DNA from: Rufibacter hautae
GTDB lineage: Bacteria; Bacteroidota; Bacteroidia; Cytophagales; Hymenobacteraceae
Assembly (NCBI RefSeq): GCF_008271695.1
Contig: NZ_VKKY01000003.1
Location: forward strand, 434,001-498,000
Length of the DNA: 64,000 nt
Direction of reading: 5' to 3'
Part shown: positions 1 to 64,000 of the stretch, piece by piece
Layout: the number at the start of each line of letters is the position of its first letter
Numbering within the stretch: position 1 is the first letter of the stretch
The notes under the pieces: generated by a model
What the model was told of the DNA's origin: nothing
Database searches by the model: none
Seen by the model: the letters and a program-made list of their open reading frames with translations, nothing else
Translations under genes and position numbers: made by a program

Positions 1-297
1 TCATAAAAGAGGCGATTCTTAAAGTGAGAGAATTCCCGCTAGTTTACTCAAATAACTGACATCGGTGGATGATGGCTGCTTTTTTCTTCTGGCCAAGGAA
101 AGACAAATTCAGCTTCGGGAAGGCTGCCGCCGGCGTTATGTTCTTTTTTATTGGCTGTACAAAAACAATTGGCAGGGTAGGAGGTTTTCTGGTTCAGCGG
201 GGCAGAAAACCAGAAAAGGTATCTCTGGTGCGGGTGGCTAAGCGCACGGCTTTCTTGGAAAGCGTAAATAAAAAATTACTTTTGTTAAAAACTGTTC
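1..297. other. Non-coding leader of window
   Basis: I see no convincing gene here. An open frame from 69 runs into the following gene in another frame and has no protein-like composition. A short hairpin with 9-bp arms (GGTTTTCTG and CAGAAAACC) lies at 183-212. Confidence 0.4.
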
Positions 298-765
298 ATG
301 TCTTCCTTTCCGTCTTTTCTGGCTACAAGTTCCAATGCCATGCACCGAGAAGCTAAAAATTCATTTGACAGAGTCTACTACGTGATAGAGCACAACCCAG
401 ACCTCAACGTCATTGACACCAGATGGTACGGGTACGCGTCCCAGAACGACTTGCGCAAAGCCTGCGAAATTGGGCTTGAGATACTGGAGAAAACCAGGTG
501 CCCCTACAAACTGAATGATAACAGTGACTTGACCGGACCCTGGGCCGATGCCGTGGCTTGGCTGGAGAAGGATTGGCTGCCAAGGGCCATGCAAGCCGGT
601 CTGCGTTATCTGGCCCACGTAGCCAATGAGCACTCTTATGGGGAAACCGGAGGCCAGGTCATGCAGGTGAGCAAGATAGGCCGTCAACTGGATTTCTGCA
701 CCTTCACCTCCCGCCAGGATGCCCTGGCCTGGCTCAAGGCTTGTCAGCTAAAAGAGAACAACTAA
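298..765 (+). CDS. Hypothetical protein, STAS/SpoIIAA-like
   Basis: A soluble protein of 155 aa with no signal peptide. The pattern of an aromatic WYGYAS segment, then an LRKACEIGLEIL helix, an NDNSDLTGPW loop and a C-terminal ALAWL helix resembles small SpoIIAA/STAS-like proteins common in Hymenobacteraceae; this assignment is from memory of such proteins, not from a search. ATG 340 (residue 15) is an alternative start, since the first 14 residues are Ser-rich and look unconserved. It stands alone and converges on the MscS gene, with a 36-bp palindrome between the two stop codons. Function unknown. Confidence 0.6.
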   Translation: MSSFPSFLATSSNAMHREAKNSFDRVYYVIEHNPDLNVIDTRWYGYASQNDLRKACEIGLEILEKTRCPYKLNDNSDLTGPWADAVAWLEKDWLPRAMQAGLRYLAHVANEHSYGETGGQVMQVSKIGRQLDFCTFTSRQDALAWLKACQLKENN

Positions 766-784
766 GCAGTTCCGCATCCCAAGC

Positions 785-820
785 GTTTTGCGGGTGTTTT
801 CCAGAAAACAAGGCCTAAAC
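785..820. repeat. 36-bp GTTT/AAAC palindrome
   Basis: Copy of the dispersed palindrome family: GTTTTGCGGGTGTTTTC, then a 2-nt centre, then GAAAACAAGGCCTAAAC. It lies between two convergent genes. Confidence 0.7.
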
Positions 821-825
821 AGAAG

Positions 826-1914
826 CTACCGTTGCCGGGCTAGGGGCACATCGGCTGTCTCGGTTTCTTCATTTACCAGGAAGAGCGTGCGGGTAGGGTA
901 GGCAAACTCAATGCCCCGGTTCTGGAACTCCTCATAGATTTTGAAGTTGATGTTCTGCTGGATGTCCATGTACTTGTTATAGGAGTGGCTCAAAACATAG
1001 TACACCACCTCGTAGTCCAAGCTGGAGTCTCCATAGCTCACAAAATGGGCGCGGTCAAATTCCACTGGCTCCTGCGCTTTTACTATGTCTTCCAGCAACC
1101 CGGGAATGAGTTTCATGGTCTCCAGCGAGGTCTGGTACGTGATCCCAAGTTTGAACACCACCCGCCGCCTAAGCATTTGTTTGTAGTTATGGATGCGCGA
1201 TTTGGTCAGGTCACTGTTGGCAAACACCAGCAACTCCCCCGAGAGGCTTTTCACCCGTGTGGTCTTGATGCCGATGTAATCCACGGTGCCGCTTTTGTCG
1301 TCAATCACAATGAAGTCGCCGGTCTCAAAGGGGCGGTCAAAGAAAATCACGAAGTAGTTGAACACGTCTCCCAGGATGTTCTGCGCGGCCAGCGCGATGG
1401 CAATTCCCCCAATGCCCAGACCGGTGATGATAGTGGTGACGTTATAGCCCATGTTGTCGAACAGGAAGAGCAGGCCCACCAGCCAGATCACCGCGTTGAT
1501 GATGAGCATGAGGCCGCCCAGCTGTTTCACTTTCTCCTCGCCGCGATCCTGTTTTCTCACATACGTCCTGAGCAGCATGAGAATGGTGGTGGAAACCAGG
1601 CGCACAAATAGAAACGTGATCACCATGGTGGTCACCACCCCCAATACGTTCTGGGCTTTCTCTGATAAGGTTAGATAGCTGATGCCCGCGTGGATGATGG
1701 CAAAGTAGAGCGCCGGCAGCAGGAATCGGTCTACGCCCTCCACCAGCAGATCGTCAAAGTGGGTTCTGGTGCCTTTCACCCAGCGTCTGATTTTCCGGAA
1801 GAAGATGTGCTTCACAGACCTGAGCAGCAGTAATCCTATGACAATGGCTCCTAGGGCGACGAGGTAATCAAAGACGCTGTTGTGGTAATAGGTCTGGTTT
1901 AATAATCTGTTCAT
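826..1914 (-). CDS. MscS-family mechanosensitive ion channel
   Basis: An inner-membrane channel of about 362 aa that would open under membrane tension to release solutes during hypo-osmotic shock. There are several hydrophobic N-terminal segments (about residues 10-160). The pore-helix and beta-domain signature follows: GLGIGGIAIALAAQNILGD, then a FFDRPFETGDFI segment typical of MscS beta domains, then a mixed C-terminal domain. I chose ATG 1914 over an upstream in-frame start at 1944 because the extra residues are an unusual Gly/Pro-rich stretch and a purine-rich GAAGAA precedes this ATG. Monocistronic as far as can be seen. The family is clear; the exact subfamily and gating are not. Confidence 0.88.
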   Translation of the reverse strand: MNRLLNQTYYHNSVFDYLVALGAIVIGLLLLRSVKHIFFRKIRRWVKGTRTHFDDLLVEGVDRFLLPALYFAIIHAGISYLTLSEKAQNVLGVVTTMVITFLFVRLVSTTILMLLRTYVRKQDRGEEKVKQLGGLMLIINAVIWLVGLLFLFDNMGYNVTTIITGLGIGGIAIALAAQNILGDVFNYFVIFFDRPFETGDFIVIDDKSGTVDYIGIKTTRVKSLSGELLVFANSDLTKSRIHNYKQMLRRRVVFKLGITYQTSLETMKLIPGLLEDIVKAQEPVEFDRAHFVSYGDSSLDYEVVYYVLSHSYNKYMDIQQNINFKIYEEFQNRGIEFAYPTRTLFLVNEETETADVPLARQR

Positions 1915-2096
1915 TTCTTCAGCTGGGGGTGCACGGCCGCCCAACTTGCGCCAGGCCGCAGATAGTAAAACAATAACCAGGGTATAGTACGTGCAACCCT
2001 TGGCCAGTAGTTATACTAGGCCATTGCCCACGCCAAAGCCCCACACCTCCGGAAGAGCGGGAGTGCAGGGCTCCAGAAGGTCAGAAAAGAATCCGT

Positions 2097-2618
2097 TTAG
2101 GGGTTTGATTTGGCTTTGGCGGCCTGGGCGGCTTTCAGGTCGCAGTTCTCCTTGCGGCGGGTGTCTGTGATGGTGAAGATTTTCCAGCCCTGTGGGGAGC
2201 GGTACAGTTGGAAGGCATCTACGCCGCAGTGGCTGAAGGTGTCTCCCACGTAGAAGGCGTACTCGCACCAAAGCGTGGCCAAGTCGCCGTCAATGTTCAC
2301 TTTCACGTCCCAGATGCGCTCGTCCAACACCTGCGGATGGGGCTGCCCAATCATCTGCACAAACTTGTCCATGGGTGTCTCGCGGGGCAGGACCTGGCCG
2401 TCTTTGCCGGCGCCTACTGAAAACAACAGGGCGTTGGATGCCAATACCGAGCGGGCCATGGTGCTGTCGCTTGCGCGCATGCCGTCAAAGAAACGCACCA
2501 CCGCCGCTTCCACGGCTTTCGCATCTGCTGAGGGCTTGGCCGGTGTGGCTTTTTTAGTCTGGGCAAAGGCCGCTACGCTGAGCAGGAGGCAAAAAGAGAA
2601 CAAAAGTAGGGCGCGCAT
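2097..2618 (-). CDS. Secreted NTF2/SnoaL-like protein
   Basis: A 173-aa exported protein. A cleavable signal peptide (about residues 1-20, ending AFAQ) is followed by a Lys/Ala/Pro linker and one NTF2-like cone domain. Typical features are the first helix AVVRFFDGMRASD, the WDVKVNIDGDLATLWCEYAFY strand pair, and the closing GWKIFTITDTRR strand. Such domains bind small hydrophobic ligands or serve as enzyme scaffolds; no catalytic residues can be assigned. It ends Lys/Ala-rich. Stands alone between MscS and a Cys-containing hypothetical gene. Confidence 0.75.
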   Translation of the reverse strand: MRALLLFSFCLLLSVAAFAQTKKATPAKPSADAKAVEAAVVRFFDGMRASDSTMARSVLASNALLFSVGAGKDGQVLPRETPMDKFVQMIGQPHPQVLDERIWDVKVNIDGDLATLWCEYAFYVGDTFSHCGVDAFQLYRSPQGWKIFTITDTRRKENCDLKAAQAAKAKSNP

Positions 2619-2697
2619 AAAGGATCTGTGGTTTTGGTAGGCTCTGTTTTAAAAGGAAAGTGCCTTGAGTAGGCCAGAGCAAAATACGTTTTTCTTT

Positions 2698-3297
2698 TTA
2701 TATAAGGACCAACCGATCCTGGAGCAGGGCCCTGAACTCGGGCGGCAGCCCGAAGTGCGTGTCCATGAAGTCGTCAAGGATCTGGCGGGTGTGCGGCGAG
2801 ATCAGCCGCTGGATTTCCTCCATCGCTTCGCCGCTGATCATATACGGCATGTAGGTGTACAGGAGGTCCTTGCCTTCGCACTGGGCGTAGATCTGGTATT
2901 CTTTGCAGGCCTCCCGGGGCGTACCCGTCACGATGCAGTGCGAGAGCCAATTGTCCAGCTTCAGGGGGTTGGGCAAAGAAAGCAGGGCCTCACGGCGAGC
3001 CACCAGGTCTACGTGCTCAGCAAAATAGGCGTCAATCTTATTTCTGGACTCTACAGACAGCTCCTCCCGCATTTGCTGGGCGCAACGCACGCACATGGCA
3101 TATTCCAGCACGGTGTCCAGCAGGCCGTCCTGGGGGTAATAGCGCACTGCTTTTTCTACCAGATAACTCACGCCGTCTTGCAGCAGGTGGCACTCACAGG
3201 CGATGCAGGTCTGAAACGGCTGCCCCGAGGCTCCGCAGTGAAAATCGGGTGGAAGAGGCTCAAATTCGTGGGCAAGGTGGATAGAAGGTAAATCCAT
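2698..3297 (-). CDS. Hypothetical protein with CxxC pairs
   Basis: A 199-aa soluble protein I do not recognise. The N-terminal half has cysteines arranged like a metal-binding site: CIACEC near residue 30 and CVRC near residue 72, separated by an acidic helix. The rest is helical and acidic, with few positively charged patches. A split treble-clef or rubredoxin-like zinc or iron site is possible, but no family can be named. No signal peptide. It is followed on its upstream side by a non-coding gap of about 500 bp. Confidence 0.65.
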   Translation of the reverse strand: MDLPSIHLAHEFEPLPPDFHCGASGQPFQTCIACECHLLQDGVSYLVEKAVRYYPQDGLLDTVLEYAMCVRCAQQMREELSVESRNKIDAYFAEHVDLVARREALLSLPNPLKLDNWLSHCIVTGTPREACKEYQIYAQCEGKDLLYTYMPYMISGEAMEEIQRLISPHTRQILDDFMDTHFGLPPEFRALLQDRLVLI

Positions 3298-3369
3298 AAC
3301 AGAAAAGATAAGCGCGGTTGACCCGCCTAAGATACTCTTTTAAGGGTTTGGGATATGCACCCTGAAGTT

Positions 3370-3405
3370 GTTTTTAGGGTGTTTCTGTAAAATCGGGCTT
3401 GAAAT
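3370..3405. repeat. 36-bp palindrome, degenerate copy
   Basis: GTTTTTAGGGTGTTTC...AAAATCGGGCTTGAAA: same architecture as the other copies, with several mismatches between arms. Confidence 0.5.
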
Positions 3406-3733
3406 GAACCATGTGGTGCGCACAATCTGTGGGCGGCAAGATTCTGACGATGTTGGCTTCTGGAAAGTAAATCCGCGCAAAAGTGGCCCTCCTGGTTCAG
3501 CCTCGCAGAAGCAAAGGTAAAATCAATCATTGGCCTTAAGCTTGAGGCGATAGCCTGGTTGGAGTTGCAAACTTCAGCTCATTATAAATCCAAGTCACAA
3601 ACATGAACCATAAAAAGGAAGGCTTGAATCAAGGAAATACTTAACCAGAGAAACCAAAGACGTGAACTCAGGAAAAGCTTAACCAAGAGAAGTCGCAGAA
3701 TGAAATAGCCTTAGATTAGGGAAGAAAAAGATT

Positions 3734-3777
3734 ACCTGTTTCGGGGCAGATTTTCAGAAATCAGCCCTGAAACAGGT
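3734..3777. repeat. Extended GTTT/AAAC-type palindrome
   Basis: A nearly perfect 44-bp inverted repeat (arms ACCTGTTTCGGGGC... and ...GCCCTGAAACAGGT around TTTTCAGAAA). It sits 15 bp beyond the stop of the DJ-1/PfpI gene and could end or protect that transcript. Confidence 0.7.
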
Positions 3778-3791
3778 CTGTGCAGAATTTG

Positions 3792-4417
3792 TTAGGTCAG
3801 GTACTCCACCGAAGTGGTGGCAGGTGAGCCGGCATTGAGGTCAATGGTGGCGCCCATCACTTTGAGGAACTCGCGGATAAGCGCGGGGTGACCGGGCCAG
3901 GCAGGGGAGGTGACCAGGTTGCCGTCTACCACAGCCTCGGTGGCATCTACCGGAACAAAGGTGCCGCCGGCCAAACTCACCTCGGGCCCAACGGCCGGAT
4001 AGGCGGTGAGGCGGCGTCCTTCCACCACGCGGGCAGCGGTCAGTATCTGGATGCCGTGGCAGACGGCGGCCAGCGGTTTATCCTTCTCCATAAAATGCTG
4101 CACTACCTCCAGCACCTGCTGGTTCAGGCGCAGGTACTCGGGCGCGCGGCCACCAGCAATCACCAATCCAGCATATTCCTCAGGGTTGACCTCTGCGAAG
4201 GCGTAGTTGAGATGGAAGTTATGGCCGGGTTTTTCGGTGTAGGTCTGGTCGCCTTCAAAATCATGGATGGCGGTCTTGATGGTATCGCCTTTCTTTTTGC
4301 CGGGCACACGGCGTGTACGTCATACCCCACCATGAGCAGCATCTGGAAGGGAACCATGGTCTCGTAATCCTCGGCGAAGTCGCCGGTCAGGAACAGGATT
4401 TTCTTTTTGTTTTCCAT
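3792..4417 (-). pseudogene. DJ-1/PfpI family protein, frameshifted
   Basis: Reading from ATG 4417 gives a typical DJ-1/PfpI start ([19 protein letters not shown]) that runs out of frame at ...HAVCP. The remainder, [18 protein letters not shown] onward, continues in the next frame to the stop at 3792. Adding one base in the GCCGGGC run at about 4299-4305 would restore one protein of about 208 aa. The downstream part keeps the family core: GGRAPEYLR and the nucleophile elbow [10 protein letters not shown] with its cysteine. Family members act as deglycases, glyoxalases, amidases or stress chaperones. It may be a real single-base lesion or a sequencing/assembly error in a C/G run; the downstream frame could start alone at GTG 4307 but would lack the first beta strand. 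Confidence 0.85.
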
Positions 4418-4672
4418 TGGTTGATGCGTTAAAGGATGAAAGAAAAGGAGCTGACTCTGCAAACCTCCTACCTACCTGATATCCCCTACAAAGGCTTGGT
4501 TTGATGAAGTTGCGCATTAATGGGCAAATAGTCAAGAAGTTAAGCTGTGGATGGGGACGTTTTCAGGAATTTGAGCATCGTCAGATTTCATCTTCTCGGA
4601 CTGGCGAGCGACGGCTTTTCTTCCGGACGAAGGGAAATTTTAGCATCTTTGGCTTGGTAAATGACCTGTCTT

Positions 4673-5638
4673 ATGAAACGTACTGCCCTGCTTTGTTTTC
4701 CAGTTTTTCTGTCGCTGGCTTTGGCCGGTTGCTCCAGCAATCCTTACGCCGCCACCAACAAGGTCTATAAGAAGCAGGCCAAGGCCTTTGCCAAAACCCT
4801 GCGCGCAACGCCGGTTACCAACCCCGGCGAGGACAGCCTCCAACTGGGCGACCAATGGGTGGGTACCACCAACTTCAACCTCCGGAAACCCAACTTCGTG
4901 GTCATCCACCACACGGCGCAGAACTCCACGGAGCAGACGCTCAAAACCTTCACGGTGCCCAGAAGCCAAGTGAGTGCCCATTACGTGATTGGCCGCGACG
5001 GGAAGGTGTACCACATGCTCAGTGACTACCTGCGGGCCTGGCATGGCGGCGTGGGCAAGTGGGGCAACAACTCAGACCTCAATTCCTCCTCTATAGGTAT
5101 TGAGCTGGACAACAACGGTTCTGAGCCCTTTGCCGAGGCGCAGATCAACAGCCTTTTGCAGGTACTGGCCATTTTGAAGAAAACCCACGGCATTCCGGCT
5201 GCCAACTTCATCGGGCACTCAGACATCGCGCCTAGCCGCAAGGTAGACCCCAACCCTACGTTCCCTTGGAAAAAGCTGGCCCAGGCCGGTTTTGGGATGT
5301 GGTACGATGAGGAGAAGGTGCGCAACTCGGTTTTCGAGTCCATCATCCCGCCTTACCAGGATTCCATAGCGGTAACCGTAGATAGTGCGGGCTTGACCAA
5401 AGACAGTACCACAGTGTTGGTGGATATTCCGGCTCCCGGTGCGGTAGTGGCGGTAGACACTATTCCGGTTTCCTTCCAGCCCAAAGACGCGCTCCGCATC
5501 ATCGGGTATGATGTCAAGAATCTAGAGGCTGCGATCAAGGCCTTTAAGCTGCATTTCGTGCAGAAGGAAGTAAACGGCATCCTCACCGATGACGATAAAA
5601 AGGTGCTGTACCACCTCTATAAGAAGAGCCTGGAGTAG
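4673..5638 (+). CDS. N-acetylmuramoyl-L-alanine amidase lipoprotein
   Basis: A 321-aa peptidoglycan amidase that would cut the bond between MurNAc and the stem peptide. ATG 4673 begins a lipoprotein signal with lipobox LAGC, Cys20 being the lipidated residue. An Amidase_2/AmpD-type zinc domain follows. Visible ligands and active-site pieces are the histidine pair in FVVIHHTAQ, the HYVIGRDGKVYHM strand, AWHGG, and the distal GHSDIAPSRKVDPNPTFPW motif with the last His/Asp ligands. The C-terminal part (about residues 250-321) ends in KAFKLHFVQKEVNGILTDDDKKVLY, which resembles a peptidoglycan-binding (PG_binding_1) repeat. The gene precedes PBP1A on the same strand. Confidence 0.9.
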   Translation: MKRTALLCFPVFLSLALAGCSSNPYAATNKVYKKQAKAFAKTLRATPVTNPGEDSLQLGDQWVGTTNFNLRKPNFVVIHHTAQNSTEQTLKTFTVPRSQVSAHYVIGRDGKVYHMLSDYLRAWHGGVGKWGNNSDLNSSSIGIELDNNGSEPFAEAQINSLLQVLAILKKTHGIPAANFIGHSDIAPSRKVDPNPTFPWKKLAQAGFGMWYDEEKVRNSVFESIIPPYQDSIAVTVDSAGLTKDSTTVLVDIPAPGAVVAVDTIPVSFQPKDALRIIGYDVKNLEAAIKAFKLHFVQKEVNGILTDDDKKVLYHLYKKSLE

Positions 5639-5774
5639 CATGGAGTCATTAGGTGCAGGGGTATCACAGAGCCTTGCTTCTTGTCTACTTATATATAGGA
5701 CGCTCCTCGGCTCCTTGCCGCAAAGGGATGCACGCTCAAGGCGGTGATTTGTTCCTAGGCCCGGTGCGCTTCCT

Positions 5775-5810
5775 GTTTTTGGCTTGTTTCTCAGAAAAGA
5801 GCGCCTAAAC
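5775..5810. repeat. 36-bp GTTT/AAAC palindrome
   Basis: GTTTTTGGCTTGTTTC / GAAAAGAGCGCCTAAAC, upstream of the PBP1A promoter. Confidence 0.65.
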
Positions 5811-5845
5811 AAGTGCACAACTTCGGGAAAACCAACACTTTCCCG

Positions 5846-5853
5846 TAACTTTG
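5846..5853 (+). promoter_or_regulatory. Putative -7 box of PBP1A
   Basis: TAACTTTG matches the Bacteroidota sigma -7 consensus TAnnTTTG and lies 42 bp before ATG 5896. It makes an upstream TTG start at 5851 unlikely because that codon would overlap the promoter. Confidence 0.4.
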
Positions 5854-5895
5854 GGCGTTTTTGAGAAAGCGGGTTTTGCGCCCGTGATTAGCCGC

Positions 5896-8223
5896 ATGCC
5901 AGAAATAAAGAAGATAAATCCCCCGCGTACCAAATACAATAAATGGATTCGTAACCTCTGGAGGACCTTCGTCTTCGGGGTAGTATTCATTGTCCTTTAC
6001 TTTGTCGCCGTTGACCTCAACCTGCTGTACCTGTTTGGGGAATCGCCGGGGCTAGACGATCTGGAGAACCCAAGAAACAACCTGCCCTCTACCATCTACA
6101 CGTCAGACGGTCTGCTGGTGGGGCGGTATTTCCGCGAGAACCGCGACTTGGTGCCGTATGACAGCATTGCGCCGGTGATGGTGAAGGCCCTGGTGGCCAC
6201 TGAGGATGAGCGTTTCTACGCGCACCAAGGCATTGACCCTATCTCAGTGCTGGCGGCGGTGAAAGACAACCTCAAAGGTGATTCCCGCGGAGCCTCCACG
6301 CTTACCCAGCAGTTAGCCAAAAACCTTTATAAAACGCGTACCAAGAATACCAAAGGGATTTTAGGGCACGTGCCGCTGGTGTCTACGGTGGTGGCCAAAA
6401 CCAAGGAGTGGAACACCTCTATTAAGTTAGAGCAGCGCTATACCAAAGACGAGATCCTGGGCATGTACCTGAACACCGTTGACTTCGGGAGCAATGCCTT
6501 CGGGATCAAAGTGGCCGCCAAGACCTTCTTCAGTACAACGCCAGACAAGCTGAAACCAGAGGAGGCCGCCATGCTGGTGGGCGTGCTGAAAGCCCCCACC
6601 ACCTATAACCCTCGGTTCAACCCTAAAAACGCGATGGCCCGCCGCAACGTGGTGCTCCAGCAGATGGCCCGCAACCAGGTCATCACCCAGGCCGAGGCAG
6701 ATTCTTTGTCCCAGCTTCCGATTGAGCTGAAATACCACGTGGAGCAGCACCTGGACGGCGTGCCGGCCTATTACCGGCAGGCGGTGAATGAGTTTGTGCG
6801 CAACTGGGCCGAGGAGAAAGAACTGGACATCTACGCAGATGGCCTCAAGATTTACCTCACCATTGATTCGCGTATGCAGCGCCTGGCCGAGGAAGCCCTG
6901 CAGGAGAAGATGAAGACCTTGCAGAACCGTTTTGAGGGGCATTGGCGCGGGAAAAACCCGTGGGTGGATGATGAGAACAATGAAATCCCGGGTTTTATTG
7001 AGAATGCCATCAAGCGCACCGGCGTGTACGCCTCGCTGAAAGCCAAGTACGGCGATGACACCGTAGCCATCAACCGGGAGCTGAATACGCCCAAGAAAAT
7101 GACGGTCTTCAGTTGGAAAGGCCCCAAGGAGATGACCATGAGTTCCATGGATTCCCTGCGGTACTACAAGCGTTTCCTGCGCGCCGGCATGATAACCATG
7201 GATCCGTTCACCGGGCATATTAAGGCTTGGGTGGGCGGTATTGACTACGAGAACTTTAAGTATGACCACGTGAAACAGGCCAAGCGCCAGCCGGGCTCCA
7301 CGTTTAAGCCGTTTGTGTACGCCGCGGCCATTGACGGAGGCTACTCGCCCTGCGACCGGATTCAGGACAAGCGGGTAACCATCAAGTACGTGGAGGACGG
7401 CAAACCCATGGAGTGGACCCCACATAACGCCAGCTACTCTATCTCGGGGCAGAACATGACTTTGCGGCACGCGATGGGCCGGTCTATCAATACCGTGACC
7501 GCGCAGCTGACCGAGGCCATTGGCTGGGAGACCGTAAGGAGATTTGCTCGCCAACTGGGAATCACCAGTCCTTTGGAGGCGGTGCCCTCCATTGGTTTGG
7601 GTTCATCAGACGTGAGCATTTATGAGATGGTGAATGCCTACAGCACTTTTGTGAACAATGGCTTCCTGAACAAACCCATGCTGGTAATGCGCATTGAAGA
7701 CCGCAACGGCAACGTGGTAGAACAGTTTAACCCGCAGCAGAAACGCGTGATCTCAGAAGAAACCGCTTTCCTGATGGTACACATGCTCAAAGGCACCATG
7801 GAAGAACCGGGCGGTACCTCACAGGCCCTTTGGGAGTACGACCTCTGGAAAAAAGGAAACCAGGTGGGCGGCAAAACCGGAACCACCTCAAACCACTCAG
7901 ACGGTTGGTACATGGGCGTGACCAAAGATTTGGTGACAGGCGTTTGGGTAGGAGGGGAGGACCGCAGTATCCACTTCCGGACCTCGGCCACGGGTGAAGG
8001 TTCTAAAACCGCACTGCCCATCTATGGCCGGTTCATGGAAAAGGTGTACCGAGAACCAAACTTGGGGATTAAGCTTGGTGCTTTCCCTAAATCTAAGGTG
8101 AAGATCAGCAAGACCTATAACTGCATTACCCCAGCGCCCCCTCGCAGGCCAAAGGTGGTGGATACCACTGCCGTGGATACCATGCTGGAGCAGTTGAATG
8201 ATAGTATCTCCTCTCAATTTTAA
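5896..8223 (+). CDS. Penicillin-binding protein 1A (class A PBP)
   Basis: A bifunctional peptidoglycan synthase of 775 aa, anchored by one N-terminal membrane helix (about residues 20-45). The GT51 glycosyltransferase domain shows EDERFYAHQGID, with Glu103 the likely catalytic acid, and RGASTLTQQLAKNLY. The transpeptidase domain has the SxxK serine in RQPGSTFKPF (about Ser468), an SIN motif in GRSINTV, and KTGTT at about Lys660. Length is normal for the family. The ATG at 5896 is preferred to TTG 5851. The upstream neighbour is an amidase; a strong terminator follows. Short Pro/Asp-rich tail. Confidence 0.95.
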   Translation: MPEIKKINPPRTKYNKWIRNLWRTFVFGVVFIVLYFVAVDLNLLYLFGESPGLDDLENPRNNLPSTIYTSDGLLVGRYFRENRDLVPYDSIAPVMVKALVATEDERFYAHQGIDPISVLAAVKDNLKGDSRGASTLTQQLAKNLYKTRTKNTKGILGHVPLVSTVVAKTKEWNTSIKLEQRYTKDEILGMYLNTVDFGSNAFGIKVAAKTFFSTTPDKLKPEEAAMLVGVLKAPTTYNPRFNPKNAMARRNVVLQQMARNQVITQAEADSLSQLPIELKYHVEQHLDGVPAYYRQAVNEFVRNWAEEKELDIYADGLKIYLTIDSRMQRLAEEALQEKMKTLQNRFEGHWRGKNPWVDDENNEIPGFIENAIKRTGVYASLKAKYGDDTVAINRELNTPKKMTVFSWKGPKEMTMSSMDSLRYYKRFLRAGMITMDPFTGHIKAWVGGIDYENFKYDHVKQAKRQPGSTFKPFVYAAAIDGGYSPCDRIQDKRVTIKYVEDGKPMEWTPHNASYSISGQNMTLRHAMGRSINTVTAQLTEAIGWETVRRFARQLGITSPLEAVPSIGLGSSDVSIYEMVNAYSTFVNNGFLNKPMLVMRIEDRNGNVVEQFNPQQKRVISEETAFLMVHMLKGTMEEPGGTSQALWEYDLWKKGNQVGGKTGTTSNHSDGWYMGVTKDLVTGVWVGGEDRSIHFRTSATGEGSKTALPIYGRFMEKVYREPNLGIKLGAFPKSKVKISKTYNCITPAPPRRPKVVDTTAVDTMLEQLNDSISSQF

Positions 8224-8258
8224 CTGGTCTCTCTTCATACAGTAGAGTCTTTAAATAA

Positions 8259-8314
8259 TAAGCCAAAAACCCTACAGGAAAGCGAATCGCCTTTCCTGTA
8301 GGGTTTTTGGCTTA
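8259..8314. terminator. Rho-independent terminator after PBP1A
   Basis: A perfect 24-bp stem (arms 8259-8282 and 8291-8314) with an 8-nt loop. The 3' arm contains GTTTTTGG, giving a U-rich end. Confidence 0.85.
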
Positions 8315-9574
8315 TCAGGAGGGTTGGCAGGTGGCAAAGGCTTTTACCTCCAGTAAATTTTGCATTTACGCGCCGATGGACAGCCATAACGCTGCGCAAG
8401 GTGGTGAGTAATGCTATTTATACGGTCAAATGCTGCCAAAAAGCCAAACTGAGGTAAAATGGAAAGATTCTTATCTGTTGTCCGATGAGAATCTTGGCTT
8501 TTAAGGGGATGGGCAAAGGGCTGCGGTGTTTTTGCCTTGGTTTTGTTATTTCCAGCCAAAAACAGTTTTAGGGGCCATTCTTACAGAAAGTGGAGTTCAT
8601 CCCATGTTGCATGCTTCCGCCGGGCCTTTCATAAACCTAAGCGCATCGTCCATCTATTTCTTCCTCTCTATAAAAGGTGCTTGCAAAGTAAAGCCATTTA
8701 CTTTTTGTCTCCCTTATCTAGACTGCTGCAGCCGGTTAAAACAGGTTGATTTAACGCAATTCAATATACCCTTAATACAGAATTAGATGATTTATAGTGA
8801 GTGGGCTAGAAGTCTAAACTTCTACAAAAGCGGCTATTTTTACTTAACTAATTGGCTTTCAAATATATAAAGATATACTTCTTCTATATATTAGAATAAT
8901 ATTATTCTTGATAAAATTATAAGTGGCAATAAAGGCTAAATAGAAGACTCATTTACAAATAATTAACCACTGTAATTGGGCGAGTATTAAATCTCTGTTT
9001 CCCTGAATATTTAAGACGGCGCTACGTGAAAAGGTAAAATAAGGTTTAACTTCTTTATATAAGATTTACCTTTTATTTGAAAAATTACATTTTGTATGTT
9101 GCGTCGTTTTGTATTAGTCCATAATTTTGGATTATTAAAAAGTAGAGAGAATTGCACTCTTTATGATTGTTCCACTTGATGTTTTGCGGTATATACGATA
9201 ACTACTTGATATAAAAACGCTTCCATCCCTGCCAGAATTAAAAATAACGAGGTTATTAATATAATTGCTTGGCTGAATGATGCGGAGGTTGAATATGTAA
9301 TTGTGTTTTTTTGATTAAGAAAAAATTTTGCTAGAGCAGGTTGTTAGGCTTGCATACTAGCGAAACAATTATATGTATTGAATTAATCTAATTCATAAAA
9401 CCTGCGCTGTTTTTCAAATCGCATTCTCTGCGAGGGCTCTCACTTCACTTTATTTATCTCTAATAAGACTAATTAACTCATAATTAGAGGTTTAAAGCAG
9501 CGTCTGATTTGTACTAAGTCTTCATGCTCCCCCCTTCATGGATTCTACCTGATTTTCCTACCTACCACGCGCCC
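8315..9574. other. Long AT-rich intergenic region
   Basis: About 1.26 kb with no convincing gene; short open frames around 8526-8786 lack coding character. From about 8760 to 9500 it becomes strongly AT-rich compared with the neighbourhood, with runs such as ATATATAAAGATATACTTC and AATAATATTATTC. It precedes the 1117-aa secreted protein and may hold its regulatory region, or be remnant DNA. Confidence 0.5.
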
Positions 9575-12500
9575 ATGAACCCTATCAAACCCATTCTTTT
9601 AAGCTTATCTATCTTTTTCTCCTGTTTAATTCCCAGAAGTTCTAATGCCCAGACATCGTCAGAGGTAAAGCTAAATGTGACTTCCATTAAACCATCCCTA
9701 AATACTGGTACAGATTACGCTCCCTGGCTACTGGATGACCTCAGTAAACTGGTACAGAATAACTGGACCGCCCTCAACAAGCAATACATTGATGTTGTCT
9801 TGAACCTGGAAAGCCGGAGCACCATCTCAAGGGTTTCTCTTTATGATTACCAAGGCTCTTTTACCACCAATCCCGCCTATATCTACGCTTTAAAAGGCAC
9901 TGAGCGGACACTTCTGGCCACCTTTGACGGAAGATTGTTCCTGCAATGGGTAGACATTAAACCAAGCACCCTTACTGAGGCAGATGCCATCATCGTCCGG
10001 AAGTTTGCGAACAACATTCCGCAAAAAGTAAGAATCTACGGTCAACCGGTAGGCGCAGTCACGAACACCACCCAGTCTACCACCCTGGCTTCGGTCGTCA
10101 CCTTCAACTCGCTTCCGGCCAAGAAATTCGGCGACGCATCTTTCCTGCTGCAAGCCACCAGTACCAACACGGTTACGCCTATCAACTTCAGCTCTTCCAA
10201 TACGGCGGTAGCCACTGTGGCCAAGACCACCGAAGGTTGGAAAGCCACCATCCTGAAGGCCGGTTCTGCCACCATCACTGCCTCTCAACCGGCCGGAAAC
10301 GGATATGCCGCCGCTATCAATGTAAGCCGCACTTTGTCTGTTTCTACCATTCCGGCGGTCATCACCTTCAACGCCTTACCCTATAAAAAGGTAGGCGACC
10401 CTTCTTTCCTCATCAGCGCCACCAGCACCAACACCACTACGCCAATTACTTTCACATCCGCTAACCCAGCGGTAGCCACCGTGGCCAAGACCACCGAGGG
10501 CTGGAAAGCAACCGTAGTTGGAGCCGGTACTGTCAACATCATCGCCTCACAAATAGCAGGCGGCAACTACTCCGGGGCTGCCAACGTGACCCGCTCTTTG
10601 GTAGTAGGCGCTGGCACTGTAACTTCTACCACACCCACTACCACTACCCTGGTAACCGGTACTATTCCTTACAAAGGATATTGGGGATACCACAAAGACA
10701 AAAGCACCCAGTACATTGACAAACTGTTCAATGGCGTGGTGAACGAAACCGTAAGCATGGGGAACGGCGAAATGATGCCTGTGGCAGACGTTGTATTCAA
10801 CTTCCCAGACCAAATGGAGGTGGAACTACAGAGCATCAGCTTCTATGACGGCAACAATACCATTTCTGCGGGCTCTGAGATCCAGACGATCTACGTGGAA
10901 AGAGGTACTGGTAGAGAGATTCTGGGCCCGGTTTACAACGGAAGCAAGTACAATGTCTGGCTAGACCACTCCATAACCACTCCAATCAAGGTGAGTGCCG
11001 TTATCCTCCGGAAAAAGAGGGGCGTAAGGCTTCCAGACGAAATCAAGTTCTACGGGAAGTACAAGCCTTATACCCCGCCTACCTTCACCAAGCCCGCTTA
11101 TCCGCTCAAGAGAATGCTGGGCGTCAACACCTATCCAGCTGATAACTCCAGCACCATTGCGGAGAGACTTGTGCAGAAGATAGCCGCCATTGAACCCTAC
11201 AAAGTAGTGAGAGACTATCTGGACTGGGGAATTGTGGAAACCAACATGGAAGGGGAGTATGCCTTCAACCCAACCATGAAAGGAAGCTGGAAACTGGATG
11301 AGATCTACGCCCGCCACAAAGCCAGAGGCAAAGAAGTGCTGGTGTGCATCAAGAACATCCCCGGCTGGATGGTAGCCACGTATCCTTCGGCCATCAAGGA
11401 CTATGAAAACGCGCCAATGCCGTACAAGAGCACCTATACCACGGTGACCAGCTCCGGTACTAACTACTTCAACGCCAACTACAACGCAGACAAGCTGAAG
11501 CCGACTTCCTATATCAAGATTGCCCGGCTTGCGTTCCAGTTTGCCGCCCGGTACGGCTCCAATACAGGTCTGAACCCGGCTTTGGTGAAAACCAAGAGCA
11601 CCGTGAAGATCGGAATGAACCTCATTTCCAAAATGGAGGCCAATAACGAGCCAGACCGTAACTGGAAAGGCCGCCAGGCAAACCAGAACTGTGATGAATA
11701 TGCCGCTTACCTGAGCGCGTTCTATGACGGCCACATGGGCACCCTGGGGCCAGGCGTAGGCGTGAAAAACGCAGACCCCAACATGAAAGTAGTGGCCGCC
11801 GGTATCGCTACCACCAAGACCGGCTTCTACCAAGGACTTGTGGACTGGTGCAAAAAGAACAGAGGCTACCTGCCCAACGGAAAAGTGAACCTTTGCTTTG
11901 ATGAGATCAACTACCACGCCTACAACAACAACTTTGACGGCGAGCAGTACGCCGATGGCGTAAGGGTAGGGGTTGCCCCAGAGCTTTCTTTGGCGCCGCT
12001 TAACATCAACAAGTTCCACCAGATGAACCGCGAGATGGTGGGTGACGGTGACATGCCGATCATCATCACCGAGACAGGTTATGACTGGAACAGCAAAACC
12101 CAGGGAACCAAAGTAATCGGGGCGAAAGACAAATTCGCGGTGCAGGGTGACTGGATCCTGAGAAGCTCCCTCGATTACGCCATGGCCGGTTTATCTGGTC
12201 TGTATTTCTACCAGCTGTACGATGACGCCAGTGGCTCTATCTACAACACCACGCAGTTTGCCACCAGCGGCCACGTAGACCGGAATACTTTGGTACGCAG
12301 ACCCGCCGCCGATTACATGGCGCAGGTAGGAACTGAGTTCGGGGAGTTTATGCCGATCGCCCGCCTTAGCTCTGATCCACGCATTGACAAATATCAGGAT
12401 AACACAGGAAAGAACATGTTCGCCTGCTGGGTGCCTGATGATGAAGACCGCAGGGTAAACTACACGCTTTCCCTGGGAACCGACTCTGCCAGCATCTACA

Positions 12501-12928
12501 CGCCTAAGATTGGAAGCAGCACGTTTGCCGTGACCAAAGTGAAGACAAACCAAGGTAAACTGGCCATTACGGTAACAGAGACCCCAATCTTTGTCCTGGC
12601 CACGGGCCCCATGGTGATGGCTACCACCAGCAGCGCCACCGCTGAGATTGCCCCTGCCCTGGAAGAAGAAACTAAACTGTCTGTTTACCCTAATCCGTTC
12701 AACCAGAATACCACTGTAGAGTTCCTGGTAGCCGAGACCGGTGAGGCAGTCCTGGATATTTTTGACTCGCAAGGCAAACTGGTACGTCACCTCTTCGTAG
12801 GAAACGCTGAAGGTGGTGTGCCGCAGGCCATGCAGTTCAACGCCCAAGGCTTGCCAAACGGGGTTTACATTGCCCGGTTAACCACCGGTAAAAAGACCAT
12901 CACCAAGAAGCTTCTGCTTATGAACTAG
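9575..12928 (+). CDS. Type IX-secreted glycoside hydrolase-like protein
   Basis: A 1117-aa multidomain exported protein. Domains in order: signal peptide (about 1-26); a discoidin-like beta region (about 35-165) describing sugar- or surface-binding folds; two tandem Ig-like repeats (about 178-270 and 274-362), both with the motif PAVATVAKTTEGWKAT; a second beta region (about 370-510); a TIM-barrel-like catalytic region (about 520-960); and a C-terminal type IX sorting domain starting LSVYPNPFNQ and ending KTITKKLLLMN. In the barrel, EANNEPD (Glu692) and IIITETGYDW (Glu833) fit the acid/base and nucleophile of clan A glycosidases. Substrate unknown. ATG 9575 is chosen because it starts the signal peptide. 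Confidence 0.85.
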   Translation: MNPIKPILLSLSIFFSCLIPRSSNAQTSSEVKLNVTSIKPSLNTGTDYAPWLLDDLSKLVQNNWTALNKQYIDVVLNLESRSTISRVSLYDYQGSFTTNPAYIYALKGTERTLLATFDGRLFLQWVDIKPSTLTEADAIIVRKFANNIPQKVRIYGQPVGAVTNTTQSTTLASVVTFNSLPAKKFGDASFLLQATSTNTVTPINFSSSNTAVATVAKTTEGWKATILKAGSATITASQPAGNGYAAAINVSRTLSVSTIPAVITFNALPYKKVGDPSFLISATSTNTTTPITFTSANPAVATVAKTTEGWKATVVGAGTVNIIASQIAGGNYSGAANVTRSLVVGAGTVTSTTPTTTTLVTGTIPYKGYWGYHKDKSTQYIDKLFNGVVNETVSMGNGEMMPVADVVFNFPDQMEVELQSISFYDGNNTISAGSEIQTIYVERGTGREILGPVYNGSKYNVWLDHSITTPIKVSAVILRKKRGVRLPDEIKFYGKYKPYTPPTFTKPAYPLKRMLGVNTYPADNSSTIAERLVQKIAAIEPYKVVRDYLDWGIVETNMEGEYAFNPTMKGSWKLDEIYARHKARGKEVLVCIKNIPGWMVATYPSAIKDYENAPMPYKSTYTTVTSSGTNYFNANYNADKLKPTSYIKIARLAFQFAARYGSNTGLNPALVKTKSTVKIGMNLISKMEANNEPDRNWKGRQANQNCDEYAAYLSAFYDGHMGTLGPGVGVKNADPNMKVVAAGIATTKTGFYQGLVDWCKKNRGYLPNGKVNLCFDEINYHAYNNNFDGEQYADGVRVGVAPELSLAPLNINKFHQMNREMVGDGDMPIIITETGYDWNSKTQGTKVIGAKDKFAVQGDWILRSSLDYAMAGLSGLYFYQLYDDASGSIYNTTQFATSGHVDRNTLVRRPAADYMAQVGTEFGEFMPIARLSSDPRIDKYQDNTGKNMFACWVPDDEDRRVNYTLSLGTDSASIYTPKIGSSTFAVTKVKTNQGKLAITVTETPIFVLATGPMVMATTSSATAEIAPALEEETKLSVYPNPFNQNTTVEFLVAETGEAVLDIFDSQGKLVRHLFVGNAEGGVPQAMQFNAQGLPNGVYIARLTTGKKTITKKLLLMN
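10105..10348 (+). repeat. Ig-like repeat unit 1 in secreted protein
   Basis: First of two tandem coding repeats. The segment near 10204-10250 (GCCACTGTGGCCAAGACCAC...) recurs almost unchanged in unit 2, so the duplication is recent. Confidence 0.75.
10357..10612 (+). repeat. Ig-like repeat unit 2 in secreted protein
   Basis: Second unit of the tandem pair, with the same TFNALPYKKVGDPSFL start and AVATVAKTTEGWKAT core as unit 1. Confidence 0.75.
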
Positions 12929-12943
12929 TCTTAGTGATTATAT

Positions 12944-12992
12944 AAACAGAAAATCCCCTGAGAATTCGTTTTCAGGGGATTTTCTGTTTTTT
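12944..12992. terminator. Terminator of secreted glycosidase gene
   Basis: An 18-bp stem (12944-12961 and 12972-12989) followed by a T run. Confidence 0.85.
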
Positions 12993-13095
12993 GGGCGTAA
13001 AACAGCGAACGTCTTTTACTCAGTATAAATCAAGGTCAAGAATCAAACAAGCACTTAGAAGGTGAAGAGCCTTCCTTCGGCAAGGGCTAAAAGAA

Positions 13096-13137
13096 GAAAT
13101 CCCCCAATGGTTTGCTCCATTGGAGGATTTCCTTTTT
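13096..13137. terminator. Terminator of epimerase gene, bidirectional
   Basis: A 15-bp stem, nearly perfect (13096-13110 with 13117-13131), flanked by T-rich sequence on the plus side and TTCTTC on the minus side. It sits just beyond the stop of the epimerase gene. Confidence 0.75.
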
Positions 13138-13151
13138 AAAGTATCTCCTAC

Positions 13152-14066
13152 TTAACTGTGCTTATCATACAACGATTCCAGCGCTTCCTGAATGTTGTTG
13201 TACTCAAAGGTAAAGCCGGTCTGCAGCACCTTAGTGGCGCTCACGCGGGAACTGTTCAAGACAATCTCGCTCATTTCGCCCAACATCAGCTTCAACCCGA
13301 AGGCCGGCACGTTGGGGAACACCATGGGTTTGTGCATGACCTTGGCCAGGTTGCGGGTTAACTGCTCATTGGTGGCAGGGTTAGGCGCCACGGCATTGTA
13401 CACCCCTTCCATCTGGCGGTCTTCAATGGCTTTGATGCACAGGCGGCACAGGTCGTCTATATGAATCCAGGACATGTACTGCTTGCCGGAGCCCAGCGGG
13501 GCACCCGCCAGCATCTTCACCGGTTTGGCTATCTGCGGAAGCGCGCCGCCCTTGTTGCTGAGCACAATTCCAATCCGGAAGATAATGGTCCTGATGCCCA
13601 GGTTATGGACCTGCCAGGAAGCGTGTTCCCACTGTTTGCAGACCTCGGCCAGGAAATCAGACCCATAGGTGCTTTCCTCCATCATCAAGCGGTCACCAGA
13701 GTCCCCGTAGATTCCTACGGCGGAGGAACCCAAGTAACCTTTCACGTGGTGCGGAGTCTTCTCCAGGTACTGGCAAAGCAGGTTGGTAGATTGAGTGCGG
13801 CTGTTGAGGATTTCCTTTTTACGGGCAATAGTCCATTTCTCCCCAGAAACGCTGGTACCGGCCAGGTTGATGATATAGTCGGCGTACCGGATGGCATTCT
13901 CATCAATATAGCCTTTCTGTACATCCCACTTAAAGGTTTTGTACCGGGCATATTTATTTGGGGTGCGGCTAAGATGCGCCACTTCATAACCGCCGTCAAT
14001 CAACATCTCTGACAGCCGTGTTCCCAATAAACCGGTGCCCCCGGCAATCAATATCTTATCTGACAT
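13152..14066 (-). CDS. TIGR01777-type NAD(P)-dependent epimerase
   Basis: A 304-aa extended short-chain dehydrogenase/reductase of the SDR39U1 (TIGR01777, YfcH-like) family. The Rossmann dinucleotide motif GGTGLLGTRL opens the protein. NLAGTSVSGEKWT and SSAVGIYGDSG are the family's hallmark segments. SWIHIDDLCRLCIKAIED and GVYNAVAPNPATN match the C-terminal domain. The natural substrate of this family is not established. It stands alone, facing the folE pair, with a possible shared control region at 14067-14208. Confidence 0.9.
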   Translation of the reverse strand: MSDKILIAGGTGLLGTRLSEMLIDGGYEVAHLSRTPNKYARYKTFKWDVQKGYIDENAIRYADYIINLAGTSVSGEKWTIARKKEILNSRTQSTNLLCQYLEKTPHHVKGYLGSSAVGIYGDSGDRLMMEESTYGSDFLAEVCKQWEHASWQVHNLGIRTIIFRIGIVLSNKGGALPQIAKPVKMLAGAPLGSGKQYMSWIHIDDLCRLCIKAIEDRQMEGVYNAVAPNPATNEQLTRNLAKVMHKPMVFPNVPAFGLKLMLGEMSEIVLNSSRVSATKVLQTGFTFEYNNIQEALESLYDKHS

Positions 14067-14208
14067 GTTGCGATATCTACGGTCTACGCCCAGACCAACT
14101 TATACGGTAAATCGCCTAAATAGGTAAGGTCGTTGCTTTTACAAGAATGATCACTTGGAAACAAAACGCAGGCCTGAAAAATTCATCTTTCCCTTCTACT
14201 GAAGACCG

Positions 14209-14874
14209 CTATTTTGGGCTGCGGATGGCCTGCAGAAACTCCAGCCGGTAGACATCCTGCTCAAACAAACCAGAGTACTCAGAGGTGATGGTGCTACTGC
14301 TCACGTCATTCACGCCGCGGCTCATGACGCACAGGTGATCGGCCTCAATGAGCACAGCCACGTTCTCAGACTTGAGCACGTCACGCAGTTCCTGGGCAAT
14401 CTGGCGGGTAAGGCGCTCCTGCACCTGCGGCCGGCGGCCATAGTACTGCACAATGCGGTTGAGTTTAGACAAGCCAATCACGTGCTCATTGGGGATGTAG
14501 GCCACGTGGGCTTTGCCGATGATGGGCACGAAGTGGTGCTCGCAGCTGGAGTAAAGGGTGATGTCACGCTCTACCAGCATCTGGCGGTAACCATACTTGT
14601 TCTCAAACAAGCGGGCCACGGGCCGGTTCTCGGGGTTAAGGCCGTCAAAGATCTCCTTCACGTACATCTTGGCTACCCGGCGCGGCGTGCCTTTGAGGCT
14701 ATCGTCATCCAGGTCCAGGCCCAGCAGGGTCATGATTTCCCGGAAGTGGTAGGCAATGCCGTCTATTTTCTGGTCATCGGTGAGGTCAAACGCATCTGAG
14801 CGCAGCGGTGTGTCTAAAGAACCGGCAAAATGCTCCTCCTCGGGATCTTCCTCGTTCCAGTCCCTTTTATCCAT
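14209..14874 (-). CDS. folE: GTP cyclohydrolase I
   Basis: A 221-aa enzyme converting GTP to dihydroneopterin triphosphate plus formate, the first step of folate, pterin and queuosine synthesis. Zinc ligands are in SSCEHHFVP and DHLCVMSRGV. The signature IGLSKLNRIVQYYGRRPQVQERLT is intact. ATG 14874 is preferred to an upstream start at 14925, since the extra residues repeat the tail of the upstream gene's reading region. It overlaps the end of the upstream QueD-like gene by 8 bp, so the two are cotranscribed and translationally coupled. The Glu/Asp-rich N-terminus is common in Bacteroidota members. Confidence 0.95.
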   Translation of the reverse strand: MDKRDWNEEDPEEEHFAGSLDTPLRSDAFDLTDDQKIDGIAYHFREIMTLLGLDLDDDSLKGTPRRVAKMYVKEIFDGLNPENRPVARLFENKYGYRQMLVERDITLYSSCEHHFVPIIGKAHVAYIPNEHVIGLSKLNRIVQYYGRRPQVQERLTRQIAQELRDVLKSENVAVLIEADHLCVMSRGVNDVSSSTITSEYSGLFEQDVYRLEFLQAIRSPK

Positions 14875-15274
14875 GGTATTCAACAAAGTTTCTTTCGGTT
14901 TCAAATAAAGTGATGGACAACGCATAGTTTTCCGGGAGGTGGGGGCGAAGACGCTGCCAGATGACTACGGCGATATTCTCGGCAGAAGGATTCAGTTGTT
15001 GAAACTCCTCGGTGTCCAGATTCAGGTTTTTATGGTCAAATTTATCTAAAATTTCTGCTTTTATCAGAAGACTCAGCTTTTTCATGTCATAGACATAACC
15101 GGTGTCCTGGTCTACCGGGCCGGTAAGCTTCACAATGAGGTCATAGTTATGGCCGTGGTAATTGGGGTTGTTGCAGAGCCCGAAGACGGTTTTGTTCTGC
15201 TCATCGGACCAATTTGGGTTATGGAGCCGGTGGGCAGCGTTGAAATTCTCTTTTCGGCAGACGGTCACATTCAT
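14867..15274 (-). CDS. queD: 6-pyruvoyl-tetrahydropterin synthase/QueD family
   Basis: A 135-aa T-fold enzyme. Zinc-binding histidines are in NAAHRLHN and in NYHGHNYDL. The catalytic cysteine sits in FGLCNNPNYHGHN, and a glutamate near the C-terminus (LFETERNFVEY) fits pterin binding. Product of the neighbouring folE would be its substrate, giving 6-carboxytetrahydropterin for queuosine or 6-pyruvoyl-tetrahydropterin. QueD is the more likely role in this phylum, but the sequence alone does not decide. First gene of the two-gene operon; divergent from the next gene. Confidence 0.88.
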   Translation of the reverse strand: MNVTVCRKENFNAAHRLHNPNWSDEQNKTVFGLCNNPNYHGHNYDLIVKLTGPVDQDTGYVYDMKKLSLLIKAEILDKFDHKNLNLDTEEFQQLNPSAENIAVVIWQRLRPHLPENYALSITLFETERNFVEYHG

Positions 15275-15383
15275 AAGGCTGGAAACAGGAGTAGGAGCAA
15301 TTTAGTTTTCCTTCGGCGTTTTTCTACTATACGTGCCTCGTATAAATTTGCTAGGCCCGGAGCGCTTATGCGGATAATTGGAC

Positions 15384-15391
15384 TATTTTTG
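15384..15391 (+). promoter_or_regulatory. Putative -7 box of coiled-coil gene
   Basis: TATTTTTG fits TAnnTTTG, 26 bp before ATG 15418. Confidence 0.35.
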
Positions 15392-15417
15392 CGGCCAATT
15401 AAAAGCAGATAGTAAAC

Positions 15418-16176
15418 ATGGAAGGCAAACGTACGCGGGTGATAACAGGAATGCTGTTGTTCTTGTTTTGGGGAATGGCCACGGCCGCTTGGGCGCAACG
15501 CTCTGCGGTAGAGGAAACTGAGGTGGAGGTGAACGGCATCAGCCGGAAAGGGCAGCGCATCATGATTCAGTTAGACAGCAAAGTGGTGGAGAAGGCGTGG
15601 GCTACCTTTTTGAAGGAAAAATCTGGAGGCACGGTGAAAGGGCCTTCCATTCTGCCCACGGCCAAAGCGCAGGCCGGCAAAGGAATCTATGCCGTGGAGA
15701 AAGCCCAGCTAGACACCATCAGCCGCAACCCCATCCGGATCTTCTCCAAGGTGGAAGCCATTAAACAAGGCACCATGCTGTGGTGGTCGCTGGACATGGG
15801 CAACGCTTACCTGGGCAAGAAAGAAACACCCCGGGAGTGGGCCAGCGGCGCGGCTATTCTGCAGCAATTCGCACGGAACCTCTACAAGCAAGATGTCCAG
15901 GCGCAGGTGCAGGATGCCGAGCGGGTAGTGAACAACACCCAGGCCAAAGCCGATCTGGTGGTACGCGAGGCCAACGAGATCCAAACCAAAATCACCAAAA
16001 ACCAGCAGCGCAAACTGGAACTGGAGGCTGCCCTGGCCGCCAATGCCAAAGAACTGGAGCAACTGAACAAAGACGTGCAGCAAAACCTGAAACAGCAGGA
16101 AACAAACAAAAAGGAACTGGAGAACATGCGCCACGCCGTGGAGATTGTCAAAGCCAAGATGGACAAGATTGACTAA
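15418..16176 (+). CDS. Exported coiled-coil protein, unknown
   Basis: A 252-aa protein with a cleavable signal peptide (about 1-27, ending TAAWAQ). The middle (about 40-130) is a mixed alpha/beta domain without a recognised motif. The C-terminal half (about 140-252) is one long charged helix with strong heptad character (VVREANEIQTKITKN, LEQLNKDVQQNLKQQETN), so a periplasmic coiled coil is expected. I do not recognise a family. It is divergent from the QueD/FolE pair and followed by a terminator. Confidence 0.75.
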   Translation: MEGKRTRVITGMLLFLFWGMATAAWAQRSAVEETEVEVNGISRKGQRIMIQLDSKVVEKAWATFLKEKSGGTVKGPSILPTAKAQAGKGIYAVEKAQLDTISRNPIRIFSKVEAIKQGTMLWWSLDMGNAYLGKKETPREWASGAAILQQFARNLYKQDVQAQVQDAERVVNNTQAKADLVVREANEIQTKITKNQQRKLELEAALAANAKELEQLNKDVQQNLKQQETNKKELENMRHAVEIVKAKMDKID

Positions 16177-16198
16177 CCTTGACGCGTTGAAATAAACA

Positions 16199-16240
16199 GC
16201 TGGGCCCGATGTAGCACATACATCGGGCCCAGCCGTTTTA
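16199..16240. terminator. Terminator of coiled-coil gene
   Basis: A perfect 14-bp GC-rich stem (arms 16199-16212 and 16220-16233), followed by CGTTTTA. Confidence 0.8.
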
Positions 16241-16270
16241 AAGCGGTTTTTGCGAAAACAGGCCCAAAGC
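16235..16270. repeat. 36-bp GTTT/AAAC palindrome variant
   Basis: GTTTTAAAGCGGTTTTTGC / GAAAACAGGCCCAAAGC, abutting the preceding terminator. Confidence 0.6.
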
Positions 16271-16379
16271 GGTTGCTGTTTCTCTCGATTTTCACCCCTA
16301 TTGCTGCCCGTGAGAAGGGCATGATCCTATCATCGTTTGTAGCTTATTTTAGTCAAAACAGCCTTAAAGCAGTAAGTTG

Positions 16380-16916
16380 ATGGTAAGCATTGAAATGAAG
16401 ACCAAAATGAAAGTTAGCTTTGACAATATCATAGATTTTGTAGTTCCATTGGAGCAGTTTCCATTGAACTGGCGGTTCACGGATGAGAATTTTGATAAGC
16501 TGCCAGACTTGCATCTGGAGCAACTGAAGCCGCTGAACAAGAATGCCTCTGAGTTTATATGGGATTTCATACATCAAAACAAGCTTCATGAAGATGCTCC
16601 ATTCAAGAAAGGCTTCTTTTGGAATGTGGACAGAGTAAAAGTTGCAGAAGGAAATCAGAAAGAAATAAGGAAATGGCTCTATGAGCGTGGGCTCCCATTC
16701 GGGAAAGAAGTTTTTCTCTCATGGCAACCAACGGAGGCAATGATTGTGCCTTGGAAACTATTAGTTAAGTACTTTGATAGCTTCTATTACCCAATTTCTG
16801 ACGATCTGACTGTGATCGATGTAAGTCTGGAATGGGCAATGCTGTTTTACCACGAAAATGAAATCTACTTTGGGACAAACAGAGATTTCAGGCCAAGCAG
16901 CATACTTGATGGATAA
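16380..16916 (+). CDS. Hypothetical protein, DUF2947-like
   Basis: A soluble protein of about 178 aa with no signal peptide. It has an acidic N-terminal segment, a WDFIHQNKLHEDAPFKKGFFWN block, a KEIRKWLYERGLPFGKEVFLSW block and a closing DLTVIDVSLEWAMLFYHENEIYFGTNRDF segment. The last part resembles proteins that sense or mimic an immunity/SMI1-type fold, but this is weak. ATG 16380 is used; ATG 16395 and 16407 are possible. Lower GC than its neighbours. Confidence 0.6.
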   Translation: MVSIEMKTKMKVSFDNIIDFVVPLEQFPLNWRFTDENFDKLPDLHLEQLKPLNKNASEFIWDFIHQNKLHEDAPFKKGFFWNVDRVKVAEGNQKEIRKWLYERGLPFGKEVFLSWQPTEAMIVPWKLLVKYFDSFYYPISDDLTVIDVSLEWAMLFYHENEIYFGTNRDFRPSSILDG

Positions 16917-17135
16917 GACAGCATTTTGAAATAGAAAAGTATCAAAAATGCCTATCATCAATTTTGTGTAAACCTAGTATTGACAGACTGCCCCACAACT
17001 GATTAAACAAGACCGTCTTCCAATGCAGGATTTTGCTGAACGACGCCTCTGAAACAGACATCAATCCATATTTATGGCAGGGCTTGGGAAGCCTGCTTAT
17101 CTCAGCCGAAAGATGAGATTTGTAACTTGGCTCAG

Positions 17136-17143
17136 TACCTTTG
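17136..17143 (+). promoter_or_regulatory. Putative -7 box of bestrophin gene
   Basis: TACCTTTG fits TAnnTTTG, 50 bp before ATG 17193. Confidence 0.35.
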
Positions 17144-17192
17144 CGTGCCCTAAAGCAAGCCAGACGGAAAGAGGCTGGTAGGGCATTGCGTT

Positions 17193-18113
17193 ATGATTGT
17201 AAGAGAAAAAGAGAATTGGTTTAAGATGCTCTTCGTCTGGAAGGGCTCTGTGTTACCGGCCATTCTGCCCAGGTTGGGCTTGCTGCTGCTTATTTCGGTG
17301 GCGGTGGTGTTTGTGCAGGGACGGCTGTTTGAGTACAAGATACCTTTGAACCCGGCGGCGTTTACTTTGCTGGGGGTGGCGCTGGCCATCTTCCTGGGCT
17401 TTCGGAACAACGCCAGCTACGAGCGTTTCTGGGAAGGCCGCAAACTCTGGGGTGCGTTGCTTATTGATACCCGTTCGCTCACTCGTCAGGCGCTCACGAT
17501 GACCGGCCTCTCTGCTGATTCGCCGGAGGTGCTTTCCTTTGTTCGCCTGCTTATTGCCTTCACTTATGCCCTCAAACACCAGCTGCGCAAAACAGACCCA
17601 ACCGAAGATTTCCAGCGGCTGCTACCGCAAGAGGTAGTGCAGAAGCTGGCCAAAGCCCGTTTCAAACCTATCCTGCTGCTGAAGGAATTGGGGATGTGGG
17701 TGCAGGCCGGGAAAGAAGCTGGGCGCATTGACTCTATCACCCAAGCGGCCATTGACCATAATTTGAACCAGCTCTCCAACATTGTGGGGGGCTGCGAGCG
17801 CATTGCCAGTACGCCCATTCCGTACACCTACAGCGTGCTACTGCACCGCACCGTGTACCTGTACTGTTTCCTGCTGCCGTTCGGCTTGGTGGATAGCATC
17901 GGGTGGATGACGCCGCTCATGGTGGTGTTCGTAGGCTACACCTTCATGGCCTTAGAATCTATTGTCACCGAGATTGAAGAGCCTTTCGGCACCGAACCCA
18001 ACGATTTAGCCCTGAACACCATCAGCCAGACCATTGAGGCCTCGCTCTTGGAGATGGCCGGTCAGGAGGTGCCTAAGGCTTTGAAACCCAAGAGGAAGTT
18101 TATCCTGGATTAA
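17193..18113 (+). CDS. Bestrophin-like chloride channel family
   Basis: A 306-aa membrane protein of the bestrophin/UPF0187 family. N-terminal hydrophobic helices (about 15-80) contain the conserved FRNNASYERFWEGRKLWGAL segment. A long amphipathic middle follows. Two more hydrophobic helices (about 215-260) are followed by the family's C-terminal block EEPFGTEPNDLAL. Bacterial bestrophins act as cation or anion channels. The start is ATG 17193 with the N-terminal KENWFKMLFVWKGS. Transcribed toward the pirin gene, with a repeat-rich gap between. Confidence 0.92.
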   Translation: MIVREKENWFKMLFVWKGSVLPAILPRLGLLLLISVAVVFVQGRLFEYKIPLNPAAFTLLGVALAIFLGFRNNASYERFWEGRKLWGALLIDTRSLTRQALTMTGLSADSPEVLSFVRLLIAFTYALKHQLRKTDPTEDFQRLLPQEVVQKLAKARFKPILLLKELGMWVQAGKEAGRIDSITQAAIDHNLNQLSNIVGGCERIASTPIPYTYSVLLHRTVYLYCFLLPFGLVDSIGWMTPLMVVFVGYTFMALESIVTEIEEPFGTEPNDLALNTISQTIEASLLEMAGQEVPKALKPKRKFILD

Positions 18114-18304
18114 ATTCTTGTGCAAAAGGACACAGGAATTCCATTTCAGGCCTGAATTTCCATAACCAGTTTAAGAATAGGATTAGGAACATTTTACGGT
18201 AGCCAATGGAATAGCATCGCCCTTGCTGCGTGTTTTCACCAGCAAGCGGAAGGACGCGAGCATCTGGATCGTTGGTGTTTTCCCACAGCCATCAGGCTAC
18301 GAAG

Positions 18305-18384
18305 GAATGCGTACGACGTTACAGGGTAACGTCGCTACAGAACCTAATATGTAGCCTTGTTACCCTGTAACGAGGTACGTGTGC
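18305..18384. repeat. Double-hairpin inverted repeat
   Basis: Left half 18305-18339 and right half 18350-18384 are imperfect reverse complements. Each contains its own small palindrome based on GTTACAGGGTAAC. Confidence 0.65.
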
Positions 18385-18408
18385 AAGGGGAAAGGCGCCT
18401 GCGTTTGG

Positions 18409-18432
18409 ATTGTTGGTGGGAACACCAACAAT
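18409..18432. repeat. 24-bp inverted repeat
   Basis: Arms ATTGTTGGTG and CACCAACAAT with a 4-nt centre. A GTTGGTG sequence also occurs at 18271-18277. Confidence 0.6.
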
Positions 18433-18470
18433 GGCGGCGAAAAGTCCGGAGGGGCATCGCCAAAACAACC

Positions 18471-18517
18471 CCCCCTCTTCGGGCCAGTTTTTGAGAAAAC
18501 AAGCCCGAAGAGGGGGC
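18471..18517. repeat. Extended GTTT/AAAC-type palindrome
   Basis: CCCCTCTTCGGGCCAG / AAGCCCGAAGAGGGGG arms around TTTTTGAGAAAA; 14 bp beyond the pirin stop codon, so it may act as its terminator. Confidence 0.65.
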
Positions 18518-18531
18518 GTCTGATGCGTTTG

Positions 18532-19386
18532 TTAATGGTTCCAGGAACCGAACTTGCCGGCCTGGTAATCGGCGTAGGCTTGGTGGATTTCGGCTTGGGT
18601 GTTCATCACGAAGGGGCCTTGCGCCACCACCGGCTCGTTGAACGGCACAGCGTGCCCGAAGAGCAGGATGCTGTCCTCGGTGACTTCAAGGATCAGTTCC
18701 GGGGCATTGTTGTTGAACTCCACCAGGTTTCTGAAGGGCACTTCTTGCCCGTTCACTTTCAACGTGCCTTTGATGATGTAGAAGAAGATATTCCGCTCAG
18801 CGGGTACCTCAAGGTTCAGTTTTCCGCCCGGCTGAAAGTAAACGGTGCTCAGCACGATGTCTGACAGGGTCTCAAAAGCACCTTTATGTCCGTCCCAGTT
18901 GCCCGAGACCAGGTTCACGGTGACTTTGCCTTCGTCCAGGGTGAAGCTAGGGATGCTTTCTTGCTGCAGGCCTTCGTAGCGAGGCTCAGTCATCTTGTGT
19001 TTGGCCGGTAGGTTCACCCAAAGTTGCAGGATCTCCAGCGGACCGCCCGTTTTCTTGAAATCTGTTGAGGAGACCTCGGCGTGGATGAGGCCTTTGCCGG
19101 CGGTCATCCACTGCACGCCGCCCGCGGTGATCACGCTCTCGTGCCCGCCCGAGTCTTTGTGCATGATGTCGCCCTCCAGAATGAACGTGACGGTTTCCAT
19201 GCCCCGGTGCGGGTGCGGCCCAAACGGCAATCCGCGGTTGTTGGGTTTGTATACCTGGTGCCCATGGTGGTTCAGAAACAGGAACGGATCTATCTGCTGC
19301 AGGCTGCGCGAGGGCAGCGGCGAATACGTGACCAGATCCGCGATGGGCGAGTACTCGGCTTTATGGATTTTCTTAATACTTCTCAT
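18532..19386 (-). CDS. Pirin family protein
   Basis: A bicupin protein of 284 aa. The N-terminal cupin has the pirin signature FGPHPHRGMETVTFILEGD with metal-binding histidines and the glutamate. HKDSGGHESVITAGGVQWMTAGKGLIHAE follows. The second cupin lies at about 170-250. Bacterial pirins act as quercetin dioxygenase-like enzymes or redox regulators. Start ATG 19386 (MRSIKKIHKAEY) is preferred to the in-frame TTG 19419. Confidence 0.93.
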   Translation of the reverse strand: MRSIKKIHKAEYSPIADLVTYSPLPSRSLQQIDPFLFLNHHGHQVYKPNNRGLPFGPHPHRGMETVTFILEGDIMHKDSGGHESVITAGGVQWMTAGKGLIHAEVSSTDFKKTGGPLEILQLWVNLPAKHKMTEPRYEGLQQESIPSFTLDEGKVTVNLVSGNWDGHKGAFETLSDIVLSTVYFQPGGKLNLEVPAERNIFFYIIKGTLKVNGQEVPFRNLVEFNNNAPELILEVTEDSILLFGHAVPFNEPVVAQGPFVMNTQAEIHQAYADYQAGKFGSWNH

Positions 19387-19467
19387 GTGGGTTCCTTCAA
19401 TTTCCTGCTGTATACGCAAACCGCTCAGGGCAAGGCTTAGGAGCTGACTTACCTGCGGGAAAGCGGC

Positions 19468-20301
19468 CTACGCCTGCAGCAGATGTTTTTCAATGGCCAG
19501 GGCCACGCCATCTTCAATGCTGGGGGCGGTGACTTCTTTGGCGGCGGCTTTGGCCTCTGGGCGGGCGTTCCCAACGGCAATGCCCAGGCCCACGGCGCCC
19601 AGCATCTCCACATCGTTGTAATTGTCCCCGAAGGCCATCACAGACTCCATCCCGAAATCATAGTGGTTTTTCAAAAGCAGCTTCAAAGCGGTGGCCTTGG
19701 AAATGGTTTTCGGGGCGATTTCCAGGTAGCGGTCGTTGGAGCGGTAGATGTGCAACTGCTTTCCGAACCTCGGTTCCAAGGCTTCCCACAGCTTCTGGAT
19801 TTCTTCGGCTTCTCCCATGCACATGACCTTGTGCGCCCCGGTAGAAGCGGCTTGCCAGGTTTGCAATACTTCCTGGGTAGAAGAGATAGTAGGCGTCACC
19901 TTGGTGTGGCGGATTTCCCGCTGGGTCCACTGGTCGTCCTGCGGCGCGTGCCAGTCATCGTTTTGGTAAAGGCTCACGTTGATGTTGGTGCCCTGGGCCG
20001 CCAACTCGGCGATCTCCAAACACACCGATGCCGGAATCTGCACGGTGTCCAGCACGCGGGGCTCCTGGGTGGAGTCATCGTAGAGCAGCACGTAACCGCC
20101 GTTGAAACAGATCATGGGGTGGTGCAGAATGCCCAGTTGTTCCTGCAGATGGCGCACAGCGCTGGGCATGCGGGCCGAGGCCATGATAAAGGGCAGGTTT
20201 TTATCTAAGCGTTGAATGGTGTCAATGGTTTTCTGTGAAAGCTCCCGGTCTTTGTTAAGCAGGGTACCGTCAATATCGGTGCAAATGGCGCGGATGTTCA
20301 T
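19468..20301 (-). CDS. Cof-type HAD-IIB phosphatase
   Basis: A 277-aa HAD hydrolase of the Cof subfamily. Motif I is CTDIDGTLLNKDREL, motif II lies around MASARMPSAVRH, the motif III lysine in TISKATALKLLL, and motif IV is MAFGDNYNDVEML. These enzymes dephosphorylate sugar phosphates and cofactors such as FMN or PLP. ATG 20301 is chosen over the upstream 20349 frame because the extension lacks the normal start of the first Rossmann strand. Confidence 0.92.
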   Translation of the reverse strand: MNIRAICTDIDGTLLNKDRELSQKTIDTIQRLDKNLPFIMASARMPSAVRHLQEQLGILHHPMICFNGGYVLLYDDSTQEPRVLDTVQIPASVCLEIAELAAQGTNINVSLYQNDDWHAPQDDQWTQREIRHTKVTPTISSTQEVLQTWQAASTGAHKVMCMGEAEEIQKLWEALEPRFGKQLHIYRSNDRYLEIAPKTISKATALKLLLKNHYDFGMESVMAFGDNYNDVEMLGAVGLGIAVGNARPEAKAAAKEVTAPSIEDGVALAIEKHLLQA

Positions 20302-20331
20302 GCAGGTAAGGAATGCGGTGGTTTGTTCCCC

Positions 20332-20339
20332 CAAAGGTA
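20332..20339 (-). promoter_or_regulatory. Putative -7 box of HAD phosphatase
   Basis: Minus strand TACCTTTG, 30 bp before ATG 20301. Confidence 0.3.
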
Positions 20340-20488
20340 CGGCAGGCAACGGGGAAAGGAGGAAAGTTTTCTGAATCGTTTTGGATTTGATTTCTAGAAA
20401 ATGGGCATTAAATCAGTCCGTAGGTAAGAGGTAAGGCAATGCCTACCTGAGGCGGGTCATGTATTTCCCTTACAGTTAAGCCGAAAAT

Positions 20489-20517
20489 TCCCCTCCTCGG
20501 AGGGGTAGGGGTGGGTT
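20489..20517. repeat. Partial copy of 40-bp palindrome
   Basis: Carries AGGGGTAGGGGTGGGTT, the same right arm as the perfect palindrome at 36486-36525, with only a short left arm. Confidence 0.6.
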
Positions 20518-20520
20518 GTC

Positions 20521-20556
20521 GTTTAAGACCCGTTTTCAGAGAAATGGTTTCTAAAC
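20521..20556. repeat. 36-bp GTTT/AAAC palindrome
   Basis: GTTTAAGACCCGTTTTC...GAAATGGTTTCTAAAC; arms imperfect. Confidence 0.55.
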
Positions 20557-20612
20557 ACCTTCCAGATTTCACATCGACTCAGGATTCAAAACTCAGAACT
20601 CAGGACTCCCAG

Positions 20613-21128
20613 TTATAACTTCCGTTCCTCTAGTCCCAGAATTTCCCGGAAGGTTTCCTGGCCGACCTTTAACCGCTTCAGGTTTTCAATTAACGTAATA
20701 GAACGATCAATGCGGAGTTGGGAGCTTTTCACCGCCGCCACGTGCTGAATAATGTAGCGCTGCATGCCGGGCTTGAGTTGGTCAAAACGGGCTTTGCCTT
20801 CATCGTCCTGTCGGAACAATTCGGTGAGTTCCTCGGGCACGGGCGTGCCGTATTGGCTTTCGTCCTTCGTCAAAGTTACCGTGGCGGGACTGCCTTCTTT
20901 CAGACCCAGTTCTTTCAGGCGCTGTTTGGTAAGCGTGATGTAGCCTCGGCCCTGACCCAAGGCCACAATACCGCCTTGGTAAGTCAGCGCATTGTTCACC
21001 GTCACCAGCAGCCGCACGTTGAACTTACCACCCAGTACCTGCACCACTTCCGCCGGAATCTCTAGGTAATGCGTGCCCATGAGGTGCTCTAGTTTACCAA
21101 TGTGCGTGTTAAAGTGGATGGGAGTCAT
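20613..21128 (-). CDS. YdeI/OmdA and DUF1905 family protein
   Basis: A 171-aa soluble protein with two parts. The N-terminal DUF1905 beta-barrel (about 1-90) contains FNVRLLVTVNNALTYQGGIVALG and GYITLTKQRLKELGLKEGSPATV. The C-terminal YdeI/bacteriocin-protection helical domain (about 100-171) contains ELTELFRQDDEGKARFDQLKPGMQRYIIQHV. Family members are linked to bacteriocin protection and stress, with no proven reaction. Stands alone. Confidence 0.85.
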   Translation of the reverse strand: MTPIHFNTHIGKLEHLMGTHYLEIPAEVVQVLGGKFNVRLLVTVNNALTYQGGIVALGQGRGYITLTKQRLKELGLKEGSPATVTLTKDESQYGTPVPEELTELFRQDDEGKARFDQLKPGMQRYIIQHVAAVKSSQLRIDRSITLIENLKRLKVGQETFREILGLEERKL

Positions 21129-21216
21129 AGAAGGAAAAGTGGGGTCTAGAAGAATAGGTCTTAGTGAAATGAGAACAGCCTTATTTAAGAAGGGACGATC
21201 CTGTCGGCTGGGTTTT

Positions 21217-21729
21217 TTATGCTGTGACTTTTTCTTTATCCTTTTCTATTACTCTGTTGATTCTAGGCTGTAGAAACCAGATACCAATTGGTAAGAACAG
21301 GATTAGCATGAAGTCACCGAAGTAGTCTCCCAAACTCGCTTCCGTTTTCATTTCTATTGACTTGAGTGTTTTGGCTGGAAATGCTTGAGAATAAAGAAAG
21401 GCAAACATTATGTAGAAGAAAGGTAGAGCGGCAAGCCCGTTGAAGGTCATTCCCTGCCGGTCAGAGATTATTGAAGTTGCTAAATAACCGCCAATCCAGA
21501 CAAAGCTGTTAATCAAGAAGAAGGTGTTGTTCAACTCCACTTTCTTCGGGAGAAAGTCCTGCAAGGAGTATCCTAAGATGAATGGGTAAATGAAGTACGC
21601 CAATACACCTGCCAGATTCAAGATTAAGGTAATCGTTGGGTCATTTTCAATAACGGTGTTTGACAGAGCCATTCCTATAAACAGAAGGATAAATATTTGC
21701 CAATTCTTTGCCCGTAGTAGTATTTCCAT
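21217..21729 (-). CDS. Hypothetical membrane protein
   Basis: A 170-aa protein with about four to five hydrophobic helices (roughly 12-30, 33-55, 70-90, 98-115, 138-155). I recognise no family. It begins the AT-rich stretch that extends to 24.4 kb, and composition is lower in GC than the flanking housekeeping genes. Charged residues lie between helices and at the C-terminus (RVIEKDKEK). Start ATG 21729. Confidence 0.6.
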   Translation of the reverse strand: MEILLRAKNWQIFILLFIGMALSNTVIENDPTITLILNLAGVLAYFIYPFILGYSLQDFLPKKVELNNTFFLINSFVWIGGYLATSIISDRQGMTFNGLAALPFFYIMFAFLYSQAFPAKTLKSIEMKTEASLGDYFGDFMLILFLPIGIWFLQPRINRVIEKDKEKVTA

Positions 21730-21824
21730 TGTATCTAATTTATTATATGACTGCCGCCAACGTACTAAGCTAAACGGTGATGGAGGCCGTTGTGGCGTTT
21801 AGGTGTTGTTGTGTAGAGTAATTT

Positions 21825-22283
21825 TTAGTTATTAAACTCCCCCATGATTTCTTGGTCATAATCATAACCTGCATCATTGGGGAAATTCCCTTTTGTGTCA
21901 GGATAAATTACCTGTAGGTATTTATATTCCTCGTCCCCGTAGATTTTAATACTGGATAGAACATACTCCTTCAAACTAGGCACTGGGACGTCTATAAGGT
22001 AAACAGGAAATCTTTCTGTTAAAAAGTCGAGGCGCTGATTACGTTTTGCCTCTTTACTCTCTTTGAAAGCTTCCACGTAGTTCTCAATTATTTCGGAGCA
22101 AAGCCCTGGAGGTAGAGATGAGATGAATATTTCTGGGATATTAAAACTTTTGAAAATTCCAGTCGAGTAGCAAAAAGAGGGAGTCTCTGCTGTGGCAAAA
22201 ACATTTGTAAGGTGGTAGCCTGATTCATTGATGTTTTTATCCACCTTCTCAAAATATTCTCTAATCTGCTCGTCTGTCATCAT
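21825..22283 (-). CDS. DUF4262 domain protein
   Basis: A 152-aa soluble protein starting MMTDEQIREYFEK (ATG 22283, or 22280). An FCYSTGIFKSFNIPEIFISSL block, YLIDVP and the closing YLQVIYPDTKGNFPND match DUF4262. Proteins of this family often appear near phage-resistance or toxin genes, but no function is proven. Two palindromes TTTGTACAAA lie upstream of it at 22366-22375 and 22406-22415. Confidence 0.8.
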   Translation of the reverse strand: MMTDEQIREYFEKVDKNINESGYHLTNVFATAETPSFCYSTGIFKSFNIPEIFISSLPPGLCSEIIENYVEAFKESKEAKRNQRLDFLTERFPVYLIDVPVPSLKEYVLSSIKIYGDEEYKYLQVIYPDTKGNFPNDAGYDYDQEIMGEFNN

Positions 22284-22364
22284 TTTACACAATTCTATTT
22301 TACACAACAAGAGTATAAACCAAAAGCCTATAGTACGTGACGGCAAAGCCATTCTGCAGCTGGC

Positions 22365-22416
22365 GTTTGTACAAAAGTATACAGTGTAATTTTAGATTTA
22401 TTCTATTTGTACAAAC
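22365..22416. promoter_or_regulatory. Twin TTTGTACAAA palindromes
   Basis: Two copies of the perfect 10-bp palindrome TTTGTACAAA, with centres about 40 bp apart (four helical turns). They lie in the gap between the DUF4262 start and the YiaA-like stop, so an operator of DUF4262 is possible. Confidence 0.4.
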
Positions 22417-22438
22417 TAAGAAAGATTCTTGCTCCAAC

Positions 22439-22858
22439 TTAATACACCTCAACATTATTCTTAGCAGGAACTTCTTGCCCTAAACTGTCTCTGGTGTTTT
22501 TCTGGACTGCAATAGCGGCAAAAAGGCTAAGTAGGAAGGACATGGCATAAAAGCCTTTTTCGCTGAGAAGCAAGTTGGCATTCCAAAGGCCTACGGTCAG
22601 CAACACCACCGCCAGAATGGTAGAGAACCAACTAAGTCCGTAATAGATATTGGTAACCGGAATACCGTCCAATTGGTCGCGTACATTTTTCTGGAGAGAG
22701 ATAGCCGAGAACAAGCCATACATCAGTACGGTGAAATAATAGCCCTTCTCGTTCAGCAACATTTGGGCATTCCACAACCCAATCATGTAGGCAGTAATAC
22801 CGGTAAGTAAAGTAGCCCAAGAGGCGGCAACAAACGCGTTTGATGGTTTCTGATTCAT
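22439..22858 (-). CDS. yiaA: YiaA/YiaB-like inner-membrane protein
   Basis: A 139-aa integral membrane protein built of two similar halves. Each half has a [16 protein letters not shown] or [15 protein letters not shown] pair followed by [14 protein letters not shown] or [11 protein letters not shown], the hallmark of the YiaA/YiaB two-helix domain. Function unknown in general. It lies directly next to a Crp/Fnr regulator on the same strand, and a perfect FNR-like palindrome sits immediately before its start. Confidence 0.88.
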
Positions 22859-22911
22859 TTTTTTCTTTTGTTAAGTGATGAATCAAAAGTACAGCACCCC
22901 TTAATCCTTTC

Positions 22912-22929
22912 TTTTGACAATTGTCAAAA
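22912..22929. promoter_or_regulatory. FNR-like operator palindrome
   Basis: Perfect 18-bp palindrome TTTTGACAATTGTCAAAA, 53 bp before the yiaA-like start and 7 bp beyond the stop of the Crp/Fnr gene. The TTGAC-N4-GTCAA layout is that of a Crp/Fnr-type half-site pair. Confidence 0.55.
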
Positions 22930-22936
22930 AGGAAGA

Positions 22937-23503
22937 CTATACAACGTGACTTCGTATTCTGCTCAGCGTTTCCTGACTAATACCGAGGTAAGACGCAATT
23001 TGCCCGAGGGAGATTCTTTGAAGAATATGCGGGGAGGTCTCCAGTAGTTGCTCATACCGTTCCCGCGCCGTTTTGAATTGCATGCCCATAAACCGCTCCT
23101 CCAGTCTGATGTAGTACTGCTCATTGATGATCCGTACAAGACGCTCAAGGTCGCTGTGATAATCAAATAACTGGTTCAACGCTTCAAAACTGATACCCCA
23201 CAAGGTAGAGTCTTCTAACATCTGTATGTTCTCTACACCCGGCTTGCGGGAGATAAAGCTATAAAAAGAAGTAATGAAGTTGTTTTCGAAGCCAAACCAA
23301 TAGGTGATTTCCTTTCCATCCAGGTTATAGTAGCCACGCAAACAGCCTTGTTCAAGAAAGTACAGGTTATTGCACACCATTCCTTCTTGTACTAAAAACG
23401 AATTTCTGGAAATCTCTACCCGCGTTAAGGCTTTAGAAAGGGCTTCCCATGCTCTTGAGGAAATAGGGTGATAGTGTGAAATGCAGTTAAAAAGTGCATT
23501 CAT
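22937..23503 (-). CDS. Crp/Fnr-family transcription regulator
   Basis: A 188-aa regulator. The cyclic-nucleotide-binding-like beta roll (about 20-120) holds FLEQGCLRGYYNLDGKEITYWF. The helix-turn-helix is at the C-terminus, LGQIASYLGISQETLSRIRSHV. No Cys cluster for an Fnr-type iron-sulfur centre is visible, so effector sensing, if any, is different. It precedes the YiaA-like gene on the same strand, separated by the palindrome above. Length is short but usual for the Bacteroidota subgroup. Confidence 0.9.
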   Translation of the reverse strand: MNALFNCISHYHPISSRAWEALSKALTRVEISRNSFLVQEGMVCNNLYFLEQGCLRGYYNLDGKEITYWFGFENNFITSFYSFISRKPGVENIQMLEDSTLWGISFEALNQLFDYHSDLERLVRIINEQYYIRLEERFMGMQFKTARERYEQLLETSPHILQRISLGQIASYLGISQETLSRIRSHVV

Positions 23504-23635
23504 TATGAAGCTATTTTACTTTGGGGCTTGAATTGAAGATTATTGGTATTGGAAGAAACGAATCTGGTTTTAAGGTTGGCTAACATATTTGTACTATTAG
23601 CGAGCAAGACAGTCGGATGAAGAAAGACGTTTATA

Positions 23636-24382
23636 TTATATTATATTAGCAATTGATTTTTCTTTAATCCAATAACCAATCTCCTTCCTCATTTCATTTG
23701 TAATGCCAATTGAAGATTGTAGATTATTACTCCACGAGAATATCTTTAATGTTCTGTTTCCAAGTTCAAGCTCTGAAAAATACATGTCGCATGTTTTATT
23801 TTTTACTACAAGCCTCTCATGCTTTAAAAGTATTGGTTTGAAATAATTTTGAAAAAGGTTGCTGGCCTCTCGTCCATTGATTAACAATACCTCTATTTGT
23901 TCGTGCAATAGTTGTTCTTTGAGAAACTTAATATCATTTTGGATTAATTCTGATTTAGTAAAATAATCTAAATCTCTCCAGATTGGGTCTGTGGCCCACT
24001 GTACAATGTCTAAATGACAAGCTGTTTCCAAATAATAAGAAACAGAAAAATTGTTTAATATAAAATTCTGTAACTGGTCAAACCATTTTCTATAGGGGTT
24101 ATTGTTGAAGTAACTCAAACAGCTTTCTACAACTTTCTCAACTTGAGAGTCATTTAGTAATTCTAAGTCTGTAGCACCTAAAGATGTAAGAGTTTCAAAC
24201 CTACGGCTATTTCCAGTTAGCTCAATTCCCTTATCTAAAAATTCGTTCTTACTTGGATTGATGCCTAGTGTCGCTATTCTAGACTTCTTGATATTTCCAA
24301 AGAAAACGATAGGAGTGGATAATTGAATAACGGTTCCATTATTGGAACGCCTTTTAATTCTTTGTTCAGTATGTTTATTCAT
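23636..24382 (-). CDS. Hypothetical protein, possible UDG-fold
   Basis: A 248-aa soluble protein from ATG 24382. It opens with positively charged residues (KHTEQRIKRRSNNG). ATLGINPSKNEF resembles the first motif (G-x-x-P) of uracil-DNA glycosylase-like proteins; ACHLDIVQWATDPIW may be a second loop, and EVLLINGREASNLF fits a later beta strand-loop. That fold assignment is an inference from local motifs only. It is strongly AT-rich relative to the neighbouring pgi gene and ends the accessory stretch, suggesting acquisition from elsewhere. Confidence 0.5.
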   Translation of the reverse strand: MNKHTEQRIKRRSNNGTVIQLSTPIVFFGNIKKSRIATLGINPSKNEFLDKGIELTGNSRRFETLTSLGATDLELLNDSQVEKVVESCLSYFNNNPYRKWFDQLQNFILNNFSVSYYLETACHLDIVQWATDPIWRDLDYFTKSELIQNDIKFLKEQLLHEQIEVLLINGREASNLFQNYFKPILLKHERLVVKNKTCDMYFSELELGNRTLKIFSWSNNLQSSIGITNEMRKEIGYWIKEKSIANII

Positions 24383-24489
24383 ATTATAAAGTAAAGTTAA
24401 ATAGAACATAAGCAAAAATTCATTCCAGTTATCCGTTCATAGGAATAGATAACCAGAATGAATTTAAAAGAATTTTACAAGTTCTACGC

Positions 24490-26142
24490 TTATTTTCTAA
24501 ACGCTTTAAACTGCTTAATCAGACCGTTAGTGGAAGAATCATGGGAGGTGATTTCCTCGTCTGACGTCAGTTCCGGCAGAATCTTCTTGGCCAGTTGCTT
24601 GCCTAGTTCTACGCCCCATTGGTCGAAGCTGTAGACGTTCCAGATGACACCTTGCACGAAGATTTTGTGCTCGTACATGGCCAAAAGGCTGCCCAGGGTT
24701 CTGGGGTCCAGTTGCTTGAACAGGATGGAATTGGTGGGCCGGTTTCCTTCAAATACCTTGAATGCTTTCAGGGTTTGGATTTCTTCCTCAGAGCAGCTCT
24801 GGCGGTGCATCTCGTCAATCACCTCTTCCTCGGTTTTGCCGTTCATCAAGGCCTCGGTCTGCGCGAAGAAGTTGGCCATGAGTTTCGGATGATGATCACC
24901 CAGGGGGTTGTGGCTGATGGCCGGGGCTAGGAAATCGCAGGGGATGAGTTTGGTGCCCTGGTGGATGAGCTGGTAGAACGCGTGCTGACCGTTGGTGCCG
25001 GGCTCACCCCAGATGATAGGACCCGTCTGGTAGCTTACCGGTTGGCCATTGCGATCTACGTACTTGCCATTGCTCTCCATGTCGCCCTGCTGGAAATACG
25101 CCGCGAACCGGTGCATGTACTGGTCATACGGCAGCAGCGCGTGCGACTGCGCGTCAAAGAAGTTGTTGTACCAGATGCCCAGCAAAGCCAGGATCACGGG
25201 CAGGTTCTGGTCTAATGGCGCTTTGCGGAAGTGGTTGTCCATGGCGTGCGCACCGGCCAGCAACTCCCGGAAGTTCTCGTACCCCACGGTGCAGGCGATG
25301 GACAGGCCAATGGCCGACCACAGCGAGTAACGGCCGCCCACCCAATCCCAGAACCCGAACATGTTCTGCGTGTCAATCCCGAACTCAGAAACGGCCACCG
25401 CATTGGTAGACAGTGCCACGAAATGCTTCTTGATGTGCTCCTCTTCTTTGGCGTTCTCCAAGAACCAGTTGCGCGCACTGTGGGCATTGGTCATGGTCTC
25501 TTGCGTGGTGAACGTCTTAGAAGCGATCATGAAGAGCGTCGTCTCCGGGTTTATCTTTTTCAGCGTCTCGGCAATATGCGTGCCGTCCACGTTAGAAACA
25601 AAATAGGTAGTGATGTTGGATTTTTGGTAAGCTTTCAGCGCCTCGGTCACCATCACTGGCCCCAGGTCAGAACCGCCAATGCCTATGTTCACGATGGTGT
25701 CAATGGGTTGGCCGGTATAGCCTTTCCAGGCGCCGCTGATAACTTCGTTGGAGAATTTCTCTACCTGCGCCAACACGCGGTTCACCTCGGGCATCACGTC
25801 TTTGCCGTCTTCCATCACTGGCGTGTTAGACAGGTTGCGCAGGGCCACGTGCAGCACCGAGCGGTTCTCTGTGAAGTTGATTTTCTCGCCGGTGAACATC
25901 GCCTCAATGGCATCCTTCAAACCACATTCCTCCGACAGTGCAACAAGCAAAGCGCGGGTTTCCTCCGTAATCCTGTTTTTGGAGTAATCTAGCAGAATGT
26001 CCTCAAACGTGACGCTGAATTTCTCAAATCGCTGAGGGTCTTGTGCAAAGGCGTCTTTGAGGTGGCTGTCTTTGATTTGTGCGTAATGCTGCGTCAGGTT
26101 GGCCCAGGCCTGGGTAGTTGTAGGGTTTATGGATGGAAACAT
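24490..26142 (-). CDS. pgi: Glucose-6-phosphate isomerase
   Basis: A 550-aa cytoplasmic enzyme interconverting glucose 6-phosphate and fructose 6-phosphate in glycolysis and gluconeogenesis. Both family signatures are visible: [17 protein letters not shown] with phosphate-binding residues, and [20 protein letters not shown]. The active-site segments [12 protein letters not shown] and [14 protein letters not shown] follow, and the C-terminal signature is [12 protein letters not shown]. Length is full and there are no gaps. Divergent from the sterol desaturase gene. Confidence 0.97.
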
Positions 26143-26151
26143 GCGTTGTCT

Positions 26152-26168
26152 TTTAGGTCTGTTTTCTA
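26152..26168. repeat. Half GTTT/AAAC palindrome
   Basis: TTTTAGGTCTGTTTTCT matches the left half only, directly upstream of the pgi start. Confidence 0.4.
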
Positions 26169-26290
26169 GTTGCGAGCGAAGTTAGGGATTGTGACGACTT
26201 TAGGAAATCTCTTTTTGCAAGCCGGGAGCCTCCCAGGTGATGAAAGTGCATTGGTTTTGCGTATAGCGGAGGGTATGCAATTCTTAAAAG

Positions 26291-27166
26291 ATGAAGAAAG
26301 AAGATGCCTTTTCTCTGTTTCAGAAAGTGGGAATGCCTGTGCTGGGTGGCTGGGCGCTGTTTTTGTTTTGGAAAGAAACCACCAGAGCCCTGCGTTCCCG
26401 GAAACAACCCCGCACAGACCGCCTGGTGATGAACGGGAAAGTGGCCGCCACCGCTGCGGTGGGCTTGCGGCTTATGCTCATCCCGGCTTTGGTGGGCGCC
26501 GCAACCTATACCCAAAAACGCCAAATAGGCTTACTCCCCAGATTGCCACTGCCCCAGTCGTTGAAAACGCTAGTAGCCTTTCTGCTGCTGGATTACGGAA
26601 ATTACCTCTGGCATACGCTTAACCATCGTTTCTCGGTGCTGTGGCGGTTCCATAACGTGCACCACACAGATCTGGACCTGGATATTACCACCGCTTGGCG
26701 TTTCCATCTAGGCGAAGTTGCCATCAGTGCGTTGTATCGGGGCGGGGTAGCTGGTTTGGTGGGGACTACTCCTGGTACTGTGTTGCTGTATGAACTCTTC
26801 TATGAAGGCGCTACGGCTTTCCACCACAGCAACTGGCAATTGCCTTACCAAGTAGAGAAAGCGCTTTCCAAAGTGGTCGTGACACCTCGCATGCATGGGA
26901 TTCACCATTCTATTGTGCTGCGCGAAACCAACAGCAATTACTCAGTGGTGTTTTCTTTCTGGGACCGGCTGCACCAAACGCTCCGCCTAAACGTGCCGCA
27001 GCAGGAAATTACCATTGGGGTTCCTGCCTACCAAGAGGCAGAGGAGCTTACCTATGCAAATTTGTTGCGCCTGCCGTTCACCTCCATCCGCTCCTGGAAG
27101 TTGCCCAGCGGCGAGGAGCCAGACAGGCCACACATTAAGCGGCCTATTTTTGAATTGGCTCGGTAA
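26291..27166 (+). CDS. Sterol desaturase/fatty acid hydroxylase family
   Basis: A 291-aa membrane di-iron enzyme. Hydrophobic helices (about 10-25, 45-75, 90-110) precede the histidine clusters HTLNH, HNVHH and HGIHH, with HHSNW between. These ligate the di-iron site of the superfamily. A hydroxylase or desaturase acting on lipids or carotenoids is likely; substrate unknown. Divergent from pgi and closely followed by a convergent lipoprotein gene. Confidence 0.9.
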   Translation: MKKEDAFSLFQKVGMPVLGGWALFLFWKETTRALRSRKQPRTDRLVMNGKVAATAAVGLRLMLIPALVGAATYTQKRQIGLLPRLPLPQSLKTLVAFLLLDYGNYLWHTLNHRFSVLWRFHNVHHTDLDLDITTAWRFHLGEVAISALYRGGVAGLVGTTPGTVLLYELFYEGATAFHHSNWQLPYQVEKALSKVVVTPRMHGIHHSIVLRETNSNYSVVFSFWDRLHQTLRLNVPQQEITIGVPAYQEAEELTYANLLRLPFTSIRSWKLPSGEEPDRPHIKRPIFELAR

Positions 27167-27181
27167 CCATACAAAGAATGC

Positions 27182-27787
27182 CTACTGCACGCCCTGCTGA
27201 ATCAGCCTATCGGCGAAGGCTTCGTCTTTCCACGCCGATAAGCGGGTGGGTTGCCGCGGATTCACGTTGAGGTACCACTGTTCCAGAATCTTCTTGACCG
27301 CCGGGTAACGAGCCGAGAAATCACTGAAGGAGTTGGGCGAGATGGTCTGCTCGCTGGGCCGCGCCGGCACCGCTACCACCAGGTTCCGCAGTTCGCCCTC
27401 GCTTTCCAGGATCATCACGCCCACCGGCAAAATCTCCAGCACCGTACCCGGCTCTTTCTGGTTGCAAAGAATCACCACAGGCAGCGGACCAGCCTGCTTG
27501 CCATCCACAGAGTCTACCAGCGTGGACGGGATAAAGCCCTCGTTGCCGGGGTAGGGCAGAAACTCCAGCTTGCGCGGCTGCCCGGCCTCCACTTGCGGCA
27601 CAAACTTTTTCTCCTGCGCATCATACACCTGCGGCATGGTGGAGCCGGAGGGCGTTTCCACCACCGCCTGCCAGTGCTTGGTCTCGGTGATGGCCGGGAG
27701 TTCACGATAATTGGGTTTACAGCCAAAGCAGAGAAATGCCAGGAGAAGCAGCGGGAGCGGCCAATAGGTTCTGTGAATAAAGGGCAT
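27182..27787 (-). CDS. Pyrophosphatase-like lipoprotein, active site lost
   Basis: A 201-aa protein with a hydrophobic leader and a Cys at 23 that looks like a lipidation site. The rest follows the class A inorganic pyrophosphatase fold: VVETPSGS (beta strand with the first Glu), PRKLEFLPYPGNEGFIPSTLVD and VVAVP. Several active-site positions differ: the DGDPxD metal loop reads DGKQAGPLP, the Tyr of NYG is Glu, and the later Asp-x4-Asp-x-Lys positions are ESEGELRN. So hydrolysis of pyrophosphate is doubtful, and a structural or binding role outside the cytoplasm is more likely. Confidence 0.7.
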   Translation of the reverse strand: MPFIHRTYWPLPLLLLAFLCFGCKPNYRELPAITETKHWQAVVETPSGSTMPQVYDAQEKKFVPQVEAGQPRKLEFLPYPGNEGFIPSTLVDSVDGKQAGPLPVVILCNQKEPGTVLEILPVGVMILESEGELRNLVVAVPARPSEQTISPNSFSDFSARYPAVKKILEQWYLNVNPRQPTRLSAWKDEAFADRLIQQGVQ

Positions 27788-27809
27788 GGTGGTAGTAGGA
27801 AGTGGCGGC

Positions 27810-27846
27810 GTTTTGGGCCTGTTTTCTGTAAGATAGCTAAAAAATA
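27810..27846. repeat. Degenerate GTTT/AAAC palindrome
   Basis: CGTTTTGGGCCTGTTTTC with a decayed right arm; just upstream of the pyrophosphatase-like gene. Confidence 0.4.
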
Positions 27847-27947
27847 GATTCTTTCAAGCTGAACCAGCACTCTCCATTTTCTACCTTTCCTGGCACTCTC
27901 CCAACCATTCATTCACTCAATCTCTCACGCACTCATGCACTCAATCT

Positions 27948-30902
27948 CTACTGCAACTCGTCCAGCAACCGGAAGGGGTTCAGTCTTTGCAGATTCAACG
28001 AGTACCGGATGCTGTTTCTAAAATCTTTGAAGTTTTTGGGGAGGTCAGAAGCGTAGTTGCTGCCCGCCACCGGGAAGTAAACCTGGAGGGCGTTCCGGAA
28101 AAAGGAAAGCTGCAGGCCCGTGCCATAGAACAGTTTATCCTGCTCCTGCACGCGGCCCAGGTCCAGGTACACGGCGAAGGACGTCACCGGTAAATCGGCG
28201 GTGAGGTTGAGGGCGGCCAGCCATTCCTGGCTCATAACGGGCACCCCGTTCCGGAAACCGCCGTCCTGCCTATCGGTCTGCCGGATGGCCGCTGAACTGC
28301 CTTGTGAGGTGGTGAACATCTCGGTGCGGTTAAAGAACGGCGTCTGCTTCAGGTAATCGGGGCTGCCGGCCAGACCCAGATAGTATGGACTTCGGGAATA
28401 GTCGTTATCGGCCATGAAGCCTACAAAGCCTCGCACCCTGATTTCCTTTTCAGGCCGGTATTTGAACCAGTTTTCTAAAGAAAGCCTAAAACGAGTAGGA
28501 GAGAAGTCCACCTCCTGAAACCCTTCTTCCGGGGTATTTGGCGTTACAATGAAGGTAGGTACCGAAGTCGTGTACCTGAAATGGGTGACGTCTAAATTTA
28601 CCTGGGTTCCTGCCACCGCATTTTGGGTAGAAAGCTGATAGGCGAGGTGAGGGGCGTGGAAATCTGGCAGGAAATCATCCTGCACGTAGTGCCAGGCCAG
28701 CGTGAGTTGCTGCCGAGCCGTGGTGGGATTATGCAGGCGGTTGTGGATCGTGAGGCTAGGCGCGATGCTGTGAAAGTTGGCAAACCGCTGGCCCAGCACA
28801 CCCAACTCCACCTTCCGCAGAAAGCCCTGCGCCGGAATCCTGAACTTCACATCGGCCAGGCCCGTCAGTCGGCTGCTCTTGAAGCCGTACATCGGCATGA
28901 CCACGTAATTGAGCTTGTGCTCCGTAAGAAACGAGTTGTAGAAGGCTGCCCCCAGTTGGAAACCGTCAAAAGTGTTATACCCCAACGAGGGTGCCACGAA
29001 GAGTTGTTTCTGGTCTATCCGATCTGCGCTTAGGAAAGGCTGAAGGCGAATAGGTTCACTTTTCGGGAAAAGAGCCCCTAAACGGGACTGGTTGTCGCGG
29101 CGGTCCAGCTCCGGGAACACGTACTCAGGGTCTACCACGATGCGGTCAATACCGGAGGCGGTGAAGGTGACGGTCTGCTCTTTTTCGCCCGGTTTGGTCC
29201 AGTGTGATTCCAGCGTTTTTCCCGCGGCGTCCAGCGCGGCCACCTGCACCGGCAAGGCCAGTTTCCCGGTTTGCCGCACAATTGCCTGGGTAGATCCACC
29301 GGAAGAGGTGACGGTTTGCAGGTGCGCATCGGGCAGGGTAGTGGAAGGCAGCAAGTCCTTGAAAAACCAACCCAGCTTTTCGCCCGTGGATTTCTCCAGC
29401 ACCGCCTGCAGATCCTCGGGATATGGATGCTTGAACTGCCATTGGCGATAATAGGTGTGCATGGCGCTGTCAAAGCGGGCGGTGCCCAGGTACTTCTCCA
29501 GGTACTGGAACAGCTGCGCCGTTTTGAGGTAAACGATGGTGCCGTAATTGAGGGTCCTGAACTGGGTTGCCGGAGCGGTCACGGGTTGGTCCAACCCGCA
29601 GCTAACCGCCGACAGATAGGCCGGGTTGTCAATAGCTGCCGGCGGCAAATCATCCACCCCCAGGAACTTCCCGAAGGCATTCGTATTCACCTCGCTGGAC
29701 ACCATACCCGCATATTTATTTCGCAGCGCTTTGGTCCGGAATTCATAGTAAGAGTTGATGCCCTCATCCAGCCAGGGATGTTTACGCTCGTTGCTGGCCA
29801 GGATACCGTAAAACCAGTTGTGGCCCACCTCATGAATGATGGCCTCGGGCTCAGTGACGGTTACCATGGGGTATTCCATGCCCGCGCCGGCGCTCAGGGC
29901 GGCGTCTACCGCCGTGGCTTGGCTATAGGGGTAATCACCCAGCCACAAAGAGTAGGCGTAGACGGCATCGTTGATCTCGTGCGCTCTCCCAATCCATTGG
30001 TCCGCCACCCGGTTCGTGAACAAAAGCCAGGTAGTCACCGGACGTTTGGAATAAGGCAGCACCACCTCGTTTTTCAAGACATGGAACCGCTTATCAGCGA
30101 ACCAAGCGAAATCATGGATGCGGTCTTGTTTGTAGTGCAGGGTTTTAGTGGCTTTCGCCGAGGCCGGAAATGCCAGATCCTCCGTGTTAAACTCTTTGAT
30201 GGCTGCCGTCACCCGCGCCAGGCTGTCCATACGCGTCTGCTCGCGCTCGTTCTGCAGCACCCCCGTGGCGCCCACGGTGTAGTTGGCGGGCAAGGTGATG
30301 CGCACATCAAACGACCCGAACTCGGAGTAAAACTCGCCTTGGTCCAGGTACGGCATCGGGTGCCAGCCTTTCTGATCGAATACCGCCGGTTTAGGGTACC
30401 ACTGCGAGATCTGGTACGATTGCCCCACGTGCCCCAACCGCGAAAAAGAATCCGGCAACTTAACCTGAAAAGGAGTGCTGATAGTGATTCTGCCGCCCGG
30501 CACCAACGGCTGGTTCAAAGTAAGCTTCGCGATGTCTGGGTTCTTGGCATCTAGTTCCCATTTCACGTTTTGGCCGTTTATTTTGAAATCCAGCCCCGAA
30601 ATAGAACCGCGGGACTCCTCCTTGGCGAAGTAGAACTTGTCTTCATTATTAAATAACTGCTGCTTCGCGAAGGCCGTGTTGCGGTCTTGGTAGGCGTTGG
30701 GCCACAAATGGAAGTACAGAAATGTGAGCGTTTCCGGCGAGTGGTTCACGTACTCAATCTGTTCTGTGGCCGAAAGAATATGGTTCACATCATCCAGCGT
30801 CACCTCAATTTTATAGTTCACCTCCTGTTGCCAATAGGCCTGTTGGGCGAAAACAGAAAAGGGAAGCAGAAGCAATAGGGAAAATAACAGGCGAGGCAGC
30901 AT
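27948..30902 (-). CDS. M1 family metallopeptidase, secreted
   Basis: A 984-aa exported zinc aminopeptidase-like protein. A signal peptide (about 1-20) is followed by the N-terminal beta domain and the catalytic thermolysin-like domain. There, IIHEVGHNWF supplies HExxH and WLDEGINSYYE the third zinc ligand. GAGMEYPMVT replaces the exopeptidase GxMEN motif. The C-terminal half (about 600-984) is rich in alternating beta strands (RRVELGVLGQRF-type, NWFKYRPEKEIRVRGFVG), resembling a surface barrel or decoration module. Acts in periplasm or at the surface to release N-terminal amino acids. Monocistronic. Confidence 0.92.
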   Translation of the reverse strand: MLPRLLFSLLLLLPFSVFAQQAYWQQEVNYKIEVTLDDVNHILSATEQIEYVNHSPETLTFLYFHLWPNAYQDRNTAFAKQQLFNNEDKFYFAKEESRGSISGLDFKINGQNVKWELDAKNPDIAKLTLNQPLVPGGRITISTPFQVKLPDSFSRLGHVGQSYQISQWYPKPAVFDQKGWHPMPYLDQGEFYSEFGSFDVRITLPANYTVGATGVLQNEREQTRMDSLARVTAAIKEFNTEDLAFPASAKATKTLHYKQDRIHDFAWFADKRFHVLKNEVVLPYSKRPVTTWLLFTNRVADQWIGRAHEINDAVYAYSLWLGDYPYSQATAVDAALSAGAGMEYPMVTVTEPEAIIHEVGHNWFYGILASNERKHPWLDEGINSYYEFRTKALRNKYAGMVSSEVNTNAFGKFLGVDDLPPAAIDNPAYLSAVSCGLDQPVTAPATQFRTLNYGTIVYLKTAQLFQYLEKYLGTARFDSAMHTYYRQWQFKHPYPEDLQAVLEKSTGEKLGWFFKDLLPSTTLPDAHLQTVTSSGGSTQAIVRQTGKLALPVQVAALDAAGKTLESHWTKPGEKEQTVTFTASGIDRIVVDPEYVFPELDRRDNQSRLGALFPKSEPIRLQPFLSADRIDQKQLFVAPSLGYNTFDGFQLGAAFYNSFLTEHKLNYVVMPMYGFKSSRLTGLADVKFRIPAQGFLRKVELGVLGQRFANFHSIAPSLTIHNRLHNPTTARQQLTLAWHYVQDDFLPDFHAPHLAYQLSTQNAVAGTQVNLDVTHFRYTTSVPTFIVTPNTPEEGFQEVDFSPTRFRLSLENWFKYRPEKEIRVRGFVGFMADNDYSRSPYYLGLAGSPDYLKQTPFFNRTEMFTTSQGSSAAIRQTDRQDGGFRNGVPVMSQEWLAALNLTADLPVTSFAVYLDLGRVQEQDKLFYGTGLQLSFFRNALQVYFPVAGSNYASDLPKNFKDFRNSIRYSLNLQRLNPFRLLDELQ

Positions 30903-30944
30903 CTTGAAAATCTAATATTCGGCTGAAATTACAATTAATTTGAG

Positions 30945-31018
30945 GTAGGGGCAATCCCTTGTGGTTGCCCTAGCGCGTTTGGACAATTAAATGGGCAACC
31001 ACAAGGAATTGCCCCTAC
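30945..31018. repeat. 74-bp inverted-repeat element, copy 1
   Basis: 26-bp arms (starting GTAGGGGCAATCCCTTG, one mismatch between arms) around a 22-bp centre. A second copy of identical length lies at 37549-37622. Confidence 0.8.
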
Positions 31019-31022
31019 ACCT

Positions 31023-31056
31023 GATTTTGCCCTGTTTTTCAGAAATTATGCTTAAC
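31023..31056. repeat. Degenerate GTTT/AAAC-type palindrome
   Basis: GATTTTGCCCTGTTTTTC followed by AGAAATTATGCTTAAC, directly after the 74-bp element. Confidence 0.4.
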
Positions 31057-31097
31057 ATAGGAGTGCGAAACATCACTACCCTTCACTAAGCAAACAA

Positions 31098-32414
31098 ATG
31101 AGTCCTTTCAAGAAATTAGCCTCGGCAGCCGCGCTGGTGGCGCTTACCCAGGTGGCCCAGGCCCAAACCACCAATCTGCACGCCCAGATTGACCAGCTCG
31201 CGAATAAACTGGAGCCCAAAGTCATCCAGTGGCGCCGCGATTTCCACCAAAATCCTGAGTTGAGTAACCGCGAGGTAAAGACCGCCGAGAAAGTGGCCAA
31301 GCACCTGAAGAGTCTCGGGTTTGAAGTGAAAACCGGCGTAGCTAAAACCGGCATCATCGGCATCTTGAAAGGTGGTCAGCCCGGACCCGTGGTCGCCCTC
31401 CGCGCCGATATGGATGCCTTACCTGTGACGGAGCGCAACAGCCTGCCCTTCGCCTCTAAAGTGCGCACCACGTTCAACAACCAGGAAGTGGGCGTGATGC
31501 ACGCCTGCGGGCACGATACCCACATAGCCATGCTCATGGGCGCCGCCGAGATTTTGGCCCAGCACAAGAAAGACCTGAAAGGCACTGTGAAATTCATCTT
31601 CCAGCCCGCTGAGGAAGGTGCGCCCGCCGGCGAAGAAGGCGGTGCCGATGTGATGGTGGCCCAGGGCGCCCTGGAGAATCCTAAAGTAGACGCCATCTTC
31701 GGGCTGCACATCAACTCGGCCACCGAGGTGGGCACGCTTAAATACCGTCCACAGGGCACCATGGCCAGCTCGGATAACTTCAAGATCAAGGTGAAAGGCC
31801 GCCAGGCACACGGCGCGTACCCCTGGATGAGCGTAGACCCGATTGTGGTATCGGCGCAGATCATCAACGGCATCCAGACCATTGTGAGCCGCCAGATGGA
31901 ACTCACCAACGAGGCGGCTGTGATCACAGTGGGCGCCATCCACGGCGGGGTAAGAACCAACATCATCCCCGAGGAAGTGGAGATGATAGGTACCATCCGG
32001 GCCCTGGACCCCAAAATGCAGGAACAGCTCCACGAGAAACTGCGCCGCACCGCCGAGATGATCGCCGCCAGTTCCGGCGCCACCGCTACGGTAGAGATCG
32101 TGAAAAACACCCCCATCACCTACAACCACGAAGCCCTCACCGCCCACATGCTGCCTGTGTTACACACCGTGGCAGGCCAGCAGAACGTGGTGCTCACCAA
32201 AGCCGTAACCGGTGCCGAGGACTTCGCTTACTACCAGCAGAAAGTACCTGGCGTGTTTGTGTTCGTAGGCGGCATGTCTAAAGGCCAAGATGTTTCTAAA
32301 ATTCCAGCCCACCACACCCCAGACTTCATGATTGACGAAAGCGGCTTGAAACTAGGCGTCCGCACTCTGGCCTACCTGGCCGTGGATTACCTGAACAACC
32401 CGTTGAAGAAGTAA
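31098..32414 (+). CDS. M20D amidohydrolase, exported (paralogue 1)
   Basis: A 438-aa metallopeptidase of the M20D group (aminoacylase/indole-acetyl-amino acid hydrolase type). A signal peptide (about 1-22, ending AQAQ) places it in the periplasm. Metal ligands are in MHACGHDTHIAML, in QPAEEG, and in the closing HHTPDFMIDES. The dimerisation domain is at about 200-310. It likely hydrolyses N-acyl amino acids. Closely similar to the second amidohydrolase gene at 35111, with the TPP enzyme gene between them. Confidence 0.93.
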   Translation: MSPFKKLASAAALVALTQVAQAQTTNLHAQIDQLANKLEPKVIQWRRDFHQNPELSNREVKTAEKVAKHLKSLGFEVKTGVAKTGIIGILKGGQPGPVVALRADMDALPVTERNSLPFASKVRTTFNNQEVGVMHACGHDTHIAMLMGAAEILAQHKKDLKGTVKFIFQPAEEGAPAGEEGGADVMVAQGALENPKVDAIFGLHINSATEVGTLKYRPQGTMASSDNFKIKVKGRQAHGAYPWMSVDPIVVSAQIINGIQTIVSRQMELTNEAAVITVGAIHGGVRTNIIPEEVEMIGTIRALDPKMQEQLHEKLRRTAEMIAASSGATATVEIVKNTPITYNHEALTAHMLPVLHTVAGQQNVVLTKAVTGAEDFAYYQQKVPGVFVFVGGMSKGQDVSKIPAHHTPDFMIDESGLKLGVRTLAYLAVDYLNNPLKK

Positions 32415-32433
32415 ACCGCGACATACGTTTTAA

Positions 32434-32490
32434 CGCCCTGCTTTGAGGCTGTTTTAGAGAAAACAGCTTCAAAGCAGGGCGTTTTTGTTT
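32434..32490. terminator. Terminator made from a GTTT/AAAC-type palindrome
   Basis: Near-perfect 48-bp inverted repeat (arms CGCCCTGCTTTGAGGCTG / CAGCTTCAAAGCAGGGCG) followed by TTTTTGTTT, so it can end transcription of the amidohydrolase. Confidence 0.8.
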
Positions 32491-32570
32491 CTAGAGTTAC
32501 CAGTGTTTTCAACTAGCCTTTTTGCAGATTTTAACTCAGTAGAATTTACTCAAGACTTTAGCTAAACGCA

Positions 32571-32735
32571 GACTCTCCCCTTGTGGGGAGCGAAGAGGGG
32601 TGTTTACACCTGCTGATCCACGCATTGCTGATGATGCTTGCTTCTCTGATGAGAAGATATCTTTTGTTATTTAATTCTGAAATGCGTGCTCTCCTTTGTA
32701 AACACCCCTCTTTATCTCCCCTCAAGGGGAGAATC
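32571..32735. repeat. Nested inverted repeat, 165 bp
   Basis: Outer arms 32571-32607 and 32698-32735 match imperfectly (GACTCTCCCCTTGTGGGGAG versus its partner). Each arm has an internal stem (CTCCCCTT/GGGGAG type), and the middle holds CACGCATT and AATGCGTG as inner arms. Confidence 0.7.
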
Positions 32736-32837
32736 TCTGCTATCTACCGCTACTTAGTTGTTGGACCGCTAGAACAAGCCTCTTCTATTCCTGTAGATCC
32801 TTCCTCAACTGAACCATCTGCCCCTAAGGTCGTACCT

Positions 32838-32873
32838 GTTTAGAGCCTCTTTTCGCAAAAGAAGCCCTTAAAC
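32838..32873. repeat. 36-bp GTTT/AAAC palindrome
   Basis: GTTTAGAGCCTCTTTTC / GCAAAAGAAGCCCTTAAAC, ending 9 bp before the TPP enzyme start, so it may sit in its 5' leader. Confidence 0.65.
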
Positions 32874-32882
32874 CAACCGCGT

Positions 32883-34670
32883 ATGCCACAGCAAGTCAGT
32901 GATTTCATAGTAGAGCGCCTGCAGAAATGGGGCGTGAACCGCATCTTCGGGTATCCCGGCGATGGCATCAACGGTGTGATGGGAGCGTTGGACCGCGCCA
33001 GCGAACAGATAAAGTTCATCCAGGTGCGGCACGAAGAAGTGGCGTCCCTCATGGCCTGCGCGCACGCCAAGTTCACCGGTGAAGTAGGCGTTTGTCTAGC
33101 AACCTCGGGCCCCGGGGCTATCCACTTGCTCAACGGCTTGTATGATGCCAAACTAGACCATCAGCCAGTAGTAGCCATTGTAGGGCAGAAAGCGCGTACG
33201 GCCTTGGGCGGACACAGCCAGCAGGAGGTAGACCTAGTATCGTTATTCAAGGACGTAGCCAGCGAGTTTGTGCAGATGGCCACCGAGCCCAGCCAGGTAC
33301 GGCACCTCATTGACCGTGCCTTCCGCATCGCCAAAGACCAGCGAACTGTCACCTGCGTCATCCTGCCGAGCGATCTGCAGGAACTGGAGTACCAGGAACC
33401 GGAGCACAAGCATGGCACGGTGCACTCCGGCATCGGGTACTTGCCGCCGCGCGTGCTGCCCCGCGACGAAGATTTGCAGAAAGCCGCCGAGGTGCTGAAT
33501 GCCGGCAAGAAAGTCGCTATCTTGATTGGCGCCGGCGCGAAAGACGCTGCCCCGGAAGTCACGCAAATTGCCGAAGTTCTAGGGGCCGGAGTGGCGAAGG
33601 CGTACCTCGGCAAAGCCGCCTTGCCCGATGATCTGCCGTTTGTGACGGGCGCCATCGGGTTCTTCGGGACGGAGGCCAGCCACCAAATGATGGCTCTCTG
33701 CGACACGCTGCTCATGATCGGGTCCAGCTTCCCATACGCCGAGTTCCTGCCCAAAGAAGGCCAGGCCCGCGGCGTGCAGATTGACCTGGATGGCCGTATG
33801 CTCAGCATCCGCTACCCCATGGAAGTGCCGCTCATCGGGGACAGCGCCGAGACCCTGCGTGCGCTCCTGCCGCTGCTGCAACCGAAAGAAGACCGAACCT
33901 GGCGACAGACCATTGAACAGAACATCCAGACCTGGGGAAAACAGCTAGCCGAGGAAGCCAGCCATCCGGCCAATCCGGTGAACCCGCGGCTAGTCTTTGA
34001 AAAGCTGTCGCCGCGTCTGCCTGATAACTGTATCCTGGCCGCTGACTCTGGTTCCTCCTCCAGTTGGATGGCGCAATACATCAAAATCAGAGGCACCATG
34101 AAGTTCTCCGTTTCCGGCACGCTGGCCACCATGGGCTGCGCCTTGCCCTACGCGCTGGCCGCTAAGTTCGCCTTCCCTGATCGCGTAGCCTTCGCTTTTG
34201 CCGGCGACGGAGCCATGCAGATGGGCAGCACCGAGGAACTGCTGACTATTCAGAAATACTACCGCCAGTGGAGTGATCCGCGCCTGATTGTACTAGTGCT
34301 CAACAACCGTGATCTCAATTTCGTGACCTGGGAACAGCGCATGAACGAAGGCAATCCTAAATTCGATGATTCCCAAGTCCTGCCTGATTTCAACTATGCC
34401 GCCTATGCCGAGAGCATCGGGTTAATAGGTATCCGAATTGAACGGCCAGACCAGATTGACGCCGCCTGGGAAACCGCCCTAAGCGCAGATCGCCCCGTAG
34501 TCATTGACGCCCTCACCGATCCAGAGATCATGCCCATTACCCCGCAAGTAGCCGCCAACTTCGCCGAGAACATTGCCGAAGCCATTGAGAAAGGAGACAC
34601 CGCCGCTGAGCAGCGCCTGGAGGAACCGTTGAAAGCAGCTGTAGAAGAAGCGAAAGACAAGGAAGAATAG
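32883..34670 (+). CDS. Thiamine pyrophosphate-requiring enzyme
   Basis: A 595-aa enzyme of the acetolactate synthase/pyruvate oxidase family. The N-terminal PYR domain has the catalytic Glu in VRHEEVASLMACAHAKFTG. The middle domain (about 200-330) may bind FAD or a nucleotide. The C-terminal PP domain carries the GDG motif AGDGAMQMGSTEEL followed by NNRDLNFVTWEQR. Close to pyruvate oxidase-like proteins that decarboxylate pyruvate. Acid-rich C-terminal tail. Flanked on both sides by palindromes and M20D genes. Confidence 0.88.
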   Translation: MPQQVSDFIVERLQKWGVNRIFGYPGDGINGVMGALDRASEQIKFIQVRHEEVASLMACAHAKFTGEVGVCLATSGPGAIHLLNGLYDAKLDHQPVVAIVGQKARTALGGHSQQEVDLVSLFKDVASEFVQMATEPSQVRHLIDRAFRIAKDQRTVTCVILPSDLQELEYQEPEHKHGTVHSGIGYLPPRVLPRDEDLQKAAEVLNAGKKVAILIGAGAKDAAPEVTQIAEVLGAGVAKAYLGKAALPDDLPFVTGAIGFFGTEASHQMMALCDTLLMIGSSFPYAEFLPKEGQARGVQIDLDGRMLSIRYPMEVPLIGDSAETLRALLPLLQPKEDRTWRQTIEQNIQTWGKQLAEEASHPANPVNPRLVFEKLSPRLPDNCILAADSGSSSSWMAQYIKIRGTMKFSVSGTLATMGCALPYALAAKFAFPDRVAFAFAGDGAMQMGSTEELLTIQKYYRQWSDPRLIVLVLNNRDLNFVTWEQRMNEGNPKFDDSQVLPDFNYAAYAESIGLIGIRIERPDQIDAAWETALSADRPVVIDALTDPEIMPITPQVAANFAENIAEAIEKGDTAAEQRLEEPLKAAVEEAKDKEE

Positions 34671-34676
34671 CGGGTT

Positions 34677-34713
34677 CGTTTAGGGCTTGTTTTTGGAAAA
34701 CAGACTCTAAACG
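34677..34713. repeat. GTTT/AAAC palindrome
   Basis: CGTTTAGGGCTTGTTTTTG / GAAAACAGACTCTAAACG, 7 bp after the TPP enzyme stop codon. Confidence 0.7.
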
Positions 34714-34725
34714 TTTAAAATGCTG

Positions 34726-34974
34726 GCGCGAGCTTGTAGCTCGTGTCCGCACGCATTCCTGATCCTCTTTTGCTTCCTGCTGTTCAGAGCCTAGGTATTC
34801 TGTTCCCATCATAAAGATACTCTCTTCCTTTTGTCATCTTGGAAAGATCTTGTGGCGAACTAAAAAGACGTTGAAGAAACGGTATTGCCGTTCGCTCCCA
34901 AGATCCTTTCAGGATGACAAAAAGGGTAAGACTTTTGGTTAGCAATGCGTGCGGACACGAGTTGCAAGCTCGCA
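34726..34974. repeat. Two-level nested inverted repeat, 249 bp
   Basis: Outer arms 34726-34757 and 34944-34974 pair (GCGCGAGCTTGTAGCTCGTG type). Inner arms 34829-34860 and 34890-34922 pair (TTTTGTCATC...GATCTTG type). The inner sequence is like a family of repeats common in Bacteroidota genomes, as I recall. Confidence 0.75.
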
Positions 34975-35055
34975 CCTGCGAAATACAGTTAATGGTTCTT
35001 ACTTGAAGCTTTTAACCAACTCTAGTGTAAAATTCCTTTTCCCGATTGGGTGGCG

Positions 35056-35063
35056 TACTTTTG
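35056..35063 (+). promoter_or_regulatory. Putative -7 box of amidohydrolase 2
   Basis: TACTTTTG fits TAnnTTTG, 47 bp before ATG 35111. Confidence 0.4.
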
Positions 35064-35064
35064 T

Positions 35065-35100
35065 GTTTTCAAGCTGATTTACAGAAATCGGCGCAAAACG
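35065..35100. repeat. 36-bp GTTT/AAAC palindrome
   Basis: GTTTTCAAGCTGATTTAC / AGAAATCGGCGCAAAAC, just after the -7 box and before ATG 35111, so it would lie in the leader RNA. Confidence 0.65.
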
Positions 35101-35110
35101 AAAGGACCTT

Positions 35111-36433
35111 ATGCTTTCCCATAAATCGCTTCTATTTTTCCTGACTTCTTTTCTGGGCTTATCGCTCATCGGCAATGCACAAACGACCGGAGCGCAAACA
35201 CAGATAGACCAACTCGCCGATAAGATTGAACCCAAAGTCATTCAGTGGCGCCGCGAACTGCACCAGAATCCTGAGCTAGGAAACTTTGAAGTCAAAACCG
35301 CGGAGAAAATAGCGAAGCACTTGAAAGCCTTGGGGCTGGAAGTGAAAACCGGCGTGGCTAGAACCGGTGTGGTAGGTATTCTCAAAGGCGGTCAGCCCGG
35401 ACCCGTAGTAGCCCTGCGCGCCGACATGGATGCGTTGCCTGTCACTGAGAACAACACCCATAACCTGCCGTTCGCCTCTAAAGTGAAGACCACCTTTGAG
35501 GGACAGCAAGTGGGTGTGATGCACGCCTGCGGCCACGATGCGCACGTAGCCATGCTCATGGGCGTGGCCGAGGTGCTCAGCGGTGTGAAGAAAGATTTGA
35601 AAGGCACGGTGAAGTTCATCTTCCAGCCTGCCGAGGAAGGTTCTGCTCCCGGGCAGGTGGGCGGCGCCAAACTGATGGTACAGGAAGGCGTGCTGGAGGG
35701 GCCCAAAGTAGACGCTATGTTCGGGCTGCACATCCGGTCAGACGTGGAGGTGGGCACCATTACCTATCGGCCGCAGGGCATGATGGCCAGCTCCGATAAC
35801 TTCAAGATTACGGTGAAAGGCCAGCAGTCGCACGGCGGAACTCCCTGGATGGGGGTGGATCCAGTGGTGACCTCGGCGTACATCGTGACGGCGCTGCAAA
35901 CTATTGTGAGCCGCCAAGTGGACGTGACCAACGCAGCAGCAATTGTAACCGTGGGCGCCATCAACGGCGGGGTTCGCGCCAACATCGTGCCTAGCCAGGT
36001 GGAGATGATTGGCACCATCCGGGCGCTGGATGTACCCATGCAGCAGCAGATCCACGAACGACTGAAGAAAATCGCTACCAGCATCGCCACCGGAGCAGGC
36101 GCTACCGCCGAGGTTTCCATTCAGGAGATGACACCGGTGACCTACAACCACGAAGCCCTTACCACGCACATGCTGCCTTCGCTGCAGCGCGTGGCTGGCA
36201 CGAACCAGGTGAAACTCACCAAACCCGTGACCATCGCGGAGGATTACGCCTATTTCCAGCAGAAAGTGCCGGGGCTGTACCTGTTCCTGGGCGGCATGCC
36301 CAAAGGCACGGACCCCGCCAAAGCCCCCTCGCACCATACTCCGGATTTTTACATCGAGGAAAGCGGTTTGAAACTGGGTGTTAGGGCGCTGGCTAGCTTA
36401 GCCGTGGATTACCTGAACAATCCGTTGAAATAA
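35111..36433 (+). CDS. M20D amidohydrolase, exported (paralogue 2)
   Basis: A 440-aa exported M20D metallopeptidase closely similar to the one at 31098, with identical blocks such as EPKVIQWRR, HACGHDAH and GQPGPVVALRADMDALPVT. The signal peptide (about 1-23) is unrelated in sequence. All metal-ligand positions are kept, so both copies are probably active on N-acyl amino acids or peptides. It lies after a palindrome-rich gap. Confidence 0.93.
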   Translation: MLSHKSLLFFLTSFLGLSLIGNAQTTGAQTQIDQLADKIEPKVIQWRRELHQNPELGNFEVKTAEKIAKHLKALGLEVKTGVARTGVVGILKGGQPGPVVALRADMDALPVTENNTHNLPFASKVKTTFEGQQVGVMHACGHDAHVAMLMGVAEVLSGVKKDLKGTVKFIFQPAEEGSAPGQVGGAKLMVQEGVLEGPKVDAMFGLHIRSDVEVGTITYRPQGMMASSDNFKITVKGQQSHGGTPWMGVDPVVTSAYIVTALQTIVSRQVDVTNAAAIVTVGAINGGVRANIVPSQVEMIGTIRALDVPMQQQIHERLKKIATSIATGAGATAEVSIQEMTPVTYNHEALTTHMLPSLQRVAGTNQVKLTKPVTIAEDYAYFQQKVPGLYLFLGGMPKGTDPAKAPSHHTPDFYIEESGLKLGVRALASLAVDYLNNPLK

Positions 36434-36436
36434 GTT

Positions 36437-36472
36437 GTTCTGGACCTGATTTACGGAAACCAGGCTTAAAAC
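36437..36472. repeat. 36-bp GTTT/AAAC palindrome
   Basis: GTTCTGGACCTGATTTAC / GGAAACCAGGCTTAAAAC, 3 bp after the amidohydrolase stop. Confidence 0.65.
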
Positions 36473-36485
36473 AGAAATGCGTGGT

Positions 36486-36525
36486 AACCCACCCCTACCC
36501 CTCCTAGGAGGGGTAGGGGTGGGTT
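36486..36525. repeat. Perfect 40-bp palindrome
   Basis: Left arm AACCCACCCCTACCCCTCCT is followed at once by its exact reverse complement, with centre CCTAGG. A perfect palindrome of this size is unlikely by chance. Confidence 0.85.
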
Positions 36526-36577
36526 AAACCTCCACAGAGAATTTTTTCACATCACTCATTATATCCAAAAAACAACC

Positions 36578-37471
36578 TTGAAACTAGCATTAGTGACCTA
36601 CGAAGCCATTCACAGCTATGGCTCATTGAGCGGCAGCGAAGACGGCGTCCTGATGGATTACCTCACCTCTAAAGGCATTGACATCACCCTGGAAGACTGG
36701 CATGACCCGGCCGTGAACTGGGAGCAATATGATCTGGCGGTGTTCAAATCGCCGTGGGATTATTTTGATAAGTTCCCAGCCTTCTGCGCCTGGCTAGACC
36801 GCATGGAAGCATTAGGCATTCGCACCCTGAACCCCATCTCTACCATCCGCTGGAACGCCGATAAGCACTACCTTTTGGAGGTGGAGAAAGCCGGATTGCC
36901 GATTGTGCCTACTGCGTTACTCAAAAGAGGAACCGCCGTAGCTTTAGAGCAGTACTTTAGCCAGTTCCAAACCGATAAGCTCATCATCAAGCCCTGCGTA
37001 AGCGGCGGCGCGAAGAACACGTTCATTGTGTCTCTTGACCAAGTGGAAGAAGTGACCCCCAAGCTGGAGGAATTGCTGAGAGCAGAAGATTATCTGGCGC
37101 AGCCGTTCATGCCACAGATTCAGGAAGAAGGCGAGTGGTCGTTCCTGTTCTTCAACGGCCAGTACAGCCACTGCCTGCTCAAGTCCGCCAAAGACGGTGA
37201 TTTCAGGGTACAGCATTTCTTTGGTGGTACCATTCATCCGCAGGAAGCCCCGGCGCACCTGTTGGCGCAGGCCCAAACCATGGTAGACCAGTTCGCCGAG
37301 GGCTGTCTGTACGCCCGCGTAGATGGCGTGGTGGTAGGCGAGGAACTGCAACTAATGGAACTGGAACTGATTGAGCCGTTCCTGTACCTGCACACGCACC
37401 CAGATTCGCTGGAGAACTACTACCAAGCTCTGGTGCAGATGATGGAAGAAGTGCCTTCTTCCGTTTCGTAG
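36578..37471 (+). CDS. ATP-grasp domain ligase-like protein
   Basis: A 297-aa protein of the RimK/glutathione synthetase ATP-grasp group, with NPISTIRWNADKHYLLEVEKAGLPIVPT before the grasp domain, KLIIKPCVSGG at about residue 128, and MELELIEPFLYLHTHPDS in the metal-binding end. Members ligate a carboxylate to an amine; DcsG and glutathione-synthetase-like enzymes are relatives. The start is a TTG at 36578, since no ATG precedes the conserved MKLALVTYEAIHSYG start in frame. Substrates unknown. Confidence 0.82.
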   Translation: MKLALVTYEAIHSYGSLSGSEDGVLMDYLTSKGIDITLEDWHDPAVNWEQYDLAVFKSPWDYFDKFPAFCAWLDRMEALGIRTLNPISTIRWNADKHYLLEVEKAGLPIVPTALLKRGTAVALEQYFSQFQTDKLIIKPCVSGGAKNTFIVSLDQVEEVTPKLEELLRAEDYLAQPFMPQIQEEGEWSFLFFNGQYSHCLLKSAKDGDFRVQHFFGGTIHPQEAPAHLLAQAQTMVDQFAEGCLYARVDGVVVGEELQLMELELIEPFLYLHTHPDSLENYYQALVQMMEEVPSSVS

Positions 37472-37498
37472 CCCATTTCAGAGAAACAGGCCTAAAAC
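37463..37498. repeat. 36-bp GTTT/AAAC palindrome across a stop codon
   Basis: GTTTCGTAGCCCATTTCAG / GAAACAGGCCTAAAAC. Its left arm contains the last codons and the TAG stop of the ATP-grasp gene. Confidence 0.65.
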
Positions 37499-37501
37499 AG
37501 A

Positions 37502-37541
37502 AACTCCTCCCTGGCATTGGCTGGGGAGGAGTTTCTGTTTT
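37502..37541. terminator. Terminator of ATP-grasp gene
   Basis: Arms AAACTCCTCCC and GGGGAGGAGTTT, then TCTGTTTT; a hairpin with a T-rich tail. Confidence 0.75.
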
Positions 37542-37548
37542 AAGCTTT

Positions 37549-37622
37549 GTAGGGGCAATCCCTTGTGGTTGCCCTTTTACGGTAGCAAACGTGAAAGGGC
37601 AACCACAAGGGATTGCCCCTAC
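37549..37622. repeat. 74-bp inverted-repeat element, copy 2
   Basis: Same 26-bp arms as copy 1 at 30945 (GTAGGGGCAATCCCTTG outward), here fully matched, around a different 22-bp centre. Confidence 0.8.
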
Positions 37623-37656
37623 TCAAACACTGTAACACTTCTTTTGAAAGAGTCGG

Positions 37657-38430
37657 TTACCCAAACAGGTTGATGCTCATGCCTCCGTCCACGGCAATGC
37701 ACTGACCAGTGATATACGCGGCGGCAGGCATGCACAGAAACGCCACGGCTGAGGCCACATCCTCAGGGTTCCCGATGGTGCGGGTAGGCGTGCGGCTCAA
37801 TACACTATCCAGGTACTCCTGGTTCTGCAGCACCTGATCGGCGAGGGGCGTTCTGATGTACCACGGCGCTACGCAGTTTACCCGTATTCCGTCCGGCGCC
37901 CATTCGCCCGCCAGGTTCTTGGAGAGCTGGACCAGTGCGGCTTTGGTCATGCCGTAGATGGCGCCGGTGCGTACGTGCCCCAGTCCGGCCACTGAGGAAA
38001 CGTTTACCACATTTCCTTGCGGCGAGGCTTTCAAAAACGGGTGGGCCAATCGGCACAGTTCGAACGCCGAGGTGAGATTGGTGTTCAGCAGGTAGCTGTA
38101 TTCTTCGGGCGTGTACTCGCCGATTTTCTTCCGGATGTTCGTGCCCACGTTGTTCACCAGGATGTCCAGGGTGCCCCAGGTATTCTCCACCAGTTGCAGC
38201 AAATTATGGCGGTCAGCGGCTTGGCTTACATCGGCCACCATGCCTGATGCTTTCATGCCCCGGGCGCGCCAATCGGTGACAGCCTGGTTTACCTCCAGTT
38301 CCTTGCGGGCCACAATCAGTACCTCGGCCCCGAAGGAAAGTAATTCCTCGGCAATAGCTAATCCTATGCCTTTGGTGCCTCCGGTAACCAAGGCTCGGCG
38401 GCCCTCTAAACTCCAACGGTTGTTCTGCAT
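37657..38430 (-). CDS. SDR-family oxidoreductase
   Basis: A 257-aa classical short-chain dehydrogenase, tropinone reductase-like. [15 protein letters not shown] is the NAD(P) motif, [14 protein letters not shown] the NAG equivalent, NVSSVAGLG holds the catalytic Ser and YGMTKAAL the YxxxK pair. SINLFG ends the protein. Preference for NADPH is suggested by VARKELEV. Substrate unknown. A 74-bp repeat element lies beyond its stop codon. Confidence 0.92.
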
Positions 38431-38524
38431 CTACTTTTTGTTCATAAAATGAATGGGAAGGTAAGTGTACGCAGAATTTGCCAAAACAGAAAACCCGTCG
38501 GCGGATGGCCTACTTCGGAAAGGT

Positions 38525-38560
38525 GTTTTGAAGCCGATTTCAGGAAAATAAGCCCAAAGC
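38525..38560. repeat. 36-bp GTTT/AAAC palindrome
   Basis: GTTTTGAAGCCGATTTCAG / GAAAATAAGCCCAAAGC, between the nuo operon end and the SDR gene. Confidence 0.6.
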
Positions 38561-38624
38561 AGCAGGACCGGATTTAGACCTGCCGCCTTTGGCTTATAGA
38601 GGTTTGATCTGTATGAAAATGCCG

Positions 38625-40076
38625 CTACCGGGAGGCCATAAACGTCACCAGCAATCCCCGGATGATCTGCACCAAGGTGGTTGGATACACGCCGATCCAG
38701 ACCAGGAGCAAAGCCAGTACGGCCATGGTGGCCCCGCTGGCGAAGGAAACGGCCGGGTGCAGAACCTTGCGGAGCTCGGGTTTCTTCTCGGGCTGGGCGA
38801 ACATGACGGCAATTACTTTAATGTAGTAGTACAAGCCGATGACACTGTTGAGCACCAGCATGGCCACCAGCAGCCACTGTTGGGTATTCACGCCCGAGGC
38901 CAGGATGTAGAATTTGCCCACAAAGCCGGCGGTGAGCGGAATGCCGGCCAGCGACAGCAGCATGGCCGTGAAAATGGCCGCCGTGGCCGGGCGCCGCCAG
39001 AACAAGCCGCGGTAATCCTCCAGTTGGTCGGCATCGCGTATGTTGTCTGACAGGAGCGCCACTACCCCGAAGGAACCCAGCGTAGTGATAAAATAAGCCA
39101 CCAGGTAAAAGCTCACCGCCTCCACGCCCAGTTGGTTTCCGGCCAGAAAGGCAATGAGCAGGTAGCCCAGGTGGGCGATGGAAGAGTAGGCGAGCAGGCG
39201 CTTGATGTTCTTCTGCCGGAGGGCCAGCAGGTTGCCCGCCACCATGGAGGCCAACGCGATGCAGGTGAAGATGAGTACCAGGCTGGGGTATCGGTATCCG
39301 TCTGTCTCGGTGATAAACCGGATGAGTAGGCCCATCATGCCGCCCTTGGACGCCGTAGCAATGAACGCCGTCACGGGAGCCGGCGCGCCTTCGTACACAT
39401 CGGGGGCCCACATATGGAACGGCACCACGCCCAGTTTGAACCCAACGCCCACCACAATCAGACCGAAACCGGTCAGAAACAACAGCGGGATGTCCTGCAT
39501 GGACCGCAAATAAACGGCGATATCGGTGAACGACATGGTGCCGGTGACCGCGTACATAAGGGCCATCCCAAACAGCATGAACGCCGAGGACATGGCCGCC
39601 AAGATAAGATATTTTATGCCCGCCTCGTCAGACATCTCGCGCAGGCGCAGGTAAGAGATAAGCGCGTAAAGCGATACGCTGAGCACCTCCAGCCCCAGGA
39701 AAAGCGCCATGAAATGCTGACTGATGACTAGCACGCAAGTACCCAGCGTAGCCAGCAGCAACAGGATGTAGTACTCCTCTTTGCGCTCTTCGCGCTGCTC
39801 AAAATAGGCGTACGACACCAGCGTCACAAACAAAGAGGTCATGAGAATAAGGCCCATCGTGAACACGCCCCAGCCGTCCACAATCAGGAAAGGCGGAATC
39901 TGGTAAGAGAATCCCCGCAGGGGCAAAAGGGTGAACAAAGCCGCAAAGTGGGCCAGCAACGTAAGCCCGAACACCACCCGGTGGTTCCGCTTCACGGCCA
40001 CCGACAGCATGGTTACAATGGCACCGGCCACCAAAATGAGCACGGGCATGAGGTAATGAACGTCATTTAAGCGCAT
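38625..40076 (-). CDS. nuoN: NADH-quinone oxidoreductase subunit N
   Basis: A 483-aa antiporter-like membrane subunit of complex I with about 14 hydrophobic helices. Conserved PFHMWAPDVYEGAPAPVTAFIATASKGG carries the proton-path lysine region and KRLLAYSSIAHLGYLLIAF the second. Overlaps the end of nuoM by 14 bp. Last gene of the 13-gene operon; followed by a palindrome. Confidence 0.96.
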   Translation of the reverse strand: MRLNDVHYLMPVLILVAGAIVTMLSVAVKRNHRVVFGLTLLAHFAALFTLLPLRGFSYQIPPFLIVDGWGVFTMGLILMTSLFVTLVSYAYFEQREERKEEYYILLLLATLGTCVLVISQHFMALFLGLEVLSVSLYALISYLRLREMSDEAGIKYLILAAMSSAFMLFGMALMYAVTGTMSFTDIAVYLRSMQDIPLLFLTGFGLIVVGVGFKLGVVPFHMWAPDVYEGAPAPVTAFIATASKGGMMGLLIRFITETDGYRYPSLVLIFTCIALASMVAGNLLALRQKNIKRLLAYSSIAHLGYLLIAFLAGNQLGVEAVSFYLVAYFITTLGSFGVVALLSDNIRDADQLEDYRGLFWRRPATAAIFTAMLLSLAGIPLTAGFVGKFYILASGVNTQQWLLVAMLVLNSVIGLYYYIKVIAVMFAQPEKKPELRKVLHPAVSFASGATMAVLALLLVWIGVYPTTLVQIIRGLLVTFMASR

Positions 40077-41628
40077 GAGAACCTCCTTTCAGGGTATGAA
40101 CCGAATCTTGTGGGTGGGCGATAAGAGTAACGGAGTTGGGGGAAGTGATTTTCAGCGATGGTTGGGCATAGGCCTCTAATTGCGTTTCTAAGGAACCTCG
40201 GGCCAGGTCCAACACCGGCTGCGGATTCAGCCCGAGCCACAGAATGAGCACCACCAACGGCACGGCAATCCCCAACTCCCTGGGGGAAAGATCCTGCATT
40301 CTATGCGTAGTATGGTGCTGGCCCAGGAACACTTTTTGCATGATGCGCAGGGAGTACACCGTGGCCGCTACTAACCCGATGGTCGCGAAAACGGTAAAGA
40401 CCGGACTGGCTCGCCAACTGCCCACCAGCGTCAGGAACTCGGCAATGAAATTCCCCAGCCCGGGAAGTCCCAGCGACGCCATGACAAACACCATGGCTAT
40501 TACGCCCATTTTAGGCAGAGTAGGCCAGAAACCGCCCATCTGCCGGATGTCACGGGTGTGGAGCCGCTCGTAGAGGAAGCCCGCCAAAATAAATAGGGCG
40601 CCGGTACTGAGGCCGTGGGTAATCATCTGCATCACCACGCCCTGGTACGCCCATTGGTTGAAAGCGAAAACGCCCAGCACCACAAAGCCCATGTGGCTCA
40701 CGCTGGTGTAGGCGATGAGGCGCTTGAGATCAGTCTGCGCGAAGGCCAGGATGGCGCCGTACAGAATCCCTATCACGCCCAGTAGCATCGCCCAGGGGGC
40801 AAAGACTTGGGCGGCTTCGGGGAACAGCGGTACCACGAAACGCAGCAATCCGTACGCCCCGGTTTTCAAGAGCAGCCCGGCCAGGATCACGCTACCGGCG
40901 GTAGGGGCCTGGGAGTGGGCATCGGGGAGCCAGGAATGGAACGGAACTACGGGTAATTTCACCAGGAACGCCGCCAGGAAACCTGCCATGAGCCACTTCT
41001 CCACGCCCAATGGAAAGTTAGTGCCCAGCAAATCAAAATAATTAAAGGAGTAGGTGCCTGTGGCCGTGCCGTGCACAAAATACAGCCCCAGAATGGACAA
41101 AAGCATGAGCAGCCCGCTGGCTTGCGTGAAGATGAAGAACTTGTAGGCCGCGTACGTCCGGTTCTCATGCCCCCAGATACCGATGAGGAAGTACATGGGA
41201 ATGAGCATCACCTCCCAGAAAAAGTAAAACAGGAACAGGTCCATGGTCAGGAACACGCCCGTAATCCCCGCTAACACCCAGAGGATGTTGAAATGGAAGA
41301 ACCCTACCTTGGTTTGGATCTCTTTCCAGGAAATCAGGATAGAAACTAGGCCGATGAAGAACGTCAAGGCCAGCATGAGCAAACTCAGCCCGTCCAGGGC
41401 CAGCGAAAAGGAAACACCCCATTGCGGAATCCAGGGTACTTCATAGCGCATCAGCCAGGTGTTGGCGGTGTGGGCCGGGGTTTCCAGCCAGAGGAACAGC
41501 GTCATGAGCAGACAGGCCAACGTCACCGACAATGCCACCCAGCGCGGCAACTGCGGATGGACACGGTCGCTGACCCAGGCCAGGATGCCACCCACCAATA
41601 AAAGAACAAGGAGCCAGGCGAGTATCAT
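40063..41628 (-). CDS. nuoM: NADH-quinone oxidoreductase subunit M
   Basis: A 521-aa antiporter-like subunit. It shows FFWEVMLIPMYFLIGIWGHENR, VVPFHSWLPDAHSQAPTAGSVILAG and LKRLIAYTSVSHMGFV, the family's Glu and Lys pumping positions. Overlaps nuoL by 4 bp and nuoN by 14 bp. Confidence 0.96.
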   Translation of the reverse strand: MILAWLLVLLLVGGILAWVSDRVHPQLPRWVALSVTLACLLMTLFLWLETPAHTANTWLMRYEVPWIPQWGVSFSLALDGLSLLMLALTFFIGLVSILISWKEIQTKVGFFHFNILWVLAGITGVFLTMDLFLFYFFWEVMLIPMYFLIGIWGHENRTYAAYKFFIFTQASGLLMLLSILGLYFVHGTATGTYSFNYFDLLGTNFPLGVEKWLMAGFLAAFLVKLPVVPFHSWLPDAHSQAPTAGSVILAGLLLKTGAYGLLRFVVPLFPEAAQVFAPWAMLLGVIGILYGAILAFAQTDLKRLIAYTSVSHMGFVVLGVFAFNQWAYQGVVMQMITHGLSTGALFILAGFLYERLHTRDIRQMGGFWPTLPKMGVIAMVFVMASLGLPGLGNFIAEFLTLVGSWRASPVFTVFATIGLVAATVYSLRIMQKVFLGQHHTTHRMQDLSPRELGIAVPLVVLILWLGLNPQPVLDLARGSLETQLEAYAQPSLKITSPNSVTLIAHPQDSVHTLKGGSHALK

Positions 41629-43517
41629 GGGAGTAGACTTATGGTGATAATCACAAGGGCGCCCACTACCACGCCCATCATGTACCAGCGCAGGATGCCG
41701 CTCTGCGTGTGGGCCATCCCCCGGTTCAACATCCGGGCAATGTGGGTCAGTAAATGGTAAAAAGAGTCAATGAAATCGTTCTTGTTGAGGGTGGCCATGT
41801 AGACGAAAGGCTGCACAAAGAGCTTGTCATACAACCGGTCAAAGCCCCACCCTGAGTACCAGAACCGGTGCAGCGCCATGGCCACGCCCGAGTTTCGGAT
41901 GCTTTCGTGCAGGGCAGGTCGTTTCAGGTACACCAGGTAGGCGACGAAAACCCCGGCCAAAGAGAATGCTGCCGCAATAGCCTGGAACATCCACTCAGAA
42001 GGGACCATGCTTTCGTTTACGGGCAGATTTGGCAAAACCGGGCTCAAAAAGGAAGAGAACAGCACCACGTGCCCAAAGTTGTGCGGCAGCTCAATAAACC
42101 CCGCCACAGTGGAAAGGACCGCCAGCACCACCAACGGCAAAACGATGAGCTTGCCCGGCGGATGCTCCAGATGCGTTTTGGCTTCGCCGAAGAACGTGAT
42201 GAACACCATCCGGAAGGTGTAGATGGCGGTGATGAACGCGCCGACCAGCCCGGCCAGGTACAGCCAGATGTTACCGCGTTCGCCCGCCAGGGCCAACCAT
42301 AGAATCTGGTCTTTGCTGTAGAAGCCCGCCGTCACCAAAGGCAAGGCCGCCAATGAAGCCGCCCCAATCAAGAAGGTCCAGAACACGGCCGGCATTTTCT
42401 CTTTGAGGCCGCCCATTTTGAACATGTTCTGCTCATGGTGCAGCGAAATAATAATGGCCCCGGCCGCCAGGAAGAGCAGGGCCTTGAAGAACGCGTGGAT
42501 CATGAAATGGAAGATACCCGCGCTCCAGGCCCCTACGCCCAAGGCCAGAAACATGTAGCCAATCTGACTGATGGTGGAATAGGCCAGCACCCGCTTCAGG
42601 TCTGACTGAGTCAACGCAGAAAATCCCGCCAGCAGCAAGGTAACCGCGCCAATGACTGCCACGGTAAATTGGGCTATCGGCGCCAGCTCAAACAGCACGT
42701 GCATTCTAGCGATAAGGTACACACCCGCCGTCACCATGGTTGCTGCGTGAATTAAGGCACTCACTGGCGTAGGACCGGCCATAGCATCGGGGAGCCAGGT
42801 CTGCAGTGGTAACTGTCCTGATTTTCCTACCGCTCCGCCCAACAGCAGAAACGCGATGATTAAAGCGGGTTGCACACCTATGGGCCAAGCTTGAGTTGCT
42901 TCAGATGAAATGGTCTGGATGTGCAGCGTCCCGAAATACTGGAAAAGCATGAACAAGCCAATGGCCATGGCCGTGTCGCCCACCCGGGTAATGATGAAGG
43001 CTTTGCGGGCGGCATAGCCGTTTTGGGGCTCTTTATACCAAAACCCGATCAAAAGGTAACTGCACAAACCCACACCTTCCCAGCCCAGGTACAGCAACAG
43101 CAGGTTATCCGCGAGCACCAGCACCAGCATAGAGCCCACAAACAGGTTCATGTAGGCAAAGAAGCGGGTGAAGCCCTCGTCCTCGGCCATGTAGGCGGTG
43201 GAGTAGAGGTGAATCAGGAAACCCACAAACGTGATCACGAAGATGAACACTAAAGACAGCGCATCCAGGTGAAACGCGATGGACGGGTTGAAGCCTGCCA
43301 CGTTAAACCACTGCCAGACTTCCTGCCGGTACACGCCTCCTGCGGGAGCATCGCTCAGAAATTGAAAACCCAAAAGCAACGTGAGCACGGCCGATAAACC
43401 AACGCTGCCCACGCCAATTAGAGACACCACCGTACGGGGCAGTCTGCCGCCCAGCAGAATCAGCAGCAGGGCACCGGCAAAAGGCAAAGCGGGAATGACC
43501 CAGAGTAGATTTTCCAT
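41625..43517 (-). CDS. nuoL: NADH-quinone oxidoreductase subunit L
   Basis: A 630-aa antiporter-like subunit, with the long C-terminal lateral helix expected to run along the other two. LPLQTWLPDAMAGPTPVSALIHAATMVTAGVYLI and LKRVLAYSTISQIGYM are intact. Starts 2 bp after nuoK. Confidence 0.96.
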   Translation of the reverse strand: MENLLWVIPALPFAGALLLILLGGRLPRTVVSLIGVGSVGLSAVLTLLLGFQFLSDAPAGGVYRQEVWQWFNVAGFNPSIAFHLDALSLVFIFVITFVGFLIHLYSTAYMAEDEGFTRFFAYMNLFVGSMLVLVLADNLLLLYLGWEGVGLCSYLLIGFWYKEPQNGYAARKAFIITRVGDTAMAIGLFMLFQYFGTLHIQTISSEATQAWPIGVQPALIIAFLLLGGAVGKSGQLPLQTWLPDAMAGPTPVSALIHAATMVTAGVYLIARMHVLFELAPIAQFTVAVIGAVTLLLAGFSALTQSDLKRVLAYSTISQIGYMFLALGVGAWSAGIFHFMIHAFFKALLFLAAGAIIISLHHEQNMFKMGGLKEKMPAVFWTFLIGAASLAALPLVTAGFYSKDQILWLALAGERGNIWLYLAGLVGAFITAIYTFRMVFITFFGEAKTHLEHPPGKLIVLPLVVLAVLSTVAGFIELPHNFGHVVLFSSFLSPVLPNLPVNESMVPSEWMFQAIAAAFSLAGVFVAYLVYLKRPALHESIRNSGVAMALHRFWYSGWGFDRLYDKLFVQPFVYMATLNKNDFIDSFYHLLTHIARMLNRGMAHTQSGILRWYMMGVVVGALVIITISLLP

Positions 43518-43519
43518 AG

Positions 43520-43828
43520 CTATCCGTACATTAGGTTGGCTGCGTCGCTGTCAAGGGTTTTCAGGTTGTGGTACAACTGGAGGATCAGGGCCAGGCCCAC
43601 GGAGACCTCGGCGGCAGCCATGGTGACGATGAAAATGAACATGACCTGCCCATCGGCCTGGGCCCAGCGGGCACCGGCCACTATAAAGGCCAGCCCGGCG
43701 GCATTGAGCATGATCTCCACCGATATGAGCATGAAGATGATGTTGCGCCGGATGAGCAGACTCACCAGCCCGATGACGAAAAGGATGCCCGCCAGCAGCA
43801 GGCCATATTCCATGGGGAGGGTAGTCAT
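43520..43828 (-). CDS. nuoK: NADH-quinone oxidoreductase subunit K
   Basis: A 102-aa three-helix subunit. The conserved Glu lies in [15 protein letters not shown]. Its start overlaps the nuoJ stop by 4 bp (ATGA). Confidence 0.95.
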
Positions 43829-44352
43829 GCGTCGGTCCTTTCCAAAAAACGGTGGATTACTTTCTTCTTCTGCCGGCCCAAATGATAGGCGCCCACAATG
43901 CCCGCCATCAGCAGCATGCCGCTCAACTGCACGCCCAGCACGTAGGGCCCAAACAAAGACATGCCCACGGCCTTCGCCTCCACGGGCGTGCTTCGGTAGT
44001 TGGCCGGGGTATCAATGGTGAAAATGTAGACCAGCTCCACCAGCAGTATGAAGGACAACACGGCCGGGCCGATCCAGATGCGGGGCTGGAGCCATTCCTT
44101 TTCATGCTGGATGTCTTCGGTGGTGAGGTTCAGCATCATGATCACGAAGATGATGAGCACCACAATGGCCCCGGCGTAGATGATGATCTCCAGAGCGGCC
44201 ATGAAAGGAGCCCCTAATGTGAAAAACACCACCGAAATAGCCAGGAACGACACCACCAGGTACAGCAGCGCATGGATGAGGTTGTATTGCGTGACCACCA
44301 TGATGGTTGCGAGAATAGCGATGGCGGCAGCGATGAAAAAGGTCAGTTCCAT
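43825..44352 (-). CDS. nuoJ: NADH-quinone oxidoreductase subunit J
   Basis: A 175-aa five-helix membrane subunit; [39 protein letters not shown] is the well-conserved helix 3 pi-bulge region. A more polar C-terminal tail ([11 protein letters not shown]) follows. Confidence 0.94.
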
Positions 44353-44363
44353 GGCGGTGCAGG

Positions 44364-44879
44364 TTAAGGCAGGAGGCTTTTCACGTTTACCGGCGGATTC
44401 TCGTTGATGCCTTCTCCTTTGTCCTTTCCGCCGATGGCCATGCCTGCCACTTTGTAATAGTTGTAGCCGGGATATTTTCCTTGCCCATCAATGAGGAGGT
44501 CTTCTTTCTCGTAGACCAGGTTCTGGCGGTTGTACTCGGCCATCTCAAAGTCTGGGATGAGCTGGATGGCGTAGGTGGGGCAGGCTTCCTCGCAGAATCC
44601 GCAGAAAATACAGCGCGAGAAGTTGATCCGGAAGAAATCCGGGTACCGGCGACCGTTCTCGTCCTCCGTGGACTGCAGCGAGATACAGTCTACCGGACAG
44701 GCTGCCGCGCACAGGTAACAACCCACGCAACGCTCGCCCATGTCGGGGTCCCGCGTGAGCACAATCCGGCCCCGCCACCGGGTGGAGAGCTTGGCTTTTT
44801 CCTCGGGGTACTGGATGGTGTCGCGTTTGTGGAACGCGTGCAGGAAGGTTAACCCCATGCTTCTGAGAATACTAAACAT
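44364..44879 (-). CDS. nuoI: NADH-quinone oxidoreductase subunit I
   Basis: A 171-aa ferredoxin subunit binding two 4Fe-4S clusters (N6a/N6b) through [15 protein letters not shown] and [15 protein letters not shown] 44879 is chosen; an AAGGAG site precedes it and the upstream extension from 44912 lacks this. A mixed polar C-terminus follows. Confidence 0.94.
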
Positions 44880-44932
44880 ATCAGCTCCTTTCGTTATGCC
44901 AGGGCTCCCCAAGAGCGATGACGGGTTATGCG

Positions 44933-45898
44933 TTAAGACTCAGTTTGCAGCAGGACAATGGCCGCTGTTACCAGCAGGTTTACCAGGGAAAGCGGAAGCA
45001 GGATTTTCCAGCCGTATTCCATGAGTTGGTCGTAGCGGGGGCGGGGCAGCGAGGCGCGCAACAGGATGAACAAACTGATGAAGGCGAACACCTTGATGGC
45101 GAACCAAACCAGCGGCGGCAGAAACCCAGGTCCCAGCCATCCCCCGAAGTACAGCGTCACCACCATGCAGGAGATCAGCGTAATGCCCAGGTACTCGCCA
45201 ATGAAGAACATCCCGAACTTCATGCCCGAGTACTCTGAGTGGAACCCCGCCACCAACTCGCTCTCCGATTCCGGAATGTCAAAGGGCAGGCGGTGGGTCT
45301 CGGCCACGCCGGCGATGAAGAAGATGACAAAGCCCAGGAACTGCGGAATGAAAAACCATAGATCGCGCTGCGCCTCTACAATGGTGGTCATGTTAAAAGT
45401 GCCGGTCAACAGCACCACGCCCATGAGCGCCAACCCCATGAACACCTCGTAGGAAATCATCTGCGCTGCGCCCCGCATGGCCCCCAGCAAGGCGTACTTG
45501 TTGTTAGAGGCCCAACCGCCCAGAATGATGCTGTAGGCGCCCATAGACGACATAGCCAGGAAAAACAGGAGCCCGATGTTGAGGTCGGCCACCACGATGC
45601 CGGGCGCGAACGGCACCACCACAAAACCCAGCAGCACCGTCACCAGCACAATGGCCGGCGCAATCACAAACACCACTTTATCCGCCAGCGGCGGAATCCA
45701 GTCTTCCTTGAAGAACAGCTTCAGGGTATCTGCCAACACGATGAACAGCCCGAAAGGTCCCGCGCGGTTAGGGCCGTAGCGGTCCTGCCAGAGCGCCAGC
45801 ATCCGGCGTTCCACCCAGATGAGCCCCGCGGCCACGTTCAGCAGCCCAAATAGCACGCCCCCAATGATCAGGAGATAGTGTGAGGTTGATTCTTCCAT
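44933..45898 (-). CDS. nuoH: NADH-quinone oxidoreductase subunit H
   Basis: A 321-aa subunit with about eight helices that forms the quinone channel. [23 protein letters not shown] and the [29 protein letters not shown] block are textbook NuoH. It overlaps the end of nuoG by 31 bp. Confidence 0.95.
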
Positions 45899-48603
45899 GC
45901 GGGTTCTGGTTTAAGGATGATGGCCCAGGCGGGTACTTCAAAAAACGGAACATCTTGTAAGCCTCTGGGTACCCCAGCGGTGCCCGGCGAGAGCTCAGGA
46001 TACAGTTTCACCGGCAGCCGGAAGGTCTGGTGGTTCAGCGTGAAACTGAGGATCTCACCTGCTTCCAAACCAAAGGTCTGGGCGTCCCTCGGGTTCAGGG
46101 CCACATAGGGTTTTGGGGCTCTTTCTGCAATCCCGGGCGAAAACGAGCTCAACTCCTCCGACCCGAAAATGTGGGGCAGCGGCAGCACGAACAGGTGGTC
46201 TTTCAGCGGCTGGAAGTCTTCGGGCACATCGTGGTAATAGCGGTTGAGCCCGTCCTGCCCTGGTTCTATGAGCCGGATGCCCGGATCGCCGTACCGCAGA
46301 TGCCCGCCCACTTCGTCCTGGTACTTGTTCACCGACTGCATGGAGTTCCAGCCGGGCGCCCAGAAGAAAGGCGTAATAGGTGAAGGCGGTTGGCCCCGGT
46401 AGCCTTCCATGGTAAAGGAAAGCGGGGAATCAGGGTCTTGGGGCGGTTTGGCTTCGCTCACGTTATGGTGGGCGAACATGGCGGTGCGGCCGCTGAACCG
46501 GTGGGTTTCCCGGGGTATTTTCTGGCCGGAGATCCGGAAACCAGCGGGCGGAGCCAGGGCTTCTAGACTTCTGAACTTAGGCTCAACCTCCATCAGGGCG
46601 CGGTTCACGTCATCTATGTTCTCCCATTGGCTCATCAGGGGCACGTGCAGCGCCTGGCCTATTTGCGCGAGCCAGCGCCAGCTTTCCTGGATGTCCTCAG
46701 CAGTGGGGTAGACCTGGTAGAAGCGTTGGGCCCGACCCTCGTTGTTCACCAAGGTGCCATCTGCCTCCGAGAAGGCGCCGGCGGGCAGCAGTACATGGGC
46801 TTTCTCAGTGGTGGCGTGGTGCAGGTGGTCCAACACGATGACCTGTTTGGCTTTGCCCAGGAAACGGTCTACTTCTGCTTTATCGGCGCAGCGGTGCAGG
46901 TTGTTCTCCAGGATGATGACCGCCTCGGCATAGCCGTTATGAATGGCCGCAAAAGCGGAATCGAGTCGGTGACCGCCCAACATCGCCAGGCCCATGCTGT
47001 TGCATTCGGGCAGGGTGAGCACGAGGCCGGTTTCGGGGTTTTGGGCGTGTAAGGCCGCAGTGAGGTTAGCTGCTGCTTCCAGCACGGCTTCGCTGCCCGT
47101 GGAGCAGCCCGAGATGATCAAAGGCTTTTTGGCTTTCACCAACGCCTGGGCAATCTGCTCTGCCAGGGCCTGCTCTTCCTCTGATAAATGCGTCACCTCC
47201 GGCGATCCGGCGCTGATGAGGTTGGCCACAGCAAAGCCCAGGCGGGCGATGGTATCCGGAGAGGCGTGTAGCGTGGCGGTGGCGATCTCATCCAGTTTGG
47301 TGGCGGTGAGCGTGGCCATGAAAAGCGGCCCGTGCTGCTCCTGCACCAGCTCCCGGGCGGCGGCATCCTGCCAATACGGGATACTGGCTTGCATCACCGT
47401 TTCCAGCGGTTGTTGCCGCCCTGATTGCCTTACCGCCAAGCCCAGCCGGGGAGCGGTGTTGATCAGGTCCTCGCCCAGAATGAAAACGGCATCGGCTTTC
47501 TCCACTTCCCGCAAACTGAACGTGCGGGCCGGCGTACTCTGCAGGATCTTCAGGCTCATATTCACCATGTCATAATCCGTGTCGGAGACGCCGCTGTGGA
47601 AATTGTCCTCGCCCACCAGAGCCTTCAGCGCGAAGTTGGATTCCAGCGAAGCGCGCGGCGAGCCGATGCCAATAACCCGGGCAGTTTTGAGTTGCGTGGT
47701 GACTTCCTGCAAGGCTTCCTCGCGGGAAACGGCCTCGGGAAGTTTGGTTCGTACCAACGCTTTTCTTATCCGTGCCGGGCCGTTCACGAACTCATAGCCA
47801 AACCGACCCCGGTCACAAAGGAAATAGCCGTTCACCTCGCCGTTGTAGCGGTTGGTAATCTGCCGCAAGGAACCGTAGCGTTCGCCGGCGGTGATGTTAC
47901 AGCCCAAGCTGCAGTGGTGGCACACCGAGGGCGCCATGGTGAGGTCCCATTTGCGGGTGTAGTGCTGTTTCAGGGTTTTGTCGGTGAAGACGCCGGTGGG
48001 GCAGACCTCGGCCAGGTTGCCGCTGAACTCACTTTCCAGTACGCCGTCCTCGGCCCGCCCGAAGTACACGTGGTTGTGCGCCCCGAACACGTCCAGGTCT
48101 TTACCGCCGGCATAATCTTTATAGTAGCGCACGCAGCGGTAGCACTGGATGCAGCGGTTCATCTCATGGTTGAGGAACGGGCCCAGGTACTGGTTCTGGT
48201 AGGTGCGTTTTTTGAACTGGAAGCGGCGATACGAGTGGCCCGTCATTACGGTCATGTCCTGCAAATGGCAGGAACCGCCTTCGTCGCAAACGGCGCAGTC
48301 GTGCGGGTGATTGGTCATGAGCCACTCAATCACGTGCTCCCGGAATTCTTTGGCCTCGGGCTCCTCAATGGACAGGCGCAGGTTGTCGCGCACCGGTTCC
48401 ATGCAGGACATGATGAGGCGGCCTTTTGTGTCAGCTTCGTCTTTGAAGATTTTCACAGCGCACTGGCGGCAAGCCCCCACCGAGCCCATGGCCGGATGCC
48501 AGCAGAAGTAGGGCAGGTCTTTGCCTAAGGATAGGCAGGCCTCCAGCAGATTTTTGCCGGCAGTTACCTCATAGGGCACGTTGTCTATGTAAATGGTGGG
48601 CAT
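45868..48603 (-). CDS. nuoG: NADH-quinone oxidoreductase subunit G
   Basis: A 911-aa subunit of the electron input arm. The N-terminal 2Fe-2S domain has [29 protein letters not shown] and [17 protein letters not shown] bind 4Fe-4S clusters. CHHCSLGC plus the later YFLCDRG form the extra cluster (N7) found in E. coli-type NuoG. The large C-terminal region is molybdopterin-oxidoreductase-like without cofactor residues. 3 bp after nuoF. Confidence 0.95.
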
Positions 48604-48606
48604 GGC

Positions 48607-49881
48607 CTATTTCCAGGGACATTGGTGATCATGGATGTGGCGTTCAAAATCCTCCCGGAAGTATTTCAGGGCGCTCTGCAGGGGTTCCATAGCACCGGGA
48701 GCTAACGCGCAAAACGTGTTGCCCGGGCCAAGGTATTTGGTATGGAAATCAAGGATATTCATGTCTTCGGGCCGACCTTCGCCGCGGTCAATGGAAAGCA
48801 GCACTTTCTCCACCCAGGGCAGACCCTCGCGGCAGGGCGTACAGAAACCGCAGGATTCCTGCGCGAAGAAATGCTGGAGGTTGTGCACGAAGCCCACGGG
48901 GCAGGTCTGGTCGTCCAGAATGATCATGGTGCCGGTGCCCATGCGGCTGCCCGCCGCCGCGATGGAGGTGTAATCCATGGGCGTGTCCAGGTGCTGCTCT
49001 ACCAGGAAATCGGTGGAGGCGCCGCCAGGCAGGGCACCCTTGAACTTGTAGCCGTCCAGCATGCCCCCGGCGTATTCTTCCACCAGTTCCCGGATGGTGA
49101 CGCCCATAGGCAGTTCCCAGGCACCGGGCCGTTTCACCTTGCCGCTCACGCCGTAGATCTTGGTGCCGGCATCCTGGGTGCGGCTCAGGCCTTTGAACCA
49201 TTCGGCGCCGTGGTTCACGATGTGGGGCAGGCAGCAGAGCGTTTCCACGTTGTTCACGATGGTGGGTTTGCCGTACAGGCCGCTCACCTGCGGGAACGGT
49301 GGCTTGGCCCGCGGCATGGCGCGTTTGCCTTCCAAGGCATTGAGCAGCGCGGTTTCTTCGCCGCACATGTAGCGGCCCACTCCGGTGTGCAAATGCATCT
49401 CCAGACTGAAGCCCGTGCCCAGAATATTCTGCCCAAGGTACCCAGCATTATAGGCTTCCTGAATGGCTTTGACAATGCCTTGGGCCGCTTTCTTGTAGGC
49501 CCAGCGGAGGAACACATAACTAATATCCGCCCCAATGGCGTAGGACGCGAGGATCATGCCCTCAATTAATTGGTGCGGATTGCCTTCCAGGAGCAGGCGG
49601 TCTTTGAAGGTGCCGGGCTCCATCTCATCGGCGTTCGCTACCAGGTATTTGGGCCGGGGCACGTCCGGACCCATCGGCACGAAGCTCCACTTGAGCCCAG
49701 TGTTGAACCCGGCCCCGCCGCGGCCCCGCAGATTGGAGTCTTTCACCAGCGTCACCACCACCTCGGGTGAGAGCTCCAGCAGGGCTTTCCGCACCGCCTG
49801 GTAGCCGCCCACCCGCTCGTACTCCTGCAGGCTGAGGGGTTCTCTATCGGGGTGGATGTGTTTGGTCAAGGGTCTTTCCAT
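48607..49881 (-). CDS. nuoF: NADH-quinone oxidoreductase subunit F
   Basis: A 424-aa subunit that oxidises NADH with FMN. NLRGRGGAGFNTGLKW is the FMN/NADH motif, and ESCGFCTPCREG with the later FCALAPG holds the 4Fe-4S cluster N3. Full length. Confidence 0.96.
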   Translation of the reverse strand: MERPLTKHIHPDREPLSLQEYERVGGYQAVRKALLELSPEVVVTLVKDSNLRGRGGAGFNTGLKWSFVPMGPDVPRPKYLVANADEMEPGTFKDRLLLEGNPHQLIEGMILASYAIGADISYVFLRWAYKKAAQGIVKAIQEAYNAGYLGQNILGTGFSLEMHLHTGVGRYMCGEETALLNALEGKRAMPRAKPPFPQVSGLYGKPTIVNNVETLCCLPHIVNHGAEWFKGLSRTQDAGTKIYGVSGKVKRPGAWELPMGVTIRELVEEYAGGMLDGYKFKGALPGGASTDFLVEQHLDTPMDYTSIAAAGSRMGTGTMIILDDQTCPVGFVHNLQHFFAQESCGFCTPCREGLPWVEKVLLSIDRGEGRPEDMNILDFHTKYLGPGNTFCALAPGAMEPLQSALKYFREDFERHIHDHQCPWK

Positions 49882-49898
49882 GGCTATGGCCGGGCGGT

Positions 49899-50363
49899 TT
49901 ATCTGTGGTGGTGCAAGATGTCGTCTAACTCCTCAATGGTCACGTTCTGGTACAGATGGTCGTCAATCATGAGGGCGGGGGCGCGGTCGCAGGTGCCCAG
50001 GCAGACGTTGGGCAGAAGCGTAAAGCGGCCATCAGGAGTGGTCTCGCCGTATTTGATCTGCAGTTTCTGTATGAGGTGGTCCCTGATCTGCTCATAGCCC
50101 ATGACCCAGCAACTGATGCTGTCGCAGAGCAGAATTACGTGGCGGCCCACCGGCTGCCTGAAGATGAGGTTGTAGAACGTGGCCACGCTGTCCAACTCCT
50201 CCGCCGACATCCCCAGCATGGTGGCCGTGTCTTTGAGGCTTTCATCCGAGACCCAGCCGCGGTGCTGCTGCACCACCTTCAGGGCCTCAATGCAGGCCGC
50301 CTTCCGCTGCGGCACCAGGCTAATCTCATGTTCAATCTGCGCGATTTCCTCCGTGGTCAGCAT
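49899..50363 (-). CDS. nuoE: NADH-quinone oxidoreductase subunit E
   Basis: A 154-aa thioredoxin-like subunit binding a 2Fe-2S cluster through Cys80, Cys85, Cys121 and Cys125 (CDSISC and CLGTC). The CWVMGYEQIRD segment resembles the E. coli-type sequence. A large gap of 347 bp separates it from nuoCD. Confidence 0.93.
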   Translation of the reverse strand: MLTTEEIAQIEHEISLVPQRKAACIEALKVVQQHRGWVSDESLKDTATMLGMSAEELDSVATFYNLIFRQPVGRHVILLCDSISCWVMGYEQIRDHLIQKLQIKYGETTPDGRFTLLPNVCLGTCDRAPALMIDDHLYQNVTIEELDDILHHHR

Positions 50364-50464
50364 CTGTTCTTCGGTTAAGTACTTGTTCGTTTCCTCAGCA
50401 GCAGTGCTGCTGTTTGTAAAATTGAGTCGATGTTTGTCTTGGTGATTAGCTCACCTGATGTTCC

Positions 50465-50504
50465 CTGTTTCAGGCCTGTTTTCCAGAAACCAGCCTAAAA
50501 ACAG
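50465..50504. repeat. GTTT/AAAC-type palindrome in nuo operon
   Basis: CTGTTTCAGGCCTGTTTTC / AGAAACCAGCCTAAAAACAG. Confidence 0.65.
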
Positions 50505-50586
50505 AGAACTCAGGCGGACATTCACTGTATCTATGTAGACCTCGGCTTTGCTTCCTCTACTCTCAACATTCCCGATTTTGCCGGGC

Positions 50587-50623
50587 CGTTTAGAGGCTGT
50601 TTTCTTAAAATCAGCCCAAAACG
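50587..50623. repeat. GTTT/AAAC-type palindrome in nuo operon
   Basis: CGTTTAGAGGCTGTTTTC / TTAAAATCAGCCCAAAACG. Confidence 0.65.
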
Positions 50624-50710
50624 AGAGTCTGTTTGTACTGCATTGCCGAAGGTTCTCTCCTCATTCACTCCAACATTCACTCCATCACTCAATCTCTCAT
50701 TCAAAATTCG

Positions 50711-52462
50711 TCACCTGTCAATATCGGCTAGCACGTAGTCCATGGCGCCGAGGATGGAGAGCAGGTCGGCGACGGTATAGCCGCGGCTGATGTAGGGCAG
50801 CATCTGCATGTGGGGGAAGGAGGGGGTGCGGATGCGGACGCGGTACGCCGAGGTGTTGCCGTCTGAGGTGAGATAATAGCTGTTGGCGCCTTTGGTGGCC
50901 TCAATGCAACTCATAGCCTCGCCCGCGGGGATCACCGGTCCCCAACTCACGTTCAGAAAGTGCGTGATCAGCGTCTCGATGTCCTGCATGGTGTGCTTTT
51001 TGAGAGGCGGCGTGGTCAACGGATGGTCGGCTTTGTAGGAACCGGCGGGCATGTTCTTGAGGCACTGTTCAATGATGCGCAGACTTTGCCGCATCTCGGC
51101 TACGCGCACCAGCGCCCGGTCATAACAGTCGCCGTTCTGGCCGATGGGCACCTCAAAATCGAACATTTCGTAGCCCGAGTAAGGCCGCGTTTTCCGGAAA
51201 TCCCAGTCCATGCCGCAGGCTCGCAGGTTGGCCCCGGTCACGCCCCACTCAATGGCTTCCTCGGCGGTGAAGATCCCGATGCCCACGGTGCGGGCTTTGA
51301 ACAGGCTGTTCTTCAGCACCATGCTGTCGTATTCTTTGAGCCTTTTGGGGAAATAGTCCAGAAAACCCTGCACCAGCGTTTCCCAGCCTTTGGGCAGATC
51401 CTGTGACACGCCGCCAATCCGGAACCAGTTGGGATGCATGCGACCGCCGCAAACGGCCTCCACCACCTCAAAGACCTTTTCGCGGTCAGAGAACATGTAG
51501 AACACCGGCGAGAGCTGCCCCAAATCCTGCGCAAACGTGCCGTACCACACCAAATGGCTCGCAATCCGGAAGAATTCGCACATCATGACCCTGATCACCT
51601 TCACCCGCTCCGGCACTTCAATACCCGCCAGTTTCTCCACCGCCAGCAGGTAGGCCAGGTTGTTCATCACGCCGCCCAGGTAATCCACGCGGTCAGTGTA
51701 AGGAATGTAGGTGTGCCAAGACTGCCGTTCGCCCATCTTCTCGGCCCCGCGGTGGTGGAACCCGATGTCGGGCACGGCATCCACAATGTCTTCGCCGTCT
51801 AATTGCAAAATAATGCGTAAAACGCCGTGCGTGCCCGGGTGCTGCGGCCCGATGTTGAGGAACATGAAATCACTGTCTTCGCTCTGGCGCGCCATGCCCC
51901 ATTCCTCGGGCTTGAACCTTAATGCCTCCTGCTCACGATCCTGCTTTTCGTCCCATAATCTAAAAGGTCCCATCTCGGTGGCCCGCGCCGGGTGCTCCTT
52001 GCGCAACGGGTGGCCTTCCCAGGTACGCGGCATGAGAATGCGCGACAGGTTGGGGTGCCCTTCAAACTTGATCCCGAAGAGGTCAAAAATCTCCCGCTCA
52101 TACCAGTTGGCGTTGGCCCACAGCCCGGTGATGCTGGGTAGCGAAGGATACTCGCCAAACAGACCCACCTTCAGCCGGATGAAGAGATTCTGCGCGTAGG
52201 AGAACAAATGGTAGACAATGGTGAAATCGGCGTGGGGGACGTGGTTCGTAGCCCGGTTGCGGGTGCGTTCGTCCAGGGCGCAGAGGTCGTAGAGAAAAGG
52301 GAAGGGTTGCGGGATCTCTTTTTTGAGGTAATGCAGGATCTCTTTAGCTTGGGCCACAGGCATCCAGAGGGTGAGAATCTCATCCTTGGTGGTCTGTACG
52401 ATGAAGGTGCCCTCACCGAAACGGGATTGCAGTTGCGCCAGAAGGTTGCCGTTGCTATCCAT
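50711..52462 (-). CDS. nuoCD: NADH-quinone oxidoreductase subunits C and D, fused
   Basis: A 583-aa fusion. The N-terminal 30-kDa subunit C (about 1-185) contains [20 protein letters not shown] and [16 protein letters not shown]. The 49-kDa subunit D follows from about 195: [29 protein letters not shown], and the C-terminal [15 protein letters not shown]. Fusion is the E. coli arrangement. 135 bp after nuoB. Confidence 0.95.
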
Positions 52463-52597
52463 TGTACAGGCGTTTTGTTGCCATTTTAGGCAAATCCTTG
52501 TCCTTTTGTACTTTACATCCTTCCTCTACACCATCGTGGTTCCACTAGCTTTTTGGGGCTATTCTGATTTTTATTTCCTGCTTGATTGTTGTCTGAT

Positions 52598-53236
52598 TTA
52601 TATCTCGTCGGGGGACCGGAAATCAGTCATCTGCCGGCGGTGTTCTACTTTGCGGGCTTTCACATCAGTATTATCTGGTCGGATGATGCCCTGCTCGCCC
52701 ACGCTCCAGCTCAGCGGCCGCTTCTCTTTCCCTACCGATTCTGACAACAGCACCAAGCCTTCCATGAACGCATCGGGACGGGGCGGGCAGCCGGGCACGT
52801 ACAAATCTACGGGCAGGAATTTGTCCACGCCCTGTACCACGCTGTAGATGTCATACATACCGCCCGAGTTGGCGCAAGACCCCATGGAAATAACCCAGCG
52901 GGGTTCCATCATCTGCTCGTACAGGCGTTGAATGATGGGTGCCATTTTGATGAAGACCGTGCCGGCGATGATCATGACATCGGCCTCGCGGGGCGTTCCC
53001 CGGATTACCTCGGCCCCGAAACGGGCCAGATCGTACTTGGGCGTCATGCTGGTGGCCATCTCCACGAAACAGCAGGACAACCCGAAGTGGAACGGCCACA
53101 TGGAGTTTTTCCGGCCCCAGGCCAGCAGGCTTTGCATGGAGCTGAGCATGATGCTCTGCTGCATGGTGTCCTCGTAAGAACCGGTGCCTTTTAGGGCGCC
53201 CGTTGGTTGTTCTGGTCTACTCAGCCACCACTTCAT
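52598..53236 (-). CDS. nuoB: NADH-quinone oxidoreductase subunit B
   Basis: A 212-aa subunit holding cluster N2 through Cys55, Cys56, Cys121 and Cys150 ([22 protein letters not shown]). It overlaps the end of nuoA by 20 bp. Confidence 0.96.
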
Positions 53237-53666
53237 GCCGGGTCTCTTTTAGGGTGATTTTCTTATACGCCTGCAGAATCTTCTTGCCATCCGGACCGAA
53301 GTCCAGGGCCCCATTGCGCCACTCATAGATCAGCACCACCACCAGCAGTACAATGAACGCCAGCACCCCAAAGTAGCCGTACCAGCCCAGTTCCTGAAAC
53401 GCGATGGCCCAGGACACAATAAAGATGGTTTCCACGTCAAAAATGACGAAGAGCATGGCAATCAGGTAGAACTGGGAAGAGAAACGCAATCGGGCTGTAC
53501 CTGTGCTGATGATGCCCCCTTCATAGGGTTCACCAGTGGCGCGCTCATGGTGTCGGCCACCCAGGAAATGGGAAATGGTGAGGATGATGCCGGCCAGGCT
53601 GAGCACAATGGCTGTGTAGACCAGCAAAGGCCAGAGCAGGGCAGGATTTTCGGGAGAATTGGTCAA
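53217..53666 (-). CDS. nuoA: NADH-quinone oxidoreductase subunit A
   Basis: A three-helix membrane subunit. The loop [22 protein letters not shown] and [16 protein letters not shown] are typical. The start is uncertain: no ATG is in frame upstream. TTG 53666, preceded 9 nt by GGAGG, gives a 149-aa protein; a GTG at 53735 gives 172 aa but adds a poor N-terminus. Confidence 0.85.
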
Positions 53667-53751
53667 AGCGCATCCCCTCCAGGGAATCGTTTGGATTCTG
53701 GTTACCGCATGTAGGAAAGGTTCACATGAACACACCGCCGGCGAAGTGCCG

Positions 53752-54183
53752 TTAGTGACCGGTTATGTAATGCTCCAGGTTCTCGATGATGAATTTCTGC
53801 TCGTCAATGATGTATTTTACCACGTCCCCGATGGAAATCAACCCCGCCAATTCCCCGTTCTCCATCACCGGAAGGTGCCGGATGTAACTTTGGGTCATGA
53901 GTTTCATGCAATCTTCAATAGGGGTGTCTGGGGTAACGGTGATGGGGCGTTCGCTCATGATTTCCCGTACCAGGGTTTCTTTGGAGGCTTTCCCCTTCAG
54001 AATCACCTTGCGGGCGTAATCACGTTCGGTAAAGATGCCGGTGAATCTTCCCCGGTCTATGATCAAGAGGGCTCCCAGGTTTTTCTCGCACATGAGTTCC
54101 AGTGCCTGGTACACGGTGTCGTCGGGTTCTATCGAGTAGATAGCGTGCCCTTTGCTGGCTAAAATATTTCTGACCTTACCCAT
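53752..54183 (-). CDS. CBS-pair domain protein
   Basis: A 143-aa protein made of two CBS motifs (about 10-65 and 75-135) and nothing else. VYQALELMCEKNLGALLIIDRGRFTGIFTERDYAR and ITVTPDTPIEDCMKLMTQSYIRHLPVMENGELAGLISIGDVVK show both. Such stand-alone pairs bind adenine nucleotides, including NAD-related ligands in some cases. It ends 85 bp before nuoA, so it may be cotranscribed with complex I and sense its energy state; this is inference. Confidence 0.88.
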   Translation of the reverse strand: MGKVRNILASKGHAIYSIEPDDTVYQALELMCEKNLGALLIIDRGRFTGIFTERDYARKVILKGKASKETLVREIMSERPITVTPDTPIEDCMKLMTQSYIRHLPVMENGELAGLISIGDVVKYIIDEQKFIIENLEHYITGH

Positions 54184-54604
54184 TTTGCCTCTTCCTCCGC
54201 AAGAGATTTCTAGAATGTGTAAAGGGAATGATTACTCTTTTTGCCAAGAATCTATAAGATATGAGAAATATAATATTTATTTTAATAATTACATTATTTT
54301 TCTTTCTTTTTTTACCAAAATGAAAATTTGTAATTAAGAGGGCGGCTTCCATAGCGGCAATCTCCGGAGGGGTGAGTGGCGGGGGCTGGGGCCACGGGTG
54401 CCGCAGTGACGTCCCATAACCCTGGGGCCAAGACACTGTCCATAAGGACCGTGGCCTGTAACGCATCGGCAGGAAACGTTACATTTCAGGAAAAAGAGGC
54501 GGAAAACCTTAATTGACGTAATGCCTACCCAAAACCCGGTACCGCGGCCCGGCGGGAGGAGGACGACCCGGTAAGGCCTTCTGAAGATACGCAATTCCGC
54601 ATTC

Positions 54605-54642
54605 CGTTTACTGGCTATTTTCTGAAAAACGCCGGCGAAACG
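54605..54642. repeat. GTTT/AAAC palindrome variant
   Basis: CGTTTACTGGCTATTTTC / TGAAAAACGCCGGCGAAACG. Confidence 0.55.
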
Positions 54643-54761
54643 GGATGGGCCGTCTCTTTTGAGAGATCTTCCCGCCTGCGTTTTCAATTCACCAGACCCC
54701 TCATCAGCGGCGGGAGGCTGATTTCTGGAATAGAAGCCCAGGCAAAGGGAAGCGCTTAATC

Positions 54762-54796
54762 ATTTTTGAGGTGTTTTCCAGAAAACGGGCTAAAAC
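54762..54796. repeat. GTTT/AAAC palindrome variant
   Basis: ATTTTTGAGGTGTTTTC / CAGAAAACGGGCTAAAAC. Confidence 0.6.
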
Positions 54797-54885
54797 GGAA
54801 TAGATAAGTTCACAAATAGCTTTTGTACCCACCCCTGTGGGTTGAGGGCAGTAACAGTGGGTTTCTACTAGGGTGGTACTTGGTG

Positions 54886-54922
54886 CAAAAAAGCCGAGGC
54901 TTCCATTAGGAGCCTCGGCTTT
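54886..54922. terminator. Terminator of propeller protein gene
   Basis: 11-bp stem AAGCCGAGGCT/AGCCTCGGCTT. The minus strand reads into TTTTTT, so it ends the minus-strand gene. Confidence 0.85.
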
Positions 54923-54939
54923 CCAACTTGACCTTAAGG

Positions 54940-57900
54940 TTACCGGTGAAGCAACAGTCTTTTGAGGATTGACTTTCCGGCCACTGTTATCCGACAAATA
55001 TAAACCCCATTGGCATGTAAACCGCTCTCAAACTCATAGCGGTTTACCTTGCCTGCCTCAGCCTTCCCTACGTGGAGAGTTTTTACCAATTGCCCTTGGA
55101 AAGTGTACATCTCCAGCCTCACCTCTTCGTCATTTGCCAGGGAAAAGCTTATGGTCACCTTGTCTGAGAAGGGATTCGGGCTGGCCGTGAAGTTATCCAG
55201 GAAAACTTCGGGTACAGGTGGAATCTGTCGCGCCGCAGCAGCCATGACTTCTAAGGAAGGTGTAGAAGTGAAGGGGATAAGGTTAGCGCCGGGAATAACC
55301 TCCATGGTACCATTGGGCTTGGTCCAGGCTACAGAGAGGTGGTCTTTGAATCTAAACTCGCGCATCACGGCCTCTATGTAGTAGCGGCGACCGGCCTCCA
55401 GGTAAATGAGTTCCGACTGTTGGGAAGCGAAGTCGTGGTACCTGCCGGCCTTGGTTGCCCGGCGCAAGTAGGCGATCCGGGCCATTTTCGAGGGGTCTTC
55501 ATCCGGGCTCAACCTTACCTCTGCCCGGTCATCCGCCGTAAGGTGGAAGCGGTATTCGCCGGAAATGGGAACGAGTAGATAGGCCCGCACCCGGGCGAAG
55601 TAGTTGTCACCTAGGTTAGATGGAGCCATGAAGGAGGTAATGGTGCTGGTGCTGGTGGGCGGGGTTGAGGGAAGCTGATGGATGTCTACCAGGCTGGAAG
55701 GAATGCTGGCCCACACCTCATGGGTGATTCCTTCGGCCGGGTGAATGGTGAAGCACCTTTGGATCTTCCCAGAGGGTAAGTAGTTGGCATCACCGGGTTG
55801 GCTGAAGGCGATACACCCTCCGCCTGGCCCAATGGGAATCAGGAACCCATTCTCTATTTTAACCTGCCCTGAGATAACCTCTACCAAAACCGGCAGACCG
55901 TTAGCAGCGGTAGGCGGAATTTTATAAGGGGTACCTCCCACCGTCAGGTCCGGTATGGTAGGCACCCTAAGTTGCTGGCGGACTTTCCGGATCACGAAGA
56001 ACCCACTGGCTGAGCCTTGGTAAGTAGCTGTGTTCACCGTGGCAACTACCTCGTAGCCCCCGGCATTCACAGGAAGGGTAGTGCTGCCATCAAAAGTAAG
56101 GGTCACGGGTAAGTTGGCAGGAGAAGTAGTAAAAGTGGGTGCCTGGACAGAGCCATTATACAAGGTTGTCATTTTATCCAGCTGGATAGTGGCTTTTGCT
56201 TTCCTAACCACAATGGATCTCACTACCACGGGGGCAGGATTGAAATTTTTGTTTCCGGGCTGTGATGCCTGTACCACCACGGTGCCAGCCGACGTAAAAG
56301 TGAGTAGGTTCCCTAAAATAGTTGCCGGGCCAGACACTACACTAAAGAGGACCGGTAAACCAGAACTTGCGGTGGCCTCTAAAGTGACGGGATCCTCTAG
56401 CAGGGTTCTATCTCCTTTGGGATGGAAGGTGATTACCTGGTCACTAGCAGATTGGTTAGGGCTAACGTTAAAAGAAGCTAGATAACTTCGAGCCGCGTCT
56501 CCAATAAAGGTAAACTGGCCTCCTGTATGAAGGGTGGAAGATGCCGAATGGTAGTGTAGCGCATGGACAGGTTTGTTGAACTGCGGGTAGTTCCCTACCG
56601 CGGCTCCCATGCTTGTATCAAGCATGGCAAAGTTACTTACCGGTTGCTCTCCTGCCCTGCTGAAAGAACCTCCCGCAAACAGGTAACCCTGCCCCTGCAT
56701 AAGGGCGAAGACGGTGTCATTCAGGTTTGGGTTCCAGACCGTAGCCAGACCTTTCTTCATCTCCAGAGCCGCCACGTAAGAACGATTCTGGCCTCCTACC
56801 TGGGTGAAGGAGCCCCCGGCGTAAACGAGGGAGCTATCCAAGGCCAAAGCATAAACCCTCCCGTTGGCCAAGGGATTCCAGGACAGAAGAAATCCCCCGG
56901 TTTTCTTAAAGGCCGCAAGGGACCCACGATCCTGCTGGCCTACTTTGGTGAAAGAACCCCCTACAAAGATGGTTGAATTGTTTACCGCCAAGGCATGGAC
57001 CGTATTGTCCAGTATCGGATTCCAGGGAGAGGCGGTACCGGAAGTGTTCTCCAGGGCTGCTACGTAATGCCGGCTCTTCCCGCCAATCCGGGTAAAGGTA
57101 CCTCCTGCGTAGATAGTAGCTCCATCTACCTCCAGGGCAAAGACTTTCCCGTTTGCTCCCGGATCCCAAGGGGTAGCAAGACCTGAGGTGCGACTGAGGG
57201 CTCCTATATTGAGGCGAGGTTGGCCACCTAAATAGTGAAAATCTCCCCCCACATAAACGGTGGAGCCCTGCACACGCACTACATTCACTCTGCCCGTGAT
57301 AGGTGGCTTAAATGGAATATAAATATACGTACCATACGCTCCTGGTTTCCAGGATAGAACTTTCCCCGTACTGGCTGAGTAGGCAGCCAGATTGTCACGG
57401 TAGGTGGTTTTCAGAAAGGTGAAGGATCCCCCCACCAGGACGGCATTGCCCCAAACTGTGACGGAGTACACAAAAAAATTAGGTTCAGGCGTCCAGTTAA
57501 CTATTTGCCCCGTGGAGAGGCTGATGGCCGCCACATAAGGGCGGCGATGGCTGCCGATTCGGTCGAAATTTCCTACGGCGTAGAGCGTAGTGCCAGAGAG
57601 GGCGACTTGATAGACTGGCCCATTCGGATGCGGATTCCACGAGGAGACCTGTCCTGTGGTGGTGTTCATGGCCGCCAGAAAGGGGCGGAGAATGCCATTG
57701 ATCCGGCTGAAGTCACCGGCAGCATAGAGGGTTGCGCCAGAGATAGAAAGGTCATTTACATAATTATCTACTTTGGGGGCGAAGGGAGTGAGCGCTCCCG
57801 ATAATAGGTCCACTGCAGCCAGATTCTGGCGGTTCTGGCCTTCCATTTGGGTAAAGCCACCTCCTAAATAGAGGATGTTGCCATCCAGTGCCATGGCTGA

Positions 57901-58602
57901 AATGCCCCCATCTAGCTGAAGGGTCCATTCGGTGGCCTTGCCAGTGGAGGTGCTCAGGGCAGCTATTATAATTCTGTTTTGTCCTTCTATTTGCGTTTTT
58001 CCTCCTATTTGAGCAAAACTTCCAGATACAAAGAGGGTAGATTCATAAAGTTCGATGTCCGCTACATAATTGTCGGGTTGTGGAGCCCATGTGGTGGCCT
58101 TTCCGGTGGAAGCGCTCAGGGCGGCCAAGTAATTCCTGTTTTCTCCCCCTATCTGAGTAAAAGAACCAGAAGTGTAAAGGGTGGAGCCGGAGAGAATGAG
58201 CTTTTGAACATCACGGTCTGGTTGCGCATCAAAGCCGGGGTCAAAAGTATGGTTGGGAAGCACATGGGCCAGGCTACTGCGCGTCTCCCCCGCCACTTCG
58301 TAACTGAAAGAGCCACCCAGGTACCATCCGCCCGAACCGTCAGGAATAGACACATATACGAAGCCTTCTACTATAGGAAAGGTACGGTCTGGTACGTCTG
58401 AGGTGGTAGATAGTAAAGCGGCAGGCCCAATATTGAAGCCGAGCATGCTAAAAGAGCCACCCAGGAAGACAGTATCGCCTGATTGTGCCATGGAGTAGAC
58501 AATGCCGTCTGTATCTATTGATTTGGGTTTAAGGGTTTGCCCCGAACTGGAGATGATCGTTGCCAATAGGAACAACCAAAGGAAGGATAAATGCTTTTTC
58601 AT
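54940..58602 (-). CDS. Type IX-secreted propeller/PA14 protein
   Basis: A 1220-aa secreted protein. Signal peptide (about 1-22), then about fourteen repeats of roughly 40-45 residues with the motif [LYV]GGSF-x5-GG-x-N-R-x-YLAAL, resembling delta-60 beta-propeller repeats (about 30-720). Ig/MBG-like domains follow (about 730-960; [30 protein letters not shown]). A PA14-like lectin domain lies at about 980-1130 ([31 protein letters not shown]). A C-terminal type IX sorting domain ([16 protein letters not shown] ... [11 protein letters not shown]) ends it. Start is ATG 58602, where the signal peptide begins. Role unknown. Confidence 0.82.
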
Positions 58603-59520
58603 CTTGGTTACACAGTAAGATGTACCGTAAGCATAGTGCAATCGCATCTGTTTCCCCCACTGGAGGGAGGAACTTCTACGCCTGTATAGTTGCCTGGAAA
58701 GGAACACAAGCGGCAAGGGGAGAGGATATGATCTGTTCCCTGACCCAGGGTGACAGGAACAGACCTGTTGAAATAATCTAAAGTGATTTCCTGTATTCGC
58801 TACGTTGCCTACGTAATTGGCGGGGGCAATCAGATAGGTGGGTAGCCCAGGTGTGGCTCTCAGCTAAAACCAAAGATCAGGTGAAGGCGCACCCAAGGAG
58901 AGATGAAACTCAACACCGGATGGTTGTTAACGAAGCATTTAATTCGGCGGGAGGGGGTGGCTGCCGGTAGGAGAACATTGGAACACTTCTGATGCTCCAG
59001 AAGGGAGGGACAACGTATAAGAAAATAAGAACCATTCCAAACTCTTTCGCCCCGTTTCCTGACTAGAGCTCTAGGACTACGATTTTGGCTGCTTTCCCTT
59101 AAATGAGCAGCAATCCTGTTGGAAGAGCAGGTAATTTTCGCAAGGCTGGTGTCAATCTCTTTTTCTTAACTAAAGATAACCTATTGTTTTAACCTTTTAG
59201 GCAAACGCCTTCTTTAAATGTGGGCAAGATTTCTCAGGAATTCCGGCATGAAACCTGTATAGGTGATGGTGTCCAATAGAATTTACGAATCTTGCCAACG
59301 GCGTCTGGTATTGATTTACGGACCGCGCCCCACCCGCCTCCTTACCTGGTGAAAACTGCAGTGGTTGTACTGCCTAGAATTTCTTAAGAACGAAGGATGG
59401 ATTACGTTCTTTTCGCCCGCCTATAAACCTTTCCGGCCAGGCAAGAAAACAAAAAAGCCGATCTCGGGGAGATCGGCTTTTTCGGAACTAAAACTATAGG
59501 GTAATCTATACCAGTAGGTA
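58603..59520. other. Intergenic region before ribosomal cluster
   Basis: 918 bp without a credible gene, except for the terminator at 59451-59482. Contains the promoter of the propeller gene presumably near 58610-58700; I could not place a -7 box. Confidence 0.45.
59451..59482. terminator. Terminator of rpsP-rplS operon
   Basis: Stem AAAAAAGCCGATCTC / GAGATCGGCTTTTT with T runs on both strands, so usable in both directions. Confidence 0.9.
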
Positions 59521-59874
59521 TTAGCTTCTTTTTTCTTTGATACGAGCGGCTTTACCAGAAAGACCTCTCAGGTAGAACAGACGAGCTCTTCTAACTTTAC
59601 CTCTGCGGATTACCTCAATTTTCTCGATGTTTGGAGAAAGAAGCGGGAAAATACGCTCGGTTCCGATTTGGTTAGACACTTTTCTTACAGTGAAAGTCTC
59701 GCTAGCGCCGGAGTTTCTGCGTTGCAACACCACGCCTTGGAATTGCTGGATACGCTCTTTGTTACCTTCACGGATTTTCACGTGAATGTTCACTGTGTCG
59801 CCAGCAGCAAAAGTAGGAATTGAGGCACGCTTCTCTGTGTATTCCTGCTCTACTAATTTAATTAAATCGCTCAT
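59521..59874 (-). CDS. rplS: 50S ribosomal protein L19
   Basis: A 117-aa ribosomal protein of the large subunit. Conserved [24 protein letters not shown] and [43 protein letters not shown] 59874 fits the family start [12 protein letters not shown]; the longer frame from 59904 is wrong. A separate -7 box precedes it. Confidence 0.97.
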
Positions 59875-59915
59875 GACTATAATATAGTGTCTTTTTATCT
59901 GCAAAATTCGGAGTG

Positions 59916-59923
59916 CAAATATA
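59916..59923 (-). promoter_or_regulatory. Putative internal promoter of rplS
   Basis: Minus-strand TATATTTG matches TAnnTTTG 42 bp before ATG 59874, in the 82-bp gap after trmD. Confidence 0.45.
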
Positions 59924-59956
59924 GACGTTATTTTTCTAATTGTAAATCAACAAGTA

Positions 59957-60646
59957 CTAATTTTTTTCATCGGGCAGCAAATCCGGCCGTAATTGGCGAG
60001 TGCGCTGCACGGCCTGCTCAAACCGCCACTCCTCTACTTTGGGGGTGTTACCAGACAGCAGGATGTCTGGAACGGTATGTCCTTCAAAATCAGCGGGCCT
60101 GGAATACACCGGAGGCGCCAGCAGATTGTCCTGGAAAGAGTCTGAGAGCGCGCTGCTCTCGTCATTCAATACTCCGGGTATTAACCGGATAAGGGAATCT
60201 GCCAACACCGCAGCCGCCAGTTCTCCGCCGGAGAGCACATAGTCGCCTATGCTGATCTCGTGGGTCACAAACAGGTCGCGCACGCGTTGGTCCACGCCTT
60301 TGTAGTGTCCGCACAGGATGATGATGTTCTTAAGCATGGACAACCGATTGGCCATGGGCTGGTTCAGCGTCTGGCCGTCTGGGGTCATGTAGATCACCGC
60401 ATCATAGGTGCGCTGGGCCTGCAGTTCCCTGATGCACTTGGCAATGGGTTCCACCATGAGCACCATGCCGGCGCCTCCGCCAAAGGCGTAGTCGTCAATC
60501 TGGCCGTGCTTGTTGATTGCGTATTTGCGCAGGTCGTGCAGGTGTACTTCCACCAGACCTTTGTCCTGGGCTCTTTTTAGAATAGAGTGGTCAAAGGGGC
60601 CGGTGAGCAGGTGGGGCTGGCAGGTGATGATATCAAACCGCGTCAT
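59957..60646 (-). CDS. trmD: tRNA (guanine-N1)-methyltransferase
   Basis: A 229-aa SPOUT methyltransferase that makes m1G37 in tRNA with SAM. The trefoil-knot sequence [25 protein letters not shown] and [18 protein letters not shown] are intact. Overlaps rimM by 14 bp. Confidence 0.96.
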
Positions 60647-61226
60647 CGTCTTCGTCTTCCTCGCCCTCCAGGGGCGGTTCTTCCAATTGGCGGTTAGAGG
60701 GTTGGGTGTACACTTCCAGAAGGCCCTCGGGCAGGTTCACGTAGATCTTACGCTCCTCTTTGCTGGTGCGCAGGATAATCTCGTCCTGAACCGGAATCAG
60801 CACCTCGTGGCCCTGGTAATCCATGGCCAGCAGATCCTGGTTAGGCAGGTCAAAGAAGGTCTGCACCGTGCCCAGTTCGCCTAACTGTTCATCTACCACT
60901 GTGTAGCCAATCACCTCATGGAAGTAGAACTGGTCTTCTTCCAGCTCGGGCAGTTGGTTCAGGGGAAGGTAGAGGGCTACGCCTTTGAGTCTCTCGGCAT
61001 CGGCCACGGTGTTCACATCCTCAAACTTGATGATGCTTTTGCCTTTGTCCTGCGGGTTGAGGTCATCAATGAAAAAAGGAACCAGTTTCCCGTTTATCAA
61101 CAGGAAAACTGATTCCAATTCATCGTACTCTTCCGGAAAGTCCACGTCAAAAAACGCGACTACCTGGCCTTTGGTGCCATGCGTGCGAACAATATACCCC
61201 AACTGGAAGCATGCGTCTAACGTCAT
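60633..61226 (-). CDS. rimM: 16S rRNA maturation protein RimM
   Basis: A 197-aa ribosome maturation factor that assists 30S head assembly together with S16 and S19. Starts with [29 protein letters not shown]-barrel domain follows ([21 protein letters not shown]). The Glu/Asp-rich tail [16 protein letters not shown] is a Bacteroidota extension. Confidence 0.93.
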
Positions 61227-61237
61227 GGCTGGTAAAA

Positions 61238-61795
61238 TTAAGCTTGAGCTTCTTCTGTAGCGTCTGCGGCAGGAGCATCGGTGCCTTCAGTGGCATCGCC
61301 TTCTGCAGCCGGAGCTTCTTCAGCGGCTACTGGCTCAGGCGTGTTTTTCAAACGGATGGCTTCTGCACGGGCAGCGTTTACTCTAGCCTCAGCTTCCAAA
61401 GCAGCTTTTCTCTGGGCAGCTTTGTCGCTTCCTACTTTCTCTACTTTACCGCTGATTTTGGCATCTTTCGCGGCTTTCCACTCTGCATAGCGGGCATCAG
61501 CCTGCTCTTGCGTCACGGCGCCTTTCAATACACCAATCTGTAAGTGCTTTCTGAACATAACCCCGGTGTAAGAAAGCATGGCTTTCACGGTGTCAGTTGG
61601 TTGAGCGCCTTTCAATACCCAATCCAACGCTTTGTCTTCGTTGAAGTTGATAGTGGCAGGGTTTGTCTGTGGGTTGTAAGTACCCAATTTCTCGATGAAG
61701 CGACCATCACGTGGTGCACGAGCATCTGCAACTACGATATCGTACATTGCAGCTTTTTTGCGGCCTCTGCGGGCCAGTCTGATTTTAACAGCCAT
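61238..61795 (-). CDS. rpsP: 30S ribosomal protein S16
   Basis: A 185-aa protein. The ribosomal part is residues 1-80: [42 protein letters not shown]. The rest is a helical Ala/Glu/Lys-rich extension, with an acidic Ala-rich tail, common in this phylum. It heads the operon with a 5' hairpin. Confidence 0.96.
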
Positions 61796-61814
61796 AGTAA
61801 ACTTTGTTAAAGCG

Positions 61815-61831
61815 CCGGATCCCGTCCGGCA
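61815..61831. other. Hairpin in rpsP leader
   Basis: GCCGGA / TCCGGC stem with a 5-nt loop, 20 bp before the rpsP start, in the presumed 5' leader. A regulatory role is possible. Confidence 0.35.
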
Positions 61832-61840
61832 TTGGGGTGC

Positions 61841-61848
61841 AAATGTAC
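61841..61848 (-). promoter_or_regulatory. Putative -7 box of rpsP operon
   Basis: Minus-strand TACATTTG fits TAnnTTTG, 45 bp before ATG 61795. Confidence 0.5.
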
Positions 61849-62034
61849 GGCAATAATTCTGAAACTGCTACTATTAGTTTAAAGATTTGAGACTGTGGCC
61901 TTTTGAAAAGGAATGATTTGAAGTTTTTGAAAGTAGGAGATAAACTAGACCGTTGTTTTTAGATCGATTTTAAGGATAATGAATTTAAATAGTTACTTAT
62001 AATGGAACTGCGGACCTTAACGCATAGCCGGTAT

Positions 62035-62078
62035 AAAGCAGAAAGGCGCCTCCTGATTAGGAAGCGCCTTTCTGCTTT
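62035..62078. terminator. Terminator of desaturase gene
   Basis: 20-bp imperfect stem (AAAGCAGAAAGGCGCCTCCT with its partner at 62059-62078); just beyond the desaturase stop on the minus strand, T-rich on both sides. Confidence 0.8.
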
Positions 62079-62093
62079 TATGTTGAGCTGCGG

Positions 62094-62828
62094 TTAAGCA
62101 GTAGCTTTTTTCAATTTGATGATGCCCACTTTATCCAGGGTCCAGATGATAGGGTAAGTTGGGTCCACTTCCCACCATTTCACCCCGAAGTTCACGCGGT
62201 TAGGCAATTTGTGGTGGTTGTTCTGGAACAACTCGCCACCGGTTAAAAAGTCAAAGAAAAGCGAGTTTCTTGATTTGTCGTTGTTGTCAAAGTTCTGGTA
62301 GCCGTATTTGTGACCGCTCCAGTTCACGATGGCGCCGTGCAGAGGCCCCATCAGGAAGTGCAAAGGCAACAGCAGGTACATCCACCAGTACTCGGCAAAG
62401 TAAATATAGAAAACCACGTAGAAAGTACCCCACGCAAGTCGGGAACCCCAGTGATCGCCAATTCTTTCTACTAGGCGCCAAACCGGGTAATTGCCATCAA
62501 AGCGCATCTCTGGTTCCACTCTGTTCTTCAAGACATCGTTGTAGATGTTCTTGGTTTTCCACATCATGGTGAAGGCATTGCTGGAAAAGTGCGGCGAATG
62601 CGGGTCACGGGCCGTGTCTGAGAACGCGTGGTGCATCCGGTGCAGAATGGCATATGCTCTGGGCGACAGGAAAGACGAGCCCTGGCTGATGTAGGTGAAA
62701 AGGAAAAAGAACTTCTCCCAAAACGCATTCATGGTGAACATTTTATGCGCGGCGTAGCGGTGGAGGTAAAAGGTCTGCACAAACAGCGACAGGTACCAGT
62801 GTGCTACGAAAAAGAGGATGATAATCAT
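62094..62828 (-). CDS. Acyl-CoA/fatty acid desaturase
   Basis: A 244-aa membrane di-iron desaturase. Histidine boxes HRYAAH, HRMHH and NNHHKLPNR are all present, as is the second HGAIVNWSGHKYGY. Introduces a double bond into fatty acyl chains, typically at position 9. Starts at ATG 62828; the longer frame begins with TTG. Confidence 0.93.
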   Translation of the reverse strand: MIIILFFVAHWYLSLFVQTFYLHRYAAHKMFTMNAFWEKFFFLFTYISQGSSFLSPRAYAILHRMHHAFSDTARDPHSPHFSSNAFTMMWKTKNIYNDVLKNRVEPEMRFDGNYPVWRLVERIGDHWGSRLAWGTFYVVFYIYFAEYWWMYLLLPLHFLMGPLHGAIVNWSGHKYGYQNFDNNDKSRNSLFFDFLTGGELFQNNHHKLPNRVNFGVKWWEVDPTYPIIWTLDKVGIIKLKKATA

Positions 62829-63185
62829 GCTGGGTGATTGCAATTAATAGTTTACGCCTAACAGCGGCAGGCAGTATGAGAACAGCCCTGCCGTAAATAA
62901 GTTCACAAAGCTACAACGCAAGTTATAAACGCTGCAATGACAAACCTGTATTTTGCGCAAAAGTGATAAGAATCATCTTTTGCTCTTCCTTCTTGGTTTG
63001 CCAAATCCCTTAAACAGGTAATTGGCTGAAGTTTTCCTTTGGCTATTTTATGTCTGCTTTTATAAAAATGACTGATAATTGCTTTGACTTCAAACTAGAA
63101 ACGGCACGGCCCTAAGAAACTTGCACTTGCTTGAGCAAACAGAAACCTGATCTGAAATTTAAAGAAGGCTGAACAGAGGGAAAGC
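62829..63185. other. Intergenic region
   Basis: A 357-bp gap upstream of the desaturase gene with only its probable promoter recognised; no gene or clear repeat seen. Confidence 0.45.
62906..62913 (-). promoter_or_regulatory. Putative -7 box of desaturase
   Basis: Minus-strand TAGCTTTG matches TAnnTTTG, 77 bp before ATG 62828. Confidence 0.4.
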
Positions 63186-63872
63186 TTAGGGCTGGAAAGG
63201 TTGCCAGGCCGGAATGCGGGGAAGAGGAGCCTGTACAGAGACCCAGGTTTTCAGGACGGGATGCTCAAAACCCAGTTCGCGCGCGTGCAGGGCGATGCTT
63301 TTGTTGGGCAGCGGCTCCGGGGCGCCGTACCGCAGATCGCCCAGGATGGGACATTTGAGCGAGGCTAATTGTACCCGTATCTGGTGCGGCCGACCGGTGA
63401 CGGGCCGAACCTCTACCAGGTATTTGCCATTGGCGCCTTTAAGTAAAGAATAGCTGAGTTCGGCGCGTTGGCTGCCCGGCTTTTCACTCGTGAGAGCTTT
63501 GGTGGTATTGCGCTCGGCGTCTTTGACAAGCCAATGCACTAGGGTTCCGGCCTCAGGTTGCGGAGCCCGTTGCGTGATGGCCCAGTAAATTTTTTCCGTT
63601 TTCCGGGTTTTGAACTGTTCGTTCAGGCGAGTGAGAGTTTTGGAGGTCTTGGCCAGGAGCACCACGCCGCTTACCGGCCGGTCCAAACGGTGTACCACGC
63701 CAATGAACACGTTGCCCGGTTTCTGATATTTCTCCTTGATGTACTCCTTCGCCAACTCTGAGAGCGGCACATCACCGGTTTCATCGCCCTGCACCAGCAC
63801 TCCGCTAGGTTTGTTCACCACCAGCAGGTGGTTGTCTTCAAAAAGTACGTCTAGCTTGAAGGGGGCAGGCAT
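63186..63872 (-). CDS. RluA-type pseudouridine synthase
   Basis: A 228-aa RNA pseudouridine synthase. The catalytic Asp is in VVHRLDRPVSGVVLLAKTSK; VEVRPVTGRPHQIRVQLASLKCPILGDLRYG follows. No S4 domain, so an RluA/RluC-like single-domain form; target unknown. ATG 63872 is chosen because the region upstream (63876-63911) is a dispersed palindrome, although the frame stays open to ATG 63932. Confidence 0.9.
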   Translation of the reverse strand: MPAPFKLDVLFEDNHLLVVNKPSGVLVQGDETGDVPLSELAKEYIKEKYQKPGNVFIGVVHRLDRPVSGVVLLAKTSKTLTRLNEQFKTRKTEKIYWAITQRAPQPEAGTLVHWLVKDAERNTTKALTSEKPGSQRAELSYSLLKGANGKYLVEVRPVTGRPHQIRVQLASLKCPILGDLRYGAPEPLPNKSIALHARELGFEHPVLKTWVSVQAPLPRIPAWQPFQP

Positions 63873-63875
63873 TCG

Positions 63876-63911
63876 GTTTTTAAGCTGTTTTTGAGAGAAG
63901 AGGCGAAAAGC
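63876..63911. repeat. 36-bp GTTT/AAAC palindrome before rluA-like gene
   Basis: GTTTTTAAGCTGTTTTTGAG followed by AGAAGAGGCGAAAAGC. It lies immediately upstream of ATG 63872. Confidence 0.5.
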
Positions 63912-63924
63912 GGAAAATTGTTGG

Positions 63925-63980
63925 TTGTTCATTGCTGATTGTTATACCACGAAGAACAATCAACAATCAGCAATGAACAA
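63925..63980. repeat. Perfect 19-bp inverted repeat
   Basis: Arms 63925-63943 and 63962-63980 (TTGTTCATTGCTGATTGTT and its exact reverse complement) with an 18-nt centre, at the window edge. Confidence 0.75.
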
Positions 63981-64000
63981 TTAATAAGCTTCTTCTTCGG

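Follow-up and report, generated by a model that had tools for sequence, protein, structure and literature searches.

Long intergenic palindromic repeats of bacteria are usually classed as REP elements or as terminators, while the DNA-uptake sequences of Neisseriaceae (DUS) and Pasteurellaceae (USS) are highly repeated words of about 9–12 nt. REP elements are described as palindromes of 20–40 bp located mainly downstream of genes (PMC3733652), DUS as arising largely via recombination and not via point mutation (PMC2397512), and HIP1 (GCGATCGC) of cyanobacteria as a highly frequent palindrome for which selection has been proposed, its function being unsettled (PMC4390886).

The motif of Rufibacter hautae considered here, YGTTTYNRGSCYGWTTTY-NN-mirror, is almost always 36 bp long and is mostly intergenic, frequently 3′ of a gene, with some copies within essential genes. 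In the window, the whole 64-kb stretch of DNA analysed, 21 of the 22 places listed in the original prediction are motif copies (Table 1), whereas 26152 was unmatched even at E 10; the family is real, but the consensus first proposed for it is idealised. All 21 copies have the length of 35–36 bp that had been claimed for many of them (36 bp, n=17; 35 bp, n=4). Two unlisted places also matched, 20378 (E 5e-6) and 16335 (E 4e-5), and the window holds 23 distinct places at E<=0.001; a refined matrix recognizes 32 places at a score of at least 14, adding nine weaker ones, some of which lie in genes. Constancy of length is partly built in, since the motif scanner admits 35–37 bp only; of the 150 matches scored by a covariance model that permits gaps, nearly all were likewise 36 bp long. 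The scoring matrix was trained on copies from R. hautae and the genomes G005 and G006, and gene calls stem from an in-house codon-usage script rather than a published caller. No Rfam family matched the window at gathering score, and a limited search of the literature on Rufibacter palindromes or Hymenobacteraceae intergenic repeats yielded no description of the motif.

Table 1. Matches to the palindromic motif in the 64-kb window (coordinates are window positions)
Feature	Position	Strand	Context
motif copy	785..820	.	convergent gap; 19 nt 3′ of stop of ORF 298-765
motif copy	3370..3405	.	G014 has a copy at the same distance
motif copy	3738..3773	.	outer stem 3734-3777; strong hairpin
motif copy	5775..5810	.	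40 nt 5′ of predicted start; same distance in 5/5 species compared
motif copy	16235..16270	.	
weaker motif copy, not in original prediction	16335..16370	.	
motif copy	18476..18511	.	within longer hairpin, convergent gap
motif copy, not in original prediction	20378..20413	.	
motif copy	20521..20556	.	
motif copy	27810..27845	.	22 nt upstream of predicted minus-strand start
motif copy	31023..31058	.	39 nt 5′ of predicted start
motif copy	32440..32475	.	inner part of 52-nt hairpin, then T-run: intrinsic terminator
motif copy	32838..32873	.	9 nt 5′ of predicted start
motif copy	34678..34712	.	7 nt 3′ of stop
motif copy	35065..35099	.	immediately 5′ of predicted start
motif copy	36437..36472	.	3 nt 3′ of stop; 1-3 nt in 8/8 species compared
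motif copy	37463..37498	.	overlaps stop codon; adjoins separate terminator-like hairpin
motif copy	38525..38560	.	
motif copy	50467..50502	.	upstream of nuo genes; motif and adjoining sequence hardly vary between five species
second copy in gap of 50467..50502	50588..50622	.	same position in five species, sequence diverged
motif copy	54606..54641	.	
motif copy	54762..54796	.	
motif copy	63876..63911	.	inside 5′ end of listed ORF 63186-63932; ORF start maybe misassigned
in-gene match, score 20	30567..30602	.	synonymous differences at fixed positions 0/105, 7 species
in-gene match, score 27	41311..41346	.	nuoM-like gene (named by eye)
in-gene match, score 24	42015..42050	.	nuoL-like gene (named by eye)
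in-gene match, score 21	43020..43055	.	same nuoL-like gene as 42015..42050

The motif extends far beyond the listed set, as expected of the genome-wide element originally proposed, with ~50 copies per 100 kb and an extrapolated total of ~2,900 in the R. hautae genome; densities and copy numbers are estimates, since the stretches of G005 and G006, and some of those of R. hautae, had been selected for containing strong matches or RAYT genes. At score 14, 464 kb of its own genome contain 233 copies, whereas first-order Markov resamples totalling 1.26 Mb yielded 2 and 76 loci from outside the genus yielded 1. A survey in which 150 candidates were scored per genome found the motif in 16/16 Rufibacter/Sabulibacter genomes and, at E<=1e-4, in 1/23 genomes of other genera; one genome of another genus, G022, has two places at E<=0.05, the better one at 1.8e-7. 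Four sister genera, with 100 kb each, gave 0, 0, 1 and 1 matches, and a dyad scan of the same extent revealed no equivalent family of like strength. The dyad set of Pontibacter is one locus repeated and provides no evidence for such a family. Copies follow species dialects, with GTTTAG in G004, GTTTTTGG in G006 and G013 and GTTTTGGG in G005. In R. hautae their density falls from 4.8 per kb in convergent gaps through tandem gaps to 1.1 per kb in divergent ones, and the median distance to a flanking stop is 58 bp. Overall spacing is no more even than random (CV 1.11 vs 1.14), and close pairs are fewer (19 vs 38.7 at random).

Copies keep orthologous places at a rate well beyond what neutral decay would permit. 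A copy within 12 nt of the same distance from the gene end was present in 115/179 tests of an own copy against a species, the species pairs not being mutually independent, compared with 19% upon random placement, while in a neutral simulation with 30–45% change, as taken from loop and arms, 0–8% of copies would remain recognisable. Relatives of copy 27810..27845 are situated 18–22 nt from the start in 7/7 species compared, the G004 copy being weak; the distance of 31023..31058 to its start is the same in G003 and different in the remaining relatives. Between orthologs, copies are 88% identical at fixed positions and 59% in the arms; as detection alone yields retained copies with 81–87% and 61–74% identity, respectively, in simulation, this contrast by itself proves little. 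It is the retention rate, not the contrast in identity, that carries the argument for selection.

Copies inside genes amount to 37, while shuffling of synonymous codons left 5.2 on average; at a score of at least 40 the numbers are 5 and 0. Single weak in-gene matches may be due to chance, ~5 of the 37 being expected. In MurE, the motif is present in 9/9 genus species sampled (scores 17–41) and absent from two outgroup genomes of other families (scores -24 and -12), and the alignment of 11 sequences is gapless at the site, as it is for PabB in 11 species. At fixed positions, synonymous third bases of PabB differ in 0/142 pairwise comparisons (53% outside) and those of MurE in 13% of 155 (44% outside). 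These gapless sites, the motif-free MurE outgroups and the near-constant synonymous bases together indicate that the motif is kept at the DNA level and, judging by the alignment, the MurE motif arose without insertion. Eleven further in-gene sites, aligned without gaps being allowed, show 31.5% synonymous differences at fixed positions when pooled, against 40.8% outside; of the six sites at which all compared species score at least 11, five show 0–8%, the exception being L025:12459 with 26% against 19% outside. Besides MurE and PabB, the majority of other in-gene sites shared between species show constraint at synonymous bases. At 43020..43055 the alignment with other genera is gapless, and their motif scores are -9 to -32. 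In PabB, the copies of G004, G006 and G013 conform to the dialect of their species, whereas that of G005 does so incompletely, as does the G006 copy in MurE. A 36-bp palindrome held inside protein genes without insertion is explained by neither the REP nor the terminator label.

Against this background, the Markov resamples, the extra-genus loci and the nearly empty sister genera leave chance palindromes in intergenic DNA with a virtually negligible probability. A function as intrinsic (Rho-independent) terminators or as some other RNA hairpin is likewise highly improbable as a general account, even if some copies, those with extended stems, resemble terminators: outer stems of at least 4 pairs surround 26/233, 32/159 and 32/138 copies in three genome samples (2.4, 4.9 and 4.1 expected), arms and outer stem of 18476..18511 vary together between species, as coupled changes in gap 18114-18531, and the copy at 32440, singled out beforehand (as 32434) as the one with a T-run, is a full terminator. 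However, T-runs follow just 10–11% of near-stop copies (0–25% in either direction and all contexts), so that the general lack of T-runs first noted holds and most copies cannot be explained simply as Rho-independent terminators. RNA folding of 11 window copies gave a clearly better result than shuffles for 4 (z<-3), these being the four folded with flanking bases, and 5 remained at z>-1.1. The claim that the arms usually still pair is weak, since 76.3% of cells pair in the window copies and 74.2% after redealing the arms, with 43/500 redeals reaching the observed pairing and 18/500 the covariation score. Pair counts, which exclude copies of 35 or 37 bp, exceed shuffles in R. hautae (z 4.1) and G005 (z 5.2; G006, z 1.3), mainly through convergent and near-stop and slightly through divergent copies, whereas near-start and in-gene copies pair no better than shuffled arms. 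As double changes in the arms between orthologs are also in excess (784 vs 491 expected), hairpins matter at some sites; mismatches show no clear preference for G-U over A-C (ratios 0.64–1.16). The T-run and folding counts speak against a simple terminator as the main account, a stable hairpin with T-run occurring in a subset only. The constraint on fixed positions persists at synonymous bases within genes, which also speaks against the hairpin account, and the lack of excess pairing in near-start and in-gene copies points to a motif of double-stranded DNA rather than an RNA element; of the structural or RNA-processing role originally suggested, RNA processing is unsupported as a general role.

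If the copies formed a REP/MITE-like family that was spread by a RAYT (Y1) transposase and inherited afterwards, this would account for their palindromic form, size and copy number and for the gradient from convergent to divergent gaps. The window yielded no Y1-transposase (RAYT-like) gene, as first noted; other contigs of the genome carry two, both with motif copies on either side, some weak, and such genes occur in 14/15 other genus members. Flanking by copies on both sides, at up to 300 bp, was seen for 9/30 RAYT loci and for 18% of 603 genes (p 0.09), and for 4 of the 13 loci with a filter-found ORF, the filter having dropped 17. Identical copies, 7 in the G005 and 9 in the G006 sample, the stretches being partly chosen around strong matches, and flanks in which GAAA (55/228, 65/158, 42/138) or GGAA is common would fit mobility. 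On the other hand, the motif ends are enriched neither for GTAG (18/228, 9/158, 8/138) nor for CGTC (6/228, 4/158, 13/138; ~10% expected in each case), G006 with its one contig and homogeneous copies has no Y1 match at E<=0.001, and pairwise orthologous gaps of up to 1600 bp contain no convincing empty site, with one doubtful 45-bp candidate between G003 and G007. The gapless in-gene alignments and the retention beyond neutral decay speak against a mobile palindrome as the main account, which we consider unlikely, while intergenic copies could still have arisen by insertion. Solo half-sites number 70, 10 and 7 in R. hautae, G005 and G006 (13, 2 and 3 in shuffles) and are rare, unlike for uptake words. 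As candidates for transposon ends split by a gene, solo halves form seven left-right pairs in R. hautae and none in G005 or G006.

The element is genus-wide, nearly constant in length, conserved in position and, in the tested cases, located in genes without insertion. It is probably a 36-bp palindromic DNA signal, read as double-stranded DNA by a putative protein. A specific binding factor for the palindrome would then exist, and sites would be gained and kept by point substitution or allelic replacement, driven by weak selection or biased inheritance, and settle where least harmful, at gene 3′ ends and in variable protein parts. Drift of the specificity between species may have created the dialects, and in many cases copies at gene ends may have been built secondarily into hairpins, some of which became terminators. 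Two sub-readings of such a DNA signal can be distinguished. By analogy with Neisseria and Haemophilus, the likeliest process, if tentatively proposed, would be self-DNA recognition for uptake or recombination. A ComEC-type gene is present in the genome, but the same search also matches in 10/14 control genomes. Alternatively, a chromosome-organising or transcription-punctuating protein may bind the sites and act, for instance, as a roadblock where genes end; this role is possible but doubtful. Palindromy suggests a symmetric protein, and the bias towards convergent gaps and flanking stops and the rarity of close pairs agree with such a role. However, copies also reside near starts, in divergent gaps and within genes, permissive sites alone would yield the same bias, and no candidate protein was found. 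We know of no DNA-uptake or recombination signal in Bacteroidota, and among the matches listed no paper title names an uptake signal for this phylum. More speculatively, the genus may mark its own chromosome with thousands of palindromic self-DNA signals, written without insertion into intergenic DNA and even the coding sequence of core genes, whose dialects track a changing receptor; this would be a new type of uptake or recombination signal, long and palindromic. With 16 genus genomes and distinct dialects, a reading protein should show matching changes, and what maintains highly repeated chromosomal signals such as uptake words and HIP1 becomes directly testable.

With REP elements, the Rufibacter motif shares the short extragenic palindrome in high copy number, and the RAYT-like proteins of the genus carry motifs similar by eye to those of the REP/RAYT system, including the TnpA-Y1 subclass 2.6 of Bacteroidetes; it differs by the lacking GTAG/CGTC tag, the in-gene copies without insertion and the missing Y1 match in G006. 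Some copies resemble Rho-independent terminators in making up the core of a long hairpin with a T-run, but most are without T-run and the constraint lies on fixed bases. HIP1 is likewise a high-frequency palindrome with proposed selection; it comprises 8 bp and is tied to methyltransferase sites, in contrast to the 36 bp and mostly intergenic location here. For DUS, recombination is argued to be the main origin (PMC2397512); for the Rufibacter motif, either recombination or point mutation may apply. The unit of DUS and USS is a short asymmetric word, that of Rufibacter a 36-bp palindrome with rare solo halves; common to both are very many copies with species dialects and an intergenic and terminator association besides intragenic copies. 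On the best reading, the motif is closer to DNA-uptake sequences or to HIP1 than to REP elements.

Of the 22 places at which the original prediction had listed 36-bp GTTT...AAAC palindromes, 21 carry genuine copies of the motif, which measure 35-36 bp as claimed, and further copies were found in the window (table). With a position matrix derived from the copies of the window, whose refinement used Rufibacter hautae and the comparison genomes G005 and G006, a score of 14 recovers 233 copies in 464 kb of R. hautae, 159 in 400 kb of G005 and 138 in 400 kb of G006, as opposed to 2 matches across 1.26 Mb of Markov-resampled sequence and a single match among 76 loci beyond the genus. Extrapolated from the sampled stretches, the 5.84 Mb R. 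hautae genome harbours ~2,900 copies, 1.8% of its length; the most frequent copy sequence of each genome occurs once in R. hautae, nine times in G006 and seven times in G005. The proposed covariance-model search of relatives gave matches in 16/16 Rufibacter/Sabulibacter genomes (150 candidates scored per genome) and, at E ≤ 1e-4, in one of 23 genomes of other genera (G022).

Motif copies and neighbouring features (window coordinates, except for the last line)
Position	Strand	Feature	Observation
16335		Copy beyond the original list	
18312-18377		Long near-perfect inverted repeat, sequence different from the motif	Possibly a further repeat family
20378		Copy beyond the original list	
26152		Listed palindrome place	No copy
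35051-35065		TACTTTTG immediately 5' of a copy	TACTTTTG in 6/7, TATTTTTG in 1/7 species shown
36485-36526		Inverted repeat, as 18312-18377	Possibly a further repeat family
37554-37617		Inverted repeat, as 18312-18377	Possibly a further repeat family
39402-39505	minus	tRNA-Arg called by ARAGORN within nuo-like ORF	Likely spurious, judged by length and place
41311		Match in nuoM-like gene	9/11 other-genus loci gap-free, scores -4 to -49; 2 gapped
42015		Match in nuoL-like gene	Site covered by a single other-genus locus, score -31
43020		Match in nuoL-like gene	11/11 other-genus loci gap-free, scores -9 to -32
45868-48603		Protein, NuoG by eye	Closest relatives Sabulibacter ruber and three Rufibacter species, 91-93%
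50460-50509		Copy and ~20 bp each side, upstream of nuo genes	Nearly invariant in five species, much of remaining gap varies; possible component of a regulatory site
63916-63982		Inverted repeat, as 18312-18377	Possibly a further repeat family
L279 1501-1536		Good motif match in G022 (other genus)	Seemingly intergenic DNA

Copy density in R. hautae is 4.8 per kb in convergent, 2.2 in tandem and 1.1 in divergent gaps, with medians of 58 bp to the flanking stop and 151 bp to the flanking start, and in R. hautae, G005 and G006 together 44% of 603 genes have a copy at most 80 bp from their stop. Distances between copy and gene end are equal within 12 nt in 115 of 179 tests of an R. hautae copy against another species (random placement, 19%); in orthologous gaps, a copy lies 1-3 nt downstream of one gene stop in 8/8 species, 2-4 nt downstream of another in 12/12 and 40 nt upstream of a gene start in 5/5. 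The TACTTTTG box, which we take to resemble the Bacteroidota -7 promoter box, directly precedes the copy at 35065, which may thus sit in a 5' untranslated region.

Orthologous copies (96 pairs) are 88% identical at the fixed positions 1-4, 14-16, 21-23 and 33-36, 59% in the arms and 55% in the loop, compared with 84.5%, 44% and 33% between non-orthologous copies, so that arms and loop retain a trace of common descent. Upon simulated change of 30-45%, just 0-8% of copies were still recognizable, the survivors showing, by detection alone, an identity of 81-87% for the fixed positions and 61-74% for the arms. As detection alone yields such a contrast between positions, it is the retention of copies against simulated decay that is the evidence for their being retained by selection.

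Half-sites follow species dialects, with the consensus GTTTAGGGGCT in G004, GTTTTTGGCCT in G006 and G013 and GTTTTggGcCT in G005, and a looser one in R. hautae, G003 and G014; half-site information ranges from 14.5 to 23 bits, G012 standing apart with 27.1 bits (7 copies). Copies inside PabB obey the dialect of their own species in G004, G006 and G013, and those in PabB of G005 and MurE of G006 do so in part only. Counting only genes of 250 aa or longer and copies lying >60 bp inside either end, 1.26 Mb contain 37 in-gene copies versus a mean of 5.2 in synonymous-codon shuffles of 520 genes, and 5 versus 0 at score 40. The window matches in the nuoM-like and nuoL-like genes are weak ones, of which some could have arisen by chance. 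In MurE, the motif occupies the same codons in 9/9 genus species sampled (of 16; scores 17-41) and is absent from two other-family genomes (scores -24 and -12), with zero gaps across the eleven sequences; for PabB, compared within the genus, eleven species are gap-free around the site, ten scoring 24-51 and G015 12. Alignments to solved proteins, read for MurE, BioF, TrpE and PabB from a set that also included the alanine racemase domain of MurF-Alr, differ by at most 3 residues around the site and hold no 12-residue insertion.

Synonymous third bases at fixed positions differ in 0/142 pairwise comparisons for PabB (53% outside) and in 13% of 155 for MurE (44% outside). Eleven further in-gene sites pooled give 31.5% versus 40.8%; the six at which all compared species score at least 11 give 0/105, 0/22, 0/38, 8% of 50, 0/20 and 26% of 34, the last running counter with 19% outside. 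At the loci L176:8516, L195:6723 and L243:8178, compared in alignments allowing no gaps, part of the species have the motif, one or two have an intermediate form and the others lack it, which would fit gain or loss in place; with scores of just 19-22, some of the three may be chance matches, and allelic replacement could have produced the same pattern.

The original prediction that arms usually pair within a copy holds for 76.3% of cells, but redealt arms reach 74.2% and mismatches are frequent. Pairing exceeds that of shuffled arms in convergent (76.4 vs 66.8%) and near-stop copies (72.0 vs 64.8%) and slightly in divergent ones (64.2 vs 59.7%), with no excess near starts (62.7 vs 61.6%) or in genes (56.4 vs 57.0%). 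Position 9 is G or C, in near-equal shares in R. hautae; its pairing exceeds chance chiefly in convergent gaps and close to stops. Double changes at paired arm positions of orthologs number 784 (expected, 491), and G-U to A-C mismatch ratios range from 0.64 to 1.16. Outer stems of at least 4 pairs are in clear excess and differ from species to species; around similar cores, several gaps of G006 and of its relative G013 carry flanks that are self-complementary yet unrelated. The lack of T-runs was borne out in that just 10-11% of near-stop copies are followed by one. What the copies have in general is thus a DNA motif, on which hairpins, in some cases terminators, have been formed locally.

No transposase had been noticed nearby; the genome search gave two Y1-transposase (RAYT-like) genes near copies. 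Such genes occur in 15/16 genus genomes, G006 being the sole one without a match at E ≤ 0.001, even though few genomes have motif copies as homogeneous. Copies on both sides flank 9/30 Y1 genes versus 18% of other genes (p 0.09). By eye, these transposases resemble TnpA-Y1 subclass 2.6, as outlined in PMC6006769, which is a lead only.

Uptake or recombination drive would, by analogy, be a first guess at the role of the motif and chromosome organization a second; the ComEC-type gene present in R. hautae proves little for uptake. Since neither the tag nor, for the in-gene copies tested, insertion places the motif among REP/RAYT elements, and DNA uptake sequences and HIP1 are closest in behaviour, it may be named a DNA signal sequence with a presumed reader. 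DNA uptake sequences number in the thousands, occupy permissive and terminator regions as well as core genes and form dialects (PMC3630211, PMC2397512), and HIP1 is the other close comparison (PMC4390886).
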